The notes beneath the pieces were generated by a model that saw only the letters and a program-made list of their open reading frames with translations, had not been told where the DNA came from and searched no databases. Positions 1-64,000 of a stretch of DNA of 64,000 nucleotides are shown one piece after another. Position numbers and translations under genes: made by a program. The first letter of the stretch is position 1, and each line of letters begins with the position of its first letter. This DNA is from Nereocystis luetkeana (taxonomy: Eukaryota > Sar > Phaeophyceae > Laminariales > Laminariaceae), in contig JARUPZ010000012.1 of the NCBI GenBank assembly GCA_031213475.1, forward strand, positions 10,746,727-10,810,726, written 5' to 3'.

Positions 1-65
1 TTGATGTATTTTTCCTTCCTGAGCGAGCGTAGCGGGTGGCGTAGGCCACCCGAGGAGCGAAACGC
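1..65 (+). repeat. RepA, 3' end of a truncated unit with terminal hairpin
   Basis: The window opens inside the last ~65 bases of a RepA unit. It shows the T-rich lead, the GAGCGAGCGTAGCG block and a hairpin at 33-52 (8-base stem, loop GTAG), and then runs straight into the next unit. The stem reads CGGGTGGC/GCCACCCG, whereas other copies have GGGCGGC/GCCGCCC, so both arms changed together. No coding function is apparent. Confidence 0.8.
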
Positions 66-1193
66 CTTATACATAGAACTACATACTTAGATCACAACCC
101 CTGAGCGTGCTCGGTTGGTGCATCCCTGGCCTCTCAGGGCTCCCATTTCCAAACCGCCTCCTTTCATTACTTGCCGGACCTTTCCAGCAGTTCTTTGTTT
201 TCTCGGTCCTTCCTTCCTTTTTCCTTCTTTCGTTTCGTGTGCGTGCTTGTTTTCCGAGCACGGCATCGCGGGAGGACCCGGCACCGTCGCTGGTGCCAGC
301 GAGTGCTGGCGGGTAGAGGGGGGGTTGCAAGGAGCGCGGTCGCCGCTTTCGTGCCTAGGCGTCGCTTGTGCCTCGAGACACGAGGGATGAATAAACGGGC
401 TTTGTCTGGCTTCGATTTATGATTGTTGATAGAGTATGTACGAGTTTATAAAGGTCGTTCGGGAGGGCAAGATAATATTCAAGCGGTGCTTATTTTTGCG
501 ACCACGCTGAAGTTGAAAGAGGGAGGTGTGCAGTTTGAACACCAACGTTATCGAGCTGGCGAACGACGGCCACGGTGAGCACCGGGCTTCACGCGGGGCG
601 GGCGACGGGGCTGATTGTGGCAGAGAGTGATAAACGCTTTACCCGGACCGAATCGGTAGCGAGGTGGTCGCGAGAGGGGCGGGCGGCGTACGAGGCTGAG
701 AGAAAAGCTCTTCTGCGCGATTTTTTCTTTCCTTCTTTTCGACCGGGTGTAAGGTGTTCCAATCAGGCAGATAAATATTACACGAGAGGGGACGGGGATT
801 TTTTTTCCTTTCCAAGTTTTCGGTTTCATTTTGATTGTTTTTGCTGTGCTTTCGCTTTCTTCGTACATACAGTACAGACCAGACATAAAGCATATCGAAA
901 GAAAAAAATAAGTACAGACAGTTGTACCCTGCCTGGGGTGTATGTACGTACGTACGACATCCGCGACGCGAAGCGTATATGTGGCATCCAAGCTGATGTC
1001 GGAGCTGTTTTTTCCTGAAGCATGGCGGCGGGACTCTTGGCATTATCAAGTCGCCGGTTTGCAATTACGATCCTTGAAAACACTAAACTCAATCGTGGAC
1101 CTCTGTTCGCTTCGCATAATTTGATGTACTTTTTTTCTTCCTAAGCGAGCGTAGCGGGCGGCGTAGGCCGCCCGCGGAGCGAAGCGCCTTGTA
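66..1193 (+). repeat. RepA unit 1, full-length ~1.13 kb dispersed/tandem repeat
   Basis: The unit runs from the GAACTACATACTTAG start to the GC-rich hairpin at 1154-1175 (perfect 9-base stem GCGGGCGGC/GCCGCCCGC, loop GTAG). Near-identical copies lie at 18474-19602 and, in minus orientation, at 60533-61650; a diverged copy follows at 1194-2187. A reading frame at 575-1018 is partly shared between copies, starting from an STGLHA segment. It carries no recognisable domain and may be incidental. The unit has no terminal inverted repeats, so it is not a simple TIR transposon. It may be a satellite-like unit, or a non-autonomous element whose class I cannot assign. Confidence 0.85.
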
Positions 1194-2187
1194 TAAACCT
1201 ACATAACAATCTCTTTCTGAGCGTGCTCGGTTGGTACATCCCTGGCCTCTCAGAGCTCCCATTTGGACACCGCCTCCTTCAATTACTTGCCGGACCTTTC
1301 CAGCGGTTCTTTGATTTCTCCATGTTTCTCGCACGTGCAGTTATTTCTGCCTTTTTGCTTCTTTCGTTTTGTGTGCGTGCGTGTACTCAGAGCACGGCAC
1401 CGCGGGCGAGCCCGGCACCGTCGCGGGTGTCAGCGGGTGCTGGCGGATAGAGGGGGGGTTGCAAGGAGCCCGGTCGCCGTTTTCATGGCGAGGCGTCGCG
1501 TGTGCCTCGAGACACGAGAGAAGCATGAATGGATTCTGTCTGGCCTCCATCTGTGGAATTGGATATAATATGTACGAGTATATACGGGTCGTTCGGGATT
1601 GCAAAATAAGCTTCAAGCGGTACTTATTTTCGCGACCAAGCTGAAGTTCATACTGAGAGCTACGCAGTCCGAGCAACGAGGGCCACGGTGGTCACCGAGC
1701 TTCGCGCGAGGTGGGCGACGGAGCTCACTGTGGCAGAGAGGGAGGAAAGCTATACCCGGACCAACTCGGTGGCGAGGTGGTCGCGAGAGGGGCGGGCGCC
1801 ATACTTGGCTGAAAGAGAAGCGCTGCTGCTCGATTATTTCTTTTTGACCGGTGCAAGATGTTCCAATCAGGCAGAAAAATATTACATGAGAGGGGACGGG
1901 GATTTTTTGTGCTTCCCAACGTCTTCGGTTTCATTTTCATTGTTTTTGCGGTGCTGCTGCGCCGTGCTGTGCTTCCTCTTTCGTATATACAGCATATCAA
2001 AAGAAGAAAACAAGTACTCGTACCCTATCTGGGGTATGTGCGTACGTACCGCATGCTGGACGGAGCATGGAGCTTTTGGCATTTGGAAATCGCCTGTTTG
2101 CACCTAATTGTTTGGACCGTCTGTTTTGTTCCTCTCTTCTTCCTCGTACGTAAGCGAGCGTAGCGGGCGGAACCGCCCACGAGCTTG
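1194..2187 (+). repeat. RepA unit 2, diverged tandem copy
   Basis: Head-to-tail with unit 1 and joined to it at a TTGTATA sequence. The order of blocks is the same (GAGCGTGCTCGG start, CCTCGAGACACGAG block, CAATCAGGCAG block, GAGCGAGCG end) but many substitutions and deletions are present. It ends in a shortened hairpin, GGGCGG/CCGCCC, at 2165-2178 with a 2-base loop. The stem is still perfectly complementary although the loop and flanks changed. Confidence 0.8.
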
Positions 2188-2426
2188 TACATATATACGT
2201 ATTGGTACAGCTGTAGAGTTAGCCCTTTTACCACAGCACAGCAAAGCATAATATATCCTACCGGACACCAACTTCAAGTGATTTGTTCCCGAAAACGTTG
2301 GTCGAGACAGGAAGGGGTTCGCCCTCTTACCACTGCAAACTACCGGTGTACCCAACACTAGTTCCCAGTCCTTAGTTCCCAAAGGCGTTGGTCCATAAAT
2401 TCTGAAGCGGTTATAACCCTTCTACT
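2188..2426. other. Intergenic spacer
   Basis: No coding signal, RNA gene or repeat shared with the rest of the window was recognised. It is loosely repetitive around TTCCCGAAAACGTTGGTC and TTCCCAAAGGCGTTGGTC. Confidence 0.4.
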
Positions 2427-2538
2427 ATGACGGGGACCCTATTGAATAGGACCTACGGTAAACACTACCAGGTAAAACCTATATATTTCGCTGTTTTTAC
2501 CAACAATACTTGGTCCTATTTACTATGGCCCCCCGTAA
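2427..2538. mobile_element. 112-base MITE (family I), TTACGGGGGACC-type termini
   Basis: Imperfect terminal inverted repeats (GACGGGGACCCTATTGAATAGGACC on the left, GGTCCTATTTACTATGGCCCCCCGTAA on the right) enclose a centre that contains CTACCAGGTA. Related copies are at 3060-3171 and 15432-15544. Family length is ~112 bases. It is too short to encode anything, so any mobility would need a transposase in trans. Confidence 0.7.
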
Positions 2539-2813
2539 TAAGACTAGTGCTGTACGTATGAAGCACACTGATTCCAAGCCATTTGTTCCCAAAAGCGTCC
2601 GTGCATGCAACACCTAAAGGGGGTTAACGCTTCCACCACTCTAAACTATTTCGGAGCATTTTGACTAAAAAAAAACAAGGGTGCAAATCTCATGGAGTTA
2701 CTCCTTTTCCAGGTATGCACAACCTCAAAATATGATCACACGTAGCTTCCAAGAATTTTCTCCACAAAAATGTGGGTGCACTTCCAGAGGGAGCTAAAAT
2801 GATGAGGTCTCAC

Positions 2814-2946
2814 CATTATCGCGATCTCGCGGAAGACGTTCTCGTCGGGGAATTGCCGCATGCGCTCCAGCCTAGAGCTCTTGATCGCCACGCCGAACGG
2901 TCGTTGCGCTGTCGGGGCAGCAGCAACACCACCAGGCGACCCCGCC
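2814..2946 (-). CDS. Isolated exon resembling a protein kinase N-lobe
   Basis: On the minus strand an AG acceptor after GGTTTC (2947-2950) opens a 133-base exon that closes at ATG|GTGAGA (donor 2808-2813). The reading frame contains GSPGGV, like a glycine-rich loop, then VAIK (the invariant kinase lysine) about 15 residues on, then ENVFREI, like the conserved glutamate region of helix C. This order and spacing fit the start of a serine/threonine kinase domain. I could not find the HRD or DFG exons in the neighbouring sequence. It is either one exon of a gene with long repeat-filled introns or a stranded fragment. The domain call is inference from three short motifs. Confidence 0.4.
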
Positions 2947-3059
2947 CTGAAACCATGGGGGGAAAAGGCGACAAGACACCCACGTACGGGGGGGGGGACA
3001 GACAAAAGAGGTCACGTTACAATTTTGGGAACCATAGAATATAGGACCGAATATTGTTC

Positions 3060-3250
3060 TTACGGGGGACCATAGTTAACAGGACCTATGGTACACATAA
3101 AAACCTACCAGGTATATGTTTAACTATTTTTACTAACAATATTTGGTCCTGTTAACTATGGCCCCCCGTAATAGTAAAAGTAGGTAAACATATACCTGGT
3201 GGGTGTTTGTGTGTACCATGGGTCCTATTTACTATGGTCCCCGTGATATT
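3060..3250. mobile_element. MITE family I copy with an attached inverted partial copy
   Basis: A complete copy lies at 3060-3171, with TTACGGGGGACCATAGTTAA at its left end and the complementary right end. It is followed at 3172-3250 by about 78 bases of the same element in reverse. The result is terminus, body, terminus, reversed body, terminus, which forms a large palindrome. The centre carries TACCAGGTA at 3106-3114. Confidence 0.75.
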
Positions 3251-4237
3251 GATACCAATTACCGGTATGTTATAATATCAGCAACAGCATGGTACTATAG
3301 CCGTCAATGTAATCATCCTTCAGTATGCATATCATAGTCCAAACGATGATTATATTTGCGGATCATACAATATGTCTTGTATTGATCTCAATATTCATGT
3401 GTGCGAAATTATCGTACTTTTTCGAACTTTTCTCTTCGTTCGGGCATTTTTTGGCGAAACGCTATGTAGTGGTCACGGGAAGCCCGGCCGGACACATCAT
3501 TGGTTGAGGTCCGGGCTCGATCCGTGCCTTCTGGAGGGCGTGGCAAGCCCTCAAAGTTTTTTTTTCGGTGGGAGTGGATAGGACGATTTCCCTGGTTTCA
3601 GTACGAAAGGCCTTATTTTGTACGTACGTACGTACCGGTAAAATGTCGTCAGCCTTTTGCCCCTTCACGAGCACACAGCCCAGACATGTACCAGGTAGAC
3701 AATGGACAACATGCACAGAGCACAACGTTACAACGCTGCAGCGCATACGCACCCGCAGGCAACACCGTGCGTGTGTCACACACTCATCTGCGCTGTACTG
3801 CTGTGGCTAATTGTATTTATCGGAGCCTGCGGTCCGTAATCCACCATCTACCTCTCTTTGCTGCTGCTCATGTGTGACACATCCACGCACACTCTAAACC
3901 GGAATGTAAGGACCGTTTGGATTGAATATATGAGTATCTAAGCTGTCCATATATTTCCGACGTTTTGTGTTTCTTGGCCGAGGCACACCCAAGAAGTCTA
4001 CTGTAGACATCAGACAACACGCACAGAACACAAACAACGTTACACTCCCGCCTACTGCTGTTGGAGCGGGCCACACCACGCGCGTGTGTGTCGCAGGTGC
4101 GAGGTGTACTGCCATGAAGGCTAGTTGCTTCATCGGAGGCTGCGGTTCGTCATCTGTCATCACCACCTCTCTCTTTTTCTTCTGCTGTGCTGCTATCGCA
4201 TGTGTGTGCGGTGTGTCGTGCGCGCCATGAAAATTAT
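3251..4237. other. Non-coding stretch with a diverged ~300-base internal duplication
   Basis: The blocks around 3720-3860 and 4010-4210 share a similar order (ACGTTACA, then a GTGTGTGT(C) block, then a CATC..ACCTCTCT block before TGCTGTGC-type sequence). This looks like an old local duplication. A (GTAC)n run is at about 3620-3636. No gene or RNA is recognised. Confidence 0.4.
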
Positions 4238-4281
4238 TACCAGGTAACATGTATCTTTGTGAATGTACCCTGGTAATAAAA

Positions 4282-4338
4282 TGGCCACGATGCCCGATTA
4301 TGGACTTGAAGGCGCGGGTTCAATCCTCGTAAAGGCCA
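4282..4338 (+). other. tRNA-like fragment with a B box
   Basis: A 57-base segment has complementary ends (TGGCC/GGCCA) and a T-arm-like block with the B box GGTTCAATCCT at 4317-4327. There is no proper D arm, so it is not a complete tRNA. It is more likely a decayed tRNA or SINE head. Confidence 0.3.
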
Positions 4339-4553
4339 TGTCTTGTTTTTGTTTTTTTTTACTTTGGTTCAACTTTTTCTGTATCATAAACGTACAGTAC
4401 GTAACCCAGACACCCCGACACCACTGACAACAAACATCACACGAGCAGTGCAGGACGTGTTCGTGTACTACAACCAGCTGGCTACAACGCTCTAGGCAGC
4501 CGAATCTCGTTTTTTTGTGGTTTTTCGGATCTTCCTAGGGCTCCCGCACATTT

Positions 4554-4613
4554 GCGCGACCACGGACTCCTTCGTCAGAGAGTTAATGTGAGAACAACAA
4601 CAACAACAACAAC
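4554..4613 (+). repeat. LINE-type 3' tail fragment ending in (AAC)n
   Basis: The order GCGACCACGGACT, then GTTAATGTGAGAAC, then (AAC)n repeats what is seen on the minus strand at the 3' end of the LINE near 5330-5395. This is therefore a truncated second LINE end, or a SINE that borrowed the LINE tail, inserted in the opposite orientation about 0.8 kb away. Confidence 0.6.
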
Positions 4614-4884
4614 ACGCCTGCCGCCCGCGTGTGCGGTAGTTTGTCCGTGCTGTATTGCTGTGGCTTGCAAGTAATACGTGGTACCAGATTCGCAGTTGCT
4701 TTTTTTTTCGAACCCTGCGATCTGTAAAGCTGGGGGCTTCTTCTCTGCTGTTGTGCGATACATGCATGCATGGTTGAACAGGTACAGCAACACTGCTGCT
4801 GCTGCTGCAGTGCGATTTTCGTGGGCAGCCGAGTGTGGCCGAGAGTTCGAGCCCCTTCTTCGGTACATCCTTGCCTACTCCTTC

Positions 4885-4977
4885 AACCCCTTTAGGACCG
4901 CAGTCCCGTTTTGGGGACAAAGCACTCTAATTCTAGATAGTTTGTCCCCAAAACGGGACCGCGGTTCTAAAAGGGTT
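4885..4977. mobile_element. 93-base foldback MITE (family J)
   Basis: Inverted arms begin AACCCCTTTAGGACCG and AACCCTTTTAGAACCG and continue through TCCCGTTTTGGGGACAAA, leaving only a ~20-base loop. A second copy is at 23270-23374 and an end fragment is near 5255-5275. There is no clear target duplication. Confidence 0.65.
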
Positions 4978-5324
4978 AAATAGTATCCCCCACTACACTG
5001 GTACTGCTGCGTTCCGTGTGTCACGCGACGAGTGCTTTTTAATCCTTTTTTTTTGTCGGCAGTACTCGGTTTTTTGGGGGAGAGGCCTTCTTCGCCTTGG
5101 GCGCCACAACAAAAAACATGCATTAACATACTGACAAATATGATACTTCGAAGTACAATGTTTGGCGGACTCATCAAGAAATTTTATAAAAGCGATTCAG
5201 TCAGTAGTAATAGTCCCACACTAATTCCATGCATGTTGCCTCCGAGAACGCGGATGCAGTTCTAAAAGGGTCTATTAATATTATACCATTAATAATAGTT
5301 TACATGTCCAAATGTCCAGCACTA

Positions 5325-5773
5325 CTGATGTTGTTGTTGTTGTTCTCACATTAACTCACAATACAATGCAGTCCGTGGTCGCAGGACAGGCTCCAATAAC
5401 TCTGGAGTGGAAGAAATACCTCAAGTAAAACAGAGGCAAAAACAAAAAACAAGCATACGCACTCCACCACTGCGGACACCAGGGAAGCAAAAAGGATAAT
5501 AGCAGACAAAAACCTAAAAAAGAAGATGAAGCGAAGCAAAAAAACAAAACAAAATAAAAACAGAAGCAGATAGCAAAACGCAAAAAAAGGCAAAACGGAC
5601 CATACTAACAAAGACACAAAGAGGTACAAACGGGAAGGGACAAAAAAGCGATAATCACGGGCGGGGGGGAAAGAAAAGACGAAAGACGAAAGGCAGGCAC
5701 TGGAGCATACAAACACGCAACGTTGCCCAGATGGCACCATGCTAGTTACTTGGGTCCCAAAGAAGGGAGTGCA
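5325..5773 (-). other. LINE 3' untranslated region and (AAC)n tail
   Basis: Downstream of the LINE stop codon (reading the minus strand) is a pyrimidine-rich stretch that ends in GTTAATGTGAGAAC followed by (AAC)n at about 5328-5345. RTE-type LINEs typically end in short microsatellites rather than poly(A), which fits. The outer boundary of the element is placed at the AAC run. Confidence 0.65.
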
Positions 5774-8700
5774 TCATGACGATGATGGCCATAACCAGGC
5801 TTCAGTCTGTTGGGCAGACCGCCTCCCCCCCCCATTCCCCCTCGTCCCCCTTTCGCCCCCCCCCTCTTCCCTGCCATTCTGCGCACTCGCGTTGGCGTCA
5901 ACGGCTGTGGTCGTTGTTGCAGCTATTCTATGCCGTTCTGCCGATGCCTCCTTCTCATCTGTATGCCATTTCCGCATGAAGGCCTCCGCCCCTTCGTCGA
6001 CCCGTCGGAACCATCTGCCAGCTTTCTGTGCTGCCTCGCGCCACCCTTCGAGCTTGATGCCGAACTCCTTGAGGTCCTCCTCAAGGTACCTCATCCAGTC
6101 CCACTCCTGTCCTCCGGAGTAACCCTTACCCCCAACCATCTCCCCAAACATCACCCTCTTCGGCAAACGCTCCTCTCCCATGCGTGTCACAAAGCCCGCA
6201 AACAAGAGCCTACGTCTGCGTACCGTCGTCTCAACGCTTTCAGATTTTGTCCTGAGAAGCGCGCTAGCATAGGATAGAATGTGGTCTTCGCGCTTTCGTT
6301 TTCGCCAGCCGATGCATCGGAGGAGCATCTTGTGGTGGACCTCCCGTAGCCTACCGTAATCAGTCTTGCTCGGGCTCCAAGTAACGCAACCGTAAAGCAA
6401 CGTTTCGATCACCTCGGCTCTCAGCATTCGCACCTTCAGGCGTAGGCGCACACCCGGGCGGTCATAGATTTCCATCTTATACCGTCCGAAGCATGCCCAT
6501 GCCCTCTGGAGTCGACGCGTTACCTCGACACTTCTGCCCGTCCAATCTGCGCTGATAGCCCCGCCCAGATACACAAACTCGGTCGTTTGTTTGTACACTT
6601 GGCCGGCTGCGGTGACGGTGAACGGCACGTTCCCCCCATCTTTCGTTTGCAGACACATTATCTCCGTCTTGGCCTCCGAGACCGTCAGGCCGAAAGCGGC
6701 ACACGCAGACACGATCACCGCCATCATCCTCTCCAGGCCGTTGGGTGATCTCGATACTATGCCTGCATCGTCAGCATAGAGCATAGCCCACAGTGTCTGG
6801 GCCTCTTTATCATTCCCCTGTCCGTCGGCGTGCCCGACCCGTGCCTTCCCCCTCTTCTTTTTCTTCTTCTCCTGCTTTCGTTGGAGTGGAACCAAGCTGT
6901 CCGTGATGGCTTCATCAGCAGCGAAACATTTCTCCGCCACACGCAGCACCGCTGTAAAAAACATGTTGAACAACAATGGCGCGAGCACACACCCTTGCCG
7001 TAGGCCCTGTTTCACGTCGAACATATCTGAGCACTCGCCGTCATCCAGCCGCACGCATGCTCGCATGCCGTCGTGGAATTGGCGGATAACGGTGAACATT
7101 CTAGGTGGCACGCCAAAGCGAGCCAAGACAGCCCACAGGAGGCTTCGGTCGACGGAGTCATAGGCTTTGGTGAGGTCGACCAAGCACATGAACAGCGGAG
7201 TGTCCTTCTTCCTTGCCAATTCCTGCAAGCGTCGCACCACGAACATCATGTCGACCGTCGATCGTTCGGGCCTAAAGCCACACTGCTCCTCTGGCAGGAT
7301 GCCTTCCCGTTCGCAGTAGTCGCTGAGTCGGCGTGCGATGACTTTGAGGAGTACTTTGCCGGCATGCGCGACAAGGGAAATGCCACGATAGTTACCACAC
7401 TCCGTCCTGTCTTTCTTCTTGTGCAGCACCTTAATCGTTGCATCCTTCCATTGCTGCGGCACGACCCCTCCCCTCCACACAGCGACGATAATCTCGTAGA
7501 AGCTTCCCAAGGTGTCCGAGTCTCCCTCGTCGGCCAGGACCTTCAGAAGTTCAGCTGGGAGACCATCAGGCCCAACCGCCTTGCGGTTCGCCATCGCCCT
7601 GATTTCGTCTTCCGCCTCGTATCTAGACGGGACGTCGTCCAGCGGACTGCACGAGGGCCAGACCTTGAGCTCATCGACGATAGTCGGGTCGAGGGTCAAT
7701 GACTTGGTGTTTAGCAGCTTATGGAACCACCTTACCCATCGTTCCCGGATGAGGCCTATGTCTCGTAGTAATCTACCTTCCTCGTCCCTGATGTACTGCG
7801 AATGGAAAGTCCTCTTTCCTTCCACATTCATCCCCTTAAGGTGCTTGTAGAACCCAAACTGATCGCCTTCTTGGATACGCCTTTCGAGTTGACGGACGTA
7901 TTCCTCGAAGAACTTCTGCACTCCGTCCGTCCTCGCACGTTTGAGCTGTTTAGTGGCAATCTTCACAGCCTTTCGCAGATTTTTGTCTTCCGGGTTAGCA
8001 CGTAGTTGCGTCCTCGCATTTTCCATCTCCTGCCATCGTGAGTGCACCTCTGCTTTTACCTCTTCGGGCGTACACCAGCCCAGCGGCCCTTGTTTTCGAC
8101 TGGTATGAGGTGCTAGTTTAGCAGCAGTCGACAGCACGGTCTCCACTAGAGCAGTTGCCTTATCATCGACACTCCCAATTGTACCAGGCGGTGGAGGGGT
8201 AAGTTTGGTTATCTCCCTGTTGAGGTCCGCTCGGAGACCGGGGTCTGCCATCAACCGTTGTAGATCAATAGCTCGTTTTCCGCTGCCTGCTTTTACCCTC
8301 CGATTCGGCGCGAACCGACCCAAGAGGCGAATATTGCAGACCACGAGGTTGTGGTCAGATTCATGCCGATCCTCTGGTGGTTTCCGTACTGTCATGTTGC
8401 GGACCAGGCGTCGATCAACTTGCCGAGTAAGGATGTAGTCTAGCCTACACTGACCCTTCCCGGAGTTCGGAGATTGGAAAGTGTACGACACTCCGCGAGT
8501 AGGTGTGGCAAAGAACGTGTTGAGGAGCGCAAGCCTGTTGTCAGCTGCGTGGAGGAGTAGTCGCTCTCCGTCGTTGTTCAATTCATCGCGCCCGTATTTA
8601 CCCATCACCTTACTGCCGGCACATCCGCTCTCTCGCTTGCCGGTGCGAGCATTTGCATCCAAGAGCACAAGTAGGTGATCCCCACTTGGGACCCCCGAGA

Positions 8701-9541
8701 CGACTTTGTTCAGTTCGCTCCAGAAGTGATCTTTCTCGCGAACGGGTGCATCCAGTATCGGCGCATAACCGACAACAAAAGAAACAGCATTTGTGCCCTC
8801 AAGTTGAATGCGAACTTTCATCAGTCTGGCACTAACGCACTCCACCTCGAGACCATCCTTGCCCACACCTGCCACAATAGACTCCCTGACAGCTAGTCCT
8901 ACACCATGGGTGCCCTTCCTCTCGTATTTGCTGCCGTCTGCTCCAGAGCAAAAAATCGTGTATCCAGCTGCTGTGAACGTGCTATGCCCGTCTCGCCTAG
9001 TCTCTTGGAGACCTACGACATCGCATCCTAGTTCCTGGCATACCTTCATGATGACCTCGCTGTGGTCGATGCCATTTTTGCCGTTGAAGGCGAGTGTACG
9101 AACATTGAACGTACCCACGACGAGTTCCCCAGCTCTGTACCTAGCCCTAGCATCTGAGCGTAACCTTCGAGCTTCTCTGCGACCTTTCCGACCTTGCCTC
9201 CTCTTCTTCCGTGCTGCGTGTTTTTTTTCCTCTACCCTCCGCTTTTCCCAGGCGGTGGGTTTCTTCCGTTCCGTGTTTTTTCGCCCGGCCCGGTTCGTGC
9301 CGAGGTTCCGACGTGCTGGGAGCAGCAATCCCAACGCGCCTCGACGCCCATCATCTCCTAGATGACGTCGAATGGGGTGCTTACTCACGTGGATCCTATC
9401 CTTTCTTCTCCGTTCGCTACGAGTTCCACGCTTTCCGCGACGGTGATACGACACGGCTACCGCAGGCAATACTGCCGCGTGGAAAAAATCCGCGAGGAAA
9501 ATTTCCGCCATATCGCTGGCCATCACCGCCGGCTCGACCAT
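5774..9541 (-). CDS. RTE-like LINE polyprotein: APE endonuclease plus reverse transcriptase
   Basis: One uninterrupted 1255-codon frame. A basic, possibly nucleic-acid-binding N-terminus spans residues ~30-135. An AP-endonuclease-like domain spans ~140-405, with FNVRTL at 145-150, GLQET at 177-181, LDAN around 294-297, RLDYI at 366-370 and SDH at 395-397, so the usual catalytic set is present. The reverse transcriptase spans ~640-1000, with TKAYD at 791-795, [10 protein letters not shown] around 846-855 and the YADD active site at 922-925. The C-terminal region has LLYGCVTW and an RRRRLLFAG stretch typical of RTE elements. The enzyme would nick chromosomal DNA and prime reverse transcription there. 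The single ORF, the absence of RNase H and the AAC tail support the RTE clade. The first methionine after in-frame sequence was taken as the start. I see no stop or frameshift, so this copy may be active. Confidence 0.93.
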   Translation of the reverse strand: MVEPAVMASDMAEIFLADFFHAAVLPAVAVSYHRRGKRGTRSERRRKDRIHVSKHPIRRHLGDDGRRGALGLLLPARRNLGTNRAGRKNTERKKPTAWEKRRVEEKKHAARKKRRQGRKGRREARRLRSDARARYRAGELVVGTFNVRTLAFNGKNGIDHSEVIMKVCQELGCDVVGLQETRRDGHSTFTAAGYTIFCSGADGSKYERKGTHGVGLAVRESIVAGVGKDGLEVECVSARLMKVRIQLEGTNAVSFVVGYAPILDAPVREKDHFWSELNKVVSGVPSGDHLLVLLDANARTGKRESGCAGSKVMGKYGRDELNNDGERLLLHAADNRLALLNTFFATPTRGVSYTFQSPNSGKGQCRLDYILTRQVDRRLVRNMTVRKPPEDRHESDHNLVVCNIRLLGRFAPNRRVKAGSGKRAIDLQRLMADPGLRADLNREITKLTPPPPGTIGSVDDKATALVETVLSTAAKLAPHTSRKQGPLGWCTPEEVKAEVHSRWQEMENARTQLRANPEDKNLRKAVKIATKQLKRARTDGVQKFFEEYVRQLERRIQEGDQFGFYKHLKGMNVEGKRTFHSQYIRDEEGRLLRDIGLIRERWVRWFHKLLNTKSLTLDPTIVDELKVWPSCSPLDDVPSRYEAEDEIRAMANRKAVGPDGLPAELLKVLADEGDSDTLGSFYEIIVAVWRGGVVPQQWKDATIKVLHKKKDRTECGNYRGISLVAHAGKVLLKVIARRLSDYCEREGILPEEQCGFRPERSTVDMMFVVRRLQELARKKDTPLFMCLVDLTKAYDSVDRSLLWAVLARFGVPPRMFTVIRQFHDGMRACVRLDDGECSDMFDVKQGLRQGCVLAPLLFNMFFTAVLRVAEKCFAADEAITDSLVPLQRKQEKKKKKRGKARVGHADGQGNDKEAQTLWAMLYADDAGIVSRSPNGLERMMAVIVSACAAFGLTVSEAKTEIMCLQTKDGGNVPFTVTAAGQVYKQTTEFVYLGGAISADWTGRSVEVTRRLQRAWACFGRYKMEIYDRPGVRLRLKVRMLRAEVIETLLYGCVTWSPSKTDYGRLREVHHKMLLRCIGWRKRKREDHILSYASALLRTKSESVETTVRRRRLLFAGFVTRMGEERLPKRVMFGEMVGGKGYSGGQEWDWMRYLEEDLKEFGIKLEGWREAAQKAGRWFRRVDEGAEAFMRKWHTDEKEASAERHRIAATTTTAVDANASAQNGREEGGGERGTRGNGGGRRSAQQTEAWLWPSSS

Positions 9542-9665
9542 GCTCGAACGCTAGTTAGACGCGCAAGCAAGGTCAAGGCCGCGCTCCACTGGGAGCTCTA
9601 GCACGTGTTGGGGAAGCCACAGGCCGGAGCTCCACCCCGGCCGGGGAGCAGCCGAATGCACCAGG
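9542..9665 (-). other. Probable LINE 5' untranslated region
   Basis: About 120 GC-rich bases lie upstream of the LINE start on the minus strand, up to the point near 9660 where composition changes to the AT-richer background. The exact 5' end and target duplication could not be fixed. Confidence 0.4.
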
Positions 9666-11505
9666 TACCGGTTGTTCGAATATGCTTGTTCAGTATTTTG
9701 ACGGTTTCATGACTCTTCGGTATATTGGCTTATTATGAATTTCTTGGTGGTTCCTTCTGTGGGTGTACGTGATACCCACACGACCACTTCCATCTGTATC
9801 TACTCTGCCGGGAGACTAATACTAAAAGCTGACGCATCATCTTTCTTCGCCTGGGACTTATCAACACCGGTACCAGGTACCTGGTATTGTTTTTGAATCC
9901 TCGATCTAAAACCACGTACTAGGTATATTTTTCAATTTGTTCTTGCGCCACTCCCCTACGCGGGCACGTCCCGGAGGGGAATCTTGTACACATAAAAAAG
10001 TTATAAATATAAATGTTACCTCCTAGTATCAATGAAACGCCAATGGTCGATGTATACGAAAAAAAAATTCCCCGACACCCAACTACTTTTTTTTTTTTTT
10101 TTTTTTTTTGTAACTCCTCCGGCGGAAGAATCGATCTCCGGGCGTAACCTTGGAAGGGTTATAGACTACCAGGAGCTGGTATATGTTAGAACGACACCAC
10201 ATGCGTCGCATGATCCGTACCCATTTGCAAGACCCAAACAGGGGATGCTAAAACCAAGCGGGATACAAATATGGAAACAAAAATATGTGTTTACTCGTAG
10301 TTATATTCGTCAAGAAATCCCACCGCGCTGGATGAATTCGATCTTGACCTTGCGAAGGAGTAGGTCGTTTTATCTGTTTGTCGAGCGCCCTGGCAATGAC
10401 AAACACTTGGTGATCAATCATGGTCTGTACCAGGTGGTTTGGGCTTCAGCAATAACACACAAGAACACACAAACAGCAGCAGCTCGGGCTTGCTCGATGC
10501 AAAGCATACGCGCACCAGTCCACAAGGAAACTGCACTACGGGCTGTGGTATACCATCACGTACGTTATCAGTTGCAAAAGATATAATGTCCGCGTACGGT
10601 ATCAGTTGCTAAAGTTATATATACGACGTACGCGGACACCCGAAAACAAATGTCTCGCGTAGACTGGAGTTTCTCTGTAGATGTACAGCAAGCAGCGGCT
10701 GCAATGGGCCCACGGAACCAGCAGCTACCATAGACTGCTCTAGACCACAGCAGCAGCTGCTGTGGGCCCACGGAACTAACGATATTCAAAGTATTTTATC
10801 ATCGTTGCTTGATTCGTGAAAACTTTGCTTGCCGCTTGCACAGTAACAGTAAGACCCGTCCTTGGTACATGTACCACTACTGCTGTGTACGGGTATACTA
10901 TTAATATGAGATACCTGGTACTATTCATATAAGATATGCATAATTTGCCCGTTCGAAGCCTGTGTATTGTCAAAAATACTCTCATCTCCAAAACGTCGGT
11001 GGGCGAATGTCAAACGTCACAAATATCACGCAAGTTTGGCTGGCACTCATCTCATTTTTACTCACATACAGCAATACTGACTACAGCAGTTGATTGTGGC
11101 CATATGTATCATACCAGGTACAAATATGCTGCGGTATACATACCTGTGGTACGCTTTATGTATTAACTTCTGAGCGAGCGTCGGACAAGGGATATATTTC
11201 AGCTCAATTAATTTGTACTGGAAAGATAGGTAATTATCAATTTTCCGTCCTCGGGCACACGAAATGTAACGACGACGTAAATGAAACGCCAGGCGGAACA
11301 GCGTCAAGGGTCAAGGGGCGAATCAGCCCAACGCCGCCGGTTGCATCAAGCGCAAATATCAAATACCTGGTACTTAACTCTATTGGCTACATGTCGGTTG
11401 TTGCTTGTTCCTCCGCATGCGTGCGGATCTTCCGTCGCGTGTGGCGGAGTTTTGGGGGTGTCATCGTCGACGGGATGGTACGGGCAGTGTCCGAGCTACT
11501 AGCTG
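9666..11505. other. Non-coding stretch
   Basis: Contains a poly(T) run at 10087-10110. It has several TACCWGGTA words (two overlapping copies at 9871-9886; others at 10912, 11112 and 11364), a 12-base-stem inverted repeat at 10587-10638, and a repeated TGGGCCCACGGAAC block near 10706 and 10766. No gene or RNA gene was recognised. Confidence 0.5.
10587..10638. repeat. Perfect 12-base inverted repeat
   Basis: TGTCCGCGTACG at 10587-10598 and CGTACGCGGACA at 10627-10638 are perfect reverse complements with 28 bases between. The loop repeats the TATCAGTTGC block found just upstream. Its function is unknown. Confidence 0.7.
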
Positions 11506-11507
11506 TA

Positions 11508-11720
11508 GTGTTGGATATCCGATACCGGGTATCGATATCGGACTGGATTTCGACACGATCCAGAGAAACAAAAATACTACCGGGGACGAATCGATACGAG
11601 TTCGGTATTTGAGGCATACATACATATAAACAATCGTTTAGTATCGCGAATGCCCAGGGATGGAGGGCACAAGACGTTCGATACAATACACGGAAATTTC
11701 GATAAACCGATATCCAACAC
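11508..11720. mobile_element. 213-base TIR element with TA target duplication
   Basis: GTGTTGGATATC at the left end is matched by its perfect complement GATATCCAACAC at the right end. The element is bounded by TA at 11506-11507 and TA at 11721-11722. Length and TA target fit a mariner/Stowaway-like MITE. The same GTGTTGGATATC word reappears alone near 14652. Confidence 0.6.
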
Positions 11721-11722
11721 TA

Positions 11723-14700
11723 GTCTGGGATCCATCAAACAATCCTTCCACACGTAGGACAGGCCATGATCTGGCTGACCTACGGGTTGTGGATCGTACA
11801 GATCATTAGCTTGAGACGTACGTATAGATCATGCATATCCTACAGATCCATCACATGGAAACGTGTGCAAAAAAACACACACATATCGTACCAGATCAGA
11901 GCTATAAATAAAATAATGCGTGTAGCCTGATGTGTCCGACGTGCGAAAGCCTTCCTACAGAAAACGAAACCCGAAATTGGGTGGATAGTTGGACCTCTTG
12001 GTGGGACTAATGGTTTCTAAAGCTCAAGACACACTCGCTCGACTTTTGCACGAAACATGACTAAAAAACATACCTGGTACCTTAATACTGGAAATAGTGT
12101 AGACTACACCCTGCCTCACAAAAGAATGACTACATTACCCTGGCACAACAGAATAAGAAACTCAGCCTGGCACAAAAACAAGACGCGTACCAAAGACAGT
12201 AGGCCAACCAATACCTACAGCAGGAGTAAATTACGGTATACCACCTCCTTCGGGAACACTACGATTGCGTACTCATATAAACACGTGCGAGAAGATAGTA
12301 CGTACGGTAGACCGTATCACACTACTGCGATAATAGGGTGATGAGTGATGAGATAACACACCACCTACAAGTAGGACAAATTTCAAAGCTGTTTCGGTCT
12401 CGACAGCGGGAGAGGGTGCAGACGCCTACTGATGCGTCTTTGGAAATATCCCGACCGTTGTGTGTGCTCGCTCACCTTTTTTAGGAGAAAATTGGCTCAG
12501 AACATCATCCCAGGGGGTCTGTTGCCTGCTACCAGTATATTGTGTGCTATATACCTACCATGGTACTGCTGTATAGTAGGGTCGGCGGCGAAGTGGCGCC
12601 GACTACCAGAACCTGGTATATATACCTGGTACATTTTACAGGGCTAAAAAATATATACTACAGCAGCAGTTGTACCAGGTTGATTCATCAGTATATATAC
12701 CTGGTATACAGAACCTCACAAACCAGTTCCGCCACTATTGCCGTACCAATTGACTATCATTTGCCAGGTATGCAAGGGATCATGACATGTATTTCTATAC
12801 GCAAGTGCCAGCTAGGGAAAGATGGCGCATGGCGCGCTGGTACGAGTGAACGGCTTGCGGGTGCTCCACGAGGACGTGTCCTCTACCGCACACAGTATGG
12901 TTGGATGATGGATGGATGGACGGATGGATGGATGGATGGCGGACGTGTACGAAAATCTCGTGAGTCACGGGAAGTGGGAACAACGCGGCGTGATAACAGT
13001 GGAAAACACGTTGACCACTCTGGCACATGCACCCGCATTTTCGGGGACAAACTACAAACTTGGTTTTAGAGTTGGGTCATTCTTGCGGTTTCAATACGTA
13101 CAGTAGTAAAATAGTTAATACCTGGTACCCTGGTACTTGTTTCCAATACTGTATCAAAGTAATAAATGCCACGAAAAGGTAATAATATCGTCGAAAAAAA
13201 TGTTGCAAGTATGGATCACCAAGTGCAGCACGTGCCCCCATGCTCTCATGCCCATTTGTGGGGCATGAGTACTCCGGAGCATACATACGAGCACTCAATC
13301 AAGGGGTAACATTGTAACATTCGGATGGCACATGTCAAAGGGTGGCACGTGCCAAGCACATGAATCTTTGTACGCGCGAGACACAGGTGACATCAGATGG
13401 ACAAATAAATGAGCCCCGGAGGACACACAAGACAGGAGCGCCTCCGCATGCAAGCATGCATCTGATACCGCCTTCGTATGCACCTCGTACCTTGCATCGG
13501 CTTCACATAATACGCTTCTAGTCTCGAATATGCCGTAATGGCACATCATGCTCTCTGTTTGGTACTCGTAAAATCTAGGTGATCATGAATATTGAATGTT
13601 CCATAAACTGGATGTGCCGATGTCGTTGGGCTTGCTTGGGTATGTATGATAGAAATGACGGTTTAACGTGAAGAAAAACGCACACACACACATGATCACG
13701 TTCTGGTCGATCGAAACATCGATCGCAACACCTTCACGTATCGTTTTATCACAATGACCATCGCACCACTACTATGAATTACTGTCACCAGGTATTGACC
13801 GTTAACCCATGTACAGCAGCAGAGTGACCAAACACACGACGACTGTGATATTATCGAGCGACTCGAAAGGGCTTGAAACAGTACGACCAGATTGGCATCT
13901 TGTCACGCGCGTGTGATACAGCCGTTGCACCTTGGACACACACCCTCCCGCGGCAGCCCTTCGACGTGTTTCTGCAGGCTCAACTGTAAAGCCGATGCTC
14001 GCAGTGAGAGCCGATGATGTCGCGGAGAAGTCGCCGAGGAGAGGTCGCGAAGCGAGGGTCCCTTGTAGCCGTCCTTACGGCCGACGCAAGCCGAGCAGAG
14101 TTCTTTCTCGTATTTAGCAAGGAATTGACAGACCCAAGAGGGTCAAGGCTATTGGCGTAACACCGCAGGGGGTCGCAAGGATCTTACCCGATCGGATCGA
14201 TTCTGGAGGTATTATACCCGTAGTCAGCTTGAGGGGAGAGGTCAACACGGTCCATGCGGCGGACCTCTAACAACCCGATATCTAGCCCGGTGGGATATTT
14301 CATGCATGACTTTGAGAGGTATGACATCCTTCATTGCATGCGTGTTCCGAGGTCTACGACCGATACGTCTTACCCTGTCCGTGGCATTGCCCCCCTCTTT
14401 ATTCGCCTCAAGTTCATATTAACTAAGGATGGTTTTGTGGCGTCATCTGAAGGATGACTAGTCAAGGAACAGGGTGACGGTCTATCTTACCCTGTCCATG
14501 ACACAACGGGGGAAATAGTTAATACTGCAACTTTTGCCATGTACGTCAGCACTACCAACTGTGTATACCGTTGTCCCACTGCTGTGACCACAAACATTTC
14601 ATATATTTATTATAGGTTCTAAGACGAGTATCCACCACGGACACTCGGTGTGTTGGATATCGATGGGTAGAAAGAACGAGCGGAGTAGTCTGAAGCACAC

Positions 14701-15431
14701 ACGCCGACAGAAACGTTGATACACCAATACGTCAACACCTGGTATATACGAGTATACATGTCGGGATTCCCTTTCGCGGCTCCCCTTGGCAGTAACCGAT
14801 GCAATGCCATAGACGGTAACTGCACTGCAATGTGTACCTCCCCATCCATCCACTGCTACCCGACCACATCGGTTGCAAAACATTTTATTTTATTTTCATC
14901 CTCGGGCGGATTGGTGAAAATAAAAAAAGACGATCAAGTTCGTTCGGCACTACAGCAGTGACAGCAGTACACTGTGTACAGCAGTATGGGCAAGGTATGT
15001 ACGTGTACAGTATGGGGGCCGCCCGTCCGCCCGCCAGCCAGCAAGAAACTCCAATCGTTTGCGCTCACGATCAAAATACCGGAACCTTATTGCAACACCA
15101 ACCTTGGACACCAAAGCGAAGGGGCTCGCGCTATTCAAATAGTTACGTACGATAATTCACATTGGCTAGTCTGCTGTTGTAACTACTACCGGTACAGGGT
15201 GTACCAGGTATACCTTGTACGCACATATCGCGTAACACGCAAAACGTAACCCCCCGTCAGCCGAAGTTTGAAGCTGATTTGCGCGACGATGGTGAGAGTG
15301 CAGACATCGAGCGGTGCGTCTTTGGGGAAGTCCCCACGAGACGTTTCCAAAGTCACCGTTTGGGTCCCTTGTGCACCCATCTGTTGTTTGGTGGAAAGTC
15401 GGCTCGGAAATTCGTCCTGGGGGAGGCGCTA
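11723..15431. other. Long non-coding stretch
   Basis: No exon with convincing boundaries was found in about 3.7 kb. It holds TACCWGGTA words at 12071, 12623, 12698, 13119 and 15202, and several ACTGCTGTA/TACAGCAGT words. A GGAT tetranucleotide run at 12903-12940 and short purine tracts are also present. Open frames here are short and low in complexity. Confidence 0.5.
12903..12940 (+). repeat. (GGAT)n microsatellite
   Basis: About nine GGAT units with two substitutions, followed by non-repetitive sequence. Confidence 0.85.
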
Positions 15432-15544
15432 TTACGGGGGACCATAGTTAATAGGACCAAGATATTGTTAGTAGAAATGGTTAATTACATACCAGGTAGG
15501 TTTTTATGTATACCACAGGTCCTATAAACTATGGTCCCCCGTAA
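15432..15544. mobile_element. 113-base MITE (family I), best-preserved copy, TA target
   Basis: TTACGGGGGACCATAGTT at the left end is matched by AACTATGGTCCCCCGTAA at the right end. TA flanks lie at 15430-15431 and 15545-15546. The TA duplication points to a Tc1/mariner-type transposase acting in trans. The centre contains TACCAGGTA at 15490-15498, as in the copies at 2.4 and 3.1 kb. Confidence 0.8.
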
Positions 15545-15714
15545 TAGACGGTAAGTAACCTATTGATGGTGCCGTTGCCCCTGCTGGAAGAAGGTCGGGG
15601 ACTCGAACGCCCCGGTGAAAACATCTTCGGTCGCAGAATGCGCGAGAGCGTGAGTCCGCAAACTTCGATGAAAATCTAGCTGCAAGAATGCTGAGACATG
15701 CGGTACGAGTTACT

Positions 15715-15933
15715 ACAGCAGTAATTGGTGGTAATGAGGCGCGACCTCGGTAATACCTGCGGTAGTCATATCTGCGATGCATCACGCTGGCGAATATGGA
15801 TTACTATGTATTGTGCTGAACCAACACGAACGAACATCTACGTGCGCGGTTGTATGTATCCGTGACGTTTGGGTTCATTATTTTGAGGGGGGGAAAATCG
15901 TTAGCACCAGCAGCAGCAGACGTGGCGGCGGTA

Positions 15934-15966
<33 letters not shown>

Positions 15967-16200
15967 ATAGGGCACACGAAGCCAGGGTCAGCGTCGCTGT
16001 ACGCTCGGCTTGTCGGTCTAACTCTTGGCCCTGTGTACACGTACTCGATTTTGTTGTGTGTTTCCTGGTTCCCCACCTCGAAATTCGGTAAAATTGGAAG
16101 ACGAACGATTTGCACCTGACATGTTGTGTCCGACCGAGAGAGCTTCTCGTAGCAGGTGCCACCACTATTAATACTATAAATATTACTGTTCGATATCTAC
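15715..16200 (+). repeat. Family K dispersed repeat with an internal CAG tract
   Basis: A block starting AATTGGTGGTAATGAGGCGC and ending in the TTCCTGGTTCCCC..CTCGAAATTCGG region. It recurs at 56284-56595 without the CAG tract, and partly at 16205-16370, 16840-17000 and (minus) 57310-57480. The imperfect CAG run is at about 15905-15965. Open frames across it are products of the CAG run, not genes. Confidence 0.7.
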
Positions 16201-16204
16201 AGCA

Positions 16205-16370
16205 GTGCTTTTTGAGCAGCAAAACAGCAGCAGCAGTAGCAGTAGCAGTAAGGCACACAAGGCAAGGATCAGCGTCGCTGTACGTTCGGCTTGTCGGTCT
16301 AACCCTTGAACCCTTTGTATATGTACTCGATTTTGTTGTGTGTTTCCGCCGAGTTCACAACTGTGTAGAA
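16205..16370 (+). repeat. Family K partial tandem copy
   Basis: It repeats the GTCAGCGTCGCTGTACG..CGGCTTGTCGGTCTAAC..TACTCGATTTTGTTGTGTGTTTCC order of the preceding copy after a second CAG/CAGTAG run, then diverges. Confidence 0.65.
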
Positions 16371-16839
16371 CGAGATAAATTTCCAGGAATACTCCTTTGC
16401 TCTGTATATGCTTGTACGTTCACGTACTGCGACAAAAAATAACACCTGGTATGAAATAAGGTGGAGGGGGTGAGGGGGCTGGAGGTTAATATAGCTCCGC
16501 GGTCTATGGTGCTCAGCACTGATTTTGATGCTGGGTTCAACTCCCGGGCTGCGCCGATTTTTTGCTTTTGCACTCAACGATTCTGGACCGTTCGACGATT
16601 TTTGACTGTTTACGATTCGAGCTTCGCGCGTACGGCCTCCGGCGGCTCCTGCGGAGGGCTAACCATATTTCTGCAAATTGTGGGTGGCAGCAGGGTGACA
16701 AACGGGATCAGGTCCGGGTGGGGTCAGGTCCGGGTGGGATGAGGAGAGTCAAGCAGGGGCCTGTTTTATTTTCCCGCTTATTCTGGAGAAAATTCCCATA
16801 ACAGTATTCTATCTACCAGGTACTAAACATTCAGAACTC
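16371..16839. other. Spacer, no gene seen
   Basis: Contains a GGTCAGGTCCGGGTGGG short tandem near 16710-16740 and nothing else I recognise. Confidence 0.4.
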
Positions 16840-17455
16840 TACTGTTTCCTGGTTCCCAACTCGAATTTGGCATAATTTGGAGACAAAAAATCTACAACAA
16901 CCTCACATGCGTCCAACAAAGCTTCTCGTAATAGGTGCCACCACTACTACTGCTGTACGGCATCTACAATAGCAGAGCTTTTCCTGCTCCTCCATCTCTT
17001 CATCAGTAGGAGGGTGGGCCTGACAATACCACTTGCAGCATCTTAGGGACACGACCCGAACGTTGCTGTGGTCAGGCACATTCTGCCTACGAGTACGCGT
17101 AGAGTTGGGTTTCGTGAGGTGGGACTAAAAAAACACAAACCGTTATGATACTTTACGATTCTGTTTTTTAAACCATGACCCAGCCATGTGCCTACACACG
17201 TTGCCGCAGCTAGCTCGACCAACTCTGAACGACTCACAGCCGCACCCGCACGAGAAGGTTTCGTTAGTATGTGTGCGTGCACTACTGGCATTCGCGCCGT
17301 GTGCGTCGACAAACGTGGTCGAAAAAAAATGAATCACATACACGATGACACACACTCTTCCAGAGAAACTAAAAACAAGGCACCCTACTCTCGTACTATT
17401 CGTTATGAAGAACCTTTTTTTGCTTGGAAAACCAATAATAAAAGGCTCGCGCATC
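16840..17455 (+). repeat. Family K end joined to family G (ancestral form)
   Basis: Collinear with 56490-58210. It has the CTGGTTCCCAACTCG block, GCTTCTCGTAATAGGTGCC, AACGTTGCTGTGG, and then ACACGTTGCCGC..CTAGCTCGAC. The 24-base minisatellite at 57.6 kb is absent here; only one GTCAGGCACATTCTGCC-like block stands in its place. No coding function. Confidence 0.6.
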
Positions 17456-18466
17456 TCATCATAAAACCAACAAGGGCGTGTACCGGGGGTGGGGGGGGCA
17501 CCTGTGATCCATGGCTCGTTCTGAAGGTCGCTGAGTCATGGCTCTTTCTGAAGGTCGGTGAGTAGCAACAAAATCTCGTGCGAGCTGAGTTGGACTGTAA
17601 ACAAAAATGGCGTAAACCTTCTTACCAACGGTGTGAAACATATTCGACTCTCCCAAGTGGTTGGCCCCAAAACGCGCATGTGAGCAACGTAAATACCGAT
17701 ACGTAGTTCCAAAGGTATCACGTGTATAACGTTGCAACCCTTTCACACCTGCTGCATCCCATGTTTTGGGGACAATCTGTTAATCCTCTTGGGACTTGAG
17801 AGGGGAAAATTGACGATATAAAGTGAGGATAGCAGCGCGAATGGGGGATGGTACAAATCAATGTACGCGTTACAACGCAAGGAGTCGTAGGGCACGGGAG
17901 CAGTATGACCCTACCCGTACGTACTACTGGGCGCTGACGCTGCTTTTTATATACAGCAGTATTAGAGGTTCATATCATACCTGTTGCGTAACACCAAAGT
18001 TATCATTGTCTTGGTCAGTATTGTCTCGGGTTCCCTAACGTGGAACTAGAGTTGGGATCATTCTTGTACTCCCAGTCACGTTTTGATGGGAAACCGCGTG
18101 ACATTACAGTTTAAACATTTTTGCTGCAGAAGCGTGGAGGCGTTTCTCTCAGGACGAATGAGGGTCTACAAAACAATATTATATTTGAACAAAATGCAAA
18201 ATACCTAAAGAACGTACCAGGTACGAGGTATGTACAATACTGCAGCCGAACGACAATCACAACTCTTCGGCCAAAGGTTTCTTGCATTTTGCACTTTGCA
18301 TATTTTCAAATTGCAGCAGGTGGAGAGGTCGCACCGCCTTGTCCTCTCGAAAATGGGCCTCGTCGCCCCACCTCACTTTTTTTTCATCAGAGGTCACCCT
18401 GGTTTCTCAATGGTCCTTGTTAATACCAGGTACCTGCCAATTATTACCACGTTTTTAGGTGGGTGG
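17456..18466. other. Non-coding stretch
   Basis: Roughly 1 kb without a recognisable gene. It carries TACCAGGTA at 18215 and 18424, two copies of GTTCTGAAGGTCGCTGAGTCATGGCTC-like sequence near 17510-17570, and a decayed family J end near 17740. Confidence 0.4.
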
Positions 18467-18473
18467 TTGTATA

Positions 18474-19602
18474 GAACTACATACTTAGATCACAACCCCT
18501 GAGCGTGCTCGGTTGGTGCATCCCTGGCCTCTCAGAGCTCCCACTTCCAAACCGCCTCCTTTCATTACTTGCCGGACCTTTCCAGCAGTCTTTGTTTTCT
18601 CGGTCCTTCCTTCCTTTTTTCTTCTTTCGTTTTGTGTGCATGCGTGTTCTCCGAGCACGGCATCGCGGGAGGACCCGGCACCGTCGCGGGTGCCAGCGAG
18701 TGCTGGCGGGTAGAGGGGGGGTTGCAAGGAGCGCGGCCGCCGCTTTCGTGCCTAGGCGTCGCGTGTGCCTCGAGACACGAGGGATGCATGAACGGGCTTT
18801 GTCTGGCTTCGATTTATGATTGTAGATAAGAGTATGTACGAGTTTATAAAGGTCGTTCGGGAGGGCAAGATAATATTCAAGCGGTTCTTATTTTTGCGAC
18901 CACGCTGAAGTTGAACGAAGGAGGTGTGCAGTTTGAACACCAACGTTATCGAGCTGGCGAACGACGGCCACGGTGAGCACCGGGCTTCACGCGGGGCGGG
19001 CGACGGGGCTGATTGTGGCAGAGAGTGATAAACGCTTTACCCGGACCGAATCGGTAGCGAGGTGGTCGCGAGAGGGGCGGGCGGCGTACGAGGCTGAGAA
19101 AGAAGCTCTTCTGTGCGATTTTTTCTTTCTTCTTTTCGACCGGGTGTAAGGTGTTCCAATCAGGCAGAAAAATATTACACGAGAGGGACGGGGATTTTTT
19201 TCCCTTTCCGAGTTTTCGGTTTCATTTTCATTGTTTTTGCTACTGTGCCCTGCTGTGCTTTCGCTTTCTTCGTACATACAGTACAGACATACCAGGTAGA
19301 GCGTATCGAAAGCAGAAAATAAGTACAGACAGCAGTAGTACCCTACCTGGGGTGTATGTACGTACGTACGACATCCGCGACGCGAAGCGTATATGTGGCA
19401 TCCAAGCTGACGTCGGAGCTGTTTTTTCCTGAAGCATGGCGGCGGGACTCTTGGCATTATCAAGTCGCCGGTTTGCAGTTACGATCCTTGAAAACACTAA
19501 ACTCAATCGTTGACCTCTGTTCGCTTCGCATAATTTGATGTACTTTTTTCCTTCCTGAGCGAGCGTAGCGGGCGGCGTAGGCCGCCCGCGGAGCGAAGCG
19601 CC
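18474..19602 (+). repeat. RepA, single full-length copy flanked by TTGTATA
   Basis: Same block order as unit 1 with few differences. The terminal hairpin is at 19568-19589 (9-base stem, loop GTAG). TTGTATA occurs at 18467-18473 and again at 19603-19609. This could be a 7-base target duplication, or the junction sequence left when a unit recombined out of a tandem array; the same TTGTATA joins the tandem units at 1.19 kb. Confidence 0.85.
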
Positions 19603-19606
19603 TTGT

Positions 19607-20214
19607 ATATAATATGATGCTGGCACGAGAGGTACGCGGATATACCGCCTTTAGAGTCTACTCGAATATGAAATCATTAATGCTGTATGTATGATAGCGG
19701 TATTCTTTTGGAGCCAAGACGTCGCATCGTGCCATATGATACGATAAAGGAGAAAGGTACCAGGTATACGAGTACGAGTACAGTATACAGCATACAACAG
19801 TGCCTGGCACACGGGTACACCCGCACAAGATTTGTCGTCTAGGGAGTACCTGTGGTGCATATTTCATGTACGCAATACATCAGGGAAGGTTGCCATCGAG
19901 AGGTGCCAGTTGGGGTCGAGACATCGAGGTGCCGAACGAGTCCGTCGGTACGCGATAGGGGGTGCTCTACGAGGACGATAAGATGATCAGATGATAATCC
20001 TGAATGGTCTACAGGGGCTGTGACAAGCCAGAGTGGTAGGGCTGTGAGTTGGCTGACCATAAGCTGCCCACTAGCCACCACAGTAGTTGGCTAGGCAGTA
20101 CAGCAGTACCTGGATTTTTTTTTTTTGTAGTCATCACTTTTACTTTCCACAGGAGTTTTTACCCTCAGCGATCTTCTGGACAAGCCGTGATCACACGTGT
20201 CATCCCTTCTCCCT
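19607..20214. other. Spacer
   Basis: No gene seen. Contains TACCAGGTA at 19758 and a short poly(T) run at 20117-20126. Confidence 0.4.
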
Positions 20215-20589
20215 CCCGCTACGTGCCTTCATTTTTTATCGCGAACAGGGTTCAGCATTCCCACTATTTTTATTTTATTTTAGTTTTGCTCATCCCATTT
20301 ATTATCTTCGCACATCTTCTTCTCTCTATCTTTCCAACTCGTAACTCAGATCCGGGGTCACATAGCAGGCTCTTCCCGCTCCCTTCCCGCTACGGTACGT
20401 GCCTTCATTTTTATCGCGAGAAGATTTCGGCCTTTTCTCCCCTCGTCGACTCGCATCGAATTGTGCCTACCCACGCTGCAAGGCGCTCTCAACAATTGAA
20501 TCCTTTTTATTTTTATTTTTGCAAATAAAGTCAAAGGTCCGACCCACCTGGGGCTCGAACCCAGGACTCAAACAAGTAGAATTCGAGGT
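20215..20589 (-). mobile_element. tRNA-derived SINE (family D), interrupted copy, body and B box
   Basis: On the minus strand this matches the plus-strand SINE at 26035-26380. The B box GGTTCGAGCCC is the complement of 20551-20561, followed by the CTTTGACTTTATTTGCAAAAATAAAA block and the TCTCGCGATAAAAATGAAGGCACG body. The tRNA-like head is cut at 20592 by MITE B and resumes at 22263. Confidence 0.8.
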
Positions 20590-20592
20590 TAA

Positions 20593-22262
20593 GGGCCGGT
20601 CTTATCGAGGGCAAAATAAACGAAAAAAAAAAACGAAATGAAAAAACGAAAAACAGAACTAAAGAGTACGTGAGTTTTATTGGTCAAATTGTAAAAATTA
20701 GAAGTAGAGATCCCGATACCTCCGTTTTCACATTTCGTTTTTTTTAAGTCCCAGAGGACTTAAAAAAAAACGAAATGGGTGCCAAATAAACGAAATATGG
20801 GATACCCAGGGTCGAAGAGGAACATAGGAGGAGCTCGACGCGTTGGGATGAACTTCCGATAAAGTTTCTACGACCGGTTGGCAAGCGCACGATGGCCGAG
20901 GCAGTGCATGTGCCTGCCACGCGGTTTGTCTGCTGGCGGCGCGAGCACATATGGGTAGGGAATCACCATGGGGTGCCCTCGTAAGAAACCGGGGGATCAG
21001 GAAGTGGCTGTGGCGGTATATTTTTGGACATGAGTCCCACTCAACATTCAAACGTCTGCCATCGAACTGCGATGGCCGATACACAAGTTCTAGAGCACTC
21101 CGTAGGGAGCGGGTTGGACCACGAGAACCGCCTGCTGTGGAGGGTGCCTTACGTGTGCGAGTTAAGTCTATCCACCGTCACTGTCGAGCTCTATCGCCGG
21201 GAACCACGTGCTGTGGAGGTTGAGGCATTCCGAAAAATTGCACCGCGTAAAAATTCGACTCGGCTTCTTATTTTTGTTTCGTTTTTTTTTTCGTTTTTTT
21301 TGCCCTCGTTAGGCTGGGCCTTATGCAATTTCTTTTGAGTGATTGAAAAAGGCAGGAAGTCGGATTTCCCACCGGCAAAAAGCCACGCCAGATCGGTGCG
21401 CCATGTGTCGTCTTATCGTGATTTTGGTTTTATTTCATGGGAGAACTAAAAAAACAGAACACGACCGACATTTTGAACTCCACGTGGACCACGACACGAA
21501 CGAGAGTCGCTCACGCCGGGTTGGGCGATCAACCTTCACCACCAGCTCCTCGAAGGAAGCAGCGGAAGGTGGAACCCCCTGGCGAGCTGCGTAAGGGGTT
21601 CGCTAGTCGCTGGACCAGCAAGGAGCTCTCGCCTTCGCGGAGCATGAGCTGCTTGAGGCGGTCGTAGTCAGAATAATATCGTTTGATTGTTTTGATACTG
21701 CTGCTGTAGTCTCGTCCTATTCGTTTCCAAAGTTGTTTTGCCTAGAGCAGCTGCAGTTGGGCAGCCACAAGGGACACGATGGTGGCCAAGGTACTGATGC
21801 CCTCCCTCTCCGTGGTGGCCAATGCACAAGTGTTGGAGCCCAGCTGTGTACAAGCGTAACCAAGCATGTAGCGTCGTGACCCGTCATGAACCCAGTCTAT
21901 AACCTAGACAAAATTGTATAATGCCACCGAGGTCTAGTGCAAAGCCAAATTTTATCACTTTCAGAGTTCATCAGAAAAGGCTGCCAAAAAAAATCGTTTC
22001 ATGGGATTTCAGGAGTGATAAAATCTCGGAGGAACATTTTTTCCACCAAACAGGCCCCATAAGACGTGATTTTGATAAAATCTGATCAGATATGGGACCA
22101 GATACCCCCAAGCCTTCGTAAACAGTCATATAATCACCTCAAAAAAAAATGCATAAGATCCGGCCTTAGGACTCAACCTGCTGTTTTTCGCGAAAAACGA
22201 AAGTCTGTTCGTTTTATTTCGTTTTTTTTTCCCGTTTATTTTGCCCTCGATAAGACCGGCCC
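20593..22262. mobile_element. PIF/Harbinger-like MITE (family B) carrying a nested element
   Basis: GGGCCGGTCTTATCGAGGGC at the left end is matched by GCCCTCGATAAGACCGGCCC at the right end. TAA target duplications lie at 20590-20592 and 22263-22265. Removing the nested element at 21312-22165 with one TTA leaves ~813 bases, equal to the 812-base copy at 55441-56252. The GGGCC terminus and the TWA target match what is known for PIF/Harbinger elements. No transposase is encoded; the internal frames are shadows. Internal A/T tracts alternate with an ~450-base GC-balanced core shared by all three copies. Confidence 0.85.
21312..22165. mobile_element. Harbinger-like MITE (family C) nested in MITE B
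   Basis: The ends GGCTGGGCCTTATGCA and GGCCGGATCTTATGCA (inverted) agree at 13 of 16 positions. Host sequence TTA flanks both sides, at 21309-21311 and 22166-22168, and the surrounding bases join back into the uninterrupted MITE B sequence known from 55.4 kb. Length 854 bases. A partial second copy (~660 bases) lies in the opposite orientation at 56602-57263. It has no transposase domain. Confidence 0.8.
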
Positions 22263-22300
22263 TAACTATTAATACTTGAACCACCGGGGCGACCGGTCGT
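22263..22300 (-). mobile_element. SINE D head, continuation beyond MITE B
   Basis: After the MITE the sequence resumes as CTTGAACCACCGGGGCGA, the complement of the tRNA-like head (A-box region) of the plus copy near 26041-26066. This shows that one SINE was split by the MITE. Confidence 0.75.
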
Positions 22301-22468
22301 CTATTTTCATCGAATGTTGCTACAGTAAGTAGTAGTAACTCACGCTCTCGCGCTTTCCGGTAATCATTCAAGCAGAAAAAAGTCCCTACGAGTGTGCACT
22401 CGGTGGGACTCGAACCCACGAAATTGATTCTGATAGGCACGCGGACCACCTACCAAGCCACCGGGGAC
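22301..22468 (-). mobile_element. tRNA-derived SINE (family E) with an extra hairpin
   Basis: The head starts at 22468 with GTCCCCGG. The A-box-like TGGCTTGGTAGG and B box GGTTCGAGTCC (complement of 22407-22417) fit a pol III promoter. After the T arm comes a CGAGTG/CACTCG hairpin and then TAGGGAC, which pairs with the first five bases of the head. The body continues towards 22301. The second copy is at 63678-63870. It is not a normal tRNA because the extra hairpin sits where the acceptor strand should follow the T arm. Confidence 0.65.
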
Positions 22469-23269
22469 GCAGTGGTTGCTTGCTTTTGGTACATCGAACA
22501 TGTCTGTGTCTTCGCATCTGGCTGGCCCGTTTTGTGGCTCAAACTGTGCTCATTTTACTGACAAAAAGTACAGGTAAAAAGTCGGGTAGTAGGCTTACTT
22601 CGCCAGCCAACTGTTAAATACCTGGTATAAATACAGTAGTAGCACATAACACCGATAGTAACTACGATGGCAGTACCTATGAAGTCTATTAATAGTCAAC
22701 TCACAGCCCTACTGATTGGCAGAGGAATTAATATCCGGTACCATGTACCAGGACGTCGCCGGCTTTTCCCCCCTGCACTCATACGAGGGTAAGAATGAGG
22801 CATGCATGCGTCCCTAAATCTTCTACGCACAGGGCCCAGCAGCCTCCCATCGAATGCCCAATTGGGGAGACATATTCAATGCTGTCTGTAGCTCGCCCTC
22901 TGTCTGGTTTTCATGCGACCCGGCGGGATACTCTTGGATGTCTACCAACGTGCTGGTAAGAGTTGCGTGCAGCAGCAGCAGCAGCAGCAGTAGCAACAAA
23001 CAGAAGGAGCAGAGGAAGGAGTTCTCGTTCGATCGTGTCATCAGCTGCACGTGCATGTGGGCGAGGGAGTATTGAAATACAAGAGCGGATGGCACGAATG
23101 GTGACAAGCCCAAAAATACGTACCAGGTACCAGGTACAGGCTACGAGCATGCATACGAGTACTATTCGTTGGACGATTATATTAGCAACAGGAGTTCGAG
23201 TCGCGCTATCGAGAGTGTCTGCCGTGTGCAAGCGTCAGAGAATAGGTTCCCCAGGCTGTACAGGACGTA
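22469..23269. other. Spacer with a short CAG tract
   Basis: Contains TACCTGGTA at 22619, two overlapping TACCAGGTA at 23121-23136, a (CAG)6 run near 22971-22990 and a CTATTAATAG word near 22686. No gene recognised. Confidence 0.4.
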
Positions 23270-23374
23270 AACCCCTGCTGAGGACTACTGTAGTCTCGTT
23301 TTGGGGTTTTGGGGACAAACAACTGAAATGCCAAAGTACATTGCCCCCAAAACAAGACTGCAGCAAAAGGGTTC
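23270..23374. mobile_element. Foldback MITE family J, second copy
   Basis: Inverted arms AACCCCTGCTG..AGTCTCGTTTTGGGG and AACCCTTTTGCTGCAGTCTTGTTTTGGGG, as in 4885-4977 but more diverged. Confidence 0.55.
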
Positions 23375-23629
23375 ATACGCATCATGCCCGTTTGTACTGG
23401 TGCCTACTGCTGTAACTCGTACAGATTGCTGCAAGGGCCGAAGAACCCAACGACGCAACTACAGCAGTACGTATCATACCAGGCACTCGGATTTATACCT
23501 GATGCTCGTACTGCTGTACCAAGTACATCGCAATCAAAATAAACACCAGGACAGCGAAACAGCAGCAGGAACCTGCCGACCACACAAGACCACGTCCTCC
23601 CCATCCATGCGCAGTCAGTCATCACTCAC

Positions 23630-23797
23630 TCGGTCTGGCTGGAGGGGGGGGCGGGGAGGGATCTAGTGCCATGGTAAACGCTTCCGAAGAGGGAGTTGTG
23701 AATCTTTCGCCGAAAAAGGAACGCCGTGCCGTCTGGAACCTCGATGGCAGCTGGAACCTGCTCCGTTCCACGTTCACGCTCCCCCCGACGTATCTCC
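23630..23797 (-). CDS. 168-base exon, FNIP/LRR-like repeat family
   Basis: The minus strand has an acceptor GCCGTCCCAG ending at 23798, an exon of exactly 168 bases and a donor GTGAGT (complement of 23624-23629). It aligns without gaps over long stretches with the 168-base exon at 54813-54980, including the CGAAAG and GGCAC blocks and the shared end CCAGCCAGACCGA. The frame contains LFRRKIHNSLFGSVYHGT, which loosely resembles FNIP-type repeats; that similarity is tentative. 168 is divisible by three, so such exons can be inserted or lost without shifting the frame. No neighbouring exon was found. Confidence 0.4.
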
Positions 23798-23924
23798 CTG
23801 GGACGGCAACCAAAACCCGAGAAAAGGAAAGCGCAAGGTCCCCAGGACCAGGACTTCAAGCTGTCAAATGCTGCAATATAATTGGCATCAAGTGTCGGGA
23901 TTCAGACACGTGCAAGGCGATGCG

Positions 23925-24115
23925 AGTCGATGAGGGAAGAAAAGGCTGAAATCTTCTCGCGATAAAAAATGAAGGCACGTACCGTAGCGGGAAGGGGGGA
24001 GAAGAGCCTGCTATGTGACCCCGGATCTGAGTTACGAGTTGGAAGGAGAGAGAGAAGAAGATGTGCGAAGATAATGAATGGGATGAAAAAAAAAAAGAAA
24101 AAAAAAGAAAAAAGG
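23925..24115 (+). mobile_element. SINE D, 5'-truncated copy
   Basis: Carries the TCTCGCGATAAAAAATGAAGG..GACCCCGGATCTGAGTTACG body and an A-rich tail near 24085-24115, but lacks the tRNA-like head seen at 26.05 kb. Confidence 0.7.
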
Positions 24116-24640
24116 CGCAAGGCTCGTCGAGGTCACCAGCGCGGAAGAACCGCTGTCGCTATGACGTCACAGGGGTCAGGGGCATGCTCGCAGGCATCAT
24201 GAATTTTGGGGAATAGCCACCGGCACACCAGCAGCATGCTGCTACTGTGCCTGCCACATCGCGCACCCAACAAGCGTAAATGCCGCCGACTCTGCTGCTC
24301 GCGAACGAATACACCAGGCAGAAGCATGGCCATAGACACACCAGGGAGCAGTCGCTTCGCACCATCAAAAGAAAGATGTCGACCTTCTGAGTTGTGTCAC
24401 TATCATCGTACATCGTACCTGCATGGGGTGAGTACTGGAATCGGAAAGTCACGCATGGCGGCTTCCATCCCTGGCCAGGTTGATGGGTGCACCATATCTT
24501 CATCGACGTTTGCGTGTTGGGCCATGACCTAGCCGTGCCGGTCAAAGCGACGGCTACCTGGTGTAAGTTGGGGTTTGGTGCGTTTGTTGTTTGTTCTTGC
24601 GAGGAGTGGGCTTCTCCGGTTCAGCCAGCAAAAAAAAATG
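24116..24640. other. Spacer, no gene seen
   Basis: Open frames on both strands are short and overlap each other; no domain is recognised. Confidence 0.35.
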
Positions 24641-25198
24641 AGTGTTTGCGAAAAATTTTTTACTTTTACTTCTCCAAAAATTCTCCCGAGGTAACTTTTT
24701 GAGGTAAATTTCTGAAAAAAACGCGAAAAAGTACTTCAGCGAAGTCAGGATTTCATCAAAAATTACGGTAACTTTTGGCTCTCTGTCTCATTGGCCTACA
24801 CGCACCGAGCATCATCCCGACGCAAAACGCATCATCTCAAATCTCGAAGGATCACAACACCGAGCATCTTCCATGCCACCATGCTGCTTGCTGTACGCAT
24901 CACGACAACCGCTGGGAGCACAGAGGCTCGAGAGGTGTAGCTTGAGTACCGCGCGCACGAGCGGCGTTGGATTGTGCCAGCGGGCCGCCGCCGCTGCTAC
25001 GTAGGGTACTCGCTTTCGCCTACTTGGTGACGACGTGGAGGATGCTTCGTTCCAAAAAAGGACTCGCATCACACTCGTACTCGTACTCGTGCTCGCACAG
25101 AGCGCGACAGCTCGTGTATCATTTCGATTCCACCACACTGGCCGCGACAGTGGCGGCGGAGCGGAGCCCGCCGGCGCTGTGGCGTGCGTAGGCTGAGC

Positions 25199-25248
<50 letters not shown>

Positions 25249-25752
25249 CAATCCAAAAAGGGAAGCTGGCTGGTGCTGGTGCTGGTGCTTGCTGGTGCTG
25301 GTGCTGACGCTGCTTATTTTTGTTGCTCAAGCTGCCTCTAGCTGCGGCCAGCGCTTGCTAGCTGCCGCTTGCTGTGCTGCTGCTTGCAGTCGTGGGCTGG
25401 CAGTGGTGGCACCGCTGTCAACTCTGCCGCCGAAACGTTGCTGGGCCGCCGTTGCTACTCCCAAGCTGTTTTTTAGTTTTTCGTTTTTTTTTTTTGGCGC
25501 GTTTGCCTCACTTCCCCCCTTCCCTTCTTATTTTCGGAGGCGTCGCCTGCAGGATTTGATTTACCTCACTCGCAAACACACCGAAATCAGGAAGGGAAGG
25601 AAATTCACTTTTTTTAGCGCAAGTACAAGTTTTTTTTTTTTTACCTCTATCGCAAACACTAAAAGAGTGTTTTTCAGAAAAAATACCTCAAAAAGTTACC
25701 TCGGGAGAATTTTTGGAGAAGTAAAAGTAAAAAAAAAAAAATCGCAAACACT
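24641..25752. mobile_element. 1.1 kb TIR element (family H) with an internal CAG tract
   Basis: AGTGTTTGCGA at the left end and TCGCAAACACT at the right end are perfect complements. Inside them ~60 bases (TTTTACTTCTCCAAAAATTCTCCCGAGG..) are repeated in inverse. The interior contains (CAG)16 at 25200-25247. A left-end fragment in reverse lies at 53905-54053, and an interior fragment in reverse at 43600-43858. I could not identify a clean target duplication or a transposase, so the superfamily is unknown. Confidence 0.7.
25200..25247 (+). repeat. (CAG)16 microsatellite
   Basis: Sixteen uninterrupted CAG units inside TIR element H. They read as polyalanine or polyserine in the frames crossing them, which makes spurious ORFs on both strands. 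Confidence 0.95.
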
Positions 25753-26034
25753 ACTACTCAAATAAGAAAAAACACCACTCACTGCTTGTAAACAGAGTAA
25801 GACAAAGAACCAAGGAAAAAAGTGCAGTGTGTGAGCTTTTTTTCAGACTGCATGAGGTTTTTTCTTTGCTCTTTTCTGCCGACCGATGACGGATGAGCTA
25901 CATATTGAATCACTACAAAAACAATTTGTTGTACATACATGTTGTACAATGCGATCCGTTAAAAAATATACCAGGTACCAGGTAAATGTTTTTTGCTTTG
26001 TGTTGCATGATTTGAGCTTTGCTGATGTTTCCTA
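25753..26034. other. Spacer sharing a segment with the LINE fragment at 45.6 kb
   Basis: The block CACTGCTTGTAAACAGAGT..AAGACAAAG..ACCAA near 25778-25815 recurs at about 45640-45675, in the 3' region of the dead LINE. Two overlapping TACCAGGTA words lie at 25969-25984. Confidence 0.45.
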
Positions 26035-26380
26035 TGTGCGGCTGGATCGCCCCGGTGGTTCAAGTGTGGTTAACATCGAATTCTACTTGTTTGAGTCCTG
26101 GGTTCGAGCCCAGGTGGGTCGGACTTTGACTTTATTTGCAAAAATAAAAAAGGATTCAATTGTTGAGAGCGCCTTGCGGCGTGGGTAGGCACAATTCGAT
26201 TCGAGTCGACGAGGGAAGAAAAGGCTGAACTCTTCTCGCGATAAAAATGAAGGCACGTACCGTAGCGGGAAGGGGGGAGAAGAGCCTGCTATGTGACCCC
26301 GGATCTGAGTTACGAGTTAGTTGGAAGGAGAGAGAGAAGATGTGCGAAGATAATGAATGGGATGCGCAAAAAAAAAAAAA
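26035..26380 (+). mobile_element. tRNA-derived SINE (family D), complete reference copy
   Basis: A box TGGTTCAAGTG at 26056-26066 and B box GGTTCGAGCCC at 26101-26111 form an internal pol III promoter in a tRNA-like head. The body includes TTGACTTTATTTGCAAAAATAAAA and the CGATAAAAATGAAGGCACG block and ends in an A-rich tail at about 26366-26383. Other copies: 20215-20589 plus 22263-22300 (minus) and 23925-24115 (truncated). Confidence 0.85.
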
Positions 26381-26383
26381 AAA

Positions 26384-27146
26384 ATGCGGTTCGATTTCGA
26401 GCTTCAGATTTGTATTTTTCGATCTCGAAAACGAATGACCCTGCTTTCATGCAGTCGAAATATGCAAAATCTGACCGGAAATTTTTGGATTTGAGAATCC
26501 GATGACCCAAGTCGTCAGATTTTGGCCCAAAATCCGACGACCTGGGTCATGAGATTTTCAAATCGAAAAATGGGATGCTCTCTAAATTCAAGATGTTATC
26601 CATGACAGCAAACAGCAGCAGAACGATCGATGAGTTGGAAGGTTACACAGCTGTATGGCGGCGTCGCTTCGCGCCCGACGCTCGGGCGGCGCGACCCTCC
26701 GTGGCCAGACGTCAGTCGCCTGGCGCGGGCTCGGGCCTACAGACCAAGAGAAGCGAACTCGGCACGCACCTCTCCGTGGATACGTACGAGTACTTGTACG
26801 TACACTGCTGTACAGCAGCAGCAGCAGCAGTCAGTCAAAACATGGAACCCAAAATACCAAGACAGGTGGCTTTAGCGCACTCGCCACGTCTCTTTGCCGC
26901 CAGACCAGAGATGGTCAGCCTTGGCTCGGACGCTTGGGTCCTACGCACAGTGCAGCGCACCCAGCGCGTCTCTTCGCGGCGCCAAACCACAAAAACAGCA
27001 GTTGGTCTCGGCGTTTGCTCAAATCTCCACACACACATTTAATCTGATTTTTCCGCATAGGAAGGCTGTTTCGATTTGCCAACTTCACATCTGAAAAGGC
27101 GATCGGGCCAAAATCTGGAGCTCAAAAATCGAACCGCATAGGAAAC
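26384..27146. mobile_element. TIR element family F, 5'-trimmed copy
   Basis: The ends ATGCGGTTCGATTTCGAGC and CTCAAAAATCGAACCGCATAGGAAAC are inverted complements. The left GTTTCCT is missing where the element abuts the SINE poly(A). The interior matches the complete copy at 58831-60274, but in reverse and without the foldback insertion. Open frames across the interior are GC-rich shadows without a domain. Confidence 0.75.
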
Positions 27147-27596
27147 GGGCACTGGGGGTTATATTTATTTATTTTTCGGATTCAGGGAGAACAAATAGAT
27201 CACCACTTTTGATAACGACGATGTCTATTGGCCAAGAGGCCGAAATCACCCCGAATTCGAATCGCGCTCACTGGACTGTCATGTTTCGTGTAGGAGCGGC
27301 ACCGTCGTCCCCGCGACGCTAACACACATCAGCACCAGAGCAAGTAGCGGCACAGCAGCAGCAGCAGCAGTAGCAGCAACAGCAGCAGCAGCAGCATAAC
27401 AGGCAGTCAGAGCTCTCCGTGTCAGGCTCCAGACACCGAAGACGAGGAGCAGTGCGATAAGAAGTTCCAACAGCCTCCAGCAGCAGCACCCCCCCAAACA
27501 GCCGACTTCAAGGGGAAGGTCTTGCTCTTTATTGTCATAACCATCAGGCCGTGCTAGACAGAAGCCCCAGCGTGGCAGCACCATCAACGGCAAGCA
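27147..27596. other. Spacer with a CAG tract
   Basis: An imperfect (CAG)n run is at about 27354-27397. Nothing else recognised. Confidence 0.4.
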
Positions 27597-27646
27597 GCAG
27601 CAGCAACAACAACAACAACGACAACAACAACAACAACAACAACAAT

Positions 27647-27702
<56 letters not shown>

Positions 27703-27710
27703 CTACTACT

Positions 27711-27755
<45 letters not shown>

Positions 27756-27780
27756 TCATCAGCAGCAACAACAACAACAC
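27597..27780 (+). repeat. (AAC)n microsatellite, ~180 bases
   Basis: Nearly pure AAC with a TACTACTAC interruption near 27702-27713. It gives a poly-asparagine frame on the plus strand. Since poly-Asn, poly-Gln and poly-Thr frames are all open, coding use cannot be inferred. It lies directly upstream of the candidate host gene. Confidence 0.9.
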
Positions 27781-27839
27781 CAGCAACAACAGCAACATAT
27801 TACAGCAGCAGAGGAGTACCAGGTATGTACCAGGTACTA

Positions 27840-30088
27840 GGCAACAGCAGTAACAGCGGCGGGAAGCAGCCGACCGGGCAGGACGAGCTCTCCGACGAGA
27901 TCAGGCTCAGGATCTTTGGGGGCGACGGCTTGAAGCCGCCCATTCTGTTAAACTTACAGGTGAACTGCGGGTTGTAAATTTTACTCTGTTTTATAATACA
28001 CGCTTGATCCAAAACCACAGAATAGCACCTACCTCGTGCCCTTACTTAGCAGTGTTACCACGGACGGTGGTCAAGAGCAACCTTGCCTGTGTCGTCAAGA
28101 CGAATGACGAAGTTTGTTTTTTCAACGAGACTCGACATCGCCCCGACCGTCGTCCGCCGTCCTTCTCGCTTGTTGAATCCACCCCCAGATGACTCCTGCG
28201 CTGACCGCCCAGTGCTTCAGGAGGCAACGGAGATCAACATGTACATAGAAAACGAGCTGACCGCCGTAATCCAGCCGCCCCTTCTTCTCCAAAAGGTGGA
28301 GATGGAGTCCTTGCCGAGTATCGTGTTCGACCCCCCCGCCGTCGCTGCTGTCGGTGTCGTTTCTAAGAGCGACCAGCCGGGTGGAAAACAAGGACGTTCT
28401 TGGCGCAGACGCGGAGTGGGACACGGTCGATCCGGAGGGCAAAAAGTGGCGGCCATCAATGCCCCCCACCAGCGCGGCATGCCCTTCCCCTTCCACTTGC
28501 AGAGGGTTCCTTCTGGGTTCACAAAGGAGGCGTTCCCTACTGCTCTCGAGGGTTAGGTGAGCGTAGACCACCACGAGTGTCACGACAAATAACATCTGGT
28601 TACGTTTTTACCTGTTTCCCTTTTTTCCTGGGAGTAATACCTGCACTCTTTTGTGTTTGCACCAACTTGCACGGCGACCGCCTTTCTGCTCGATAAACCC
28701 CCTGCGCTGACTATTAATAGTATCGCCATCGAAACGGATGCTGCCCAGGTCTTCAACAACTGCGGCGTAGAAGCGGCGAATACCTTGTACTTGCACCCGC
28801 TCGCCAAGTTGAAATTGGTAGCACACTCGTCTCGATTACACGCCACCATGACGGCATGCCTGCTGGGGAAGCAGTTAATTAACAGCGCCATTCTGTTCTC
28901 CCGCTGCTCCAGCGCTCGTCTCAACGACACACAACGGAACTAAGGTTTTATTATACCTTCACCTCGGTCGTTATGTGCAAAGCGATGGTCGAATCGAAGT
29001 GCGCCGTCGCCTCGCCTCTGCGTTCCCTGAACCTGAGGACCTGGCGCCCGGTTTGAAATGTATGGAGGAAACACGGTGGCCGGTCAAAGCTCTATCATCG
29101 AATATGTCGGTACGGCAGTACGTAACCGTAACGCTCAGCGCCCCTCTAGTGCTACACACAGAAGTACCCTCGTCCCTCCCGCCCTCGTACACGCCCCTCT
29201 CCGCGAAGCAGGTGCACCTGTATAGCATCAGCTATTCTTCGCGCATGAAGCTCTCTGTCACGGGGAAGCTCGGGCGCAGCTGGTCGGGCGGTGGAGAGCG
29301 GTCAAGATCACGAGGGAAACATTACTAGGTGCCTTCGTCCTGTACGCCAGGTCGCCGCCGATACCTGTGTCATGGAAGGCCTGGCAAGCCACGAGCAAGC
29401 GTTACACGGAACGACATGCAGTATCCGCTGCCGCAGGCGGGGGCGCACCGCCCCGAACCGGCGCCTTTCCTCCCACCTGTACGGAATCGCAGCGGACGGT
29501 GGCGAGGGGTTTGATGCAGCCGTGGAGGCGTGCTGCCCATGAAGGAGGAGCATTTGTTGAGGGAGGGGGGGAGTATGCGCCAAGATAAAACACGGCCAGA
29601 GTCTGCTGAACCGGCCTCTTTCGATGATTTGGCGTTGGGGGGTGTAGGTATCATTCGCAGGAGGAATCTTACAAGCCATCGCTGGACGACGGTGGGGAGG
29701 CACTGGCGATTTCAACCACGAGGACCTTCCTACCGGGTACCCCGCAAAGGGAGCAGGTGAGTCATTGGTCGTTTGTTGTAGCCCAAACGCAAAGATGGCG
29801 GCATGCGTGTAAACATTCTACGTTTTTTTTTTGCGTTTGGTGGAGTCTGACACTTTGCATGCGACTGATGTTGTGTACCAGGTAGCCCTTGCGTGTGATT
29901 GAAGCTTCGGTTTCACTGTCCAATGCGCCCATCTGGCGTAGACCGCATACATTTCCATTCAAGTGCCAAATAAGACTGACGCCGGAGGTGACGACGCTGC
30001 AGGCGGAGGCAAAACAGACAACGAGTCGATCGGTCTCGCCGTTGGCCCGGACCACAAAGTCTCGGGTCTAATGCAACCAGGCGACAGG
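27840..30088 (+). CDS. Candidate multi-exon host gene, weak TRAPPC13-like similarity
   Basis: Four segments in collinear order recall TRAPPC13, a subunit of the TRAPP vesicle-tethering complex. They are a KFVF..LDIAPTVV segment near 28105-28150, EINMYIENELTAV..LLLQKVEME near 28230-28310, GKLGRSW..GERSR near 29255-29310, and VSLSNAPIWRRPHTFPFKCQI near 29900-29965. Good splice signals are present: donors CAG|GTGAAC near 27957, GCAG|GTGAGT near 29756 and ACAG|GTGAGC at 30088, and an acceptor near 29882-29887. After KCQI the best continuation (PNKTDAGG.., ending GLMQPGDRGIQ at the donor) lies in another frame, so at least one indel or unseen intron interrupts it. Composition is GC-richer than the flanks and free of the window's repeats. 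The identification rests on short matches and may be wrong; a decayed gene is possible. Confidence 0.35.
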
Positions 30089-30357
30089 GGTATACAGGTG
30101 AGCGGCGGGTGTAGAGGGTTGTATAACTAACAATACAACATGTAAAGGCTTGCAAACTTCGGTGCGTGTGTTGGCCACCTGCTCTCGGTTACGAGTCGTG
30201 CTAAGGTATGGGGAGTACCCTTGTTGGCAGGGAGGCTAGCTAGCTTTCTTAAACAAATATACAACGGTACTACTGTAGTGTGATAAATTATATAATGTTA
30301 TGTAAAAGGGGTCAAATACGCGTACGTTTCGGGTGTGCAAGAGTGGCTACTCACGTA
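30089..30357. other. Spacer, no feature seen
   Basis: Possible intron or downstream sequence of the candidate gene. No repeat or gene was recognised. Confidence 0.35.
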
Positions 30358-31162
30358 GGGCCCGTCTTAACGAGGAACCATTTATATGATAATCGAATAG
30401 GGAAAAAATAATTTTATTCGATTTTGATAGAATTTCGCGAGAACAATGCCTTTGGATCATGTCGAGGAATAGCGTATTTTGCTGAAAAGCTCGGAGAATG
30501 CACAAGGGTCAACGAACACCCGAGAACAACCAACGAGGCGAGTGACGGCCCGCGCCCTCCTCGGGGCGCCGCGGCCAGCGGCCGATTGTTTCTGCCGGCA
30601 CCGCCGAAGAGACTATCGCTCTCTGGGATGTCTTGGGTGGCTGGCGTAGCCCCGAAGCGCCACGCAGGCAGTAGCGGCGGGGATACAGCGATCGACGTTC
30701 TGAGCAAAATCGTGGCCTGGTCGGTGCTCGTGTAGTTTGCGAGGCAAAGAAGGATGAAAAACTGGGTTTGCGACGACCTTGTAATTTTTGTAGGCGCCGT
30801 GGATCTACTCTGTGCTAGGGGCCGTCGGACCTCGCGCTGCGGCTGCTCCGGTGGCCCTGTCTCTCGGGAATAGTGGATCTCATCTGTGAAGCAGTCGACG
30901 ACACGGTTCAAGCTTGCGTGGCTTGCTCTGGTTTCAGGAGCATGCCATGTCGAGTTGCACAAACTCCCCATATTGAATAACACGAAGAGCAAAAGAAGTC
31001 CCAAAATAGTTTTTTGACGAATTCGTTTTTTTTTCGTATATTTCGGATCTCAAGTCAGAATTCCTGCTTGGTGATCCATTTTTCGACCAAAGATGCAACT
31101 CAAATCGAACAAAAAAAACGTTTGCGGAATATAATAAAAAACTTTCTCGTGAATACGGGCCC
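30358..31162. mobile_element. 805-base MITE with GGGCCCGT termini
   Basis: GGGCCCGTCTTAACGAG at the left end and GGGCCCGTATTCACGAG (inverted) at the right end agree at 15 of 17 positions. The terminus is related to MITE B (GGGCCGGTCTTA). Flanks GTA and TTG are not an intact duplication, so the site may have decayed. There is no transposase. A long minus-strand frame at 30414-31004 has no recognisable domain. Confidence 0.65.
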
Positions 31163-31943
31163 TTGAATCAGTGGATGCATTTTGAAGTCGTTGTCGGGCC
31201 ACAACCAATCACCGCTGTCGCGGCAAAACTATTCATGTTTGTTTGTTGCGTCCCTCATATTCAGGGCTACCGCCTGCATCTTCGCACCCTCTTCGTCGTT
31301 TGCATGAGCAGGAAGATAGCCAGCCAACTACTAAGCTATGCTTCGGTGTTTGCGAAGCGCGCATGGCTGCCGATCATGAAAATTGTCGCGGGGTCGTCAG
31401 GGGGATGATACAGCAAAGCACCGCCCAAGAGTTTGAGCACACTGCCGTGACCACGCCTCGAATGTTTGCTCCCGGTCCCGCAATGGGAGATTTCTTGGCG
31501 TCATCCACGGTCGCGGCCGGGACGGTGGGGGCAGGGGCGGAGATGAGTCCGCGCAAGGCGGGTGGATATGGTCAGGGGGTGGTGGGCGGAGGTATTGGCG
31601 GTCGTACACCGATAGAGAAAGCCGGAGGTTGCCAGGAGTATGGACACCGCAAGGGTGGATGGTCTCAGATCGACTCTGGACCCATATTTCGACGAGAAAT
31701 GATGTATCGCACCTGCACATATTTTTTTCCCTGGTTTTTCGTTGCCTATAATTTGTGACGATTCCCCCACAACCCTTCACCTGCAACAAATGTACCGGCA
31801 CTGCCAGTCTATCCGGAAAGTACCAGGTAACCCAACGTGAATAGCCGTTTTCCAGTCGGATTCTATCTCGAAGATATACGCACTATTACTTGGAATCGAC
31901 TTCTAACGTAAAAAAAAAACTTTCCCTCTACCATTACAGGTAA
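31163..31943. other. Spacer, no gene seen
   Basis: Frames on both strands are open over ~400 bases because of GC richness. No motif recognised. TACCAGGTA at 31821. Confidence 0.35.
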
Positions 31944-32659
31944 GGGCCCACCTTAACGGGGACTTTAACTTTTTTCAGTTCGATTGTTTTGTTTATTTTT
32001 CTAATTTAATTTGCACCTGATTGGGCGAAGAGTGAACGACCAACCAGGCGAATTATAAAAATCAATTTGAGTGAAATGTCTTTGGGAACTTTTTTTGTGT
32101 GATTTTTTTAATTTCAATTTGGAATTTGGCAGTTCCTTGGTCTTGATGTAGCATGTTCATGGTGGGTCAACACCCTCGGTGGGGTCTGGGGCGATTCTTG
32201 GCCGCTTCGGTGACCACGATCGAGGCGATAAAATGCGAACCTCAACGAGAGGTGACCAGAGCAATAGCCGCGCCCACGCTCACACACCATAGCACATCGT
32301 ACCCCGGCGGTGGCACCTCAAAAGTAATCATGGCGCTCGCAATCCCATTTTTTCGGCCTGCTCGATTGGCTAAAAATCACGAAAACCCTGCAAACGAGCA
32401 AAAAAACGGAGGATACGCTCGAGACCTCGATAGCTGCATCACTGTGCTGCTGTTCCGCACGTGGCACTTGAGGGCTTCCTCCGCCCACCCAAGACACCTA
32501 TCATGCGCGACCAAAAGAACAAGAGGCTGGCGGCGGCGCGCACGCGGCAGCGCAAACCTTCTCTCTTGTCTCCGCGCGTCGCTGTTTGTCGGCTGGGCGC
32601 TGTGTGACGCGGCGCGTTTATTCCGGATTAGTTTTCGATTGACAACTAGTACGTTGTTC
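31944..32659. mobile_element. Left part of a GGGCCC-terminus TIR element split by an LTR retrotransposon
   Basis: GGGCCCACCTTAACGGGGAC opens an AT-rich stretch here. The complement of its inner part, GTTCCCCGTTAAG, occurs at about 37995-38007, just beyond the gypsy element. This suggests one TIR element interrupted by the retrotransposon. The right outermost bases are replaced by an ATT microsatellite, so the call is tentative. Confidence 0.4.
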
Positions 32660-32935
32660 TGTTAAGATCACGGAGAGCGGGACACTTTGTATCCCTGGAC
32701 AGGTCTGCCTATTAAGCCGGCACTCGTTGGTACTCACGTTGATGTTCGCTTAGAGATAGCAGAGCCACTTTATTCCTTTCGTGCACGACGGAGACTGGGA
32801 CCACGCTCGTGCCTCTCTGGAAAACCCCTGGTAATCCACCTAAGATACGCCTTCCAAGTACTACAAATACGATCCCAGTGCCAGAACCCAGGTAATTACC
32901 GGGCTTTCAACCTCATACAAAGCAGTATTATAACA
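32660..32935 (-). repeat. Ty3/gypsy LTR (3' LTR in minus sense)
   Basis: 276 bases, TGTTAAGATC..TATAACA. It is near-identical to the LTR at 37635-37910, with a few substitutions (for example GTTGATG against GTTGGTG), so the insertion is not brand new but is moderately young. The ORF inside is incidental. Confidence 0.9.
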
Positions 32936-33551
32936 CTAGCCCACTCTGATGAGCCGTATATATATGCAGAATTATGGGAAATTCATGGAAACCCCGATTC
33001 CACAACTAGAACATGAGTCGAAGATGCGGCTCCTCAAAACCCACTCCCACACCTCTGAACGGCAAGGCAACGAAGCCGGCAAAGTGCGTAAAAAAGAATG
33101 AAAGGAAGCGTAGCCTCAAGGGGCAGGAATAAATCGTCAACGAAAAACCATCGTCATGTTACCCGCGACGGGGGGGGCGAGGAAGATGCAGGGAAAGCGA
33201 AAAGGGAACATAAAAAAAAGACGAGAAGAAAAATATCAAGGAAGATATCAAGAGACATCGAAAACCCAGCCTACTACTCGGGAAACGTGTCCTGTGCCAC
33301 AGTGAGTGGCACGATTACAGATTACCCAAACCAGCCCCGACACTGAGCGGGGGGGGTAGGCAGGACAGAATACGCGAAAAACATCCCTAGCCAAGCCCAA
33401 GAAAAACACTCAAACAAACAACCCAGGAACACACCTGCCAGAAGAAAAGAATCGACCCGAAAAGTCGGAAGACGTCAACAACGAGAAAGACCACCGCCCA
33501 AATCCGGGAAAACGTCAAGAAGAAAATTCGAGCGCAGCCAAGAAGCGAAAA

Positions 33552-33903
33552 TCAGCTATCCACGGCGGCGCCTCGAGATTCGTCTACGTTACGCTGGACC
33601 CCCCGTGCAAATGCGCTAGCCAAGTGAATTTGGAGACACCAAGAGCCACGTACAGCTCTCGTCGAAGTCGTGTAGCGCGCTGGAGAAAGATGAAGCTTGA
33701 TCGGTCCCGGGTCGTCCAAAAATCGAACTAAATACGCTCCATCCGTGGGCGTAGTCGCGCTGATTTTCCCGAGCCACCACAGCCCGTCGTCGCCCTTGTA
33801 CCAAAAATGGGCCCCGTATTGGAGATGATACTTGTAAGTAACCATCTGTCGTTACTTGATAATACATAGTCATCTGGTATACATAGCGTAGCATACGCAC
33901 CAC
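33552..33903 (-). pseudogene. Retroelement-associated SH3/Tudor-like segment
   Basis: A minus-strand frame reads HFWYKGDDGLWWLGKI, then YLVRFLDDPGPIKL. This resembles a small barrel domain found at the end of some retroelement polyproteins, where a tryptophan pair and a DDPGP turn are conserved. It lies inside the LTR element, downstream of the chromodomain. Family assignment is inference. Confidence 0.4.
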
Positions 33904-34416
33904 AAGCAGCCTTGTTTGACGTGTATCGTATTGTTGCTGTAGTTACTTTAAGTAGTACGTACGTAGCTTGAATGTGTGACAAACAACAGTTTACAAGCTG
34001 TGTCGTTACTGATATGTGATCAAGTATATGTACTGTATCGTACGTACGGAAGTACATGTGTACATGTAGCGGGACTGTCATATTATCCAGTATCCCTCTT
34101 AGAACCGGTAAGGTTCGGGATTTGCCACAGGGTACTGATTTGAGCGCACCCTAGCAGTTGAGCTGTTGGAGTAACAATATTGGCTACCGGCTAGGGTCAT
34201 GGATTGATTGGGGTGGTATCTTTTCTGTTTTTGTTATTTTTGTTGCAAGCGCAAGCACGCATCGCCCCCCCCACATGAGCTCACTCTACATCTATCTGCT
34301 CATCATCATCAGCTCATCTGCTGAGCACAATCAATCAACACTGGCCAGGAGTCGCCAACAACATCTCTTTATCTTACAAGAGAAGCTTACACATACAAGT
34401 TTGCTTAACGGCAGCT

Positions 34417-35443
34417 TCAGCGTTTGCCCTCTCCAGATTGTGTCTTATCGGCCATCGATAAGCGGATCAGAGCGTATACCAGCCACGAGCTGACACACGC
34501 TACGCGTACACCAGCTTCGAGCTGACACACGCGAACCACATTGTTTAAGACCCCGTTGGGGAGCACGGTGTTGCAGTATCGGCGGAGCCAGTCGGCGTGC
34601 GAGACGCAGCCATAGCCGGATGCCAGAAACCGCTGGCCGTTATTCCGAGAGAGCTCCCGTTGTGCCGCGCCGATTCTCATACGGCGGTACAGGCGGTTTG
34701 TTTGACGGTGCTGGTTCGGGGTGCCGGCCCAGTAGCGCAAAATTGCTTGGCGAGAAAGCTGAAGGTCCATTTCCCGTTCCCAGGATGGACGGGAGAGTCC
34801 AGTCCATCCAGTGCGTCTCGTACACCACTGCGATGACGCCACCTCGACCTCGAACCGATTGGTGTCCGGTAATCTTTTCCACTTCGAGTCGGTGAAGAGG
34901 TGTCGAGACGTCGTCCTGAGTGACGTGGTACGGGGGAGATTTCTTGGAGAAGTTGTTGAGCACGTACTGTGTCAACCCCGCTGGCAAATACTTCGGCATG
35001 TCGCCACGGTCGTGGGGGTTGGCACAGGGCTTGCAGTGTTGAACTGAAACGCGCCGACGAGCATCCGCGCCGGGCATATCGGAGGGGAGATCCAAATACA
35101 GGAGCTTTGCCCCAAGAGGAGATCCGTCCGGGGTGTCCGCTGCGGAGCAGGGGCCAACTGCGAGAAATTTGTAGGGGCCTGTCCAGTTGAGTGAGAGCTT
35201 GGCCTTGAGGACCTTGGCGTCCGTGTCGGGTTTTGCCCCCTGGCGGATGGTGGCCGCCGTATTGTACACCCACGCCCAGCCGCCAACGTATAATCTGGGG
35301 ACCGGATGCAGAGCGTCGGCGAGGGCGGAGTTGCGGCGGTTCACGCGGGCAACAGTGAGGGCGTGGTGTTCGCGAACGATATCGTACGCGCGCTGCTGGC
35401 GGTCCGCCGCCAAGTCGCAATAGGCGAGGTGGTCGCGGGCCAA
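34417..35443 (-). pseudogene. Ty3/gypsy integrase C-terminus and chromodomain-like tail, frameshifted
   Basis: The frame at 34640-35443 includes AYDIVREHHALTVARVNRR and the GPYKFL motif of the GPY/F module (about residues 90-95), which follows the catalytic core of gypsy integrases. Next comes a segment starting VEKITGH that looks like the start of a chromodomain. The rest of that domain (a WERE..ILRYWAG stretch) is in another frame at 34417-34842, so a frameshift splits it near 34800. Chromodomains direct chromovirus integration to marked chromatin. The catalytic DDE core was not found. Confidence 0.7.
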
Positions 35444-36532
35444 GCTTTGGTGGCCGGCGACTCCAGCACGCTCGAAAATCGTGAGGGGGAGGCGTGGCAG
35501 CCGAGGGCGAACTGAATTTCGGCAGCTGCGCCGAGTGCGTCCAAGTCATTCGTGGGGACGGGCGGTGCGTCAGTTGGCAGCGGAAGCCGTAAAAGAGGGG
35601 TTCCCACGGGTTCGGCGCGGTCGCGTTCGGACGGGATGGGTACCGTCGGGACCTACGAAGCGGGAGGAGCCGGGGCCAACACGACTGGTAGGCGCGGAGC
35701 CAGCGGCGGCGGCCGTTCGTCGGCGCGTCCGAGTGGAGATGCGGCCGGAAGACGGCAAAACGTTCGGGGGCGCCGGGGTGCCAGGCGGCGATGGGGTAGA
35801 CGCGGCCGGATCAGTGATCACAGCGGAATCTTCTCCCTGAATATTGCTCGTCGGGGGAGGAGCGCGCTGGGTTACAGTCGTCGCTGCAGCGGGGGCTTCT
35901 GCATTGCCCTGGCCTGAAGGGACTGACGCGGCCGGAGCAGTGCTCACGGCGGAATCTTCGCCCTGTAAAGTGCTCGTCGGGGGAGGAGCGTGCTGGGCGA
36001 CAATCGTCGCTGCAGCGGGGGCTTCTGCAGAGCCCTGGTCGCCCCCGGAGGGTACGACGAAAACCGAAGCGAAAGCGGTGTTGGCGGCAGGTGAAAAAAC
36101 CCGCAAGCCAGGACGGCGATCGACGGTGGCGACGGAAGCAGAGGCACGAGCGACGAATCTCCCCGAAGGAGCAGAGAGGTCGTCAATCCTCATACGTGGC
36201 CCGTGTGTGCGAAAATCGCGAAAATCCGAAGAGGTGAAAGGTAGCCCACCCAAGACAGCACGTTCGATGCGGGGCACCAGCCCACCAAAGCCGACACCGG
36301 GGGTCGGGAAAGAGCGAGTGCGAAGCCCGCAGGCCTGGATGAGGAAGATACCCCCGTCCTCTACGGGTGTGAGGCTGCTAGACCCACTGCGGTCGTGTTC
36401 CGTGGCCGGCTCTCGCAAGTGAGAGAGAAAATCAGCATTGCCGTTGGCGGTGCCCTTGCGGTACTCGAGGGTGTAGTCGAACGCTGTGAGGAACTCGAGC
36501 CACCGCTGAACTCGCGCGTTGTGATCCCCCAC
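35444..36532 (-). pseudogene. Ty3/gypsy RNase H remnant and linker
   Basis: The frame ending at 35570 starts near an RVQRWLEFLTAFDYTLEYRK stretch followed by GTANGNADFLSHL. This is the classical end of gypsy RNase H (aromatic FDY..EYRKG, then N..AD.LSR). What follows is a low-complexity Pro/Ser/Ala linker with a ~120-base internal repeat (an AEAPAAATIV..APPPTS pattern), then the integrase remnant. The H2C2 zinc finger was not seen. Confidence 0.7.
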
Positions 36533-37634
36533 TCGTGCCTACTGCCGTCCAAGCCACCTGGCTCCGCTGAGAGCGTTGAGCCAGCTTCTTCCGCTCTGGG
36601 CCGGAGAGCGTCGAACCCTTCGGAGAGCGTGGCGCGCGTAACCAGCCAGGCCTTGGGTTTTGCAGTTTTGACTCCCCACTCGTGCCATCTGCCGTCCAAG
36701 CCACCTGGCTCCGCTGAGGGCGTGGAGTCAGCTGCTTCTGCTCTGGACCGGAGAGTGTCGGACAAACCTGGACGTAGCGTTTTTCACGCCAGCCAACTGC
36801 GCTCTTCGCCATCGGATCTACGTGCTCCTGGGCCAGATGAGAGAGTGATTGCGACTGTTTTTCCGCCTCGCACGATTCCACTGCTGCCCGACCTCGCTCG
36901 TACGCGTAGGATAGCCGCGAGCGATGCTGCCTCTCGTGAATTTTTTCCCACAACGCGAGCGCACGATGCGATATTTTTTCGTGCCCGCACCACACGATGA
37001 CACACTGGATTTCAGTATCGAGCCCGCTTCCCTCGCTGCTGTAGCTGCAAAGAAACGACGATTCCGCGTGGAAATTCCGTACTGCTGCGCGTTTTAATAC
37101 TGCTGTTAGAGGGGGAGGTGCGGCCGCTCGGGAGATTTTTCCCGCGCCTCGCCCACAAGACGGCACACAGGATTTTAGTATTGAGTCTGCTTCCATAGCG
37201 GTCGCTTGTGAAAATTCTCCCACGCCTCGCTCACATGACGGCACACTGGATTTCGGTATTGCGCCTGCGTTGCATGCTGCTGTGCCCACCCGCGCCGTTT
37301 CTGCTGAAAATCCCAGTACGGCTGCGAGTTTTGATGCTGCTGCTAGAGGGAGCGACATGGTCGCTCGTGATTTTTTTCCCACGCCTCGCCCACAACAAGA
37401 CGGCACACTGCATTTCGGTATTGCGCCTGCGTTGCCTGCTGCTGTGCCCACCCGCGCCCTTTCTGCTGAAAATTCCAGTACGGCTGCGAGTTTTGATGCT
37501 GCTGTTGAAGGGAGCGACATGGTCGCTCGTGATTTTTTTCCCACGCCTCGCCCACAAGACGGCACACTGCTTTTCAGTATTGCGCCTGCGTTGCCTGCTG
37601 CTGTGCCCACCCGCGCCCTGCCGTCGACGCCACT
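36533..37634 (-). repeat. Internal tandem repeats replacing the 5' part of the gypsy element
   Basis: Two ~130-base units (CACTCGTGCC..GCCGTCCAAGCCACCTGGC) lie at 36525-36790. Three to four ~150-base units (CCTCGCCCACAAGACGGCACACTG..) lie at 36990-37634. They keep a 426-codon minus frame open without any known domain. Repeat expansion has replaced gag, protease and polymerase coding sequence, or these parts were deleted. Confidence 0.65.
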
Positions 37635-37910
37635 TGTTAAGATCACGGAGAGCGGGACACTTTGTATCCCTGGACAGGTCTGCCTATTAAGCCGGCACTC
37701 GTTGGTACTCACGTTGGTGTTCGCTTAGAGATAGAAGAGCCACTTTATTCCTTTCGTGCACGACGGAGACTGGGACCACGCTCGTGCCTCTCTGGAAAAC
37801 CCCTGGTTTTCCACCTAAGATACGCCTTCCAAGTGCTACAAATACGATCCCAGAGCCAGAACCCAGGTAATTACCGGGCTTTCAACCTCATACAAAGCAG
37901 TATCATATCA
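37635..37910 (-). repeat. Ty3/gypsy LTR (5' LTR in minus sense)
   Basis: 276 bases, TGTTAAGATC..ATATCA, pairing with 32660-32935. The flank GTTC at 37911-37914 repeats the left flank. Confidence 0.9.
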
Positions 37911-38012
37911 GTTCCTCGATAGGACACAAACACGTTTGTTTTTCGAAATCAAATTAAAATTCATTGAAATTAAAATTTATCTCCAAATAAATAGCGTTCC
38001 CCGTTAAGATTA
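37911..38012. mobile_element. Right part of the TIR element split by gypsy
   Basis: An AT-rich segment ending in GTTCCCCGTTAAG, the complement of the terminus at 31944. The outermost GGGCCC is missing where the ATT run begins. Confidence 0.4.

Positions 38013-38079
<67 letters not shown>
38013..38079 (+). repeat. (ATT)n microsatellite
   Basis: About 22 uninterrupted ATT units starting at the broken right terminus of a TIR element. Confidence 0.95.
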
Positions 38080-38339
38080 TTTTGCCTTCTGACAATGTGC
38101 AGGGCGTCATTCATTCAAAATGAAAAGGCTGACATAATTAATCGAATACCACTAACTTCATCTATCCAATTCTCCTTCCCTGCGTATACTCACTTGAATA
38201 TGCACCCCCACCATTTACCGAGATAGTTTACCTACTACCAGTATGTATCTATACGCCATGCTTCAGAGAGTATTATTGAGTATTGGTACGAAATACGCAT
38301 TTATTTGGGTGAGAGAGCGGAAAGTGTTTCAAGTTTCGG

Positions 38340-38650
38340 ATCCACGAGCTGGATACGCGGGTCAGATCCGCGGGTCAGCGGAAACAACTCGCGGGTCACG
38401 CATCCTGGCCCGACCCGCAAGTGACCCGTTTCTCGTGGCACGAACTGACCCGACCCGTGAGCATTTCATCACACCTCTTGACCTCCGACCTGACCCAACC
38501 CGTGAGATTTGAAAATTTCTTGACCCAACCCGACACGACCCGTGAGATTTGAAAACCTCTTGACCCGACTCGATCCGTGAGATTTTGAAAAAAAATCCTG
38601 ACCCGTCTCGACCCGACCCGTGACAAATTGAACGCCCCGTGTCCCGATCC
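38340..38650. repeat. GACCCG-rich short-period repeat
   Basis: GCGGGTCA words on the left are mirrored by TGACCCG words on the right. Within 38450-38640 a ~45-base unit (ACCCGTGAGATTTGAAAA..) is repeated about three times. The arms can fold on themselves. No coding sense. Confidence 0.65.
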
Positions 38651-38689
38651 GCTGGTCGGGTTATGACCCTCGAAAAACCCTGGAAATTG

Positions 38690-38765
38690 AGAGCGCGGTT
38701 ACACTGAAAGTGTGAAGGTGTTACCTACTGAGCTACCAGGTATAGGGGTAGAAGATCGATCGATT
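38690..38765 (-). mobile_element. SINE head (family L), A box
   Basis: The minus strand reads CTGGTAGCTCAGTAGGTAACACC with a canonical A box (TAGCTCAGTAGG) followed by CTTCACAC. The B box is not preserved. Related heads lie at 38945-39040 and 39390-39450. Confidence 0.5.
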
Positions 38766-38944
38766 ACCCAGTCCAGGGTAAAGTCCTTACAACACTCTCC
38801 CCCCCCTCTCTGAACGACGGAACCTTTCGAACGTCGGCACTGTATACGGCAACCCGCTTTTCGTTTCAGTACCTGGGGAACCAGGGAGAGATGTTTTCAG
38901 GCACGCACGCGCAAGCGTTTCTATGAAAGAAACGGTCGAAGTGA

Positions 38945-39040
38945 GATTCGAGTCCGTGTCCTGCCGACGACCCCAAGTTAATGTGAAGGTGAGTCACCTA
39001 TTATTGAGCTATGGATAGAGGGGTATAACGCTTAGGATTA
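38945..39040 (-). mobile_element. SINE head (family L), A and B boxes
   Basis: On the minus strand the A box is TAGCTCAATAATAGG and the B box is GACTCGAATCT, with GGGGTCGTCGGCAGGAC between them. The same GTCGTCGGCAGG precedes the B box at 39.4 kb. Confidence 0.55.
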
Positions 39041-39389
39041 GGATCCCTTTGTTCATGTATGTCCTAAATGAAACACCCCTCGCGGGCGGCCCGACCCCGC
39101 CACAAGACCCCCTCGGCTGACCGAGAGCCGCACAGCCCGCCTTATTGGAGCGCTTAAACCCCGCCCAGCGCGTCAGTTTCCTGCAAGTATGGCACAGACT
39201 GCGCCGGCGCCGGTACCTTTTTTTTTTCGCTGTCGCCTAACGCCAAGTAAATTTGTCACGTTATCGGCGAGGTGTAAAAAATTAATAACTCAATTCCACC
39301 ATCCAACACTCACTCACAGCGTTTACAGGTAGGTTTTGGTTCTTGATCATGAGATATTCCCTTTTTTTCCTTCAAAACAATTGTTGGGG

Positions 39390-39455
39390 GATGAAGGTGA
39401 GAATCGAACCACGGACCCTGCTCTTCATAATCTCACGCCCTGCCGACGACTCCAG
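39390..39455 (-). mobile_element. SINE head fragment (family L), B box
   Basis: The minus strand has GTCGTCGGCAGGGCGTGAG, then GGTTCGATTCTCACC, an excellent B box, and then CTTCATCC. The A-box half is degraded. Confidence 0.5.
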
Positions 39456-39576
39456 AAAGGTAGATCGTATTTAATAATAAACTAATTGTATCAGCACACG
39501 TACAGTAGTATAATTAGAATTGTTGATATAAAACACCAAATTCATGAAAACAACCAAGAAATTCAAACCCGATACT

Positions 39577-40384
39577 GGGCCGGTCTTAACGAGGGCAAAA
39601 AACACGAAAAAGAACGAAATGAAAGGAACAGACTTTCGTTTTTCGCAAAAACCACCAGGTTGAGTCCTATCGAGGACATAAAAAACGAAGAAAAAAAAAA
39701 CGGAACAAAAATAACAAGCCGAGTCGAATTTTTACGCGGTGCAATTTTTCGGAATGACTCAACCGCCACAGCACGTGGTTCCCGGTGATAGAGCTCGACA
39801 GCGACGGTGGGTAGACACAACTCGCACACGTAAGGCACCCTCCACAGCAGGCGGTTCTCGTGGTCCAACCCGCTCCCAACGGAGTACTCTCGAACTTGTG
39901 TATCGGCCATCGCTGTTCGATGGCAGACGTTTGAATGTTGAGTGGGACTCATGTCCAAAAATTTACCGCCACAGCCACTTCCTGATCCCCCGTTTTCTTG
40001 CGAGGGCACCCCATGGTGATTCCCTACCCATATGTGCTCGCCGTCAGCAGACAAGCCGCGTGGCAGGCACATGCACTACCTCGGCCATCGTGCGCTTGCC
40101 AACCGGTCGTAGAAACTTTATCGGAACTTCATCCCAACCCTTGGAGCTCCTCCTATGTTCCTCTTCGACCCTGGGTATCTCATATTTTGTTTATTTGGCA
40201 CCCATTTCGTTTTTTTTAGTCTTCTGGGACATAAAAAAAACGAAATGTGAAAACGGAGGTATCGGGATCTCTACTTCTAATTTTTTTAGTTTGACCAATA
40301 AAACTCACGTGCTCTTTAGTTCTGTTTTTCGTTTTTTCATTTCATTTTTTTTTTCGTTTTTTTTGCCTTCGTTAAGACCGGCCC
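39577..40384 (-). mobile_element. Harbinger-like MITE family B, 808-base copy
   Basis: Starts GGGCCGGTCTTAACGAGGGC and ends GTTAAGACCGGCCC. The interior matches 55441-56252 in the same orientation. The flanks (ACT and TTA) do not form an intact duplication. Unlike the 20.6 kb copy it lacks the nested element C. Confidence 0.8.
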
Positions 40385-41159
40385 TTACACTTTTTTTTCT
40401 ACATATATATATATATATATAGGCGAGGACTGCTATTAATACCTGTGGTTGGACATGGCGAATGTGTGTACTCTTCTTAGGAATTAGGAACGAAGTACGA
40501 GCTGGGCCAGCCAAGAGGATGTAACTTCAGGAGATTGGCCATGCAGCGCGCCATGCAGCGCTCAATTTCACGCAGTTAGTTGGACGTGAAACTTTGACAC
40601 GGGTTGTTCGTGCCACAACCTACATTCGATGCTGGACCATTTTTACTTTTTTTTTCTCGAGAAATATGACCTATTCAAAACTCTGAAAAGTACGAAAACA
40701 GCCATAATAACTTTCCGAAAAAGCAATCAATAAAATGGTCCAGCTTCCATGAATTCCGCACGCGTGTTGCGAATAGGGGGTTAAATTTACAGATCGAAAA
40801 TCTCAAAATTATGCGCCGCATGGCATAAATAAATGCCCTTTTTCGCGATACTTCTTGTTTCATGTATTGAATCGCATTCTGGGCACATCTCTTGATGGCA
40901 ACGAATTAGGCAATAATACCACGTACATCGCTCTTCTCGTGTGTGCTCTCTGCTCTGTCTGCACCAATTTTCACTATGATTGGGAACGGCAATTATTTTG
41001 CTAACAAGACGAATTTAAGTGTCCAAATGTTACGTAAAAAATTAAACAAAAAGGGTGTTTCGGGGTTTTTGCGGATATCTCAGCGAGATCGAGTCGGAGT
41101 CCAAAAATGTACATAATTTTACACACTTTTTTTTTTGGCATTTTCAGCGTGGTGTCGCG
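40385..41159. other. Spacer with an (AT)n run
   Basis: (AT)n near 40402-40420. No gene recognised. A poly(T)-rich block at 40640-40660 and a second at 41125-41137. Confidence 0.4.
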
Positions 41160-41459
41160 GGGAATGGGGAGTTGTCCGCGGCAGCTTCTGCTGGATCTCA
41201 GGATGCTATTGACACCAGGACCTCCGCTGACCGCCAGGTGCTGAGAACACCACTACCCCTAGGCCTAGGGGGTAGCCCCGCCCTTTGAAAGGCGGAATAC
41301 TCGCGACCATCGTCGACCAGGAGATCCGTAGAGCCACCTGTCCCGCCATCCTTCTCGGTGCCGTGCAATACGATACGACACCGCAGGACCCGGATACCAG
41401 GAATCGTTTATCCTAGCGAGTGGGCCCCAGCTTCCCAGTCGAAGACCGACCCAAGCAGG

Positions 41460-41830
41460 GACCCCCAGGGTATCTCCGGCTATGCTCGAGACCCTCCGGG
41501 AAACTCGGCGATGCCGCCCATTTCCCCGCGAACGCCGGGAGCGCAGCCGGGCCTCTGGACCCGGCTTCCCTCCCGGGGACGCTACTTAACAGTGGCTCCC
41601 AGGGTATCTCCGGCTACTCCCGAGACCCTTCTACAGGTTCGGCGATGCCGACCATTTCACCCGTGAACACAGGGAGCGCAATCGGGCCTCTTGACCCGGT
41701 TTCCCTCCCGTGGACGCCATTTAAGGGTATCTTCGGCTACGCCCGAGACCCTTCTAAAGATTCGGCAAGGCCGACCATTTCTTGCGCAAACACTTGGAGC
41801 GCAGCTGGACTTCGGATCCGGCGCCCCTCC
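41460..41830 (+). repeat. Three ~130-base tandem repeats in the gypsy fragment
   Basis: Units begin GGGTATCTCCGGCTA at 41470, 41602 and (as GGGTATCTTCGGCTA) 41727. Each contains GGCGATGCCG..CCATTTC and GAGCGCA. The lengths are not all multiples of three, so the encoded frame shifts between units. Confidence 0.75.
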
Positions 41831-41957
41831 CCACGACATCATGCGTCAGTCTACATGACAGCCGCCCATCGCCACTGCCGGACCAGCCGGCACACATCCG
41901 GAGCCTTACGCCTGACTCACTTTACCTGTTTTGGCATCGTGACTCCGCCCTTCTACA

Positions 41958-42977
41958 GTGATACACCTCGGACTTCGTACACGAAGGCACCCACTTCACC
42001 TACGCCGACCAGTTCGTCATGGCGCGAAATGCCGCACTTGTTGGCGACACTACGCGCCACTATCAAAGCATGGCCTCGTCCGACCCGGCTCAGCAGAAAA
42101 CCCTCGGACGCGCCGTGTTTGGTTCCGGCGACGACGTACGGCTTCGGCACCTCCGCCCCCCCTCACCACCTCCGACTCCATCCGCCTTAGCGTACAGTTC
42201 CTGAGAGGAACCTCTCCAACGGCCGCCCTAGCCGTGTGGGCATGTACTGTCCCTCCGGGTACTATGCAGCACCCTATCCTTCTTGGGCGGGACACCTGGA
42301 TGCGCTTCGAGCAACGGTCGTATACCACGCTTCCCCACCAGTCACCCGGACCACTCCTTGACGAGCTTTCCCTTCTCCACCACGACCCCAGTCGAGCCGC
42401 CGCGTTCTATCCCGACGACCGTTCCACAGACGACGTTTACCGCCTTCAATACGCCGGCACCCGACCAATCTCCCTTTCGACTACTCCTACTCTTGTCGAG
42501 GTCAACCTGGTGCGCCAGTCCGGCGCTCCAGCGTTCACCGGGCACTACTTGGTCGACATGCTTCCCCGCGATGATCCCCTTGCGGACACGGCAATTTTTG
42601 TCTCCGATGGGCACCAGACGATACCGCTCTCCGGCTCCACCGAGCTTGAACCAGGGGAACTCCTTGGGACCTCCTCTGCTCCATTGGTGCAAGTACCAAT
42701 TTCCACCCTGTCCGACCCTTCCCTGGAGCCCCCTCCGCCCCTCCCCGCCCCCGACGTACATGCCCTCCACGACAACATTCCAGTGGCCAACGAGGACCCA
42801 ACCTCAGCAGACCCCCCCCACCACCGAAGACGCCTTGCCCTGATCTCCTTGCACGCCTCCACGCCGATCAACAAGCGAGTTTCCTACGCCTTAGGGACGG
42901 TCTGCCACAACACCTTCGCGACATCTCCTTCGACCCCCACGGCCCCGGCTGGTCACCATCGGCCATCGACGATTTAG
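41958..42977 (+). pseudogene. Gypsy retropepsin-like region and linker to the reverse transcriptase
   Basis: An open frame of 339 codons contains HPILLGRDTWMRF, the ILGRD element near the end of retroviral-type aspartic proteases, followed by a long proline/serine linker. The DTG catalytic motif expected upstream is not visible in this frame, so the protease is probably broken at its N-terminus. A further frame change leads into the reverse transcriptase start near 42970. Confidence 0.55.
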
Positions 42978-43193
42978 GCGACGTTCTGCGCGAATACCAG
43001 GACGTCTTCTCCACATCCAAGACCGACTTCGGCTCGTGCTCCCTGATTCCGTTCAAGATCACCGTGCCGCCTGACAGCGCCCCCGTCACCTCCCGCCCAT
43101 ACCGGATGAACCCGATCATTGCCAAGAAGGCCGATGCCATCATCGACCAATACCTTGCGGCCGGGCTCATCCAGCGCTCCACTGATCGTATGC
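42970..43193 (+). pseudogene. Gypsy reverse transcriptase N-terminus, truncated
   Basis: The frame reads VLREYQDVFST, then FKITVPPDSAPV..RPYRMNP, then LAAGLIQRSTD, a textbook gypsy reverse transcriptase start (finger subdomain). At 43193-43196 the homology stops abruptly and continues on the other strand. Confidence 0.8.
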
Positions 43194-43195
43194 CC

Positions 43196-43345
43196 CAGGA
43201 AGTCAGCCTTGGTGGCGCCAATTCTGGCCTTGACGGCGGAGAGCTTGAGGTTGTGGAGACGAAGGCGTTGGAAGAGGGATCGGATGTTGGCGGTGTGGGC
43301 GGTGGGGTCCGTATCGTAGACGATGATGTCGTCAAGGTATAGGCG
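43196..43345 (-). pseudogene. Gypsy reverse transcriptase catalytic segment, inverted
   Basis: Reading the minus strand from 43345, the frame gives YLDDIIVYD followed by HTANIRSLFQRL..NLKLS and, at its end, FLGH. This is the YXDD active-site region and downstream part of a gypsy reverse transcriptase. It is in the opposite orientation to the segment just upstream, so the element has an internal inversion with loss of the portion between. Confidence 0.75.
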
Positions 43346-43599
43346 GCGAGGTCATCAAAGAAAGGCCTGGAACGCCACCCCCATTTTTCACGTCCTAACT
43401 CGCAGCGGTTAACGAGATATGACTTTATAGGGCCCATCTTATTAGGGCCCATCTTAATAAGACCGGCTGGCCCAGCTCGTAGCTTTTCAGAATTATTATC
43501 TCGGGGAAAAACAAGATTAGCTGATCGGGGCAATCAACCGCAGCCGCCGCCGGATGGTACGTACATAAAACAGAAACAATGCAGTGTTTGGGACAGAGA
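43346..43599. other. Spacer with a collapsed GGGCC terminus pair
   Basis: GGGCCCATCTTATTA is followed directly by GGGCCCATCTTAATAAGACCGGCTGGCCC at about 43430-43474. This looks like left and right ends of a Harbinger-like MITE joined after deletion of the interior. Confidence 0.45.
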
Positions 43600-43858
43600 G
43601 AGGTGAAAAAAAAAAAAACTTTTTAACTTGGGCAAAAAAAAGTGAATTTCCTTCCCTTCCTGATTTCGGTGTGAAAAAAAGTGAATTTCCTTCCCTCCCT
43701 GGTTTCGGTGTGTTTGCGATTGAGGTAAACCAAATCCTGCAGACGACGCCTCCGAAAATAAGAATAAGAAGGGAAGGGGGAGGTGAGGCAAACGCGGCAA
43801 ACAAAAAAAAAACGAAAAACAAAAAAACAGCTTCGTGGGAGTAGCAACGGCAGCCCAG
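43600..43858 (-). mobile_element. Interior fragment of TIR element H
   Basis: In reverse it matches about 25425-25640 (TTGCTGGGC..GTTGCTACTCC, GGAGGCGTCG..CTGCAGGATTTG, GGAAGGAAATTCACTTTTTT). Here the AAATTCACTTTTTT block is duplicated in tandem. The termini are absent. Confidence 0.65.
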
Positions 43859-43869
43859 CAACGAGAGTT

Positions 43870-44050
43870 CGGTATCATATCACAAATTTTGTGATATATT
43901 ATACGATATGTCATATGATATAAGTGTATCAATATCACAAAAAAACCCGTGATATGATACATTATATCATATCATATCATATCATATGATATAATTTAGA
44001 TATGTCGTATCAGATGATGTGATATGTGATATGTGATATGATATGGTATT
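43870..44050. repeat. ATATC/GATAT palindromic satellite
   Basis: Clustered GATAT and ATATC words, including several uninterrupted ATATC repeats near 43964-43990. They are arranged so that both strands read nearly the same and can form cruciforms. A related patch lies at 45030-45065. Confidence 0.75.
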
Positions 44051-45969
44051 AAAGTCACCATTTCAGCTTTCTTCGCGGCCAGTATTATAGCCAAGGACGA
44101 TCTTGGGTTGGGGTGTACTGCTCTTGCACTGCTCGTAAGCACACATTCCAATATAGTCAAACCTTCAAACATAGTATCCAGCGTCAGTAATGAATAGTGG
44201 GGCAAACCATGTATAATACTCGTATATCGTTTGCGAGCACACGCTGGGACGAACGCTGTGGGTGATGATGCACACAGCCACAGCGAGAAGAGCAGTAAAA
44301 AAAAAGTAGCAAGCAGCAAAATTTATTCATTCATCGCATGATAGTTCATTTTAGCTGCTCTACCAGGCTCTACTCGCCTACACCTACACTCGTGCTATAC
44401 AGCAGTAGGCTATTATAAACAAGCCACCAGGTATGTACGTACGTACCTCCTGGTATACGTACTGCTGCTATATGCTAAATAACTAGCTATAAATAACCGC
44501 ATAATTATTACCAGGTACCCAGGTATATGTTTCGCTTCCACAGAATAAACAAGGCGCACATTACAATAAAGCATCACGCACGCAGCACTCAGGAATACGT
44601 CGGGCCCAAGGCATGCACAGCAGTATAGCTGCTGTGCAATCACCGGTCAATAATGCTCGCAACAACTTCAACCGCTCGTCCTCAAATTAGAGTACCATGA
44701 AGACTGTATATATAACACTGTCGACACCAACCATTACTCTTCACCGCGAAATCAACGGGAACTCCCCCACCGCGCAGAAGACATAGATAGGCGATCTCTG
44801 CTGCTGGTGACGGGTGGTGCTAAAGAGCGATGGAGATACGGCAGGTAGGTGTACGACTGCTGTAGATTACAGCCGACAAGCTTTGTATGGCTCTCTCCTT
44901 GTGTGCGAGCTATTTAATACCTGGTATAGACTAGAGCTGGAGCCATGTCGGCTTATTATTTAGAAGATAGATGCCGATCTTCGAAGAAAGTGGATCTTGG
45001 GGAAATTCTCGGGCCCCTGGAAAGGTTTTCTGTCATGTCGTATCATATCTTGATATATCATGTATCACGTTTTTTTCACGAATATATCTTACGTCATACC
45101 AGGTATATATCAGAGCGTTTTCAAAAGTGATACCGATACCGACCTCTATTTGAGATGATGATGCGTTCTGCGTCGGGATAATGCTCGGTGCGTGTGTGTG
45201 TTCTTCACATTAAACCGTTCTTTCTACCCGTCGACATCCAGCACAACCAGTGTCCGTGCCGATTCTTCAATCCTAGAAGAGATATAAGGTCTGTGGTAAC
45301 GAAGCTACGCCACAGAGATACTACGTTGCCACGTACCTGGTACCTGGTACCTGGTATGCAGTAAGCATTGCAGTGGGCAATGCAATGCCATGTCAGGATA
45401 CTATTAATAGATACGACAGGCACGACATACACAATCTATAAAATAGGGAAACGAAAAGAAACAATCAAAGAGAAAACGAAAACAAAGTAGACAAATCGAA
45501 AGAGAGAAAGAAAAAGAAAAAAAATGACAGCAAAAACTAGGAGAAACGATCGGTCGTGCCCCCCCCCCGCAGGCGAGGTGGCCAACAACACTTACTTGAA
45601 AAAGAACGAGCTGGAAAAAAGAAAAAACAACAAAAAACACCACTGCTTGTAAACAGAGTCAAGACAAAGGACCAAAGAAAAAAACAACAAAGGGGAAATA
45701 ACAGGCAGACCAAAGCCCAAAGCACCCTCCAGGTGGCGACAGCAGTTTGTGGTACGAGTAGTATAGCCAGGTTCCCCCTGCTAATCCGCCTGGTACCTTG
45801 CTACCCAGACTGCCGTCTCCGCCCTGCGTTCGTCAACTATGCCCAGCCCCTTGGCGTCAGACAAAACGAAAAGCAGAGCAGGTTCGTCATCCAACCACGC
45901 CACACGGCTCCTTCAGTACGGCTTATCAATCAGAAAGGGAAGAGAAAAAAATAAAATGAAAATCACGGA
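44051..45969. other. Non-coding stretch
   Basis: About 1.9 kb without a recognisable gene. It contains TACCWGGTA at 44509, 44918 and 45097, and a triple overlapping run at 45334-45356. The purine-rich block from about 45440 onward is the 3' region of the dead LINE that follows. Confidence 0.45.
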
Positions 45970-45972
45970 GAG

Positions 45973-47310
45973 TCAGCGCAAGAAAGAAAAAAACAAAACA
46001 AAAAGAGAAGACAAGGGAAGACCACGTTCGAACCAGCTGCACCTGTTGGTGACACCAGTAGTATGGTCACATGTTCTGCTTCCTATAGTCGGCCTGTGGT
46101 GCCTTGCTACCCTGTCTGCCATCTCCTTCCTACTTTCGTCTACCGCAGTTTCCCTTCTACCCCTCCTGTCCCCCCCCCTCTCCGCATTCCCTTGGTCGGG
46201 TTTTCTGCCACTTCTCCTGTTGCCCCCTCCACCCCCATTCCCTTGGACACCATCCACGGCGGATGCGCGGCGCTGCCTACTCATCTCAGCCTCAGCCTCG
46301 TGCCACCTCACCATGAACCGTTCGGCTGCTTCAAGGATCCCCCGGTACCACTTCCCCGCCCTTTTGGCTGCAGTGGACCACAACGCGGTCTCAACTCCAA
46401 ACACCAAGGGGGCAACTTCCGTTGACCCTTCGGTGGCTCGGAACTCCCTAAGGTCTTCGACTATGCATCTATGCCAAGTCTGACACTGTCCGTCTGGTCT
46501 CGGGTTCTCCCCACCAGCTATCGTCCCGAACATTACCCGACTGGGTAATCGCTCCTTGCTTTGCCGTGCCACGCCCCCCGCAAAGAAGAGCCGCCGTTTA
46601 CGAATGGTCGTTTCGATGCTCTCGCAACGTGTCATCTTGAGGGCCTTCGCGTACGAGAGGGTGGCATGGTCAGTACGAAGTCGGCGCTGGAAGCCAATGA
46701 CTCGCAACAGGACTTGGTGGTGAGCCGTTCGAAGCTTGGCAAAGTGTTCCGCTCTGAGGGTCCACGTCACACACCCGTACAGCAGGGTCTCAATCACCTC
46801 GGCCTTCAGCATTCGGACTTTAAGGCTAAGGGGGGCGGTCGTCCTATCATACAACTCCGGGCCGAACCGTTTGAGGCATGCTCGCATGAGGCGGATCCGT
46901 CGGTCGATTTCGAGCGAGAGGGCAGCGTTTTCGTGGATAACGCCGCCTAGGTATCAGAACTGGGTCGTCTGCTTGTACCTCTGGCCTGCCGCTTCGATGA
47001 CGAGCGGTGGTGCGAGGGTTATTGTCTGGTCTGGTGTTTGTAGGACCATTGTCTCTGTGTTCTTTTCCGACACCGGGAGGCCTGCTGCTTCGAAGACAGT
47101 CACGATGACTGTCATCATTTTCGCGAGCCCTTCAGCCGACTTCGAGACAATTCCTGCATCATCGGCGTACTACATGCCCCATACAGACCTTCGCACGCAC
47201 GCCAATGGCTCCTCCTTCCCTGTTCGAACTACTCCAGCTTCACTGAGTTGGACCAAATCGCTTACGATGGCTTCGTCTTGGCTGAAGCGTACTACAGTAC
47301 CGGCCCGCTA
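45973..47310 (-). pseudogene. RTE-like LINE fragment: reverse transcriptase end and C-terminal domain
   Basis: Minus-strand similarity to the LINE at 5.8-9.5 kb runs from just before YADD (near 47160) through LLYGCVTW and the RKRRLFFAG region to the stop at 45973. It is a different subfamily; many residues differ. A TAG stands immediately before YADD, where the intact copy has leucine, and a TGA lies in the FxYLGG motif near 46953, so it cannot make the enzyme. The endonuclease and first half of the reverse transcriptase are missing, a typical 5' truncation. Confidence 0.85.
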
Positions 47311-47334
47311 GTAAGAAACTGAAAAATCGGCCTG

Positions 47335-47450
47335 AGGCTGGGTTTCTTGTTTTCCTGGGAGCATGGGCATCATTTTCTTAAATACTCCTTTCTTATTTTC
47401 CTGGGAAAATGAGCATGGTTTTCTTAAACGCGCCTTTCTTATTTTTGCCA
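47335..47450 (+). repeat. Short tandem repeat, ~65-base unit
   Basis: Blocks of TTTCTTATTTTCCTGGGA..ATGNGCAT..TTTTCTTAAA are repeated twice and partly a third time. Confidence 0.65.
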
Positions 47451-47589
47451 GCAACGTTCAATGTTGTTTTCTTCCTCAATTTTGAATCCGTCTCTTCTCT
47501 TCTGACGTTATTCTCAGTATCATAGCGTATACGTCCCCATCTACGCCCGAATGACCCCGATAAACCATGATACTACTACTCGTGGCCTT

Positions 47590-48010
47590 GCAGGCGCACG
47601 TTAGGCGTGCGCTTCCTACCCCCTGCGCGAATCGGCCCGACGTCGCTTATCTCGTTCAGGCTACCCCCTCCCCCCACCGGCGAACTCTCGATCGTACTAC
47701 CGACACCCCCTCCCTCTCCCGACTCTTCCTCCTCCTCCTCCTCTTCGGACTCAACGCGCATACGCTTCCTACCCCCGGCGCGAATCGGCCCAACGTCGCT
47801 CATGTCGTTCAGGCTATTCCCCTTCCCCCCCGACGAACCCTCGATCGTACTATACCGACCCCCCCTCCTCCCGACTCCTCCTCCTCCTCCTCCTCCTCTT
47901 CCTCGTCCTCGAACTCGCTCTCGTCCTCGCTCTCGCTGTCCTCTGAAGAGTCCTTATCGGCGCAGCGCGATAGCAGCACCCACGATTCCCCTGCCGCGAC
48001 CCCATCCACC
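47590..48010 (-). repeat. Two ~155-base units with acidic coding potential
   Basis: The CTTCCTACCCCC(T/G)GCGCGAATCGGCCC blocks at about 47610 and 47765 are each followed by a CTC-rich run. On the minus strand the runs read as long glutamate stretches. It lies just beyond the stop of the pogo-like transposase. Whether it belonged to that gene is unknown. Confidence 0.5.
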
Positions 48011-48128
48011 GAGTACTTCGCCAGCGGATATGTTTCATGCTACGTGTACTGCCGTCGGTCTCGAGAAACACCCTGAAATCGAGGTGGCTTGTGCGTGCTT
48101 GGGCCTTTCGTGTGATGAACCCCCTGAA

Positions 48129-48197
48129 TCAACCCATCCCGAGCCGAAGCAGTATCTCTTGGTTAACAAGATTCTGAGTGAGGGCGGCAGGTGCTGA
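48129..48197 (-). pseudogene. Last ~22 codons of the pogo-like transposase, cut off by copia
   Basis: In the minus sense the frame resumes after the copia insertion exactly at the target site and ends in RLGMG followed by TGA at 48129-48131. With the copia element and one GCTGA copy removed, the frame joins the upstream part at 52316 without a shift. Confidence 0.7.
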
Positions 48198-48455
48198 TGT
48201 TCGTTTGGATCGTTCCAGCAGCGACGGTTACAAGTTGTAGAGGGTTGCGTATATCTTCGCAGGCGTTATTGTGAATTTTGCCGTGTGTTCATGAGGAGAG
48301 TTCGAGCACTCCGTTCTCCGCTCTCCGTTCTCCGCCCCGAGCTACGAGCTAGGCTCCGCTCTCTCTCTCCTCCTCTGTCCTCTAATACAACGACTATAAA
48401 GAATCTCATCAGACCACGTGGTGGTCAGGGCATCCAGGTTTGAACTCTACGAACA
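48198..48455 (+). repeat. Copia 5' LTR
   Basis: 258 bases. It differs from the 3' LTR mainly by small length changes (GAGGAGAGTTCG against GAGGAGAGGAGTTCG; CTCTAAT against CTCTTCTAAT) and one substitution near the end. This indicates a fairly recent insertion. Confidence 0.95.
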
Positions 48456-48495
48456 CACTAGTGATTGAACGTTTGAGGTCTGGTACCGGAAGCCA

Positions 48496-50598
48496 ATGAT
48501 GTCTTCGGAGAGGTCGGCTCGCGTGGAGCACTATTCTTCGAGTGAAGTTCAAAAGCTGCGACGCGAGGTCAAGCTGGCGTTGGAGCACAGCGAGGCATTG
48601 GTGATATGTACCATGAGGAGCATGATGACCGAGTTCATGAGGAACAACGGTCGATCGGAGCCAGGCGGCGCTGAAGGCAGCGTTGCTGGAAGAGAGAGCC
48701 CAGCAGAGGTGGAAACCACTGCTGTAGGGGGAAGCCCGCGAGAGGCAGTACCCACTGCTGAAGTACGAGAGACTAATAATGCTGCTGTTGAAGCAGGCAT
48801 TGGTCGATCGGAGTCCGGCAGCGCTGAGGGTAGCGCTGCTGTAGGGGAGAGCCCACAAGGGGCAGTACCCACTGCTGTACGAGACACTACAGCAGGAGAT
48901 GATACGATTTTGCGGGAGAATGCTCTGCGAAATTTCGCAGCGACGGGACGCGGCGAAACTGCATTGTCTGTCGAGGTTGGCCCACGGAGGGGTCAGCCAG
49001 ACCAGCCTGGGAGGGCTAGAGAGAGAGGTCCATACCTCAGCGGTGAGTCCAGTGGTGACTCGACCGCGACTGCCGGTGGCAATGGCAACAGTGCCAAAAC
49101 CGCCGAAGGTAGTACCTTCGCAGGGAGGTGCTTCAAATGTGGCAAGAAGGGCCACAGGGTTGCAAACTGCACGGTGAAGCTGTGCAATGGATGCAACGGA
49201 CGGGGGCACGCTGCTGATGTCTGCCCCACGTCGAAAGAAGAAGCTGTCACGGCAAGGCCGGCGACGAAACACCCGAGACGATGGGTTCGTCTCAAGGGGG
49301 CGCCATGGACGCCTCCTCGGCCCCGAAGGGGAGGACCGAAACACCCGAGACGATGGGTTCGTCTCAAGGGGGCGCCGTGGACGCCTCCTCGGTCCCGGCA
49401 GGGAGGGCCGGAAGCGACCCGGGTGCAGCATCAACCTCCGACACCGGCCAAGGAAACGGCGAATGACTCCCTGTCTACGGAAAAGGGGGGGTCCGAGGCG
49501 GACGACGTGAGCACGTCGGATCGAGGTGGTGGGGGGGTGGTGAATGAGCTGGACGACGGTCTGGCTCACTTGAACGACCTCGACGTGACGTGGGGTTTTG
49601 ACCTGGACGCGTTTATGCAGGAGCGCATACATCAGGTACCTGTCGCCGGCGAGGCCGGCGACGAAACACCAGAGACGATGGGTTCGTCTCAAGGGGGCGC
49701 CATGGACGCCTCCTCGGCCTCGAGGGGGAGGGCCGAAACAGCCGAGACGATGGGTTCGTCTCAAGGGGGCGCCGTGGACGCCTCCTCGGTTCCGCCAGGG
49801 AGGGCCGAAAGCGACCCGGGTGCAGCATCAGTCTCCGACACCGGCCAAGGGAACGGTGAGGGCCCTCCCGCGATCCTGTCGGGCAGGCCAGCACACGAGC
49901 TCAGCAGCTGGGGACGGCTCCCTCCAACAGTACGGGGCCGGACCCGGGGTCAGAGCCAACGCCTGGAGGGTGAACCTGCTGTGAACCAGCTAAAGATGGA
50001 CAGAGGAGCCGCAGACGCGCTGCTTGCGGCAGCGTACGAGTGGTGGACGACGCCTGGGAGTATCCTGAATCGTACGTCATGGACGACGGAGGACGCAGTG
50101 GCCTTGATGGCCGGAGGACCTGCCGTGGAGAATAAAGGGGAGTTGAGCGTGTGCATGCCGAGTGGTTTCCCGGAAGACGTAGAACCGCCCCCGCAGTCCG
50201 TAGCAGATGTAGAGCGTTCCCGATATAAAGCGGCGTGGCACGAGGCCATGCAAATTGAGTTGGACGGTCACAAAACGACCGGTACATATGAAGCCGCGAC
50301 ACCGCCACGAGGGCGGAAACCTGTAGGCGCGAAGTGGGTGTTCACCTACAAGACGGATAAGGATGGTATGATAGTAAAGACAAAGGCCAGACTTGTGGCT
50401 AAGGGTTTTAGCCAGGTGCAGGACGTAGATTACTTTCAAACGTTTGCACCAACTCCTTCGTCAGCGTCAGTTAAAATTCTGGCGACTGTTGCCAACGAAT
50501 ATGGTCTGAAGATTTTTTCATCTAGACGTCGCGCAAGCTTTTGTTCGCGCGAAACTCGACGCCGAGATATACATGAAACTACCCGGTGGGTGTGGTGA
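48496..50598 (+). pseudogene. Copia gag-pol, first open frame (gag with zinc knuckles, reverse transcriptase start)
   Basis: A 700-codon frame. Residues ~1-200 are gag-like and rich in short Ser/Ala/Glu repeats. Two zinc knuckles (CFKCGKKGHRVANC at ~212-225, then CNGCNGRGHAADVC) would bind the RNA. After ~330 residues of repeats, the reverse transcriptase begins near residue 579 with HEAMQIEL, PVGAKWVFTYK and KARLVAKGF. A ~205-base segment at 49255-49460 is duplicated at 49655-49860. In the first copy the frame reads RRWVRLKG, in the second MGSSQGG, so the two copies are translated in different frames. A one-base gain in the T run at about 50514-50520 ends the frame. Confidence 0.88.
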
Positions 50599-50875
50599 CA
50601 TGTCAGGAAGGATCGTCCGCTTGAACAGATCACTGTATGGTCTAAAGCAGAGCGGACGGCAGTGGGCCGGATTATTGGTGGAAACCGTGGTAGAGTACGG
50701 TATGGAGCAGTGTAGGTCTGACCCGTGTGTTCTTCGCATGGATGTGGACGGCAAGGTAAAACTGATCATGGCCGTCCATGTAGATGACATCGTGATCGCA
50801 GGATCGGACGAGACATGCAGAGATTTCCATGCCGCGCTAGTTACGAAATTCCCCACAAATAACCTCGGCGATTGA
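50518..50875 (+). pseudogene. Copia reverse transcriptase, catalytic part, second frame
   Basis: The homology continues in the +1 frame with LDVAQAFVRAKL, LYGLKQSGRQW and HVDDIVIAG, the copia form of the YXDD active site. The frame closes at 50875 inside the NNLGD motif, where one base is missing. Confidence 0.88.
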
Positions 50876-51423
50876 CTTGGTATACTGGTTGTGCTCTCAA
50901 ACGCGACTGGGAGTTGGGAACATTGGAGATTACGCAGAAGGCGTTTATAGAGAGCATGCTGAATCGTTTTGGTGTTAACTCATCCTCTGACATCCCCGCG
51001 ACCCCCGGTGTGGAACTAGGTCCAAGAGAGGAGGGCGAAAATGGAGGAGACTGGCCGTACAGGGAGGCTGTGGGCAGCTTGATGTGGCTGTCGACCATGA
51101 CGAGGCCGGACATCTCGAACGCTGTGCGTGCTGTGGCGCGCCACTCCCACAACCCAACGGAGAGGCACTGGAAGGCAGTTTTGAAGATAATGGCTCACCT
51201 CCATGGGACCCGGTTTATGGGATTGACTTTTGTGCGGGGTTCGGGATTGGATTTGACAGCGTATAGTGATGCTGATTATGCCGGTAAGTCGAACGATAGG
51301 CGCTCGGTATCGGGGACGGTAATTACCCTAGGGGGTGCGGCCGTCAGTTGGGCAAGTAGCACGCAGAGGTGTGTTTCGTTGTCGACAGCAGAAGCAGAAT
51401 ATGTCGCCCTGGGTGAGGGGTGA
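50872..51423 (+). pseudogene. Copia reverse transcriptase end and RNase H, third frame
   Basis: Includes ITQKAFIESML, VGSLMWLSTMTRPDIS and SDADYAGKSNDRRSVSG. It then has the RNase H element LSTAEAEYVAL near the end, where a one-base loss creates TGA at 51421. Confidence 0.88.
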
Positions 51424-51731
51424 AGGAAGCTTTGTTTACGGGCGCGGTGTTGTCGTTTATTTGTCCAGAGCTAAGCGGATCATGTGTTCGGGTTTTCGAG
51501 GATAACCAGGGGGCCATAGCGTTGGCTGAGAACCCTCTTAGTTCTGCGCGGAGTAAGCATATTGACGTGCGTTTTCATTTTGTCAGAGAGCTACTTCGTG
51601 CTAAGAAGATCGACATTCAGTTCGTAGCTTCGGAAGAGCAGCACGCGGATATTTTGACGAAATCCCTTGCTGCGACCCCTTTTAAGTCTCATCGTAGGTT
51701 CTTGTTGAATCTGCTCTTGGACGGCGAATAA
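51420..51731 (+). pseudogene. Copia RNase H C-terminus, fourth frame
   Basis: Reads KEALFTGAVL, FEDNQGAIALAENP and RSKHIDVRFHFVRE, then HADILTKSLA, the standard end of copia RNase H. The stop precedes the 3' untranslated region and polypurine tract. Confidence 0.88.
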
Positions 51732-52051
51732 GGGGGTATGGGCATTGTTCGATGAGTACCATGCTTGAGTGATGCGAGGAATAATTTGTCAGGTCGCCAA
51801 CCCTGCGCTACTTTGAGGGGCATGGGGGAGCAGGGCACAGCTTGGCATTTTATTTTCTGGCCATGGTCATCGTTTGGAATGCGGCCGTTGTTCAATTGCA
51901 ATGGTTTGGAGTATATGTGTTATACAGGGGGTTTTTACCCGGTGGGCGGGTTTCCTCCTGCGGGACTGTCGTTGGCTGTTCTTAGGTCCTATTAATAGCA
52001 AGTCTTGAATGTCTCTTCGGTCTCGTCACTGCTGTGAAGAGCCAGGGAGGG
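51732..52051 (+). other. Copia 3' untranslated region with polypurine tract
   Basis: Non-coding. It contains a CTATTAATAG word near 51990 and ends in AGCCAGGGAGGG immediately before the 3' LTR. Confidence 0.75.
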
Positions 52052-52315
52052 TGTTCGTTTGGATCGTTCCAGCAGCGACGGTTACAAGTTGTAGAGGGTT
52101 GCGTATATCTTCGCAGGCGTTATTGTGAATTTTGCCGTGTGTTCATGAGGAGAGGAGTTCGAGCACTCCGTTCTCCGCTCTCCGTTCTCCGCCCCGAGCT
52201 ACGAGCTAGGCTCCGCTCTCTCTCTCCTCCTCTGTCCTCTTCTAATACAACGACTATAAAGAATCTCATCAGACCACGTGGTGGTCAGGGCATCCAGGTT
52301 TGGACTCTACGAACA
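52052..52315 (+). repeat. Copia 3' LTR
   Basis: 264 bases, TGTTCG..CGAACA, followed by the target duplication GCTGA. Confidence 0.95.
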
Positions 52316-53320
52316 GCTGAGCTTACAAAAGAATAACCGTCAGGGGCTTCAAACGGCAGTAAGTCCTTGTCGTCAGCGATGTCGTCGTCCATGTCCAGCA
52401 CAGCCTCCTCATCAACCTCTTGCTCCTTCTCGCTCTCACTCTCCTCCTCGTCGCTTGAACCTGGCGGGTTCTCCTCATCCGCGGGAGCAGGCGAGATCGG
52501 TAACACGTCCCCCAGCGGTTCCGGTGTAGTATCAACCTCCATGAAGGAGTACGTGCCCCGCTCTACGCCTGGGAGATTTATGAGGTCTAGTCATCGCTGC
52601 CATCTGCCGTCATCGCCAGCCCCGTCTTCTCGAAGAGGCGCTTGCGGTACGCAGTGTCGCCGTCGATCTCTTTGAGTATTTTTCGCGGCCTCTCCGGTCC
52701 ATTGCGTGATCAAGATCCGACGATCAGACGCCGTCAGCTTATTGGGCTCCCACGTTTCTACGTTATCGCCGTCAAGAAGCCACTTGTCCAGAGCCTGCCC
52801 CACGTAGACCTTGAAGAGCTTCCCGTACCCGGCGTCCACAGATTGCACCTCGTCGGTTCATTTCGGGGGCAATAGCCACAGCAGAGTGTCACACTTCTCG
52901 CTCAACACACGCTTGAACTCGTCGGTGGTCTGGCCGTACAGGTTGTCGGCAAAAATAATAGACTGCTGTTTCTCGGGTACCTCAATGGAAGCGCTAGATA
53001 CGCCCTTGCGGAAGGTGTTGCCCGCCCAGGAGTTGCAGAAGGCCGAGTCGGCCCACGCGCAACCTTGCCAGTAGATGTCCACACCTGGGTGCCACGCCGC
53101 CCTCTCAACTGCAGATATCCGTTTTCCTGAACCACGGAAGATGATGGCGGGCCTGTACACTCTTTGGCCAGGACCGAAGGTCAGTTGTAGAGTGCACTGT
53201 CGCTTCTCCAGGCCAACAGACAGTTCTGAGATACGGACGCGCTTGCTCCCTTTGTCGGCCCACGTGCTGTTCAATCCGTTGACGAACGGTAGCGGCGCCG
53301 AGCAGGAGTTCTACCACAGG
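52316..53320 (-). pseudogene. pogo/Tigger-like DDE transposase, broken
   Basis: The minus frame at 53274-52858 contains TWADKGSKRV, a WAGNTFRKG stretch, then FADNLYGQTTDEF (likely second catalytic aspartate) and LLWLLPPK. A TGA follows at 52852-52854 where family members usually have a cysteine codon. The same frame then continues TDEVQSVDAGYG (likely third aspartate). Near 52680 the frame shifts, and an acidic Ser/Glu/Asp tail follows at 52542-52316. DDE_1 transposases cut and paste pogo-type elements; homologous genes are sometimes kept by hosts. The N-terminal DNA-binding part is missing beyond 53320. Confidence 0.72.
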
Positions 53321-53639
53321 CGGTCGGCTTTTTTTGTGGGACTGTCAAAAGCGTGTAACCCCCGTTCGTTCTGGCATGATTTTGTTTTTTGAAATATTCG
53401 TCATCCAAGCCACAATTGATTCGTACTTGAGGACTGACAACACTGCGAAACAGCCAGAGTACAGTAGTACAGAAAAATGAGAGAATATACTGTGCTGTAC
53501 CCCACATATCTAGGGGCACGGTGGGCCGCCAGGGGAAGGGTTGCTCTTTCCTAAGTTGCTGCAGATGCCGAGGCTGGGCCGTTTCTTAAGTATGTCTAAA
53601 AATTGAGGCTGATTTTCTTACTGACACGTTTCGGCCCGG
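53321..53639. other. Spacer, no gene seen
   Basis: Sequence between the transposase remnant and a LINE fragment. No motif recognised. Confidence 0.35.
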
Positions 53640-53900
53640 TACTGCAGTACGACGTGTAACGCAGCAGCGGAGAACACGTTGAACAGTAACGGTGATACCT
53701 GGTAGTACACAGCCTTGCCGCAACCCCTGCGTGACATCAAACCATGCCGAGTGCTCGCCGTCATCAGTACGAACGCGAGCCCGCATGCCATCGTGGACAT
53801 TACGGATAATTCTCAGCATCTTGGTTGGTACGTCAAAGCGTGTGATTTCCATAACAGCTCTCGGTCGATACTCGTGAAGTCGTACGCTTTCTGCATACGC
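53640..53900 (-). pseudogene. RTE-like LINE reverse transcriptase fragment
   Basis: The minus frame reads [23 protein letters not shown] and [12 protein letters not shown], matching the region before YADD in the intact LINE. The similarity ends on both sides. On one side it abuts a family H terminus at 53905, which probably inserted there. Confidence 0.75.
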
Positions 53901-53904
53901 GTAG

Positions 53905-54053
53905 GCCAATGAAACAGAGAGCCAAAAGTTATTACCGCAACTTTTGATGAAATCCTGTCGCACTAAATTTTCGCGTTTTTTCTAAAATGTTTTACCTCAA
54001 AAAGTTACCTCGGGAGAATTTTGGAGAAAAAAAACGAAATCGCGAACACTCCA
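53905..54053 (-). mobile_element. Terminus of TIR element H
   Basis: Reverse complement of the left end at 24641-24800 (CAATGA..ACAGAGAGCCAAAAGTTA, GATGAAATCCTG, then ACCTCAAAAAGTTACCTCGG, ending CGCGAACACTCC). Confidence 0.75.
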
Positions 54054-54812
54054 AAAAAAATATTGAAAAAAAAATAGCGAAATATAGCCCTCTCAGCAGC
54101 AGTAGCAGACCACATCCCCACGGAGCTAGCAGCACCACGGAGTTCACAGAAACAGAGCAACCCAACTACTGCATTAACATCTACGATGGCCCAACACGAA
54201 CATGCTGACGAAGATGTGGCACGCCCCGAAACCTGGCAAGGGATGATTGCAAGCCTGGATGGCTTCACATTTCCAGAACTCACACCGTGCAGGTCACACC
54301 ATGTTGATGATGACAAATATTCTTCGATTTGATTCGTTTCGTAATGTAGATGTCATGAGAGTGTTGTGTTGCTATGCGACTGGTTTGTCTGCTCTTGCTG
54401 TTTCTGTCCGGTGCGACTGCTTGCAAGCGGGGGGTGTCAGCCGTATCCACCGGCGTACAGGGCGCGGGAGGCAGGCACGGAGTGGTGGAGATGCGGAGCA
54501 AGCAAGTAGGGCGCCCTTGTCAGGACATATACCTCTCGAGGCTAAAGGCCTTTTGGCTCTTGACGTCATGTGACGGGTCTTCGCCATGACTATGTGAACG
54601 CGTCAAGGCCTCTTAAGCCTTAATGTACTAGTTTTAAACTGGGTAGGCGGCCAGTCTAGGGGTCAAACCGCGGTCCTCACTCGTTCGATTTCGACGTTTA
54701 GACGACCCATCGCACCCCAAACTCCGCTGCCTCCGGGCACCACCATCATGACAAGAGCCCTGGGGCGCTGGGGTAACCTTCCTTCTCTGCTTTTATTGCC
54801 GTGGTCCAACAG
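54054..54812. other. Spacer, possible intron
   Basis: No gene recognised. It ends in a polypyrimidine-rich stretch and the CAACAG acceptor of the exon at 54813. Confidence 0.35.
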
Positions 54813-54980
54813 GGAGGTGTACGAGAGACGCGCGCGTGTGGGGGAGCTTCAGTGGGAATGCGTCTCAAGGCTAGAGTTGCCCGAGCTCGGCGTCGAGTTC
54901 AACGTCCATCGAAAGCTACAGAAGTCGCTCATGGGTTGCGTGTTTCACGGCACGGGACCCCTTTCCTCCAGCCAGACCGA
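54813..54980 (+). CDS. 168-base exon, FNIP/LRR-like repeat family
   Basis: Acceptor CTTTTATTGCCGTGGTCCAACAG ends at 54812. The exon is exactly 168 bases and the donor GTGAGT starts at 54981. The frame reads EVYERRARVGELQWECVSRL, later FNVHRKLQKSLMGCVFHGT. It is homologous to the equally long exon at 23630-23797 on the other strand. Equal length, equal boundaries and shared blocks argue for real exons of one family. The LRR/FNIP comparison is a guess from the FN..L pattern. The donor and last ~27 bases are duplicated at 55238-55264. Confidence 0.45.
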
Positions 54981-55190
54981 GTGAGTGTGGATGGGAGTGT
55001 GGATGGGCGCGAGCTTGCTGTGTGACCGGGTTGACTCTGTGCCGGTTGTTATAATACTAATAGTCGCTTGCGATACATACTGATACGTATTTTTCTGCTG
55101 CTGTTGTACGTATGTTTTGCTTTTTGTCTACGGCACTCTCCGTAAGTAATAATCAGAGTACTTTACATGTAGTTCCTCAGAGGGTCAGAG
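54945..55190 (+). repeat. Tandem duplication, first copy (empty site for MITE B)
   Basis: The stretch from GGGACCCCTTTCCTCCAGCC through TTACATGTAGTTCCTCAGAG recurs from 55238, interrupted there by MITE B. This copy keeps the continuous sequence CTTTACATGTAG, which shows the pre-insertion site. Confidence 0.85.
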
Positions 55191-55237
55191 GTCAGAGGTG
55201 GGAGGGTACCCTTTGTCCGGAGATAAAAGTACCAGGT

Positions 55238-55440
55238 TACGGGACCCCTTTCCTCCAGCCAGACCGAGTGAGTGTGGATGGGCGCGAGCTTGCTGTGTGA
55301 CCGGGTTGACTCTGTGCCGGTTGTTATAATACTAATAGTCGCTTGCGATACATACTGATACGTATTTTTCTGCTGCTGTGGTACGTATGTTTTGCTTTTT
55401 GTCTACGGCACTCTCCGCAAGTAATAATCAGGGTGCTTTA
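55238..55440 (+). repeat. Tandem duplication, second copy up to the MITE
   Basis: Same as 54945-55165 with few changes and without one GATGGGAGTGTG unit. It stops at TTA, after which MITE B begins; the duplicated sequence resumes at 56253. Confidence 0.85.
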
Positions 55441-56252
55441 GGGCCGGTCTTATCGAGGGCAGAATAAACGAAAAAAAACGAAATAAAACGAACAGACTTT
55501 CGTTTTTCGCAAAAAACAGCAGGTTGAGTCCTATCGAAGACAAAAAAAACGAAAAAAAAAAAACGAAACAAAAATAAGAAGCCGAGTCGAATTTTTACGA
55601 CCGGTGCAATTTTTCGGAATGACTCAACCGCCACAGCGCGTGATTCCCGGCGATAGCGCTCGACAGCGACGGTGGATAGACACAACTCGCACACGTAAGG
55701 CACCCTCCACAGCAGGCGGTTCTCGTGGTCCAACCCGCTCCCTACGGAGTGCTCTAGAACTTGTGTATCGGCCATCGCAGTTCGATGGCAGACGTTTGAA
55801 TGTTGAGTTGGACTCATGTCCAAAAATATACCGCCACAGCCACTTCCTGATCCCCCGGTTTCTTACGAGGGCACCCCATGGTGATTCCCTACCCATATGT
55901 GCTCGCGCCGTCAGCAGACAAGCCGCGTGGCAGGCACATGCACTACCTCGGCCATCGTGCGCTTGCCAACCGGTCGTAGAAACTTTATCGGAAGTTCATC
56001 CCAACGCGTCGAGCTCCTCCTATGTTCCTCTTCGACCCTGGGTATCCTATATTTCGTTTATTTGGCACCCATTTCGTTTTTTTTTAAGTCCTCTGGGACT
56101 TAAAAAAAACGAAATGTGAAAACGGAGGTATCGGGATCTCTACTTCTAATTTTTACAATTTGACCAATAAAACTCACGTACTCTTTAGTTCTGTTTTTCG
56201 TTTTTTCATTTCGTTTTTTTTTCGTTTATTTTGCCCTCGATAAGACCGGCCC
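55441..56252 (-). mobile_element. Harbinger-like MITE family B, intact 812-base copy with TTA target
   Basis: GGGCCGGTCTTATCGAGGGC at the left end is matched by GCCCTCGATAAGACCGGCCC at the right end, with TTA at 55438-55440 and 56253-56255. The empty site in the neighbouring tandem copy (55160-55170) has a single TTA at the same place. No transposase is encoded. Confidence 0.93.
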
Positions 56253-56283
56253 TTACATGTAGTTCCTCAGAGGGTCAGAGGTC

Positions 56284-56595
56284 TAGTAATTGGTGGTAAT
56301 GAGGCGCGACCTCGGTAATACCTGCAGTAGTCGTATCTGCGATGCATCATGCTGGGAGCATACGGATTATTTTGTATTGTGCTGAACGAACGAACACGAA
56401 GGAATATCTACCACGTACGACTACTGCTGTACTATTGTACGTCGTGGGTGCATCTCAATAATTTTCGTAAATGTTCTTGGCCTCTCCTGGCTCTTGATAT
56501 GAAGAAGTACTGGATTTGGTCGTGTGTATCCTGGTTTCCATCTCGAAATCCGGCATAATAATTTGAAGACGAAATCTGCACTGCTGTACCACAGA
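56284..56595 (+). repeat. Family K copy without CAG tract
   Basis: Matches 15715-16190 (AATTGGTGGTAATGAGGCGCGACCTCGG; TGCGATGCATCA; TATTGTGCTGAAC; CTGGTTTCCATCTCGAAATCCGG) with the CAG-bearing middle missing. Confidence 0.7.
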
Positions 56596-56601
56596 ACTTG
56601 T

Positions 56602-57263
56602 ATCTCGCAATTTTTTTTGAGGTGATTATATGACTGTTTACGGAGGCTTCGGGGTATCTGGTCCCATTTCTGATCAGATTTCATCAAAATCATGTCTTAT
56701 GGGACCTGTTTGGTGGAAAAAATGTTCCTCCGAGATTTTATCACTCCTGAAATCCATGAAATGATTTTTTTTGGCAGCCTTTTCTGATCAAGTCTGAAAG
56801 TGATAAAATTTGGCTTTGCACTAGACCTCGGTGGCATTATACAATTTTGTCTAGGTTATACACTGGGTTCATGACGGGTCACGACGCTACATGCTTGGTT
56901 ACGCTTGTACACAGCTGGGCTCCAACACTTGTGCATCGGCCACCACGGAGAGGGAGGGCATCAGTACCTTGGCCACCATCGTGTCCCTTGCGGCTGCCCA
57001 ACTGCAGCTGCTCTAGGCAAATCAACTTTGGAAACGAATAGGACGAGACTACAGCAGCAGTATCAAAACAATCAAACGGTATTTTTCTGACTACGACCGC
57101 CGCAAGCAGCTCATGCTCCGCGAAGGCGAGAGCTCCTTGCTGGTCCAGCGACTAGCAAACCCCTTACTACGCAGCTCCCCAGGGGGTTCCACATTCCGCT
57201 GCTTCCTTCGAGGAGCTGGTGGTGAAGGTTGATCGCCCAACCCGGCGTGAGCGACTCACCTGC
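56602..57263 (-). mobile_element. Partial copy of MITE C
   Basis: Reverse complement of about 21506-22155. The terminal TTATGCA block is replaced at 56602 and the other end stops at 57263 before the second terminus. Open frames on both strands are shared with the first copy but contain no domain. Confidence 0.75.
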
Positions 57264-57309
57264 TACGAGAACCTCTGTTGGATACATGTATGTCGTATCA
57301 GAGGTTGTG

Positions 57310-57480
57310 GATATTTCGTCTTCAAATTATGAGGGTGGAATCAGGAACCACACACACAACATCGAGTACGGTGTACAAAGGGCAGAAGCCGAGCGTACTG
57401 AGACGCTGACCCTAGCCTCGTGGATCCTACTGCTACTGCTGCTGCTGTTTTGCTGCTGGAGAAGCTACTACTGACTGCTG
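57310..57480 (-). repeat. Family K fragment, inverted
   Basis: In reverse it shows AGCTTCTCCAGCAGCAAAACAGCAG.., GGGTCAGCGTC, CGCTCGGCTTCTG and TACTCGATGTTGTGTGTG, as in the copies at 16 kb. Confidence 0.6.
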
Positions 57481-57599
57481 TACTTGGCCCAAACGTTGCT
57501 GTGGACAGACAGGCGAAGTCTGCCTATGACTACTCGTAGTTGGGGTTCGTTAGTTATTACCAGGTACGTACGTAGGTAGAAGAAAGAGCTAAAAAAACA

Positions 57600-57856
57600 A
57601 AGCCGTCTGCCTGCTGTGGACAGGCCCAGTCTGCCTGCTGTTGAGTGCTGCGGACAGGCTCAATCTTCCTGCTGTGGATAGGCCCAGTCTGCCTGCTGTG
57701 GACAGGCCCAGTCTGCCTGCTGTGGATAGGCCCAGTCTGCCTGCTGTGGACAGGCCCAGTTTGCCTGCTGTGGACAAGCATAGTCTGCCTGCTGTGGGCA
57801 GGCACAGTGTGCATGCTGTGGACAGGCGCAGTCTGCCTGCTGTTGGCACAGGCACA
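57600..57856 (+). repeat. 24-base minisatellite (~10 units)
   Basis: The unit is GTCTGCCTGCTGTGGACAGGCCCA with variants. Since 24 is a multiple of three, frames on both strands stay open (for example LPAVDRPS repeats on plus), which explains the ORFs. It sits between blocks that are directly adjacent in the related segment at 17.1 kb. Confidence 0.93.
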
Positions 57857-57862
57857 AAAACC

Positions 57863-58214
57863 GTTACGATTTTGTATTTTGAACACGACCCAGCACAGAC
57901 GTGCCTACACACGTTGCCGCACCTAGCTCGACGAACTGTGAACGATTTTCCACCCCACCAGGACGAGAAAGTGTCTTGCGTGTGTGTGCGTGCACAGAGC
58001 CCGCCGGGACTGGATTTGGTGGCGTGTGCGTCGAGCGCGGTGGTGAAAGGTGGACCAAAATGTTGAATCCACACACCAACCCACACACACACACACATAC
58101 AGAAAAAATCAAAACAGGCACCCTACCCTCGTACCCGAGCCGTTATGAAGAGGCTTTTTTTTCCTTGGTTAAAAACCAAGTAAAAAAAGGCTCGCTTCGC
58201 TCGCTCGCCTCATT
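57863..58214 (+). repeat. Family G, first of two tandem ~350-base copies
   Basis: Begins GATTTTGTATTTTGAACACG, includes ACACGTTGCCGCACCTAGC and a GTGTGTGCGTGC block, and ends with a CTTGGTT/AACCAAG hairpin and GGCTCGCTTCGCTCGCTCGCC. A diverged copy is at 17150-17455. Confidence 0.85.
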
Positions 58215-58215
58215 A

Positions 58216-58568
58216 TTATGATTTTGTATTTTGAACACGGCCCAGCACAGACGTGCCTACACACGTTGCCGCACCTAGCTCGACGAACTGTGAACGATTT
58301 TCCACCCCACCAGGACGAGAAAGGGTCTTGCGTGTGTGTGCGTGCACAGAGCCCGCCGGGACTGAATTTGGTGGCGTGTGCGTCGAGCGCGGTGGTGAAA
58401 GGTGGACCAAAAAAATGTTGAATCCACACACCAACTCACACACACATACAGAAAAAATCAAAACAGGCACCCTACCCTCGTACCCGAGCCGTTATGAAGA
58501 GGCTTTTTTTTCCTTGGTTAAAAACCAAGTAAAAAAAGGCTCGCTTCGCTCGCTCGCCTCATTATTAT
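58216..58568 (+). repeat. Family G, second tandem copy
   Basis: Nearly identical to the preceding copy with only a few differences, so the duplication is recent. Confidence 0.85.
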
Positions 58569-58780
58569 GCTAATCAGTACAGGCTGGACTGTAGCAGGTG
58601 CTCATCATCTCATCATGATGCTCTCATGACATGGTATCGTAGGCATGAAGCACATCCATGACACATACTCCCCCAAGAACAAGCGTCGAGCAACACGAAC
58701 CCGAGCACCTGGACTGGATCTGTGCCAACAGCTAAACTGCTTCCAATACGTTCCAGGTACCAGGTCGTACTCATATATTA

Positions 58781-58830
58781 CAAGGCGCTTCGCTCCGCGG
58801 ACGGCCTACGCCGCCCGCTACGCTCGCTGA
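58781..58830 (-). repeat. RepA 3' end with hairpin, separated from its unit by element F
   Basis: Minus-strand hairpin arms lie at 58797-58805 and 58810-58818. One arm has changed (GCGGACGGC against GCGGGCGGC on the other side), giving a G.U-compatible pair. The rest of this RepA copy continues beyond element F at 60275. Confidence 0.75.
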
Positions 58831-60274
58831 GGCCGTTTCCTATGCGGTTCGATTTTTGAGCTTCAGAGTTTGACCCGATCGCATTTTCAGATGTGAACTT
58901 GGCAAATCGAAACAGCCTTCCTATGCGGAAAAATCAGATTTATTGGGTGTGTGTGGAAATTCGAGCAAACGCCGAGACCAACTGCTGTTTTTATGGTTTG
59001 GCGCCGCGAAGAGACGCCCTGGGTGCGCTGCCCTGCGCGTAGGGGACCCAAGTGTGCGAGCCAAGGCTGGCTGCCTCTGGTCTGGCGGCAAAGAGTCGTG
59101 GTGAGTGCGCTAGAGCCAACCTGTCTTGGTATTTTGTGTTCCATTTTGTGACTGACTGCTGCTGTACAGCAGTGTAGTCTACGAGTACTCGTACCTATCG
59201 ACGGAGAGGTGCGTGCCGAGTGCGCTTCTCTTGGTCTCTAGGCCCGAGCCGGCGCCAGGCGACTGTAGTCTGGCCACGGAGGGATGGGCCGCCCGCCGCC
59301 CGAGCGTCGGGCGCGAAGCAACATCGCTATACCGCTTTGTCACCATCCAACTCATCGATCGTTCTGCTGCTGCTGTTTGCTTTCATGGATAACATCTTGA
59401 ATTTAGAGAGCATGCCATTTTTCGATTTGAGAATCCGATGACCCAAGTCGTCGGATTTTGGCGTCGGGCGCGAAGCAACATCGCTATACCGCTTTGTCAC
59501 CATCCAACTCATCGATCGTTCTGCTGCTGCTGTTTGCTTTCATGGATAACATCTTGAATTTAGAGAGCATGCCATTTTTCGATTTGAGAATCTGATGACC
59601 CAGGTCGTCGGATTTTGGGTCAAAATCCGACGACTTGGGTCATCGGATTCTCAAATCGAAAAAATTCCGGTCGGATTTTGCATATTTCGACTGCTTAAGG
59701 CCACTTCTTATGCAATCGGATTTGCAGTCAGTTGGAAATGGTGCTATCGGCACGTTCGCACGGGCTTTTGCCCCAAAAATGTGCGAAACCGCTGTTCCTT
59801 GCCTCAGAATGACTTGGACTTTTCTCCAAGACCTATCTAGAGCTGTTTCCCGCTTCTCCAGGTGCCCAGTTGCAGGAAATCCCCTCTGGTACTTCTCCGA
59901 TCCAACTGGGTCAAATACGATTACAACCCCCGATTGGATCGCAAAAAACGTTTTTTCCGATCCGATCCCAGATCGTAATCGTATTTGACCCAGTTGGATC
60001 GGAAAAGTACCGAAGGTGATTTCCTGCAACTGGGCGCATGGAGGAGCGGGAAACAGCTCTAGATAGGTCTTGGAGAAAAGTCCAAGTCATTCTGAGGCGA
60101 GAAACAGCAGTTTCGCACATTTTCGGGGCAAAAGCTCGTGCGAACGTGCTGATCGCACCATTTCCAACTGACTGCAAATCCGACTGCATAAGAAGTGGCC
60201 TAAGCAGGGTCATTCGCTTTTGAGATCGAAAACACAAATCTGAAGCTCGAAATCAAACCGCATAGGAAACAGTC
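58831..60274. mobile_element. TIR element family F, 1444-base copy inserted in RepA
   Basis: GGCCGTTTCCTATGCGGTTC at the left end and GACTGTTTCCTATGCGGTTT (inverted) at the right end. The RepA sequence is interrupted at GCTCGCTCAGGAAGG, with TGA on the left and TCA on the right; this fits a 3-base duplication with one later change. The interior matches 26384-27146 in reverse, with an internal ~140-base duplication (59280-59600) and the foldback element at 59699-60200. Confidence 0.8.
59699..60200. mobile_element. 502-base foldback MITE nested in element F, TAA target
   Basis: Nearly the whole element is one inverted repeat. Arms of ~250 bases (starting GGCCACTTCTTATGCA and its complement) meet near 59950 with scattered mismatches. 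TAA flanks lie at 59696-59698 and 60201-60203. The copy of element F at 26.4 kb lacks it. Terminus GGCC plus TAA target suggests a Harbinger/Tourist type. Transcription would give a ~250-base-pair double-stranded RNA. Confidence 0.88.
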
Positions 60275-60532
60275 TCAGGAAGGAAAAAAGTACATCAAAT
60301 TATGCGAAGCGAACAGAGGTCCACGATTGAGTTTAGTTTTTTCAAGGATCGTAATTGCAAACCGGCGACTTGATAATGCCAAGAGTCCCGCCGCCATGCT
60401 TCAGGGAAAAACAGCTCCGACGTCAGCTTGGATGCCACATATACGCTTTGCGTCGCGGATGTCGTACGTGCGTACATACACCCCAGGTAAGGTACTACTG
60501 TCTGTACTTATTTTCTTTTTCGATATGCTCTA
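60275..60532 (-). repeat. RepA partial copy (3' part)
   Basis: Minus sense, covering from the ATATCGAAA block to the TTGATGTACTTTTTTCCTTCCTGA end. It continues in the hairpin at 58781-58830 across element F. Confidence 0.8.
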
Positions 60533-61650
60533 CAAGGCGCTTCGCTCCGCGGGCGGCCTACGCCGCCCGCTACGCTCTCTCAGGAAGGAAAAAAGTACAT
60601 CAAATTATGCGAAGCGAACAGAGGTCCACGATTGAATTTAGTTTTTTTAAGGATCGTAATTGCAAACCGGCGACTTGATAATGCCAAGAGTCCCGCCGCC
60701 ATGCTTCAGGAAAAAGCAGCTCCGACGTCAGCTCGGACGCCGCATCATACGATTCGCGTCGCGGATGTCGTACGTATATACATACCCCAGGTAGGGTACT
60801 ACTGCTGTGCTTATTTTCTTATTTTGATATGCTCTACCAGGTATGTCTGTACTCGTATGTACGAAGAAAGTGAAAGCACAGCACGGCACAGCAGCAAAAA
60901 CAATGAAAATGAAACCGAAAATTCGGAAACAAAAAACATCCCCATCCCCTCTCGTGCAATAATGTTCTGCCTGATTGGAACACAAAATCGCACAGAAGAG
61001 CTTCTCTCTCAGCCTCGTGCGCCGCCTGCCCCTCTCGCGACCACCTCGCCACCGATTCGGTCCGGGTAAAGATTTTATCACTCTCTGCCACAATCAGCCC
61101 CGTCGCCCGCCTCGCGTGAAGTCCGGTGCTCACCGTGGCCTCCGTTCGCGAGCTCGATAACGTTGGTGTTCAAACGGCACACCTCCTTCTTTCAACTTCA
61201 GCGTGGTCGCAAAAATAAGCACCGCTTGACCATTATCTTGCCATCCCGAACGACATTGATAACTCGTACATACTCTATCAAAAATCATAAACGGAAGCCA
61301 GACAAAGCCCGTTCATGCATCCCTCGTGTCTCGAGGCACACGCGACGCCTAGGCACGAAAGCGGCAACCGCGCTCCTTGCAACCCCCCTTCTACCCGCCA
61401 GCACCCACTGACACCCGCGACGGTGCCGGGCTCTCCCGCGGTGCCGTACTCGGAGTACACGCACGCACATGAAACGAAAGAAGAAAAAAGGAAGAAAGGA
61501 CCGAGATTGCCAAGAGAAATGGAGAAAACAAAGAACTGCTGGAAAGGTCCGGCAAGTAATGAAAGGAGGCGGTTTGGAAGTGGGAGCTCTGAGAGGCCAG
61601 GGATGCACCAACCGAGCACGCTCAGGGGTTGTGATCTAAGTATGTAGTTC
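60533..61650 (-). repeat. RepA full-length copy, minus orientation
   Basis: From GAACTACATACTTAG (complement near 61640) to the hairpin at 60549-60570 (perfect 9-base stem). It contains the same internal blocks as unit 1, with a ~60-base deletion in the TTTTCTTTCC region and an extra 18 bases near 61498-61520. Confidence 0.85.
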
Positions 61651-61654
61651 TATG

Positions 61655-62115
61655 TCTGTACTGTATGTACGAAGAAAGCGAAAGCACAGCACGGCACAGC
61701 AGCAAAAACAATGAGAATGAAACCGAAAACTCGGAAAGGAAAAAAAATCCCCGTCCCCTCTCGTGTAATATTTTTCTGCCTGATTGGAACACCTTACACC
61801 CGGTCGAAAAGAAGGAAAGAAACAATCGCACAGAAGAGCTTCTCTCTCAGCCTCGTACGCCGCCCGCCCCTCTCGCGACCACCTCGCTACCGATTCGGTC
61901 CGGGTAAAGCTTTTATCACTCTCTGCCACAATCAGCCCCGTCGCCCGCCTCGCGTGAAGCCCGGTGCTCACCGTGGCCGTCGTTCGCCAGCTCGATAACG
62001 TTGGTGTTCAAACTGCACACCTCCCTCTTTCAACTTCAGCGTGGTCGCAAAAATAAGCACCTCTTGAATGTTATCTTGCCCTCCCGAACGACCTTTATAA
62101 CTCGTACATACTCTA
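61655..62115 (-). repeat. RepA internal fragment
   Basis: Corresponds to about positions 430-880 of unit 1. It abuts the start of the neighbouring unit at 61650-61655, so this cluster is a tandem array with deletions. Confidence 0.8.
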
Positions 62116-63677
62116 TCAGACCTGTATAAAACTCAGAAATATCGCGATATTTGGGGTTTAGAGCCAAAACATGTTCGCAGATTATCTTTGTGTCTATGCG
62201 CATCGATTAAGAACGAACTTTTAATGTATTTAAATAAATATACCCCTGACCTCTGTTAGTACCTGTCAACTACTTGATGTATGACATATGCCCGACCCTT
62301 TGATCACTTGCCCAAGCAAGTGTTCGATAACATGTTTAGTCTGCACGTCCGACCAAATTCGTCACGCACGCCACTCCTGTGGGATACATGATGTGCCAAC
62401 AGCCGTGGATGACTTGATTAGTTTCGTGGATCTTCACACCATGAACCAATCGCACGAGACATGCGATGAATGGATACTCGTACGGTAAAGCTCACGCTCC
62501 CATAGTATGGCCATATATATATCGATATATAATATGGTGAGTGTGTTTGTCGTTACAACATCAGCGCCGGCCGCAACTACCATGCGCATGAATATGTCAA
62601 TATCAAGGGCATCAAGTGAGTTGGAGATACCCCCCCCCAGGGAAGCCATCTACCCCCCCCCCGGTAGTGCGCTACATGTACACAGTATGTATAGTACCTG
62701 TCAATTTCCCTGATATTATATACCTGGTATACACTTGACCCATCGATCTCTTGCCCACCCGTGCAAGGAGTTTGCGCGTCTGACCAAAACAAATTCAGTA
62801 TTCACCCAACTTGTGTTGGAGGCAGATGTATTATTAATAACAGCGGTGTATAGATAAATGACTCGGTCTTGTCTAATCGATATATATCCACACCACAAAG
62901 GCCTTCTGTAGACCATGCCGGCCGCTTCTATATCCCTTTTTTAGCGCAGAGCTGCCCGACGTCCACCAGTTCGATCCTGACAGGACGCGTTAGACATCCC
63001 AGGTACGAATTATACCTGCTCGACATGTCCTGCTCCCGGATATCATGCCCCCAAGGCTACTATATCTCTTGGTATGCAGAGTATTTGGGCCGCAACAACA
63101 CTAAAATATTACCGGGTACGTACCACACGTGTACACGAATTTATCGGAATGTATTGCGGACTTGTGCCCAAGGTTCGCTCATACAGTCAGTATCTTCCCG
63201 GTACCATACAATACCAACCTGAGTTGGTTCGCCGGCGGATGGGCAAAATTAAAGAAACTACGGAAATTCTGGTAGATTGATCTTCAATTTTCCAGGAATT
63301 TTTGCTCTTGATCACGTAGTTCACTGGTCAGCTGAGGTCGCGCGCTTCCCGTTTGAGATTGCTGTGCTTGTCGAACTGTGTGAGAATGATTTCGTGCGCG
63401 AGCTCTCTTCTTTGTTGTACCAGTTATGTAAATATTGGACTCATATCAATTACATCGTAACGCCCGCTCAACCTGCTCAGGCTTAGTTTCGTTTCGGCTA
63501 GTCCTTGACCTCCTCGGGGATACACATGTCGTATGTGTTGTTTTTCGCTCATCAATCATAGAATATTTCAACCTCAAAATTCGCAATTCGCCCGTTAACA
63601 ACAAAACACGGATTGTTTCTCGATCTGTTCCAGAGTCTCCTCACAAGCTTTCCCCTACTACCTGGTATTAAGCGGGC
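62116..63677. other. Non-coding stretch
   Basis: About 1.5 kb without a recognised gene. TACCTGGTA at 62721 and 63659. A diverged internal repeat (GACCC..TTGATCACTTGCCC..TCTGACCAAA) appears near 62290-62360 and 62735-62790. Confidence 0.4.
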
Positions 63678-63870
63678 GTCCCCGGTTGCTTGGTAGGTGG
63701 TGCGCGTGCCTATCAATATCAATTTCGTGGGTTCAAGTCTCACCGAGTGCATGCTCGTAGAGACTTTTTCTTTCATGGAAAAAATGATTAGCGGAAAGCG
63801 CTATTAATAGAGCGTGAGTAAGCTACATTCGATGAAAATCGACGAGCAGTGGAATGCCAAACCCTATGCG
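63678..63870 (+). mobile_element. tRNA-derived SINE (family E), plus copy
   Basis: Head GTCCCCGGTTGCTTGGTAGG, B box GGTTCAAGTCT at 63730-63740, then the CGAG..CTCG hairpin and TAGAGAC. The body (GATTAGCGGAAAGCGC, CATTCGATGAAAAT) matches the minus copy at 22301-22468, with a CTATTAATAG insertion-like block at 63800. Downstream at 63880-63920 is sequence related to the SINE D body. Confidence 0.65.
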
Positions 63871-64000
63871 CGACAAAAAAGTAAAGGCACGTACCGGGGG
63901 GGAGAAGGGACGACACCTGTGACCACGCCTAGTCCAGAAGATCGCCGAGGGTAAAACCTCCAAAGAGTTATAGCTGGGAAGTAAAGGTGATGTTGAAAGC
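63871..64000. other. Window end, SINE D-like body and spacer
   Basis: AAGTAAAGGCACGTACCGGG.. resembles the SINE D body block. No gene seen. Confidence 0.35.

What the first reader, a model, noticed from the sequence alone, without database searches (positions are those of the whole stretch)
2466..63667. Massively over-represented palindromic 9-mer TACCWGGTA
I counted about 41 occurrences of TACCAGGTA or its complement TACCTGGTA by eye. Examples start at 2466, 3106, 3689, 4238, 9871, 9878, 10912, 11112, 11364, 12071, 12623, 12698, 13119, 15202, 15490, 16814, 18215, 23121, 23128, 25969, 25976, 27817, 27828, 44509, 45334, 45341, 45348, 57558 and 63659. A random 64 kb sequence would hold about 0.5. 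Several are overlapping tandems (9871-9886, 23121-23136, 25969-25984, 45334-45356). It is missing from the LINE, both gypsy regions and the copia coding sequence. It occurs inside MITE I and one RepA copy, but most sites share no flanking sequence, so one repeat family does not explain it. Candidates are a protein-binding or chromatin site, a hotspot or footprint of an unknown transposon, or a modification-linked word (its core is CCWGG).
Basis: seen in the sequence. Interest (0 to 1): 0.8.

Follow-up and report, generated by a model that had tools for sequence, protein, structure and literature searches.

The report
Transposon excision scars across algal genome
A nine-letter palindrome that turns up again and again in this brown-alga genome is best explained as the tiny scar left each time a jumping gene cut itself out, so the genome appears to keep a record of very many departures of an element that was not itself found.

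Summary
The window holds 41 TACCWGGTA (about 0.6 expected) and few one-letter variants. The host assembly (465 Mb; a brown alga by its proteins) holds 182,395 against 1,744 for the reversed control word.

The word is best read as a 7-bp insertion, CCWGGTA, at a TA, not as a binding site built by point mutation: paralogous repeat copies without it have a single TA at the same place. It enters one repeat family at several different TAs, stacks in 7-bp steps, and prefers palindromic AT-rich targets. A rarer form keeps one extra base, mostly G: TA-CCWGG-G-TA, 9 of 12.

This is the anatomy of excision footprints of a TA-duplicating, Tc1/mariner-like cut-and-paste transposon with ends reading CCWGGG...: TA + 5 bp of transposon end + TA. 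The central W fits an A:A or T:T mismatch between self-annealing 5-nt overhangs (inferred). No donor element was found.

Such footprints are known. New here are their number, their uniformity, a 5-bp residue beyond the 2-4 bp quoted in the literature, and scars seemingly far outnumbering donors. A second word, CTATTAATAG, behaves alike at CTAG.

The parts
2466..2474 (.). footprint, inside a MITE I copy (own TA, different from 3106/15490)
3106..3114 (.). footprint, inside a MITE I copy
3689..3697 (.). footprint
4238..4246 (.). footprint; a TACCCTGGTA variant lies just downstream
9871..9886 (.). two stacked footprints sharing a TA (W = A then T)
10912..10920 (.). footprint
11112..11120 (.). footprint
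11364..11372 (.). footprint
12071..12079 (.). footprint
12623..12631 (.). footprint
12698..12706 (.). footprint
13119..13127 (.). footprint, followed by the TACCCTGGTA variant sharing its TA
15202..15210 (.). footprint
15490..15498 (.). footprint, inside a MITE I copy, same TA as 3106 but other W in MITE orientation
16814..16822 (.). footprint
18215..18223 (.). footprint
18424..18432 (.). footprint
19290..19298 (.). footprint in RepA copy (CCTGG when RepA is read as in 60835)
19758..19766 (.). footprint
22619..22627 (.). footprint
23121..23136 (.). two stacked footprints
25969..25984 (.). two stacked footprints
27817..27825 (.). footprint
27828..27836 (.). footprint, 2 bp downstream of the previous one
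29876..29884 (.). footprint
31821..31829 (.). footprint
38734..38742 (.). footprint; two paralogues in L022 have the single TA (92% and 88% identity)
44509..44517 (.). footprint, followed by the TACCCAGGTA variant
44918..44926 (.). footprint
45097..45105 (.). footprint
45334..45356 (.). three stacked footprints; the paralogue in L022 (site 831) has one
53696..53704 (.). footprint abutting LINE-like sequence; paralogues in L022 (TA) and L027 (CA) are empty
57558..57566 (.). footprint; the paralogue in L015 (site 9564) is filled at the same place
60835..60843 (.). footprint in RepA copy (CCAGG)
62721..62729 (.). footprint
63659..63667 (.). footprint
865..925 (-). RepA copy with the empty TA (GATATGCTT-TA-TGTCTG, then an extra GTCTG)
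60533..61653 (+). RepA element inserted into the same TA of another RepA copy: a different occupant of the same site, TA on both sides

Best explanation
TACCWGGTA is the excision footprint of a cut-and-paste DNA transposon of the TA-duplicating (Tc1/mariner/IS630-like) kind. The element inserted at TA, preferring palindromic AT-rich surroundings, and duplicated the TA. When it left, the transposase cut inside the element, leaving 5 nt of each end (CCWGG) as single strands at the donor site. The two CCAGG (or CCTGG) overhangs are self-complementary except in the middle, so they annealed and were sealed, and the A:A or T:T mismatch was resolved to A or T. The product is TA-CCWGG-TA, 7 bp longer than the empty site. 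The scar carries two TAs and can be hit again, which gives the 7-bp tandems. Shown: the 7-bp insertion at TA, the target preference, the stacking, the extra-G class and the genome-wide number. Inferred: that the residue is a transposon end, its overhang length, the mismatch step, and that the donors were lost or are rare.
For: (1) Empty and filled paralogues. At one TA of the RepA family: one copy with plain TA, one with CCAGGTA added, one with CCTGGTA added, one with a 1.1-kb element plus TA. Six MITE I copies (four filled at three different TAs, two empty) align without any 7-bp gap after CCWGGTA is removed. 6 of 29 MITE I copies in 272 kb carry the word. In 272 kb, 15 of 94 loci had informative paralogues: of 119 comparisons, 60 had exactly the length of the empty TA, 37 were within 1-2 bp of it, 18 carried the site, and 4 were -4, +3, +5 or +7 bp without the exact word; 107 of the 119 come from six MITE I loci. 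Of 112 indels of 3-13 bp between paralogues, 16 had the form TA-m-TA; m was CCAGG in 6, TTAA in 2, A in 2, others once each; these 6 are 6 of the 15 indels of 7 bp. (2) Target preference outside the word, symmetric around the TA: A/T at -7, A at -6, T at -4, A at -3, A/G at -1; 0 of 500 random TA samples were as biased in total (window alone 0 of 2,000). (3) Tandems step by 7 bp: 9 of 91 loci hold 2 or 3 units; neighbouring W are AA 3, TT 4, AT 3. (4) In the window truncated forms are not enriched (TA-CCA-TA 4 against 7.4 expected, TA-CCAG-TA 2 against 2.0), while in 264 kb TA-CCWGG-N-TA has N = G in 9 of 12. (5) 182,395 sites against 1,744 control; AAAAACC-TACCWGGTA, the commonest MITE I target, at 2,905 places, control 0, with both W (71 A, 29 T in the 100 listed, hand count). 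(6) Papers, passages read: Tc1/mariner and Stowaway excision leaves the TAs plus a few bp of element end (PMC7827188, PMC7913693, PMC1925063, PMC4561436).
Against: No element with CCWGG ends was found: in 272 kb, 616 possible end pairs scored no better than a shuffled control. Of 289 places where the MITE I-type target is followed by CCWGG and a base other than T (100 listed), I read 10 short pieces, not chosen at random: variant or decayed scars, filler, telomere-type repeats or unrelated DNA, no donor. Passages give 2-4 bp for Tc1/mariner footprints and 2-3 nt cuts for mariner (PMC7913693, PMC2642840); 5 bp lies outside this. PF13358 (DDE_3) had 0 matches in the assembly (frames are searched without introns); PF03184 (DDE_1) had 28, but no CCWGG inverted ends were seen in the 20 loci fetched, which hold only about 1.5 kb on each side. 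Some comparisons are ambiguous: for M2466/M3106, 18 of 1,600 pairs of 7-bp removals aligned better than removing both CCAGGTA (best 49 against 47 of 58), because the shared word then counts as homology; L027:5762 fits removal of 5 bp (CCTGG) better than of 7 because of a TA run beside it, and L022:8865 differs from its paralogue by 11 bp. TACCGGTA (3 against 1.0) and TACCATGGTA (1 against 0.06) are slightly above expectation in the window. The extra-G class may partly be inherited within MITE I. W is 62 A to 39 T over 264 kb, for which I have no explanation.
Confidence: 0.85

Rival explanations
1. A functional 9-bp palindrome (dimeric DNA-binding protein, chromatin or modification site) kept at high copy by selection or word-biased mutation, in the way of HIP1 in cyanobacteria.
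For: Sharp palindromic word with few one-letter variants; CCWGG core; HIP1 precedent (PMC4390886, search listing only).
Against: Paralogues differ by a 7-bp insertion at TA, not by substitutions. Flanking target preference out to -7. Occurs in MITE copies and beside LINE-like sequence. Minor class with one extra G. No binding or methylation was tested.
Confidence: 0.05
2. The 9-mer was spread by amplification of a few repeat families that already carried it.
For: The commonest MITE I-type target is filled at 2,905 places; 6 of 29 sampled MITE I copies carry the word; 57558 and L015:9564 share a filled site in a repeat.
Against: 2,905 is 1.6% of 182,395. Flanks of 30 isolated window sites show no common sequence. 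Within MITE I the insertion is at several TAs and 23 of 29 sampled copies lack the exact word.
Confidence: 0.06
3. A cut-and-paste element with ends in direct, not inverted, CCAGG orientation: the footprint then needs no mismatch, and W simply records the orientation of the lost element.
For: Both W states occur at the same TA of the same repeat. Window 44361-44433 has TACCAGG...CCAGGTA in direct order (single case).
Against: Tc1/mariner-type elements have inverted ends (passages in PMC4505599, PMC7827188). The single direct case shows no further support.
Confidence: 0.15
4. The 7 bp are inserted directly, as filler or templated end-joining at nicks or breaks at TA, with no transposon ever present.
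For: No donor seen; one junction carries telomere-type CCCTAA repeats and one carries filler (L061, L064), as at repaired breaks.
Against: Filler is not expected to be the same 5 bp each time, nor to have a symmetric target preference at fixed distances.
Confidence: 0.05

Closest known systems
Sleeping Beauty / Tc1-like excision footprints
   Same: TA target, TA duplication, residue equals the 3' overhang left by staggered cuts (PMC7827188, passages). The Sleeping Beauty footprint TACWGTA with a central A:A mismatch is recalled, not from a call.
   Different: 3-nt overhang there, 5 here by inference; I know such footprints from assays and single loci, not at 180,000 per genome; donor unknown here.
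Stowaway MITE / Osmar footprints in grasses
   Same: TA kept on both sides of 1-4 bp of TIR; repeated hits at one TA (PMC1925063, PMC4561436, passages).
   Different: Several different footprints at single loci there; one uniform 5-bp residue here.
HIP1 (GCGATCGC) of cyanobacteria
   Same: A palindromic word at very high copy (PMC4390886, search listing).
   Different: Here the word arises by 7-bp insertion at TA and is seen in repeats of a eukaryote.
Mariner-Tc1 families of Ectocarpus
   Same: Brown algae carry many: 17 families, 11,912 copies, most non-autonomous (PMC12477816, passages and section 5 part 1).
   Different: The word 'excision' does not occur in that main text; I saw no end sequences in what I read, so I could not match them to CCWGG.

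Membership tests
Tc1/mariner (IS630-Tc1-mariner) excision footprint | Site is TA, duplicated on both sides | tested here: met
   Empty paralogues have one TA, filled have two
Tc1/mariner (IS630-Tc1-mariner) excision footprint | Palindromic AT-rich target preference | tested here: met
   0 of 2,000 and 0 of 500 random TA samples as biased
Tc1/mariner (IS630-Tc1-mariner) excision footprint | Residue of 2-4 bp (PMC7913693 passage) | tested here: not met
   5 bp, minor class 6 bp
Tc1/mariner (IS630-Tc1-mariner) excision footprint | Residue equals the terminal bases of a known inverted-repeat element | tested here: inconclusive
   No donor found in the window, 264 kb or 272 kb
Tc1/mariner (IS630-Tc1-mariner) excision footprint | Matching DDE transposase in the genome | tested here: inconclusive
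   DDE_3 0 matches, DDE_1 28, none of 20 loci linked to CCWGG ends; PF01359 not answered
HIP1-like highly iterated palindrome | Word maintained in place without insertion signature | tested here: not met
   Insertion at TA
hAT-type footprint | 8-bp target duplication (recalled) with palindromes from flanking DNA (PMC4561436 passage) | tested here: not met
   Same 5 bp whatever the flank; duplication is TA only
piggyBac | TTAA target, precise excision (PMC7351741, search listing) | tested here: not met
   Target is TA, residue remains

The most novel reading that the evidence does not exclude
A 'scar-rich' transposon: one element lineage with nearly self-complementary 5-nt overhangs that seal cleanly has written about 180,000 uniform scars into a 465-Mb genome while its own copies are rare or gone. 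If donors carry recognisable inverted ends, none in 264 kb suggests fewer than about 5,300 genome-wide (rule of three), i.e. 30 or more scars per donor. Each scar adds a TA target, so scars breed 7-bp tandems, a new source of dispersed words and short tandem repeats. The second word CTATTAATAG suggests several such lineages, so scar words could serve as a fossil record of elements that left no copies.
Probability: 0.5. Interest if true: 0.85.

Novelty: new variant of a known kind. Interest (0 to 1): 0.78.

Why it matters
Excision scars are usually described one locus at a time; here they form a word 105 times as frequent as its reversed control in a whole genome. They give a count and a target profile of past cut-and-paste events independent of surviving copies, they let repair outcomes be read from very many events, and they show that an over-represented palindrome in a eukaryote need not be a binding site. 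Whether a transposon can leave far more scars than copies becomes directly testable across brown-alga genomes.

Tried and rejected
Rejected: microsatellite origin (a discrete word, spacings other than 7-bp stacking at background); spread with two repeat families; mariner-type 3-nt overhang CCA with partial repair (TA-CCA-TA 4 against 7.4 expected; TACCATGGTA 1 against 0.06); chance; assembly artefact of one project (3 sites in 8 kb of L010, an alga-like contig in another project's MAG); RepA or MITE I as donor (their ends are CAAGGCG/GAACTAC and CGGGGGACC).

Led nowhere: the IMG/VR scan for the double word gave 9 stretches, eight with just the two overlapping sites of the search pattern and one with three; LINE protein in IMG/VR, none; MITE I end in IMG/VR, none; Rfam at gathering score, none; the DDE_1 fragment at 52861-53310 has brown-alga relatives but no ends I could tie to the word; an end search round 20 of 28 DDE_1 loci found other ends only. 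Literature: the two words were searched as text (20 of 109 and 15 of 119 papers listed, titles unrelated to transposon scars); searches listed no title reporting this word as a footprint; only listings, not whole papers, were checked for that. My test of absence from retroelements is discarded as post hoc. In one search the M2466/M15490 pair was mis-anchored (18 of 57) and is not used. In one search paralogues under 75% identity or with poor anchors at 12 bp were dropped before counting (one search listed 262 rows before those filters, 70 printed).
Full report
What was claimed and what is there. There are 41 (26 A, 15 T in the middle), including all stated places. Markov models of order 1-4 expect 0.3-1.5. 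Changing any single letter other than the middle A/T gives words seen 0-5 times, so the signal is one exact word. TACC(N)kGGTA shows no other preferred spacing up to k=30 except k=8, the tandem form.

Host. The LINE protein at 5774-9541 has relatives of which the best named one is Ectocarpus, and a DDE_1 transposase fragment at 52861-53310 has relatives named Pylaiella littoralis and Ascophyllum nodosum. I infer a brown alga of unstated species; its assembly has 465,085,209 bases in 1,987 contigs and the window is C12:10746727-10810726.

Genome-wide. Twenty 10-kb stretches, one at 2.0 Mb in each of contigs C1-C20, hold 60 sites (0-8 per stretch; expected 1.6 in all at order 3, 2.2 at order 2), again with rare neighbours (0-8 each). 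The whole assembly holds 182,395 sites; the same pattern read backwards has 1,744. That is 0.39 per kb; the window is richer (0.64). The window's excess is therefore not local.

Origin: a 7-bp insertion at TA. (a) RepA family: at one position, one copy reads GATATGCTT-TA-TGTCTG (empty; it has an extra GTCTG just after, which is why scores it +5), one GATATGCTC-TA-CCAGG-TA-TGTCTG, one GATACGCTC-TA-CCTGG-TA-TGTCTG, and one has a 1.1-kb RepA element between two TAs. A fifth copy has TA there with other nearby changes. (b) MITE I: three window copies and three copies in L010 (an alga-like contig in a bacterial MAG) were aligned; the word sits at three different TAs in four copies, two are empty, and after removing CCWGGTA the six align with no 7-bp gap. 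The pairwise test is weaker: 40 of 58 identical before and 47 after removing both 7-mers, with 18 of 1,600 removals scoring higher. In 272 kb, 6 of 29 MITE I copies of at least 80 bp carry the word. (c) Sites with paralogues: of 94 loci in 272 kb, 15 were informative, with 119 comparisons. Relative to the empty TA the paralogue length was 0 bp in 60, +1 in 18, +2 in 13, -1 in 6; 18 carried the site; 4 were -4, +3, +5 or +7 without the exact word. 107 of the 119 come from six MITE I loci, so they are not independent. Outside MITE I and RepA, 38734 has two empty paralogues (92 and 88%), 53696 has two (one with TA, one with CA), and at 45334 three units face one. Two loci fit less well: L027:5762, where removing CCTGG alone fits best beside a TA run, and L022:8865, 11 bp longer than its paralogue. 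(d) Indels of 3-13 bp between paralogues at 80% identity or more: 112 counted; 16 had the form TA-m-TA, with m = CCAGG six times, TTAA twice, A twice, six others once; the 7-bp class (15) stands above 6 bp (8) and 8 bp (5).

Target preference. After removing the units, 91 loci in 264 kb show a symmetric bias around the TA: A/T 86% at -7, A 54% at -6, T 43% at -4, A 45% at -3, A/G 77% at -1; 0 of 500 random samples of TA were as biased overall (36 loci of the window alone, 0 of 2,000). A transposase choosing a bendable palindromic target would do this; a 9-bp binding word has no evident reason to.

Stacking and repair. 82 loci have one unit, 8 two, 1 three, in 7-bp steps. Middle letters of neighbours are mixed: AA 3, TT 4, AT 3. 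In the window truncated residues such as TA-CCA-TA are not enriched; TACCGGTA (3 against 1.0) and TACCATGGTA (1 against 0.06) are slightly above expectation. With one base more, TA-CCWGG-N-TA in 264 kb, N is G in 9, C in 2, T in 1 of 12, which would be the sixth base of the transposon end. In the whole assembly AAAAACC-TACCWGGTA, the commonest MITE I target (not checked copy by copy), occurs 2,905 times (control 0; 71 A and 29 T in the 100 listed), and the same target with CCWGG and then a base other than T 289 times (control 3; 87 of the 100 listed continue with G; this may partly be a MITE I subfamily that inherited one event). Ten short pieces from those 289, chosen by hand (five with G next, five with A or C), were read: L057, L058 and L059 are TA-CCWGGG-TA inside MITE I, and L057 and L058 hold other footprints at further TAs; L055, L056 and L062 are MITE I copies with other small changes; L061 has CCCTAA telomere-type repeats at the junction; L064 has filler; L060 and L063 are not clearly MITE I. 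None is a donor.

Age. One-letter variants number 90 in 264 kb against 43 for the reversed control word, with 101 intact sites. The excess of 47 implies roughly 5-6% substitutions per position: neither brand-new nor ancient. This is a rough inference.

Mechanism. Shown: insertion of CCWGGTA at TA, target bias, stacking, extra-G class, number. Inferred: that a TA-duplicating transposon inserted and left; that its ends are CCWGGG; that two 5-nt 3' overhangs annealed with a central A:A or T:T mismatch. Passages read in PMC7827188 and PMC4561436 describe this route (3-nt overhangs for Sleeping Beauty; element-derived residue between TAs for mariner/Stowaway), PMC7913693 gives 2-4 bp as the usual size, PMC2642840 cuts 2 or 3 nt within the element. 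The Sleeping Beauty footprint TACWGTA is recalled. The 5-bp size is outside those ranges.

What is missing. No donor was recognised: window, 103 half-sites in 264 kb with no shared inward sequence beyond ordinary repeat copies, 616 end pairs in 272 kb no better than shuffled pairs. PF13358 gave 0 matches and PF03184 28 in the assembly; 20 of the 28 loci, with about 1.5 kb on each side, were looked at for inverted ends, and those seen (CAGTACCGGCC... and others) are not CCWGG. PF01359 did not complete.

A second word. CTATTAATAG (5 in the window; 8 in 200 kb, 0.18 expected) is matched in paralogues by CTAG (L022:897 against window 45342 and L027 3760; window 45401 against L027 3761), i.e. TTAATA added at the TA of CTAG. 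A further case (63801) has CGAG in its paralogues. Other aligned copies differ more and are not informative. This looks like a second footprint family.

Verdict. It is a known kind of scar at an unusual scale and size, with the source still to be found.

Noticed in passing
window 22686, 28711, 45401, 51989, 63801; L022:897: CTATTAATAG, a 10-bp palindrome far above expectation; in the informative cases paralogues have CTAG (or CGAG), so it looks like a second footprint: TTAATA added at the TA of CTAG.
   Followed up: partly
window 19767-19780, 59180-59193 and others: TACGAGTA/TACTCGTA (18) and TACAGCAGTA/TACTGCTGTA (11) are also well above expectation in the window; whether these are footprints was not tested.
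   Followed up: no
window 60533-61653, 18471-19615, 71-1193: RepA is a roughly 1.1-kb repeat flanked by TA with no evident inverted ends (CAAGGCG... / ...GTAGTTC) and a GC-rich hairpin near one end; one copy is inserted in another.
   Followed up: partly
L061 (G000:C1:21794831-21795031): Telomere-type CCCTAA repeats at a CCAGG junction inside a MITE I copy, as if a break had been patched with telomere sequence.
   Followed up: no
L010 (JALZWD010000061.1): A contig filed under a Flavimaricola MAG carries brown-alga-like repeats (MITE I and others) in the 8 kb held and looks like host contamination.
   Followed up: partly
L045, L048 (and weaker L051): DDE_1 transposase loci with TA-flanked inverted ends CAGTACCGGCC..., about 2.2 kb apart: a TA-targeting family in the same genome.
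   Followed up: no
window 52861-53310 (-): Fragment of a DDE_1 transposase, about 400 bp from footprint 53696, with relatives in Pylaiella and Ascophyllum.
   Followed up: partly
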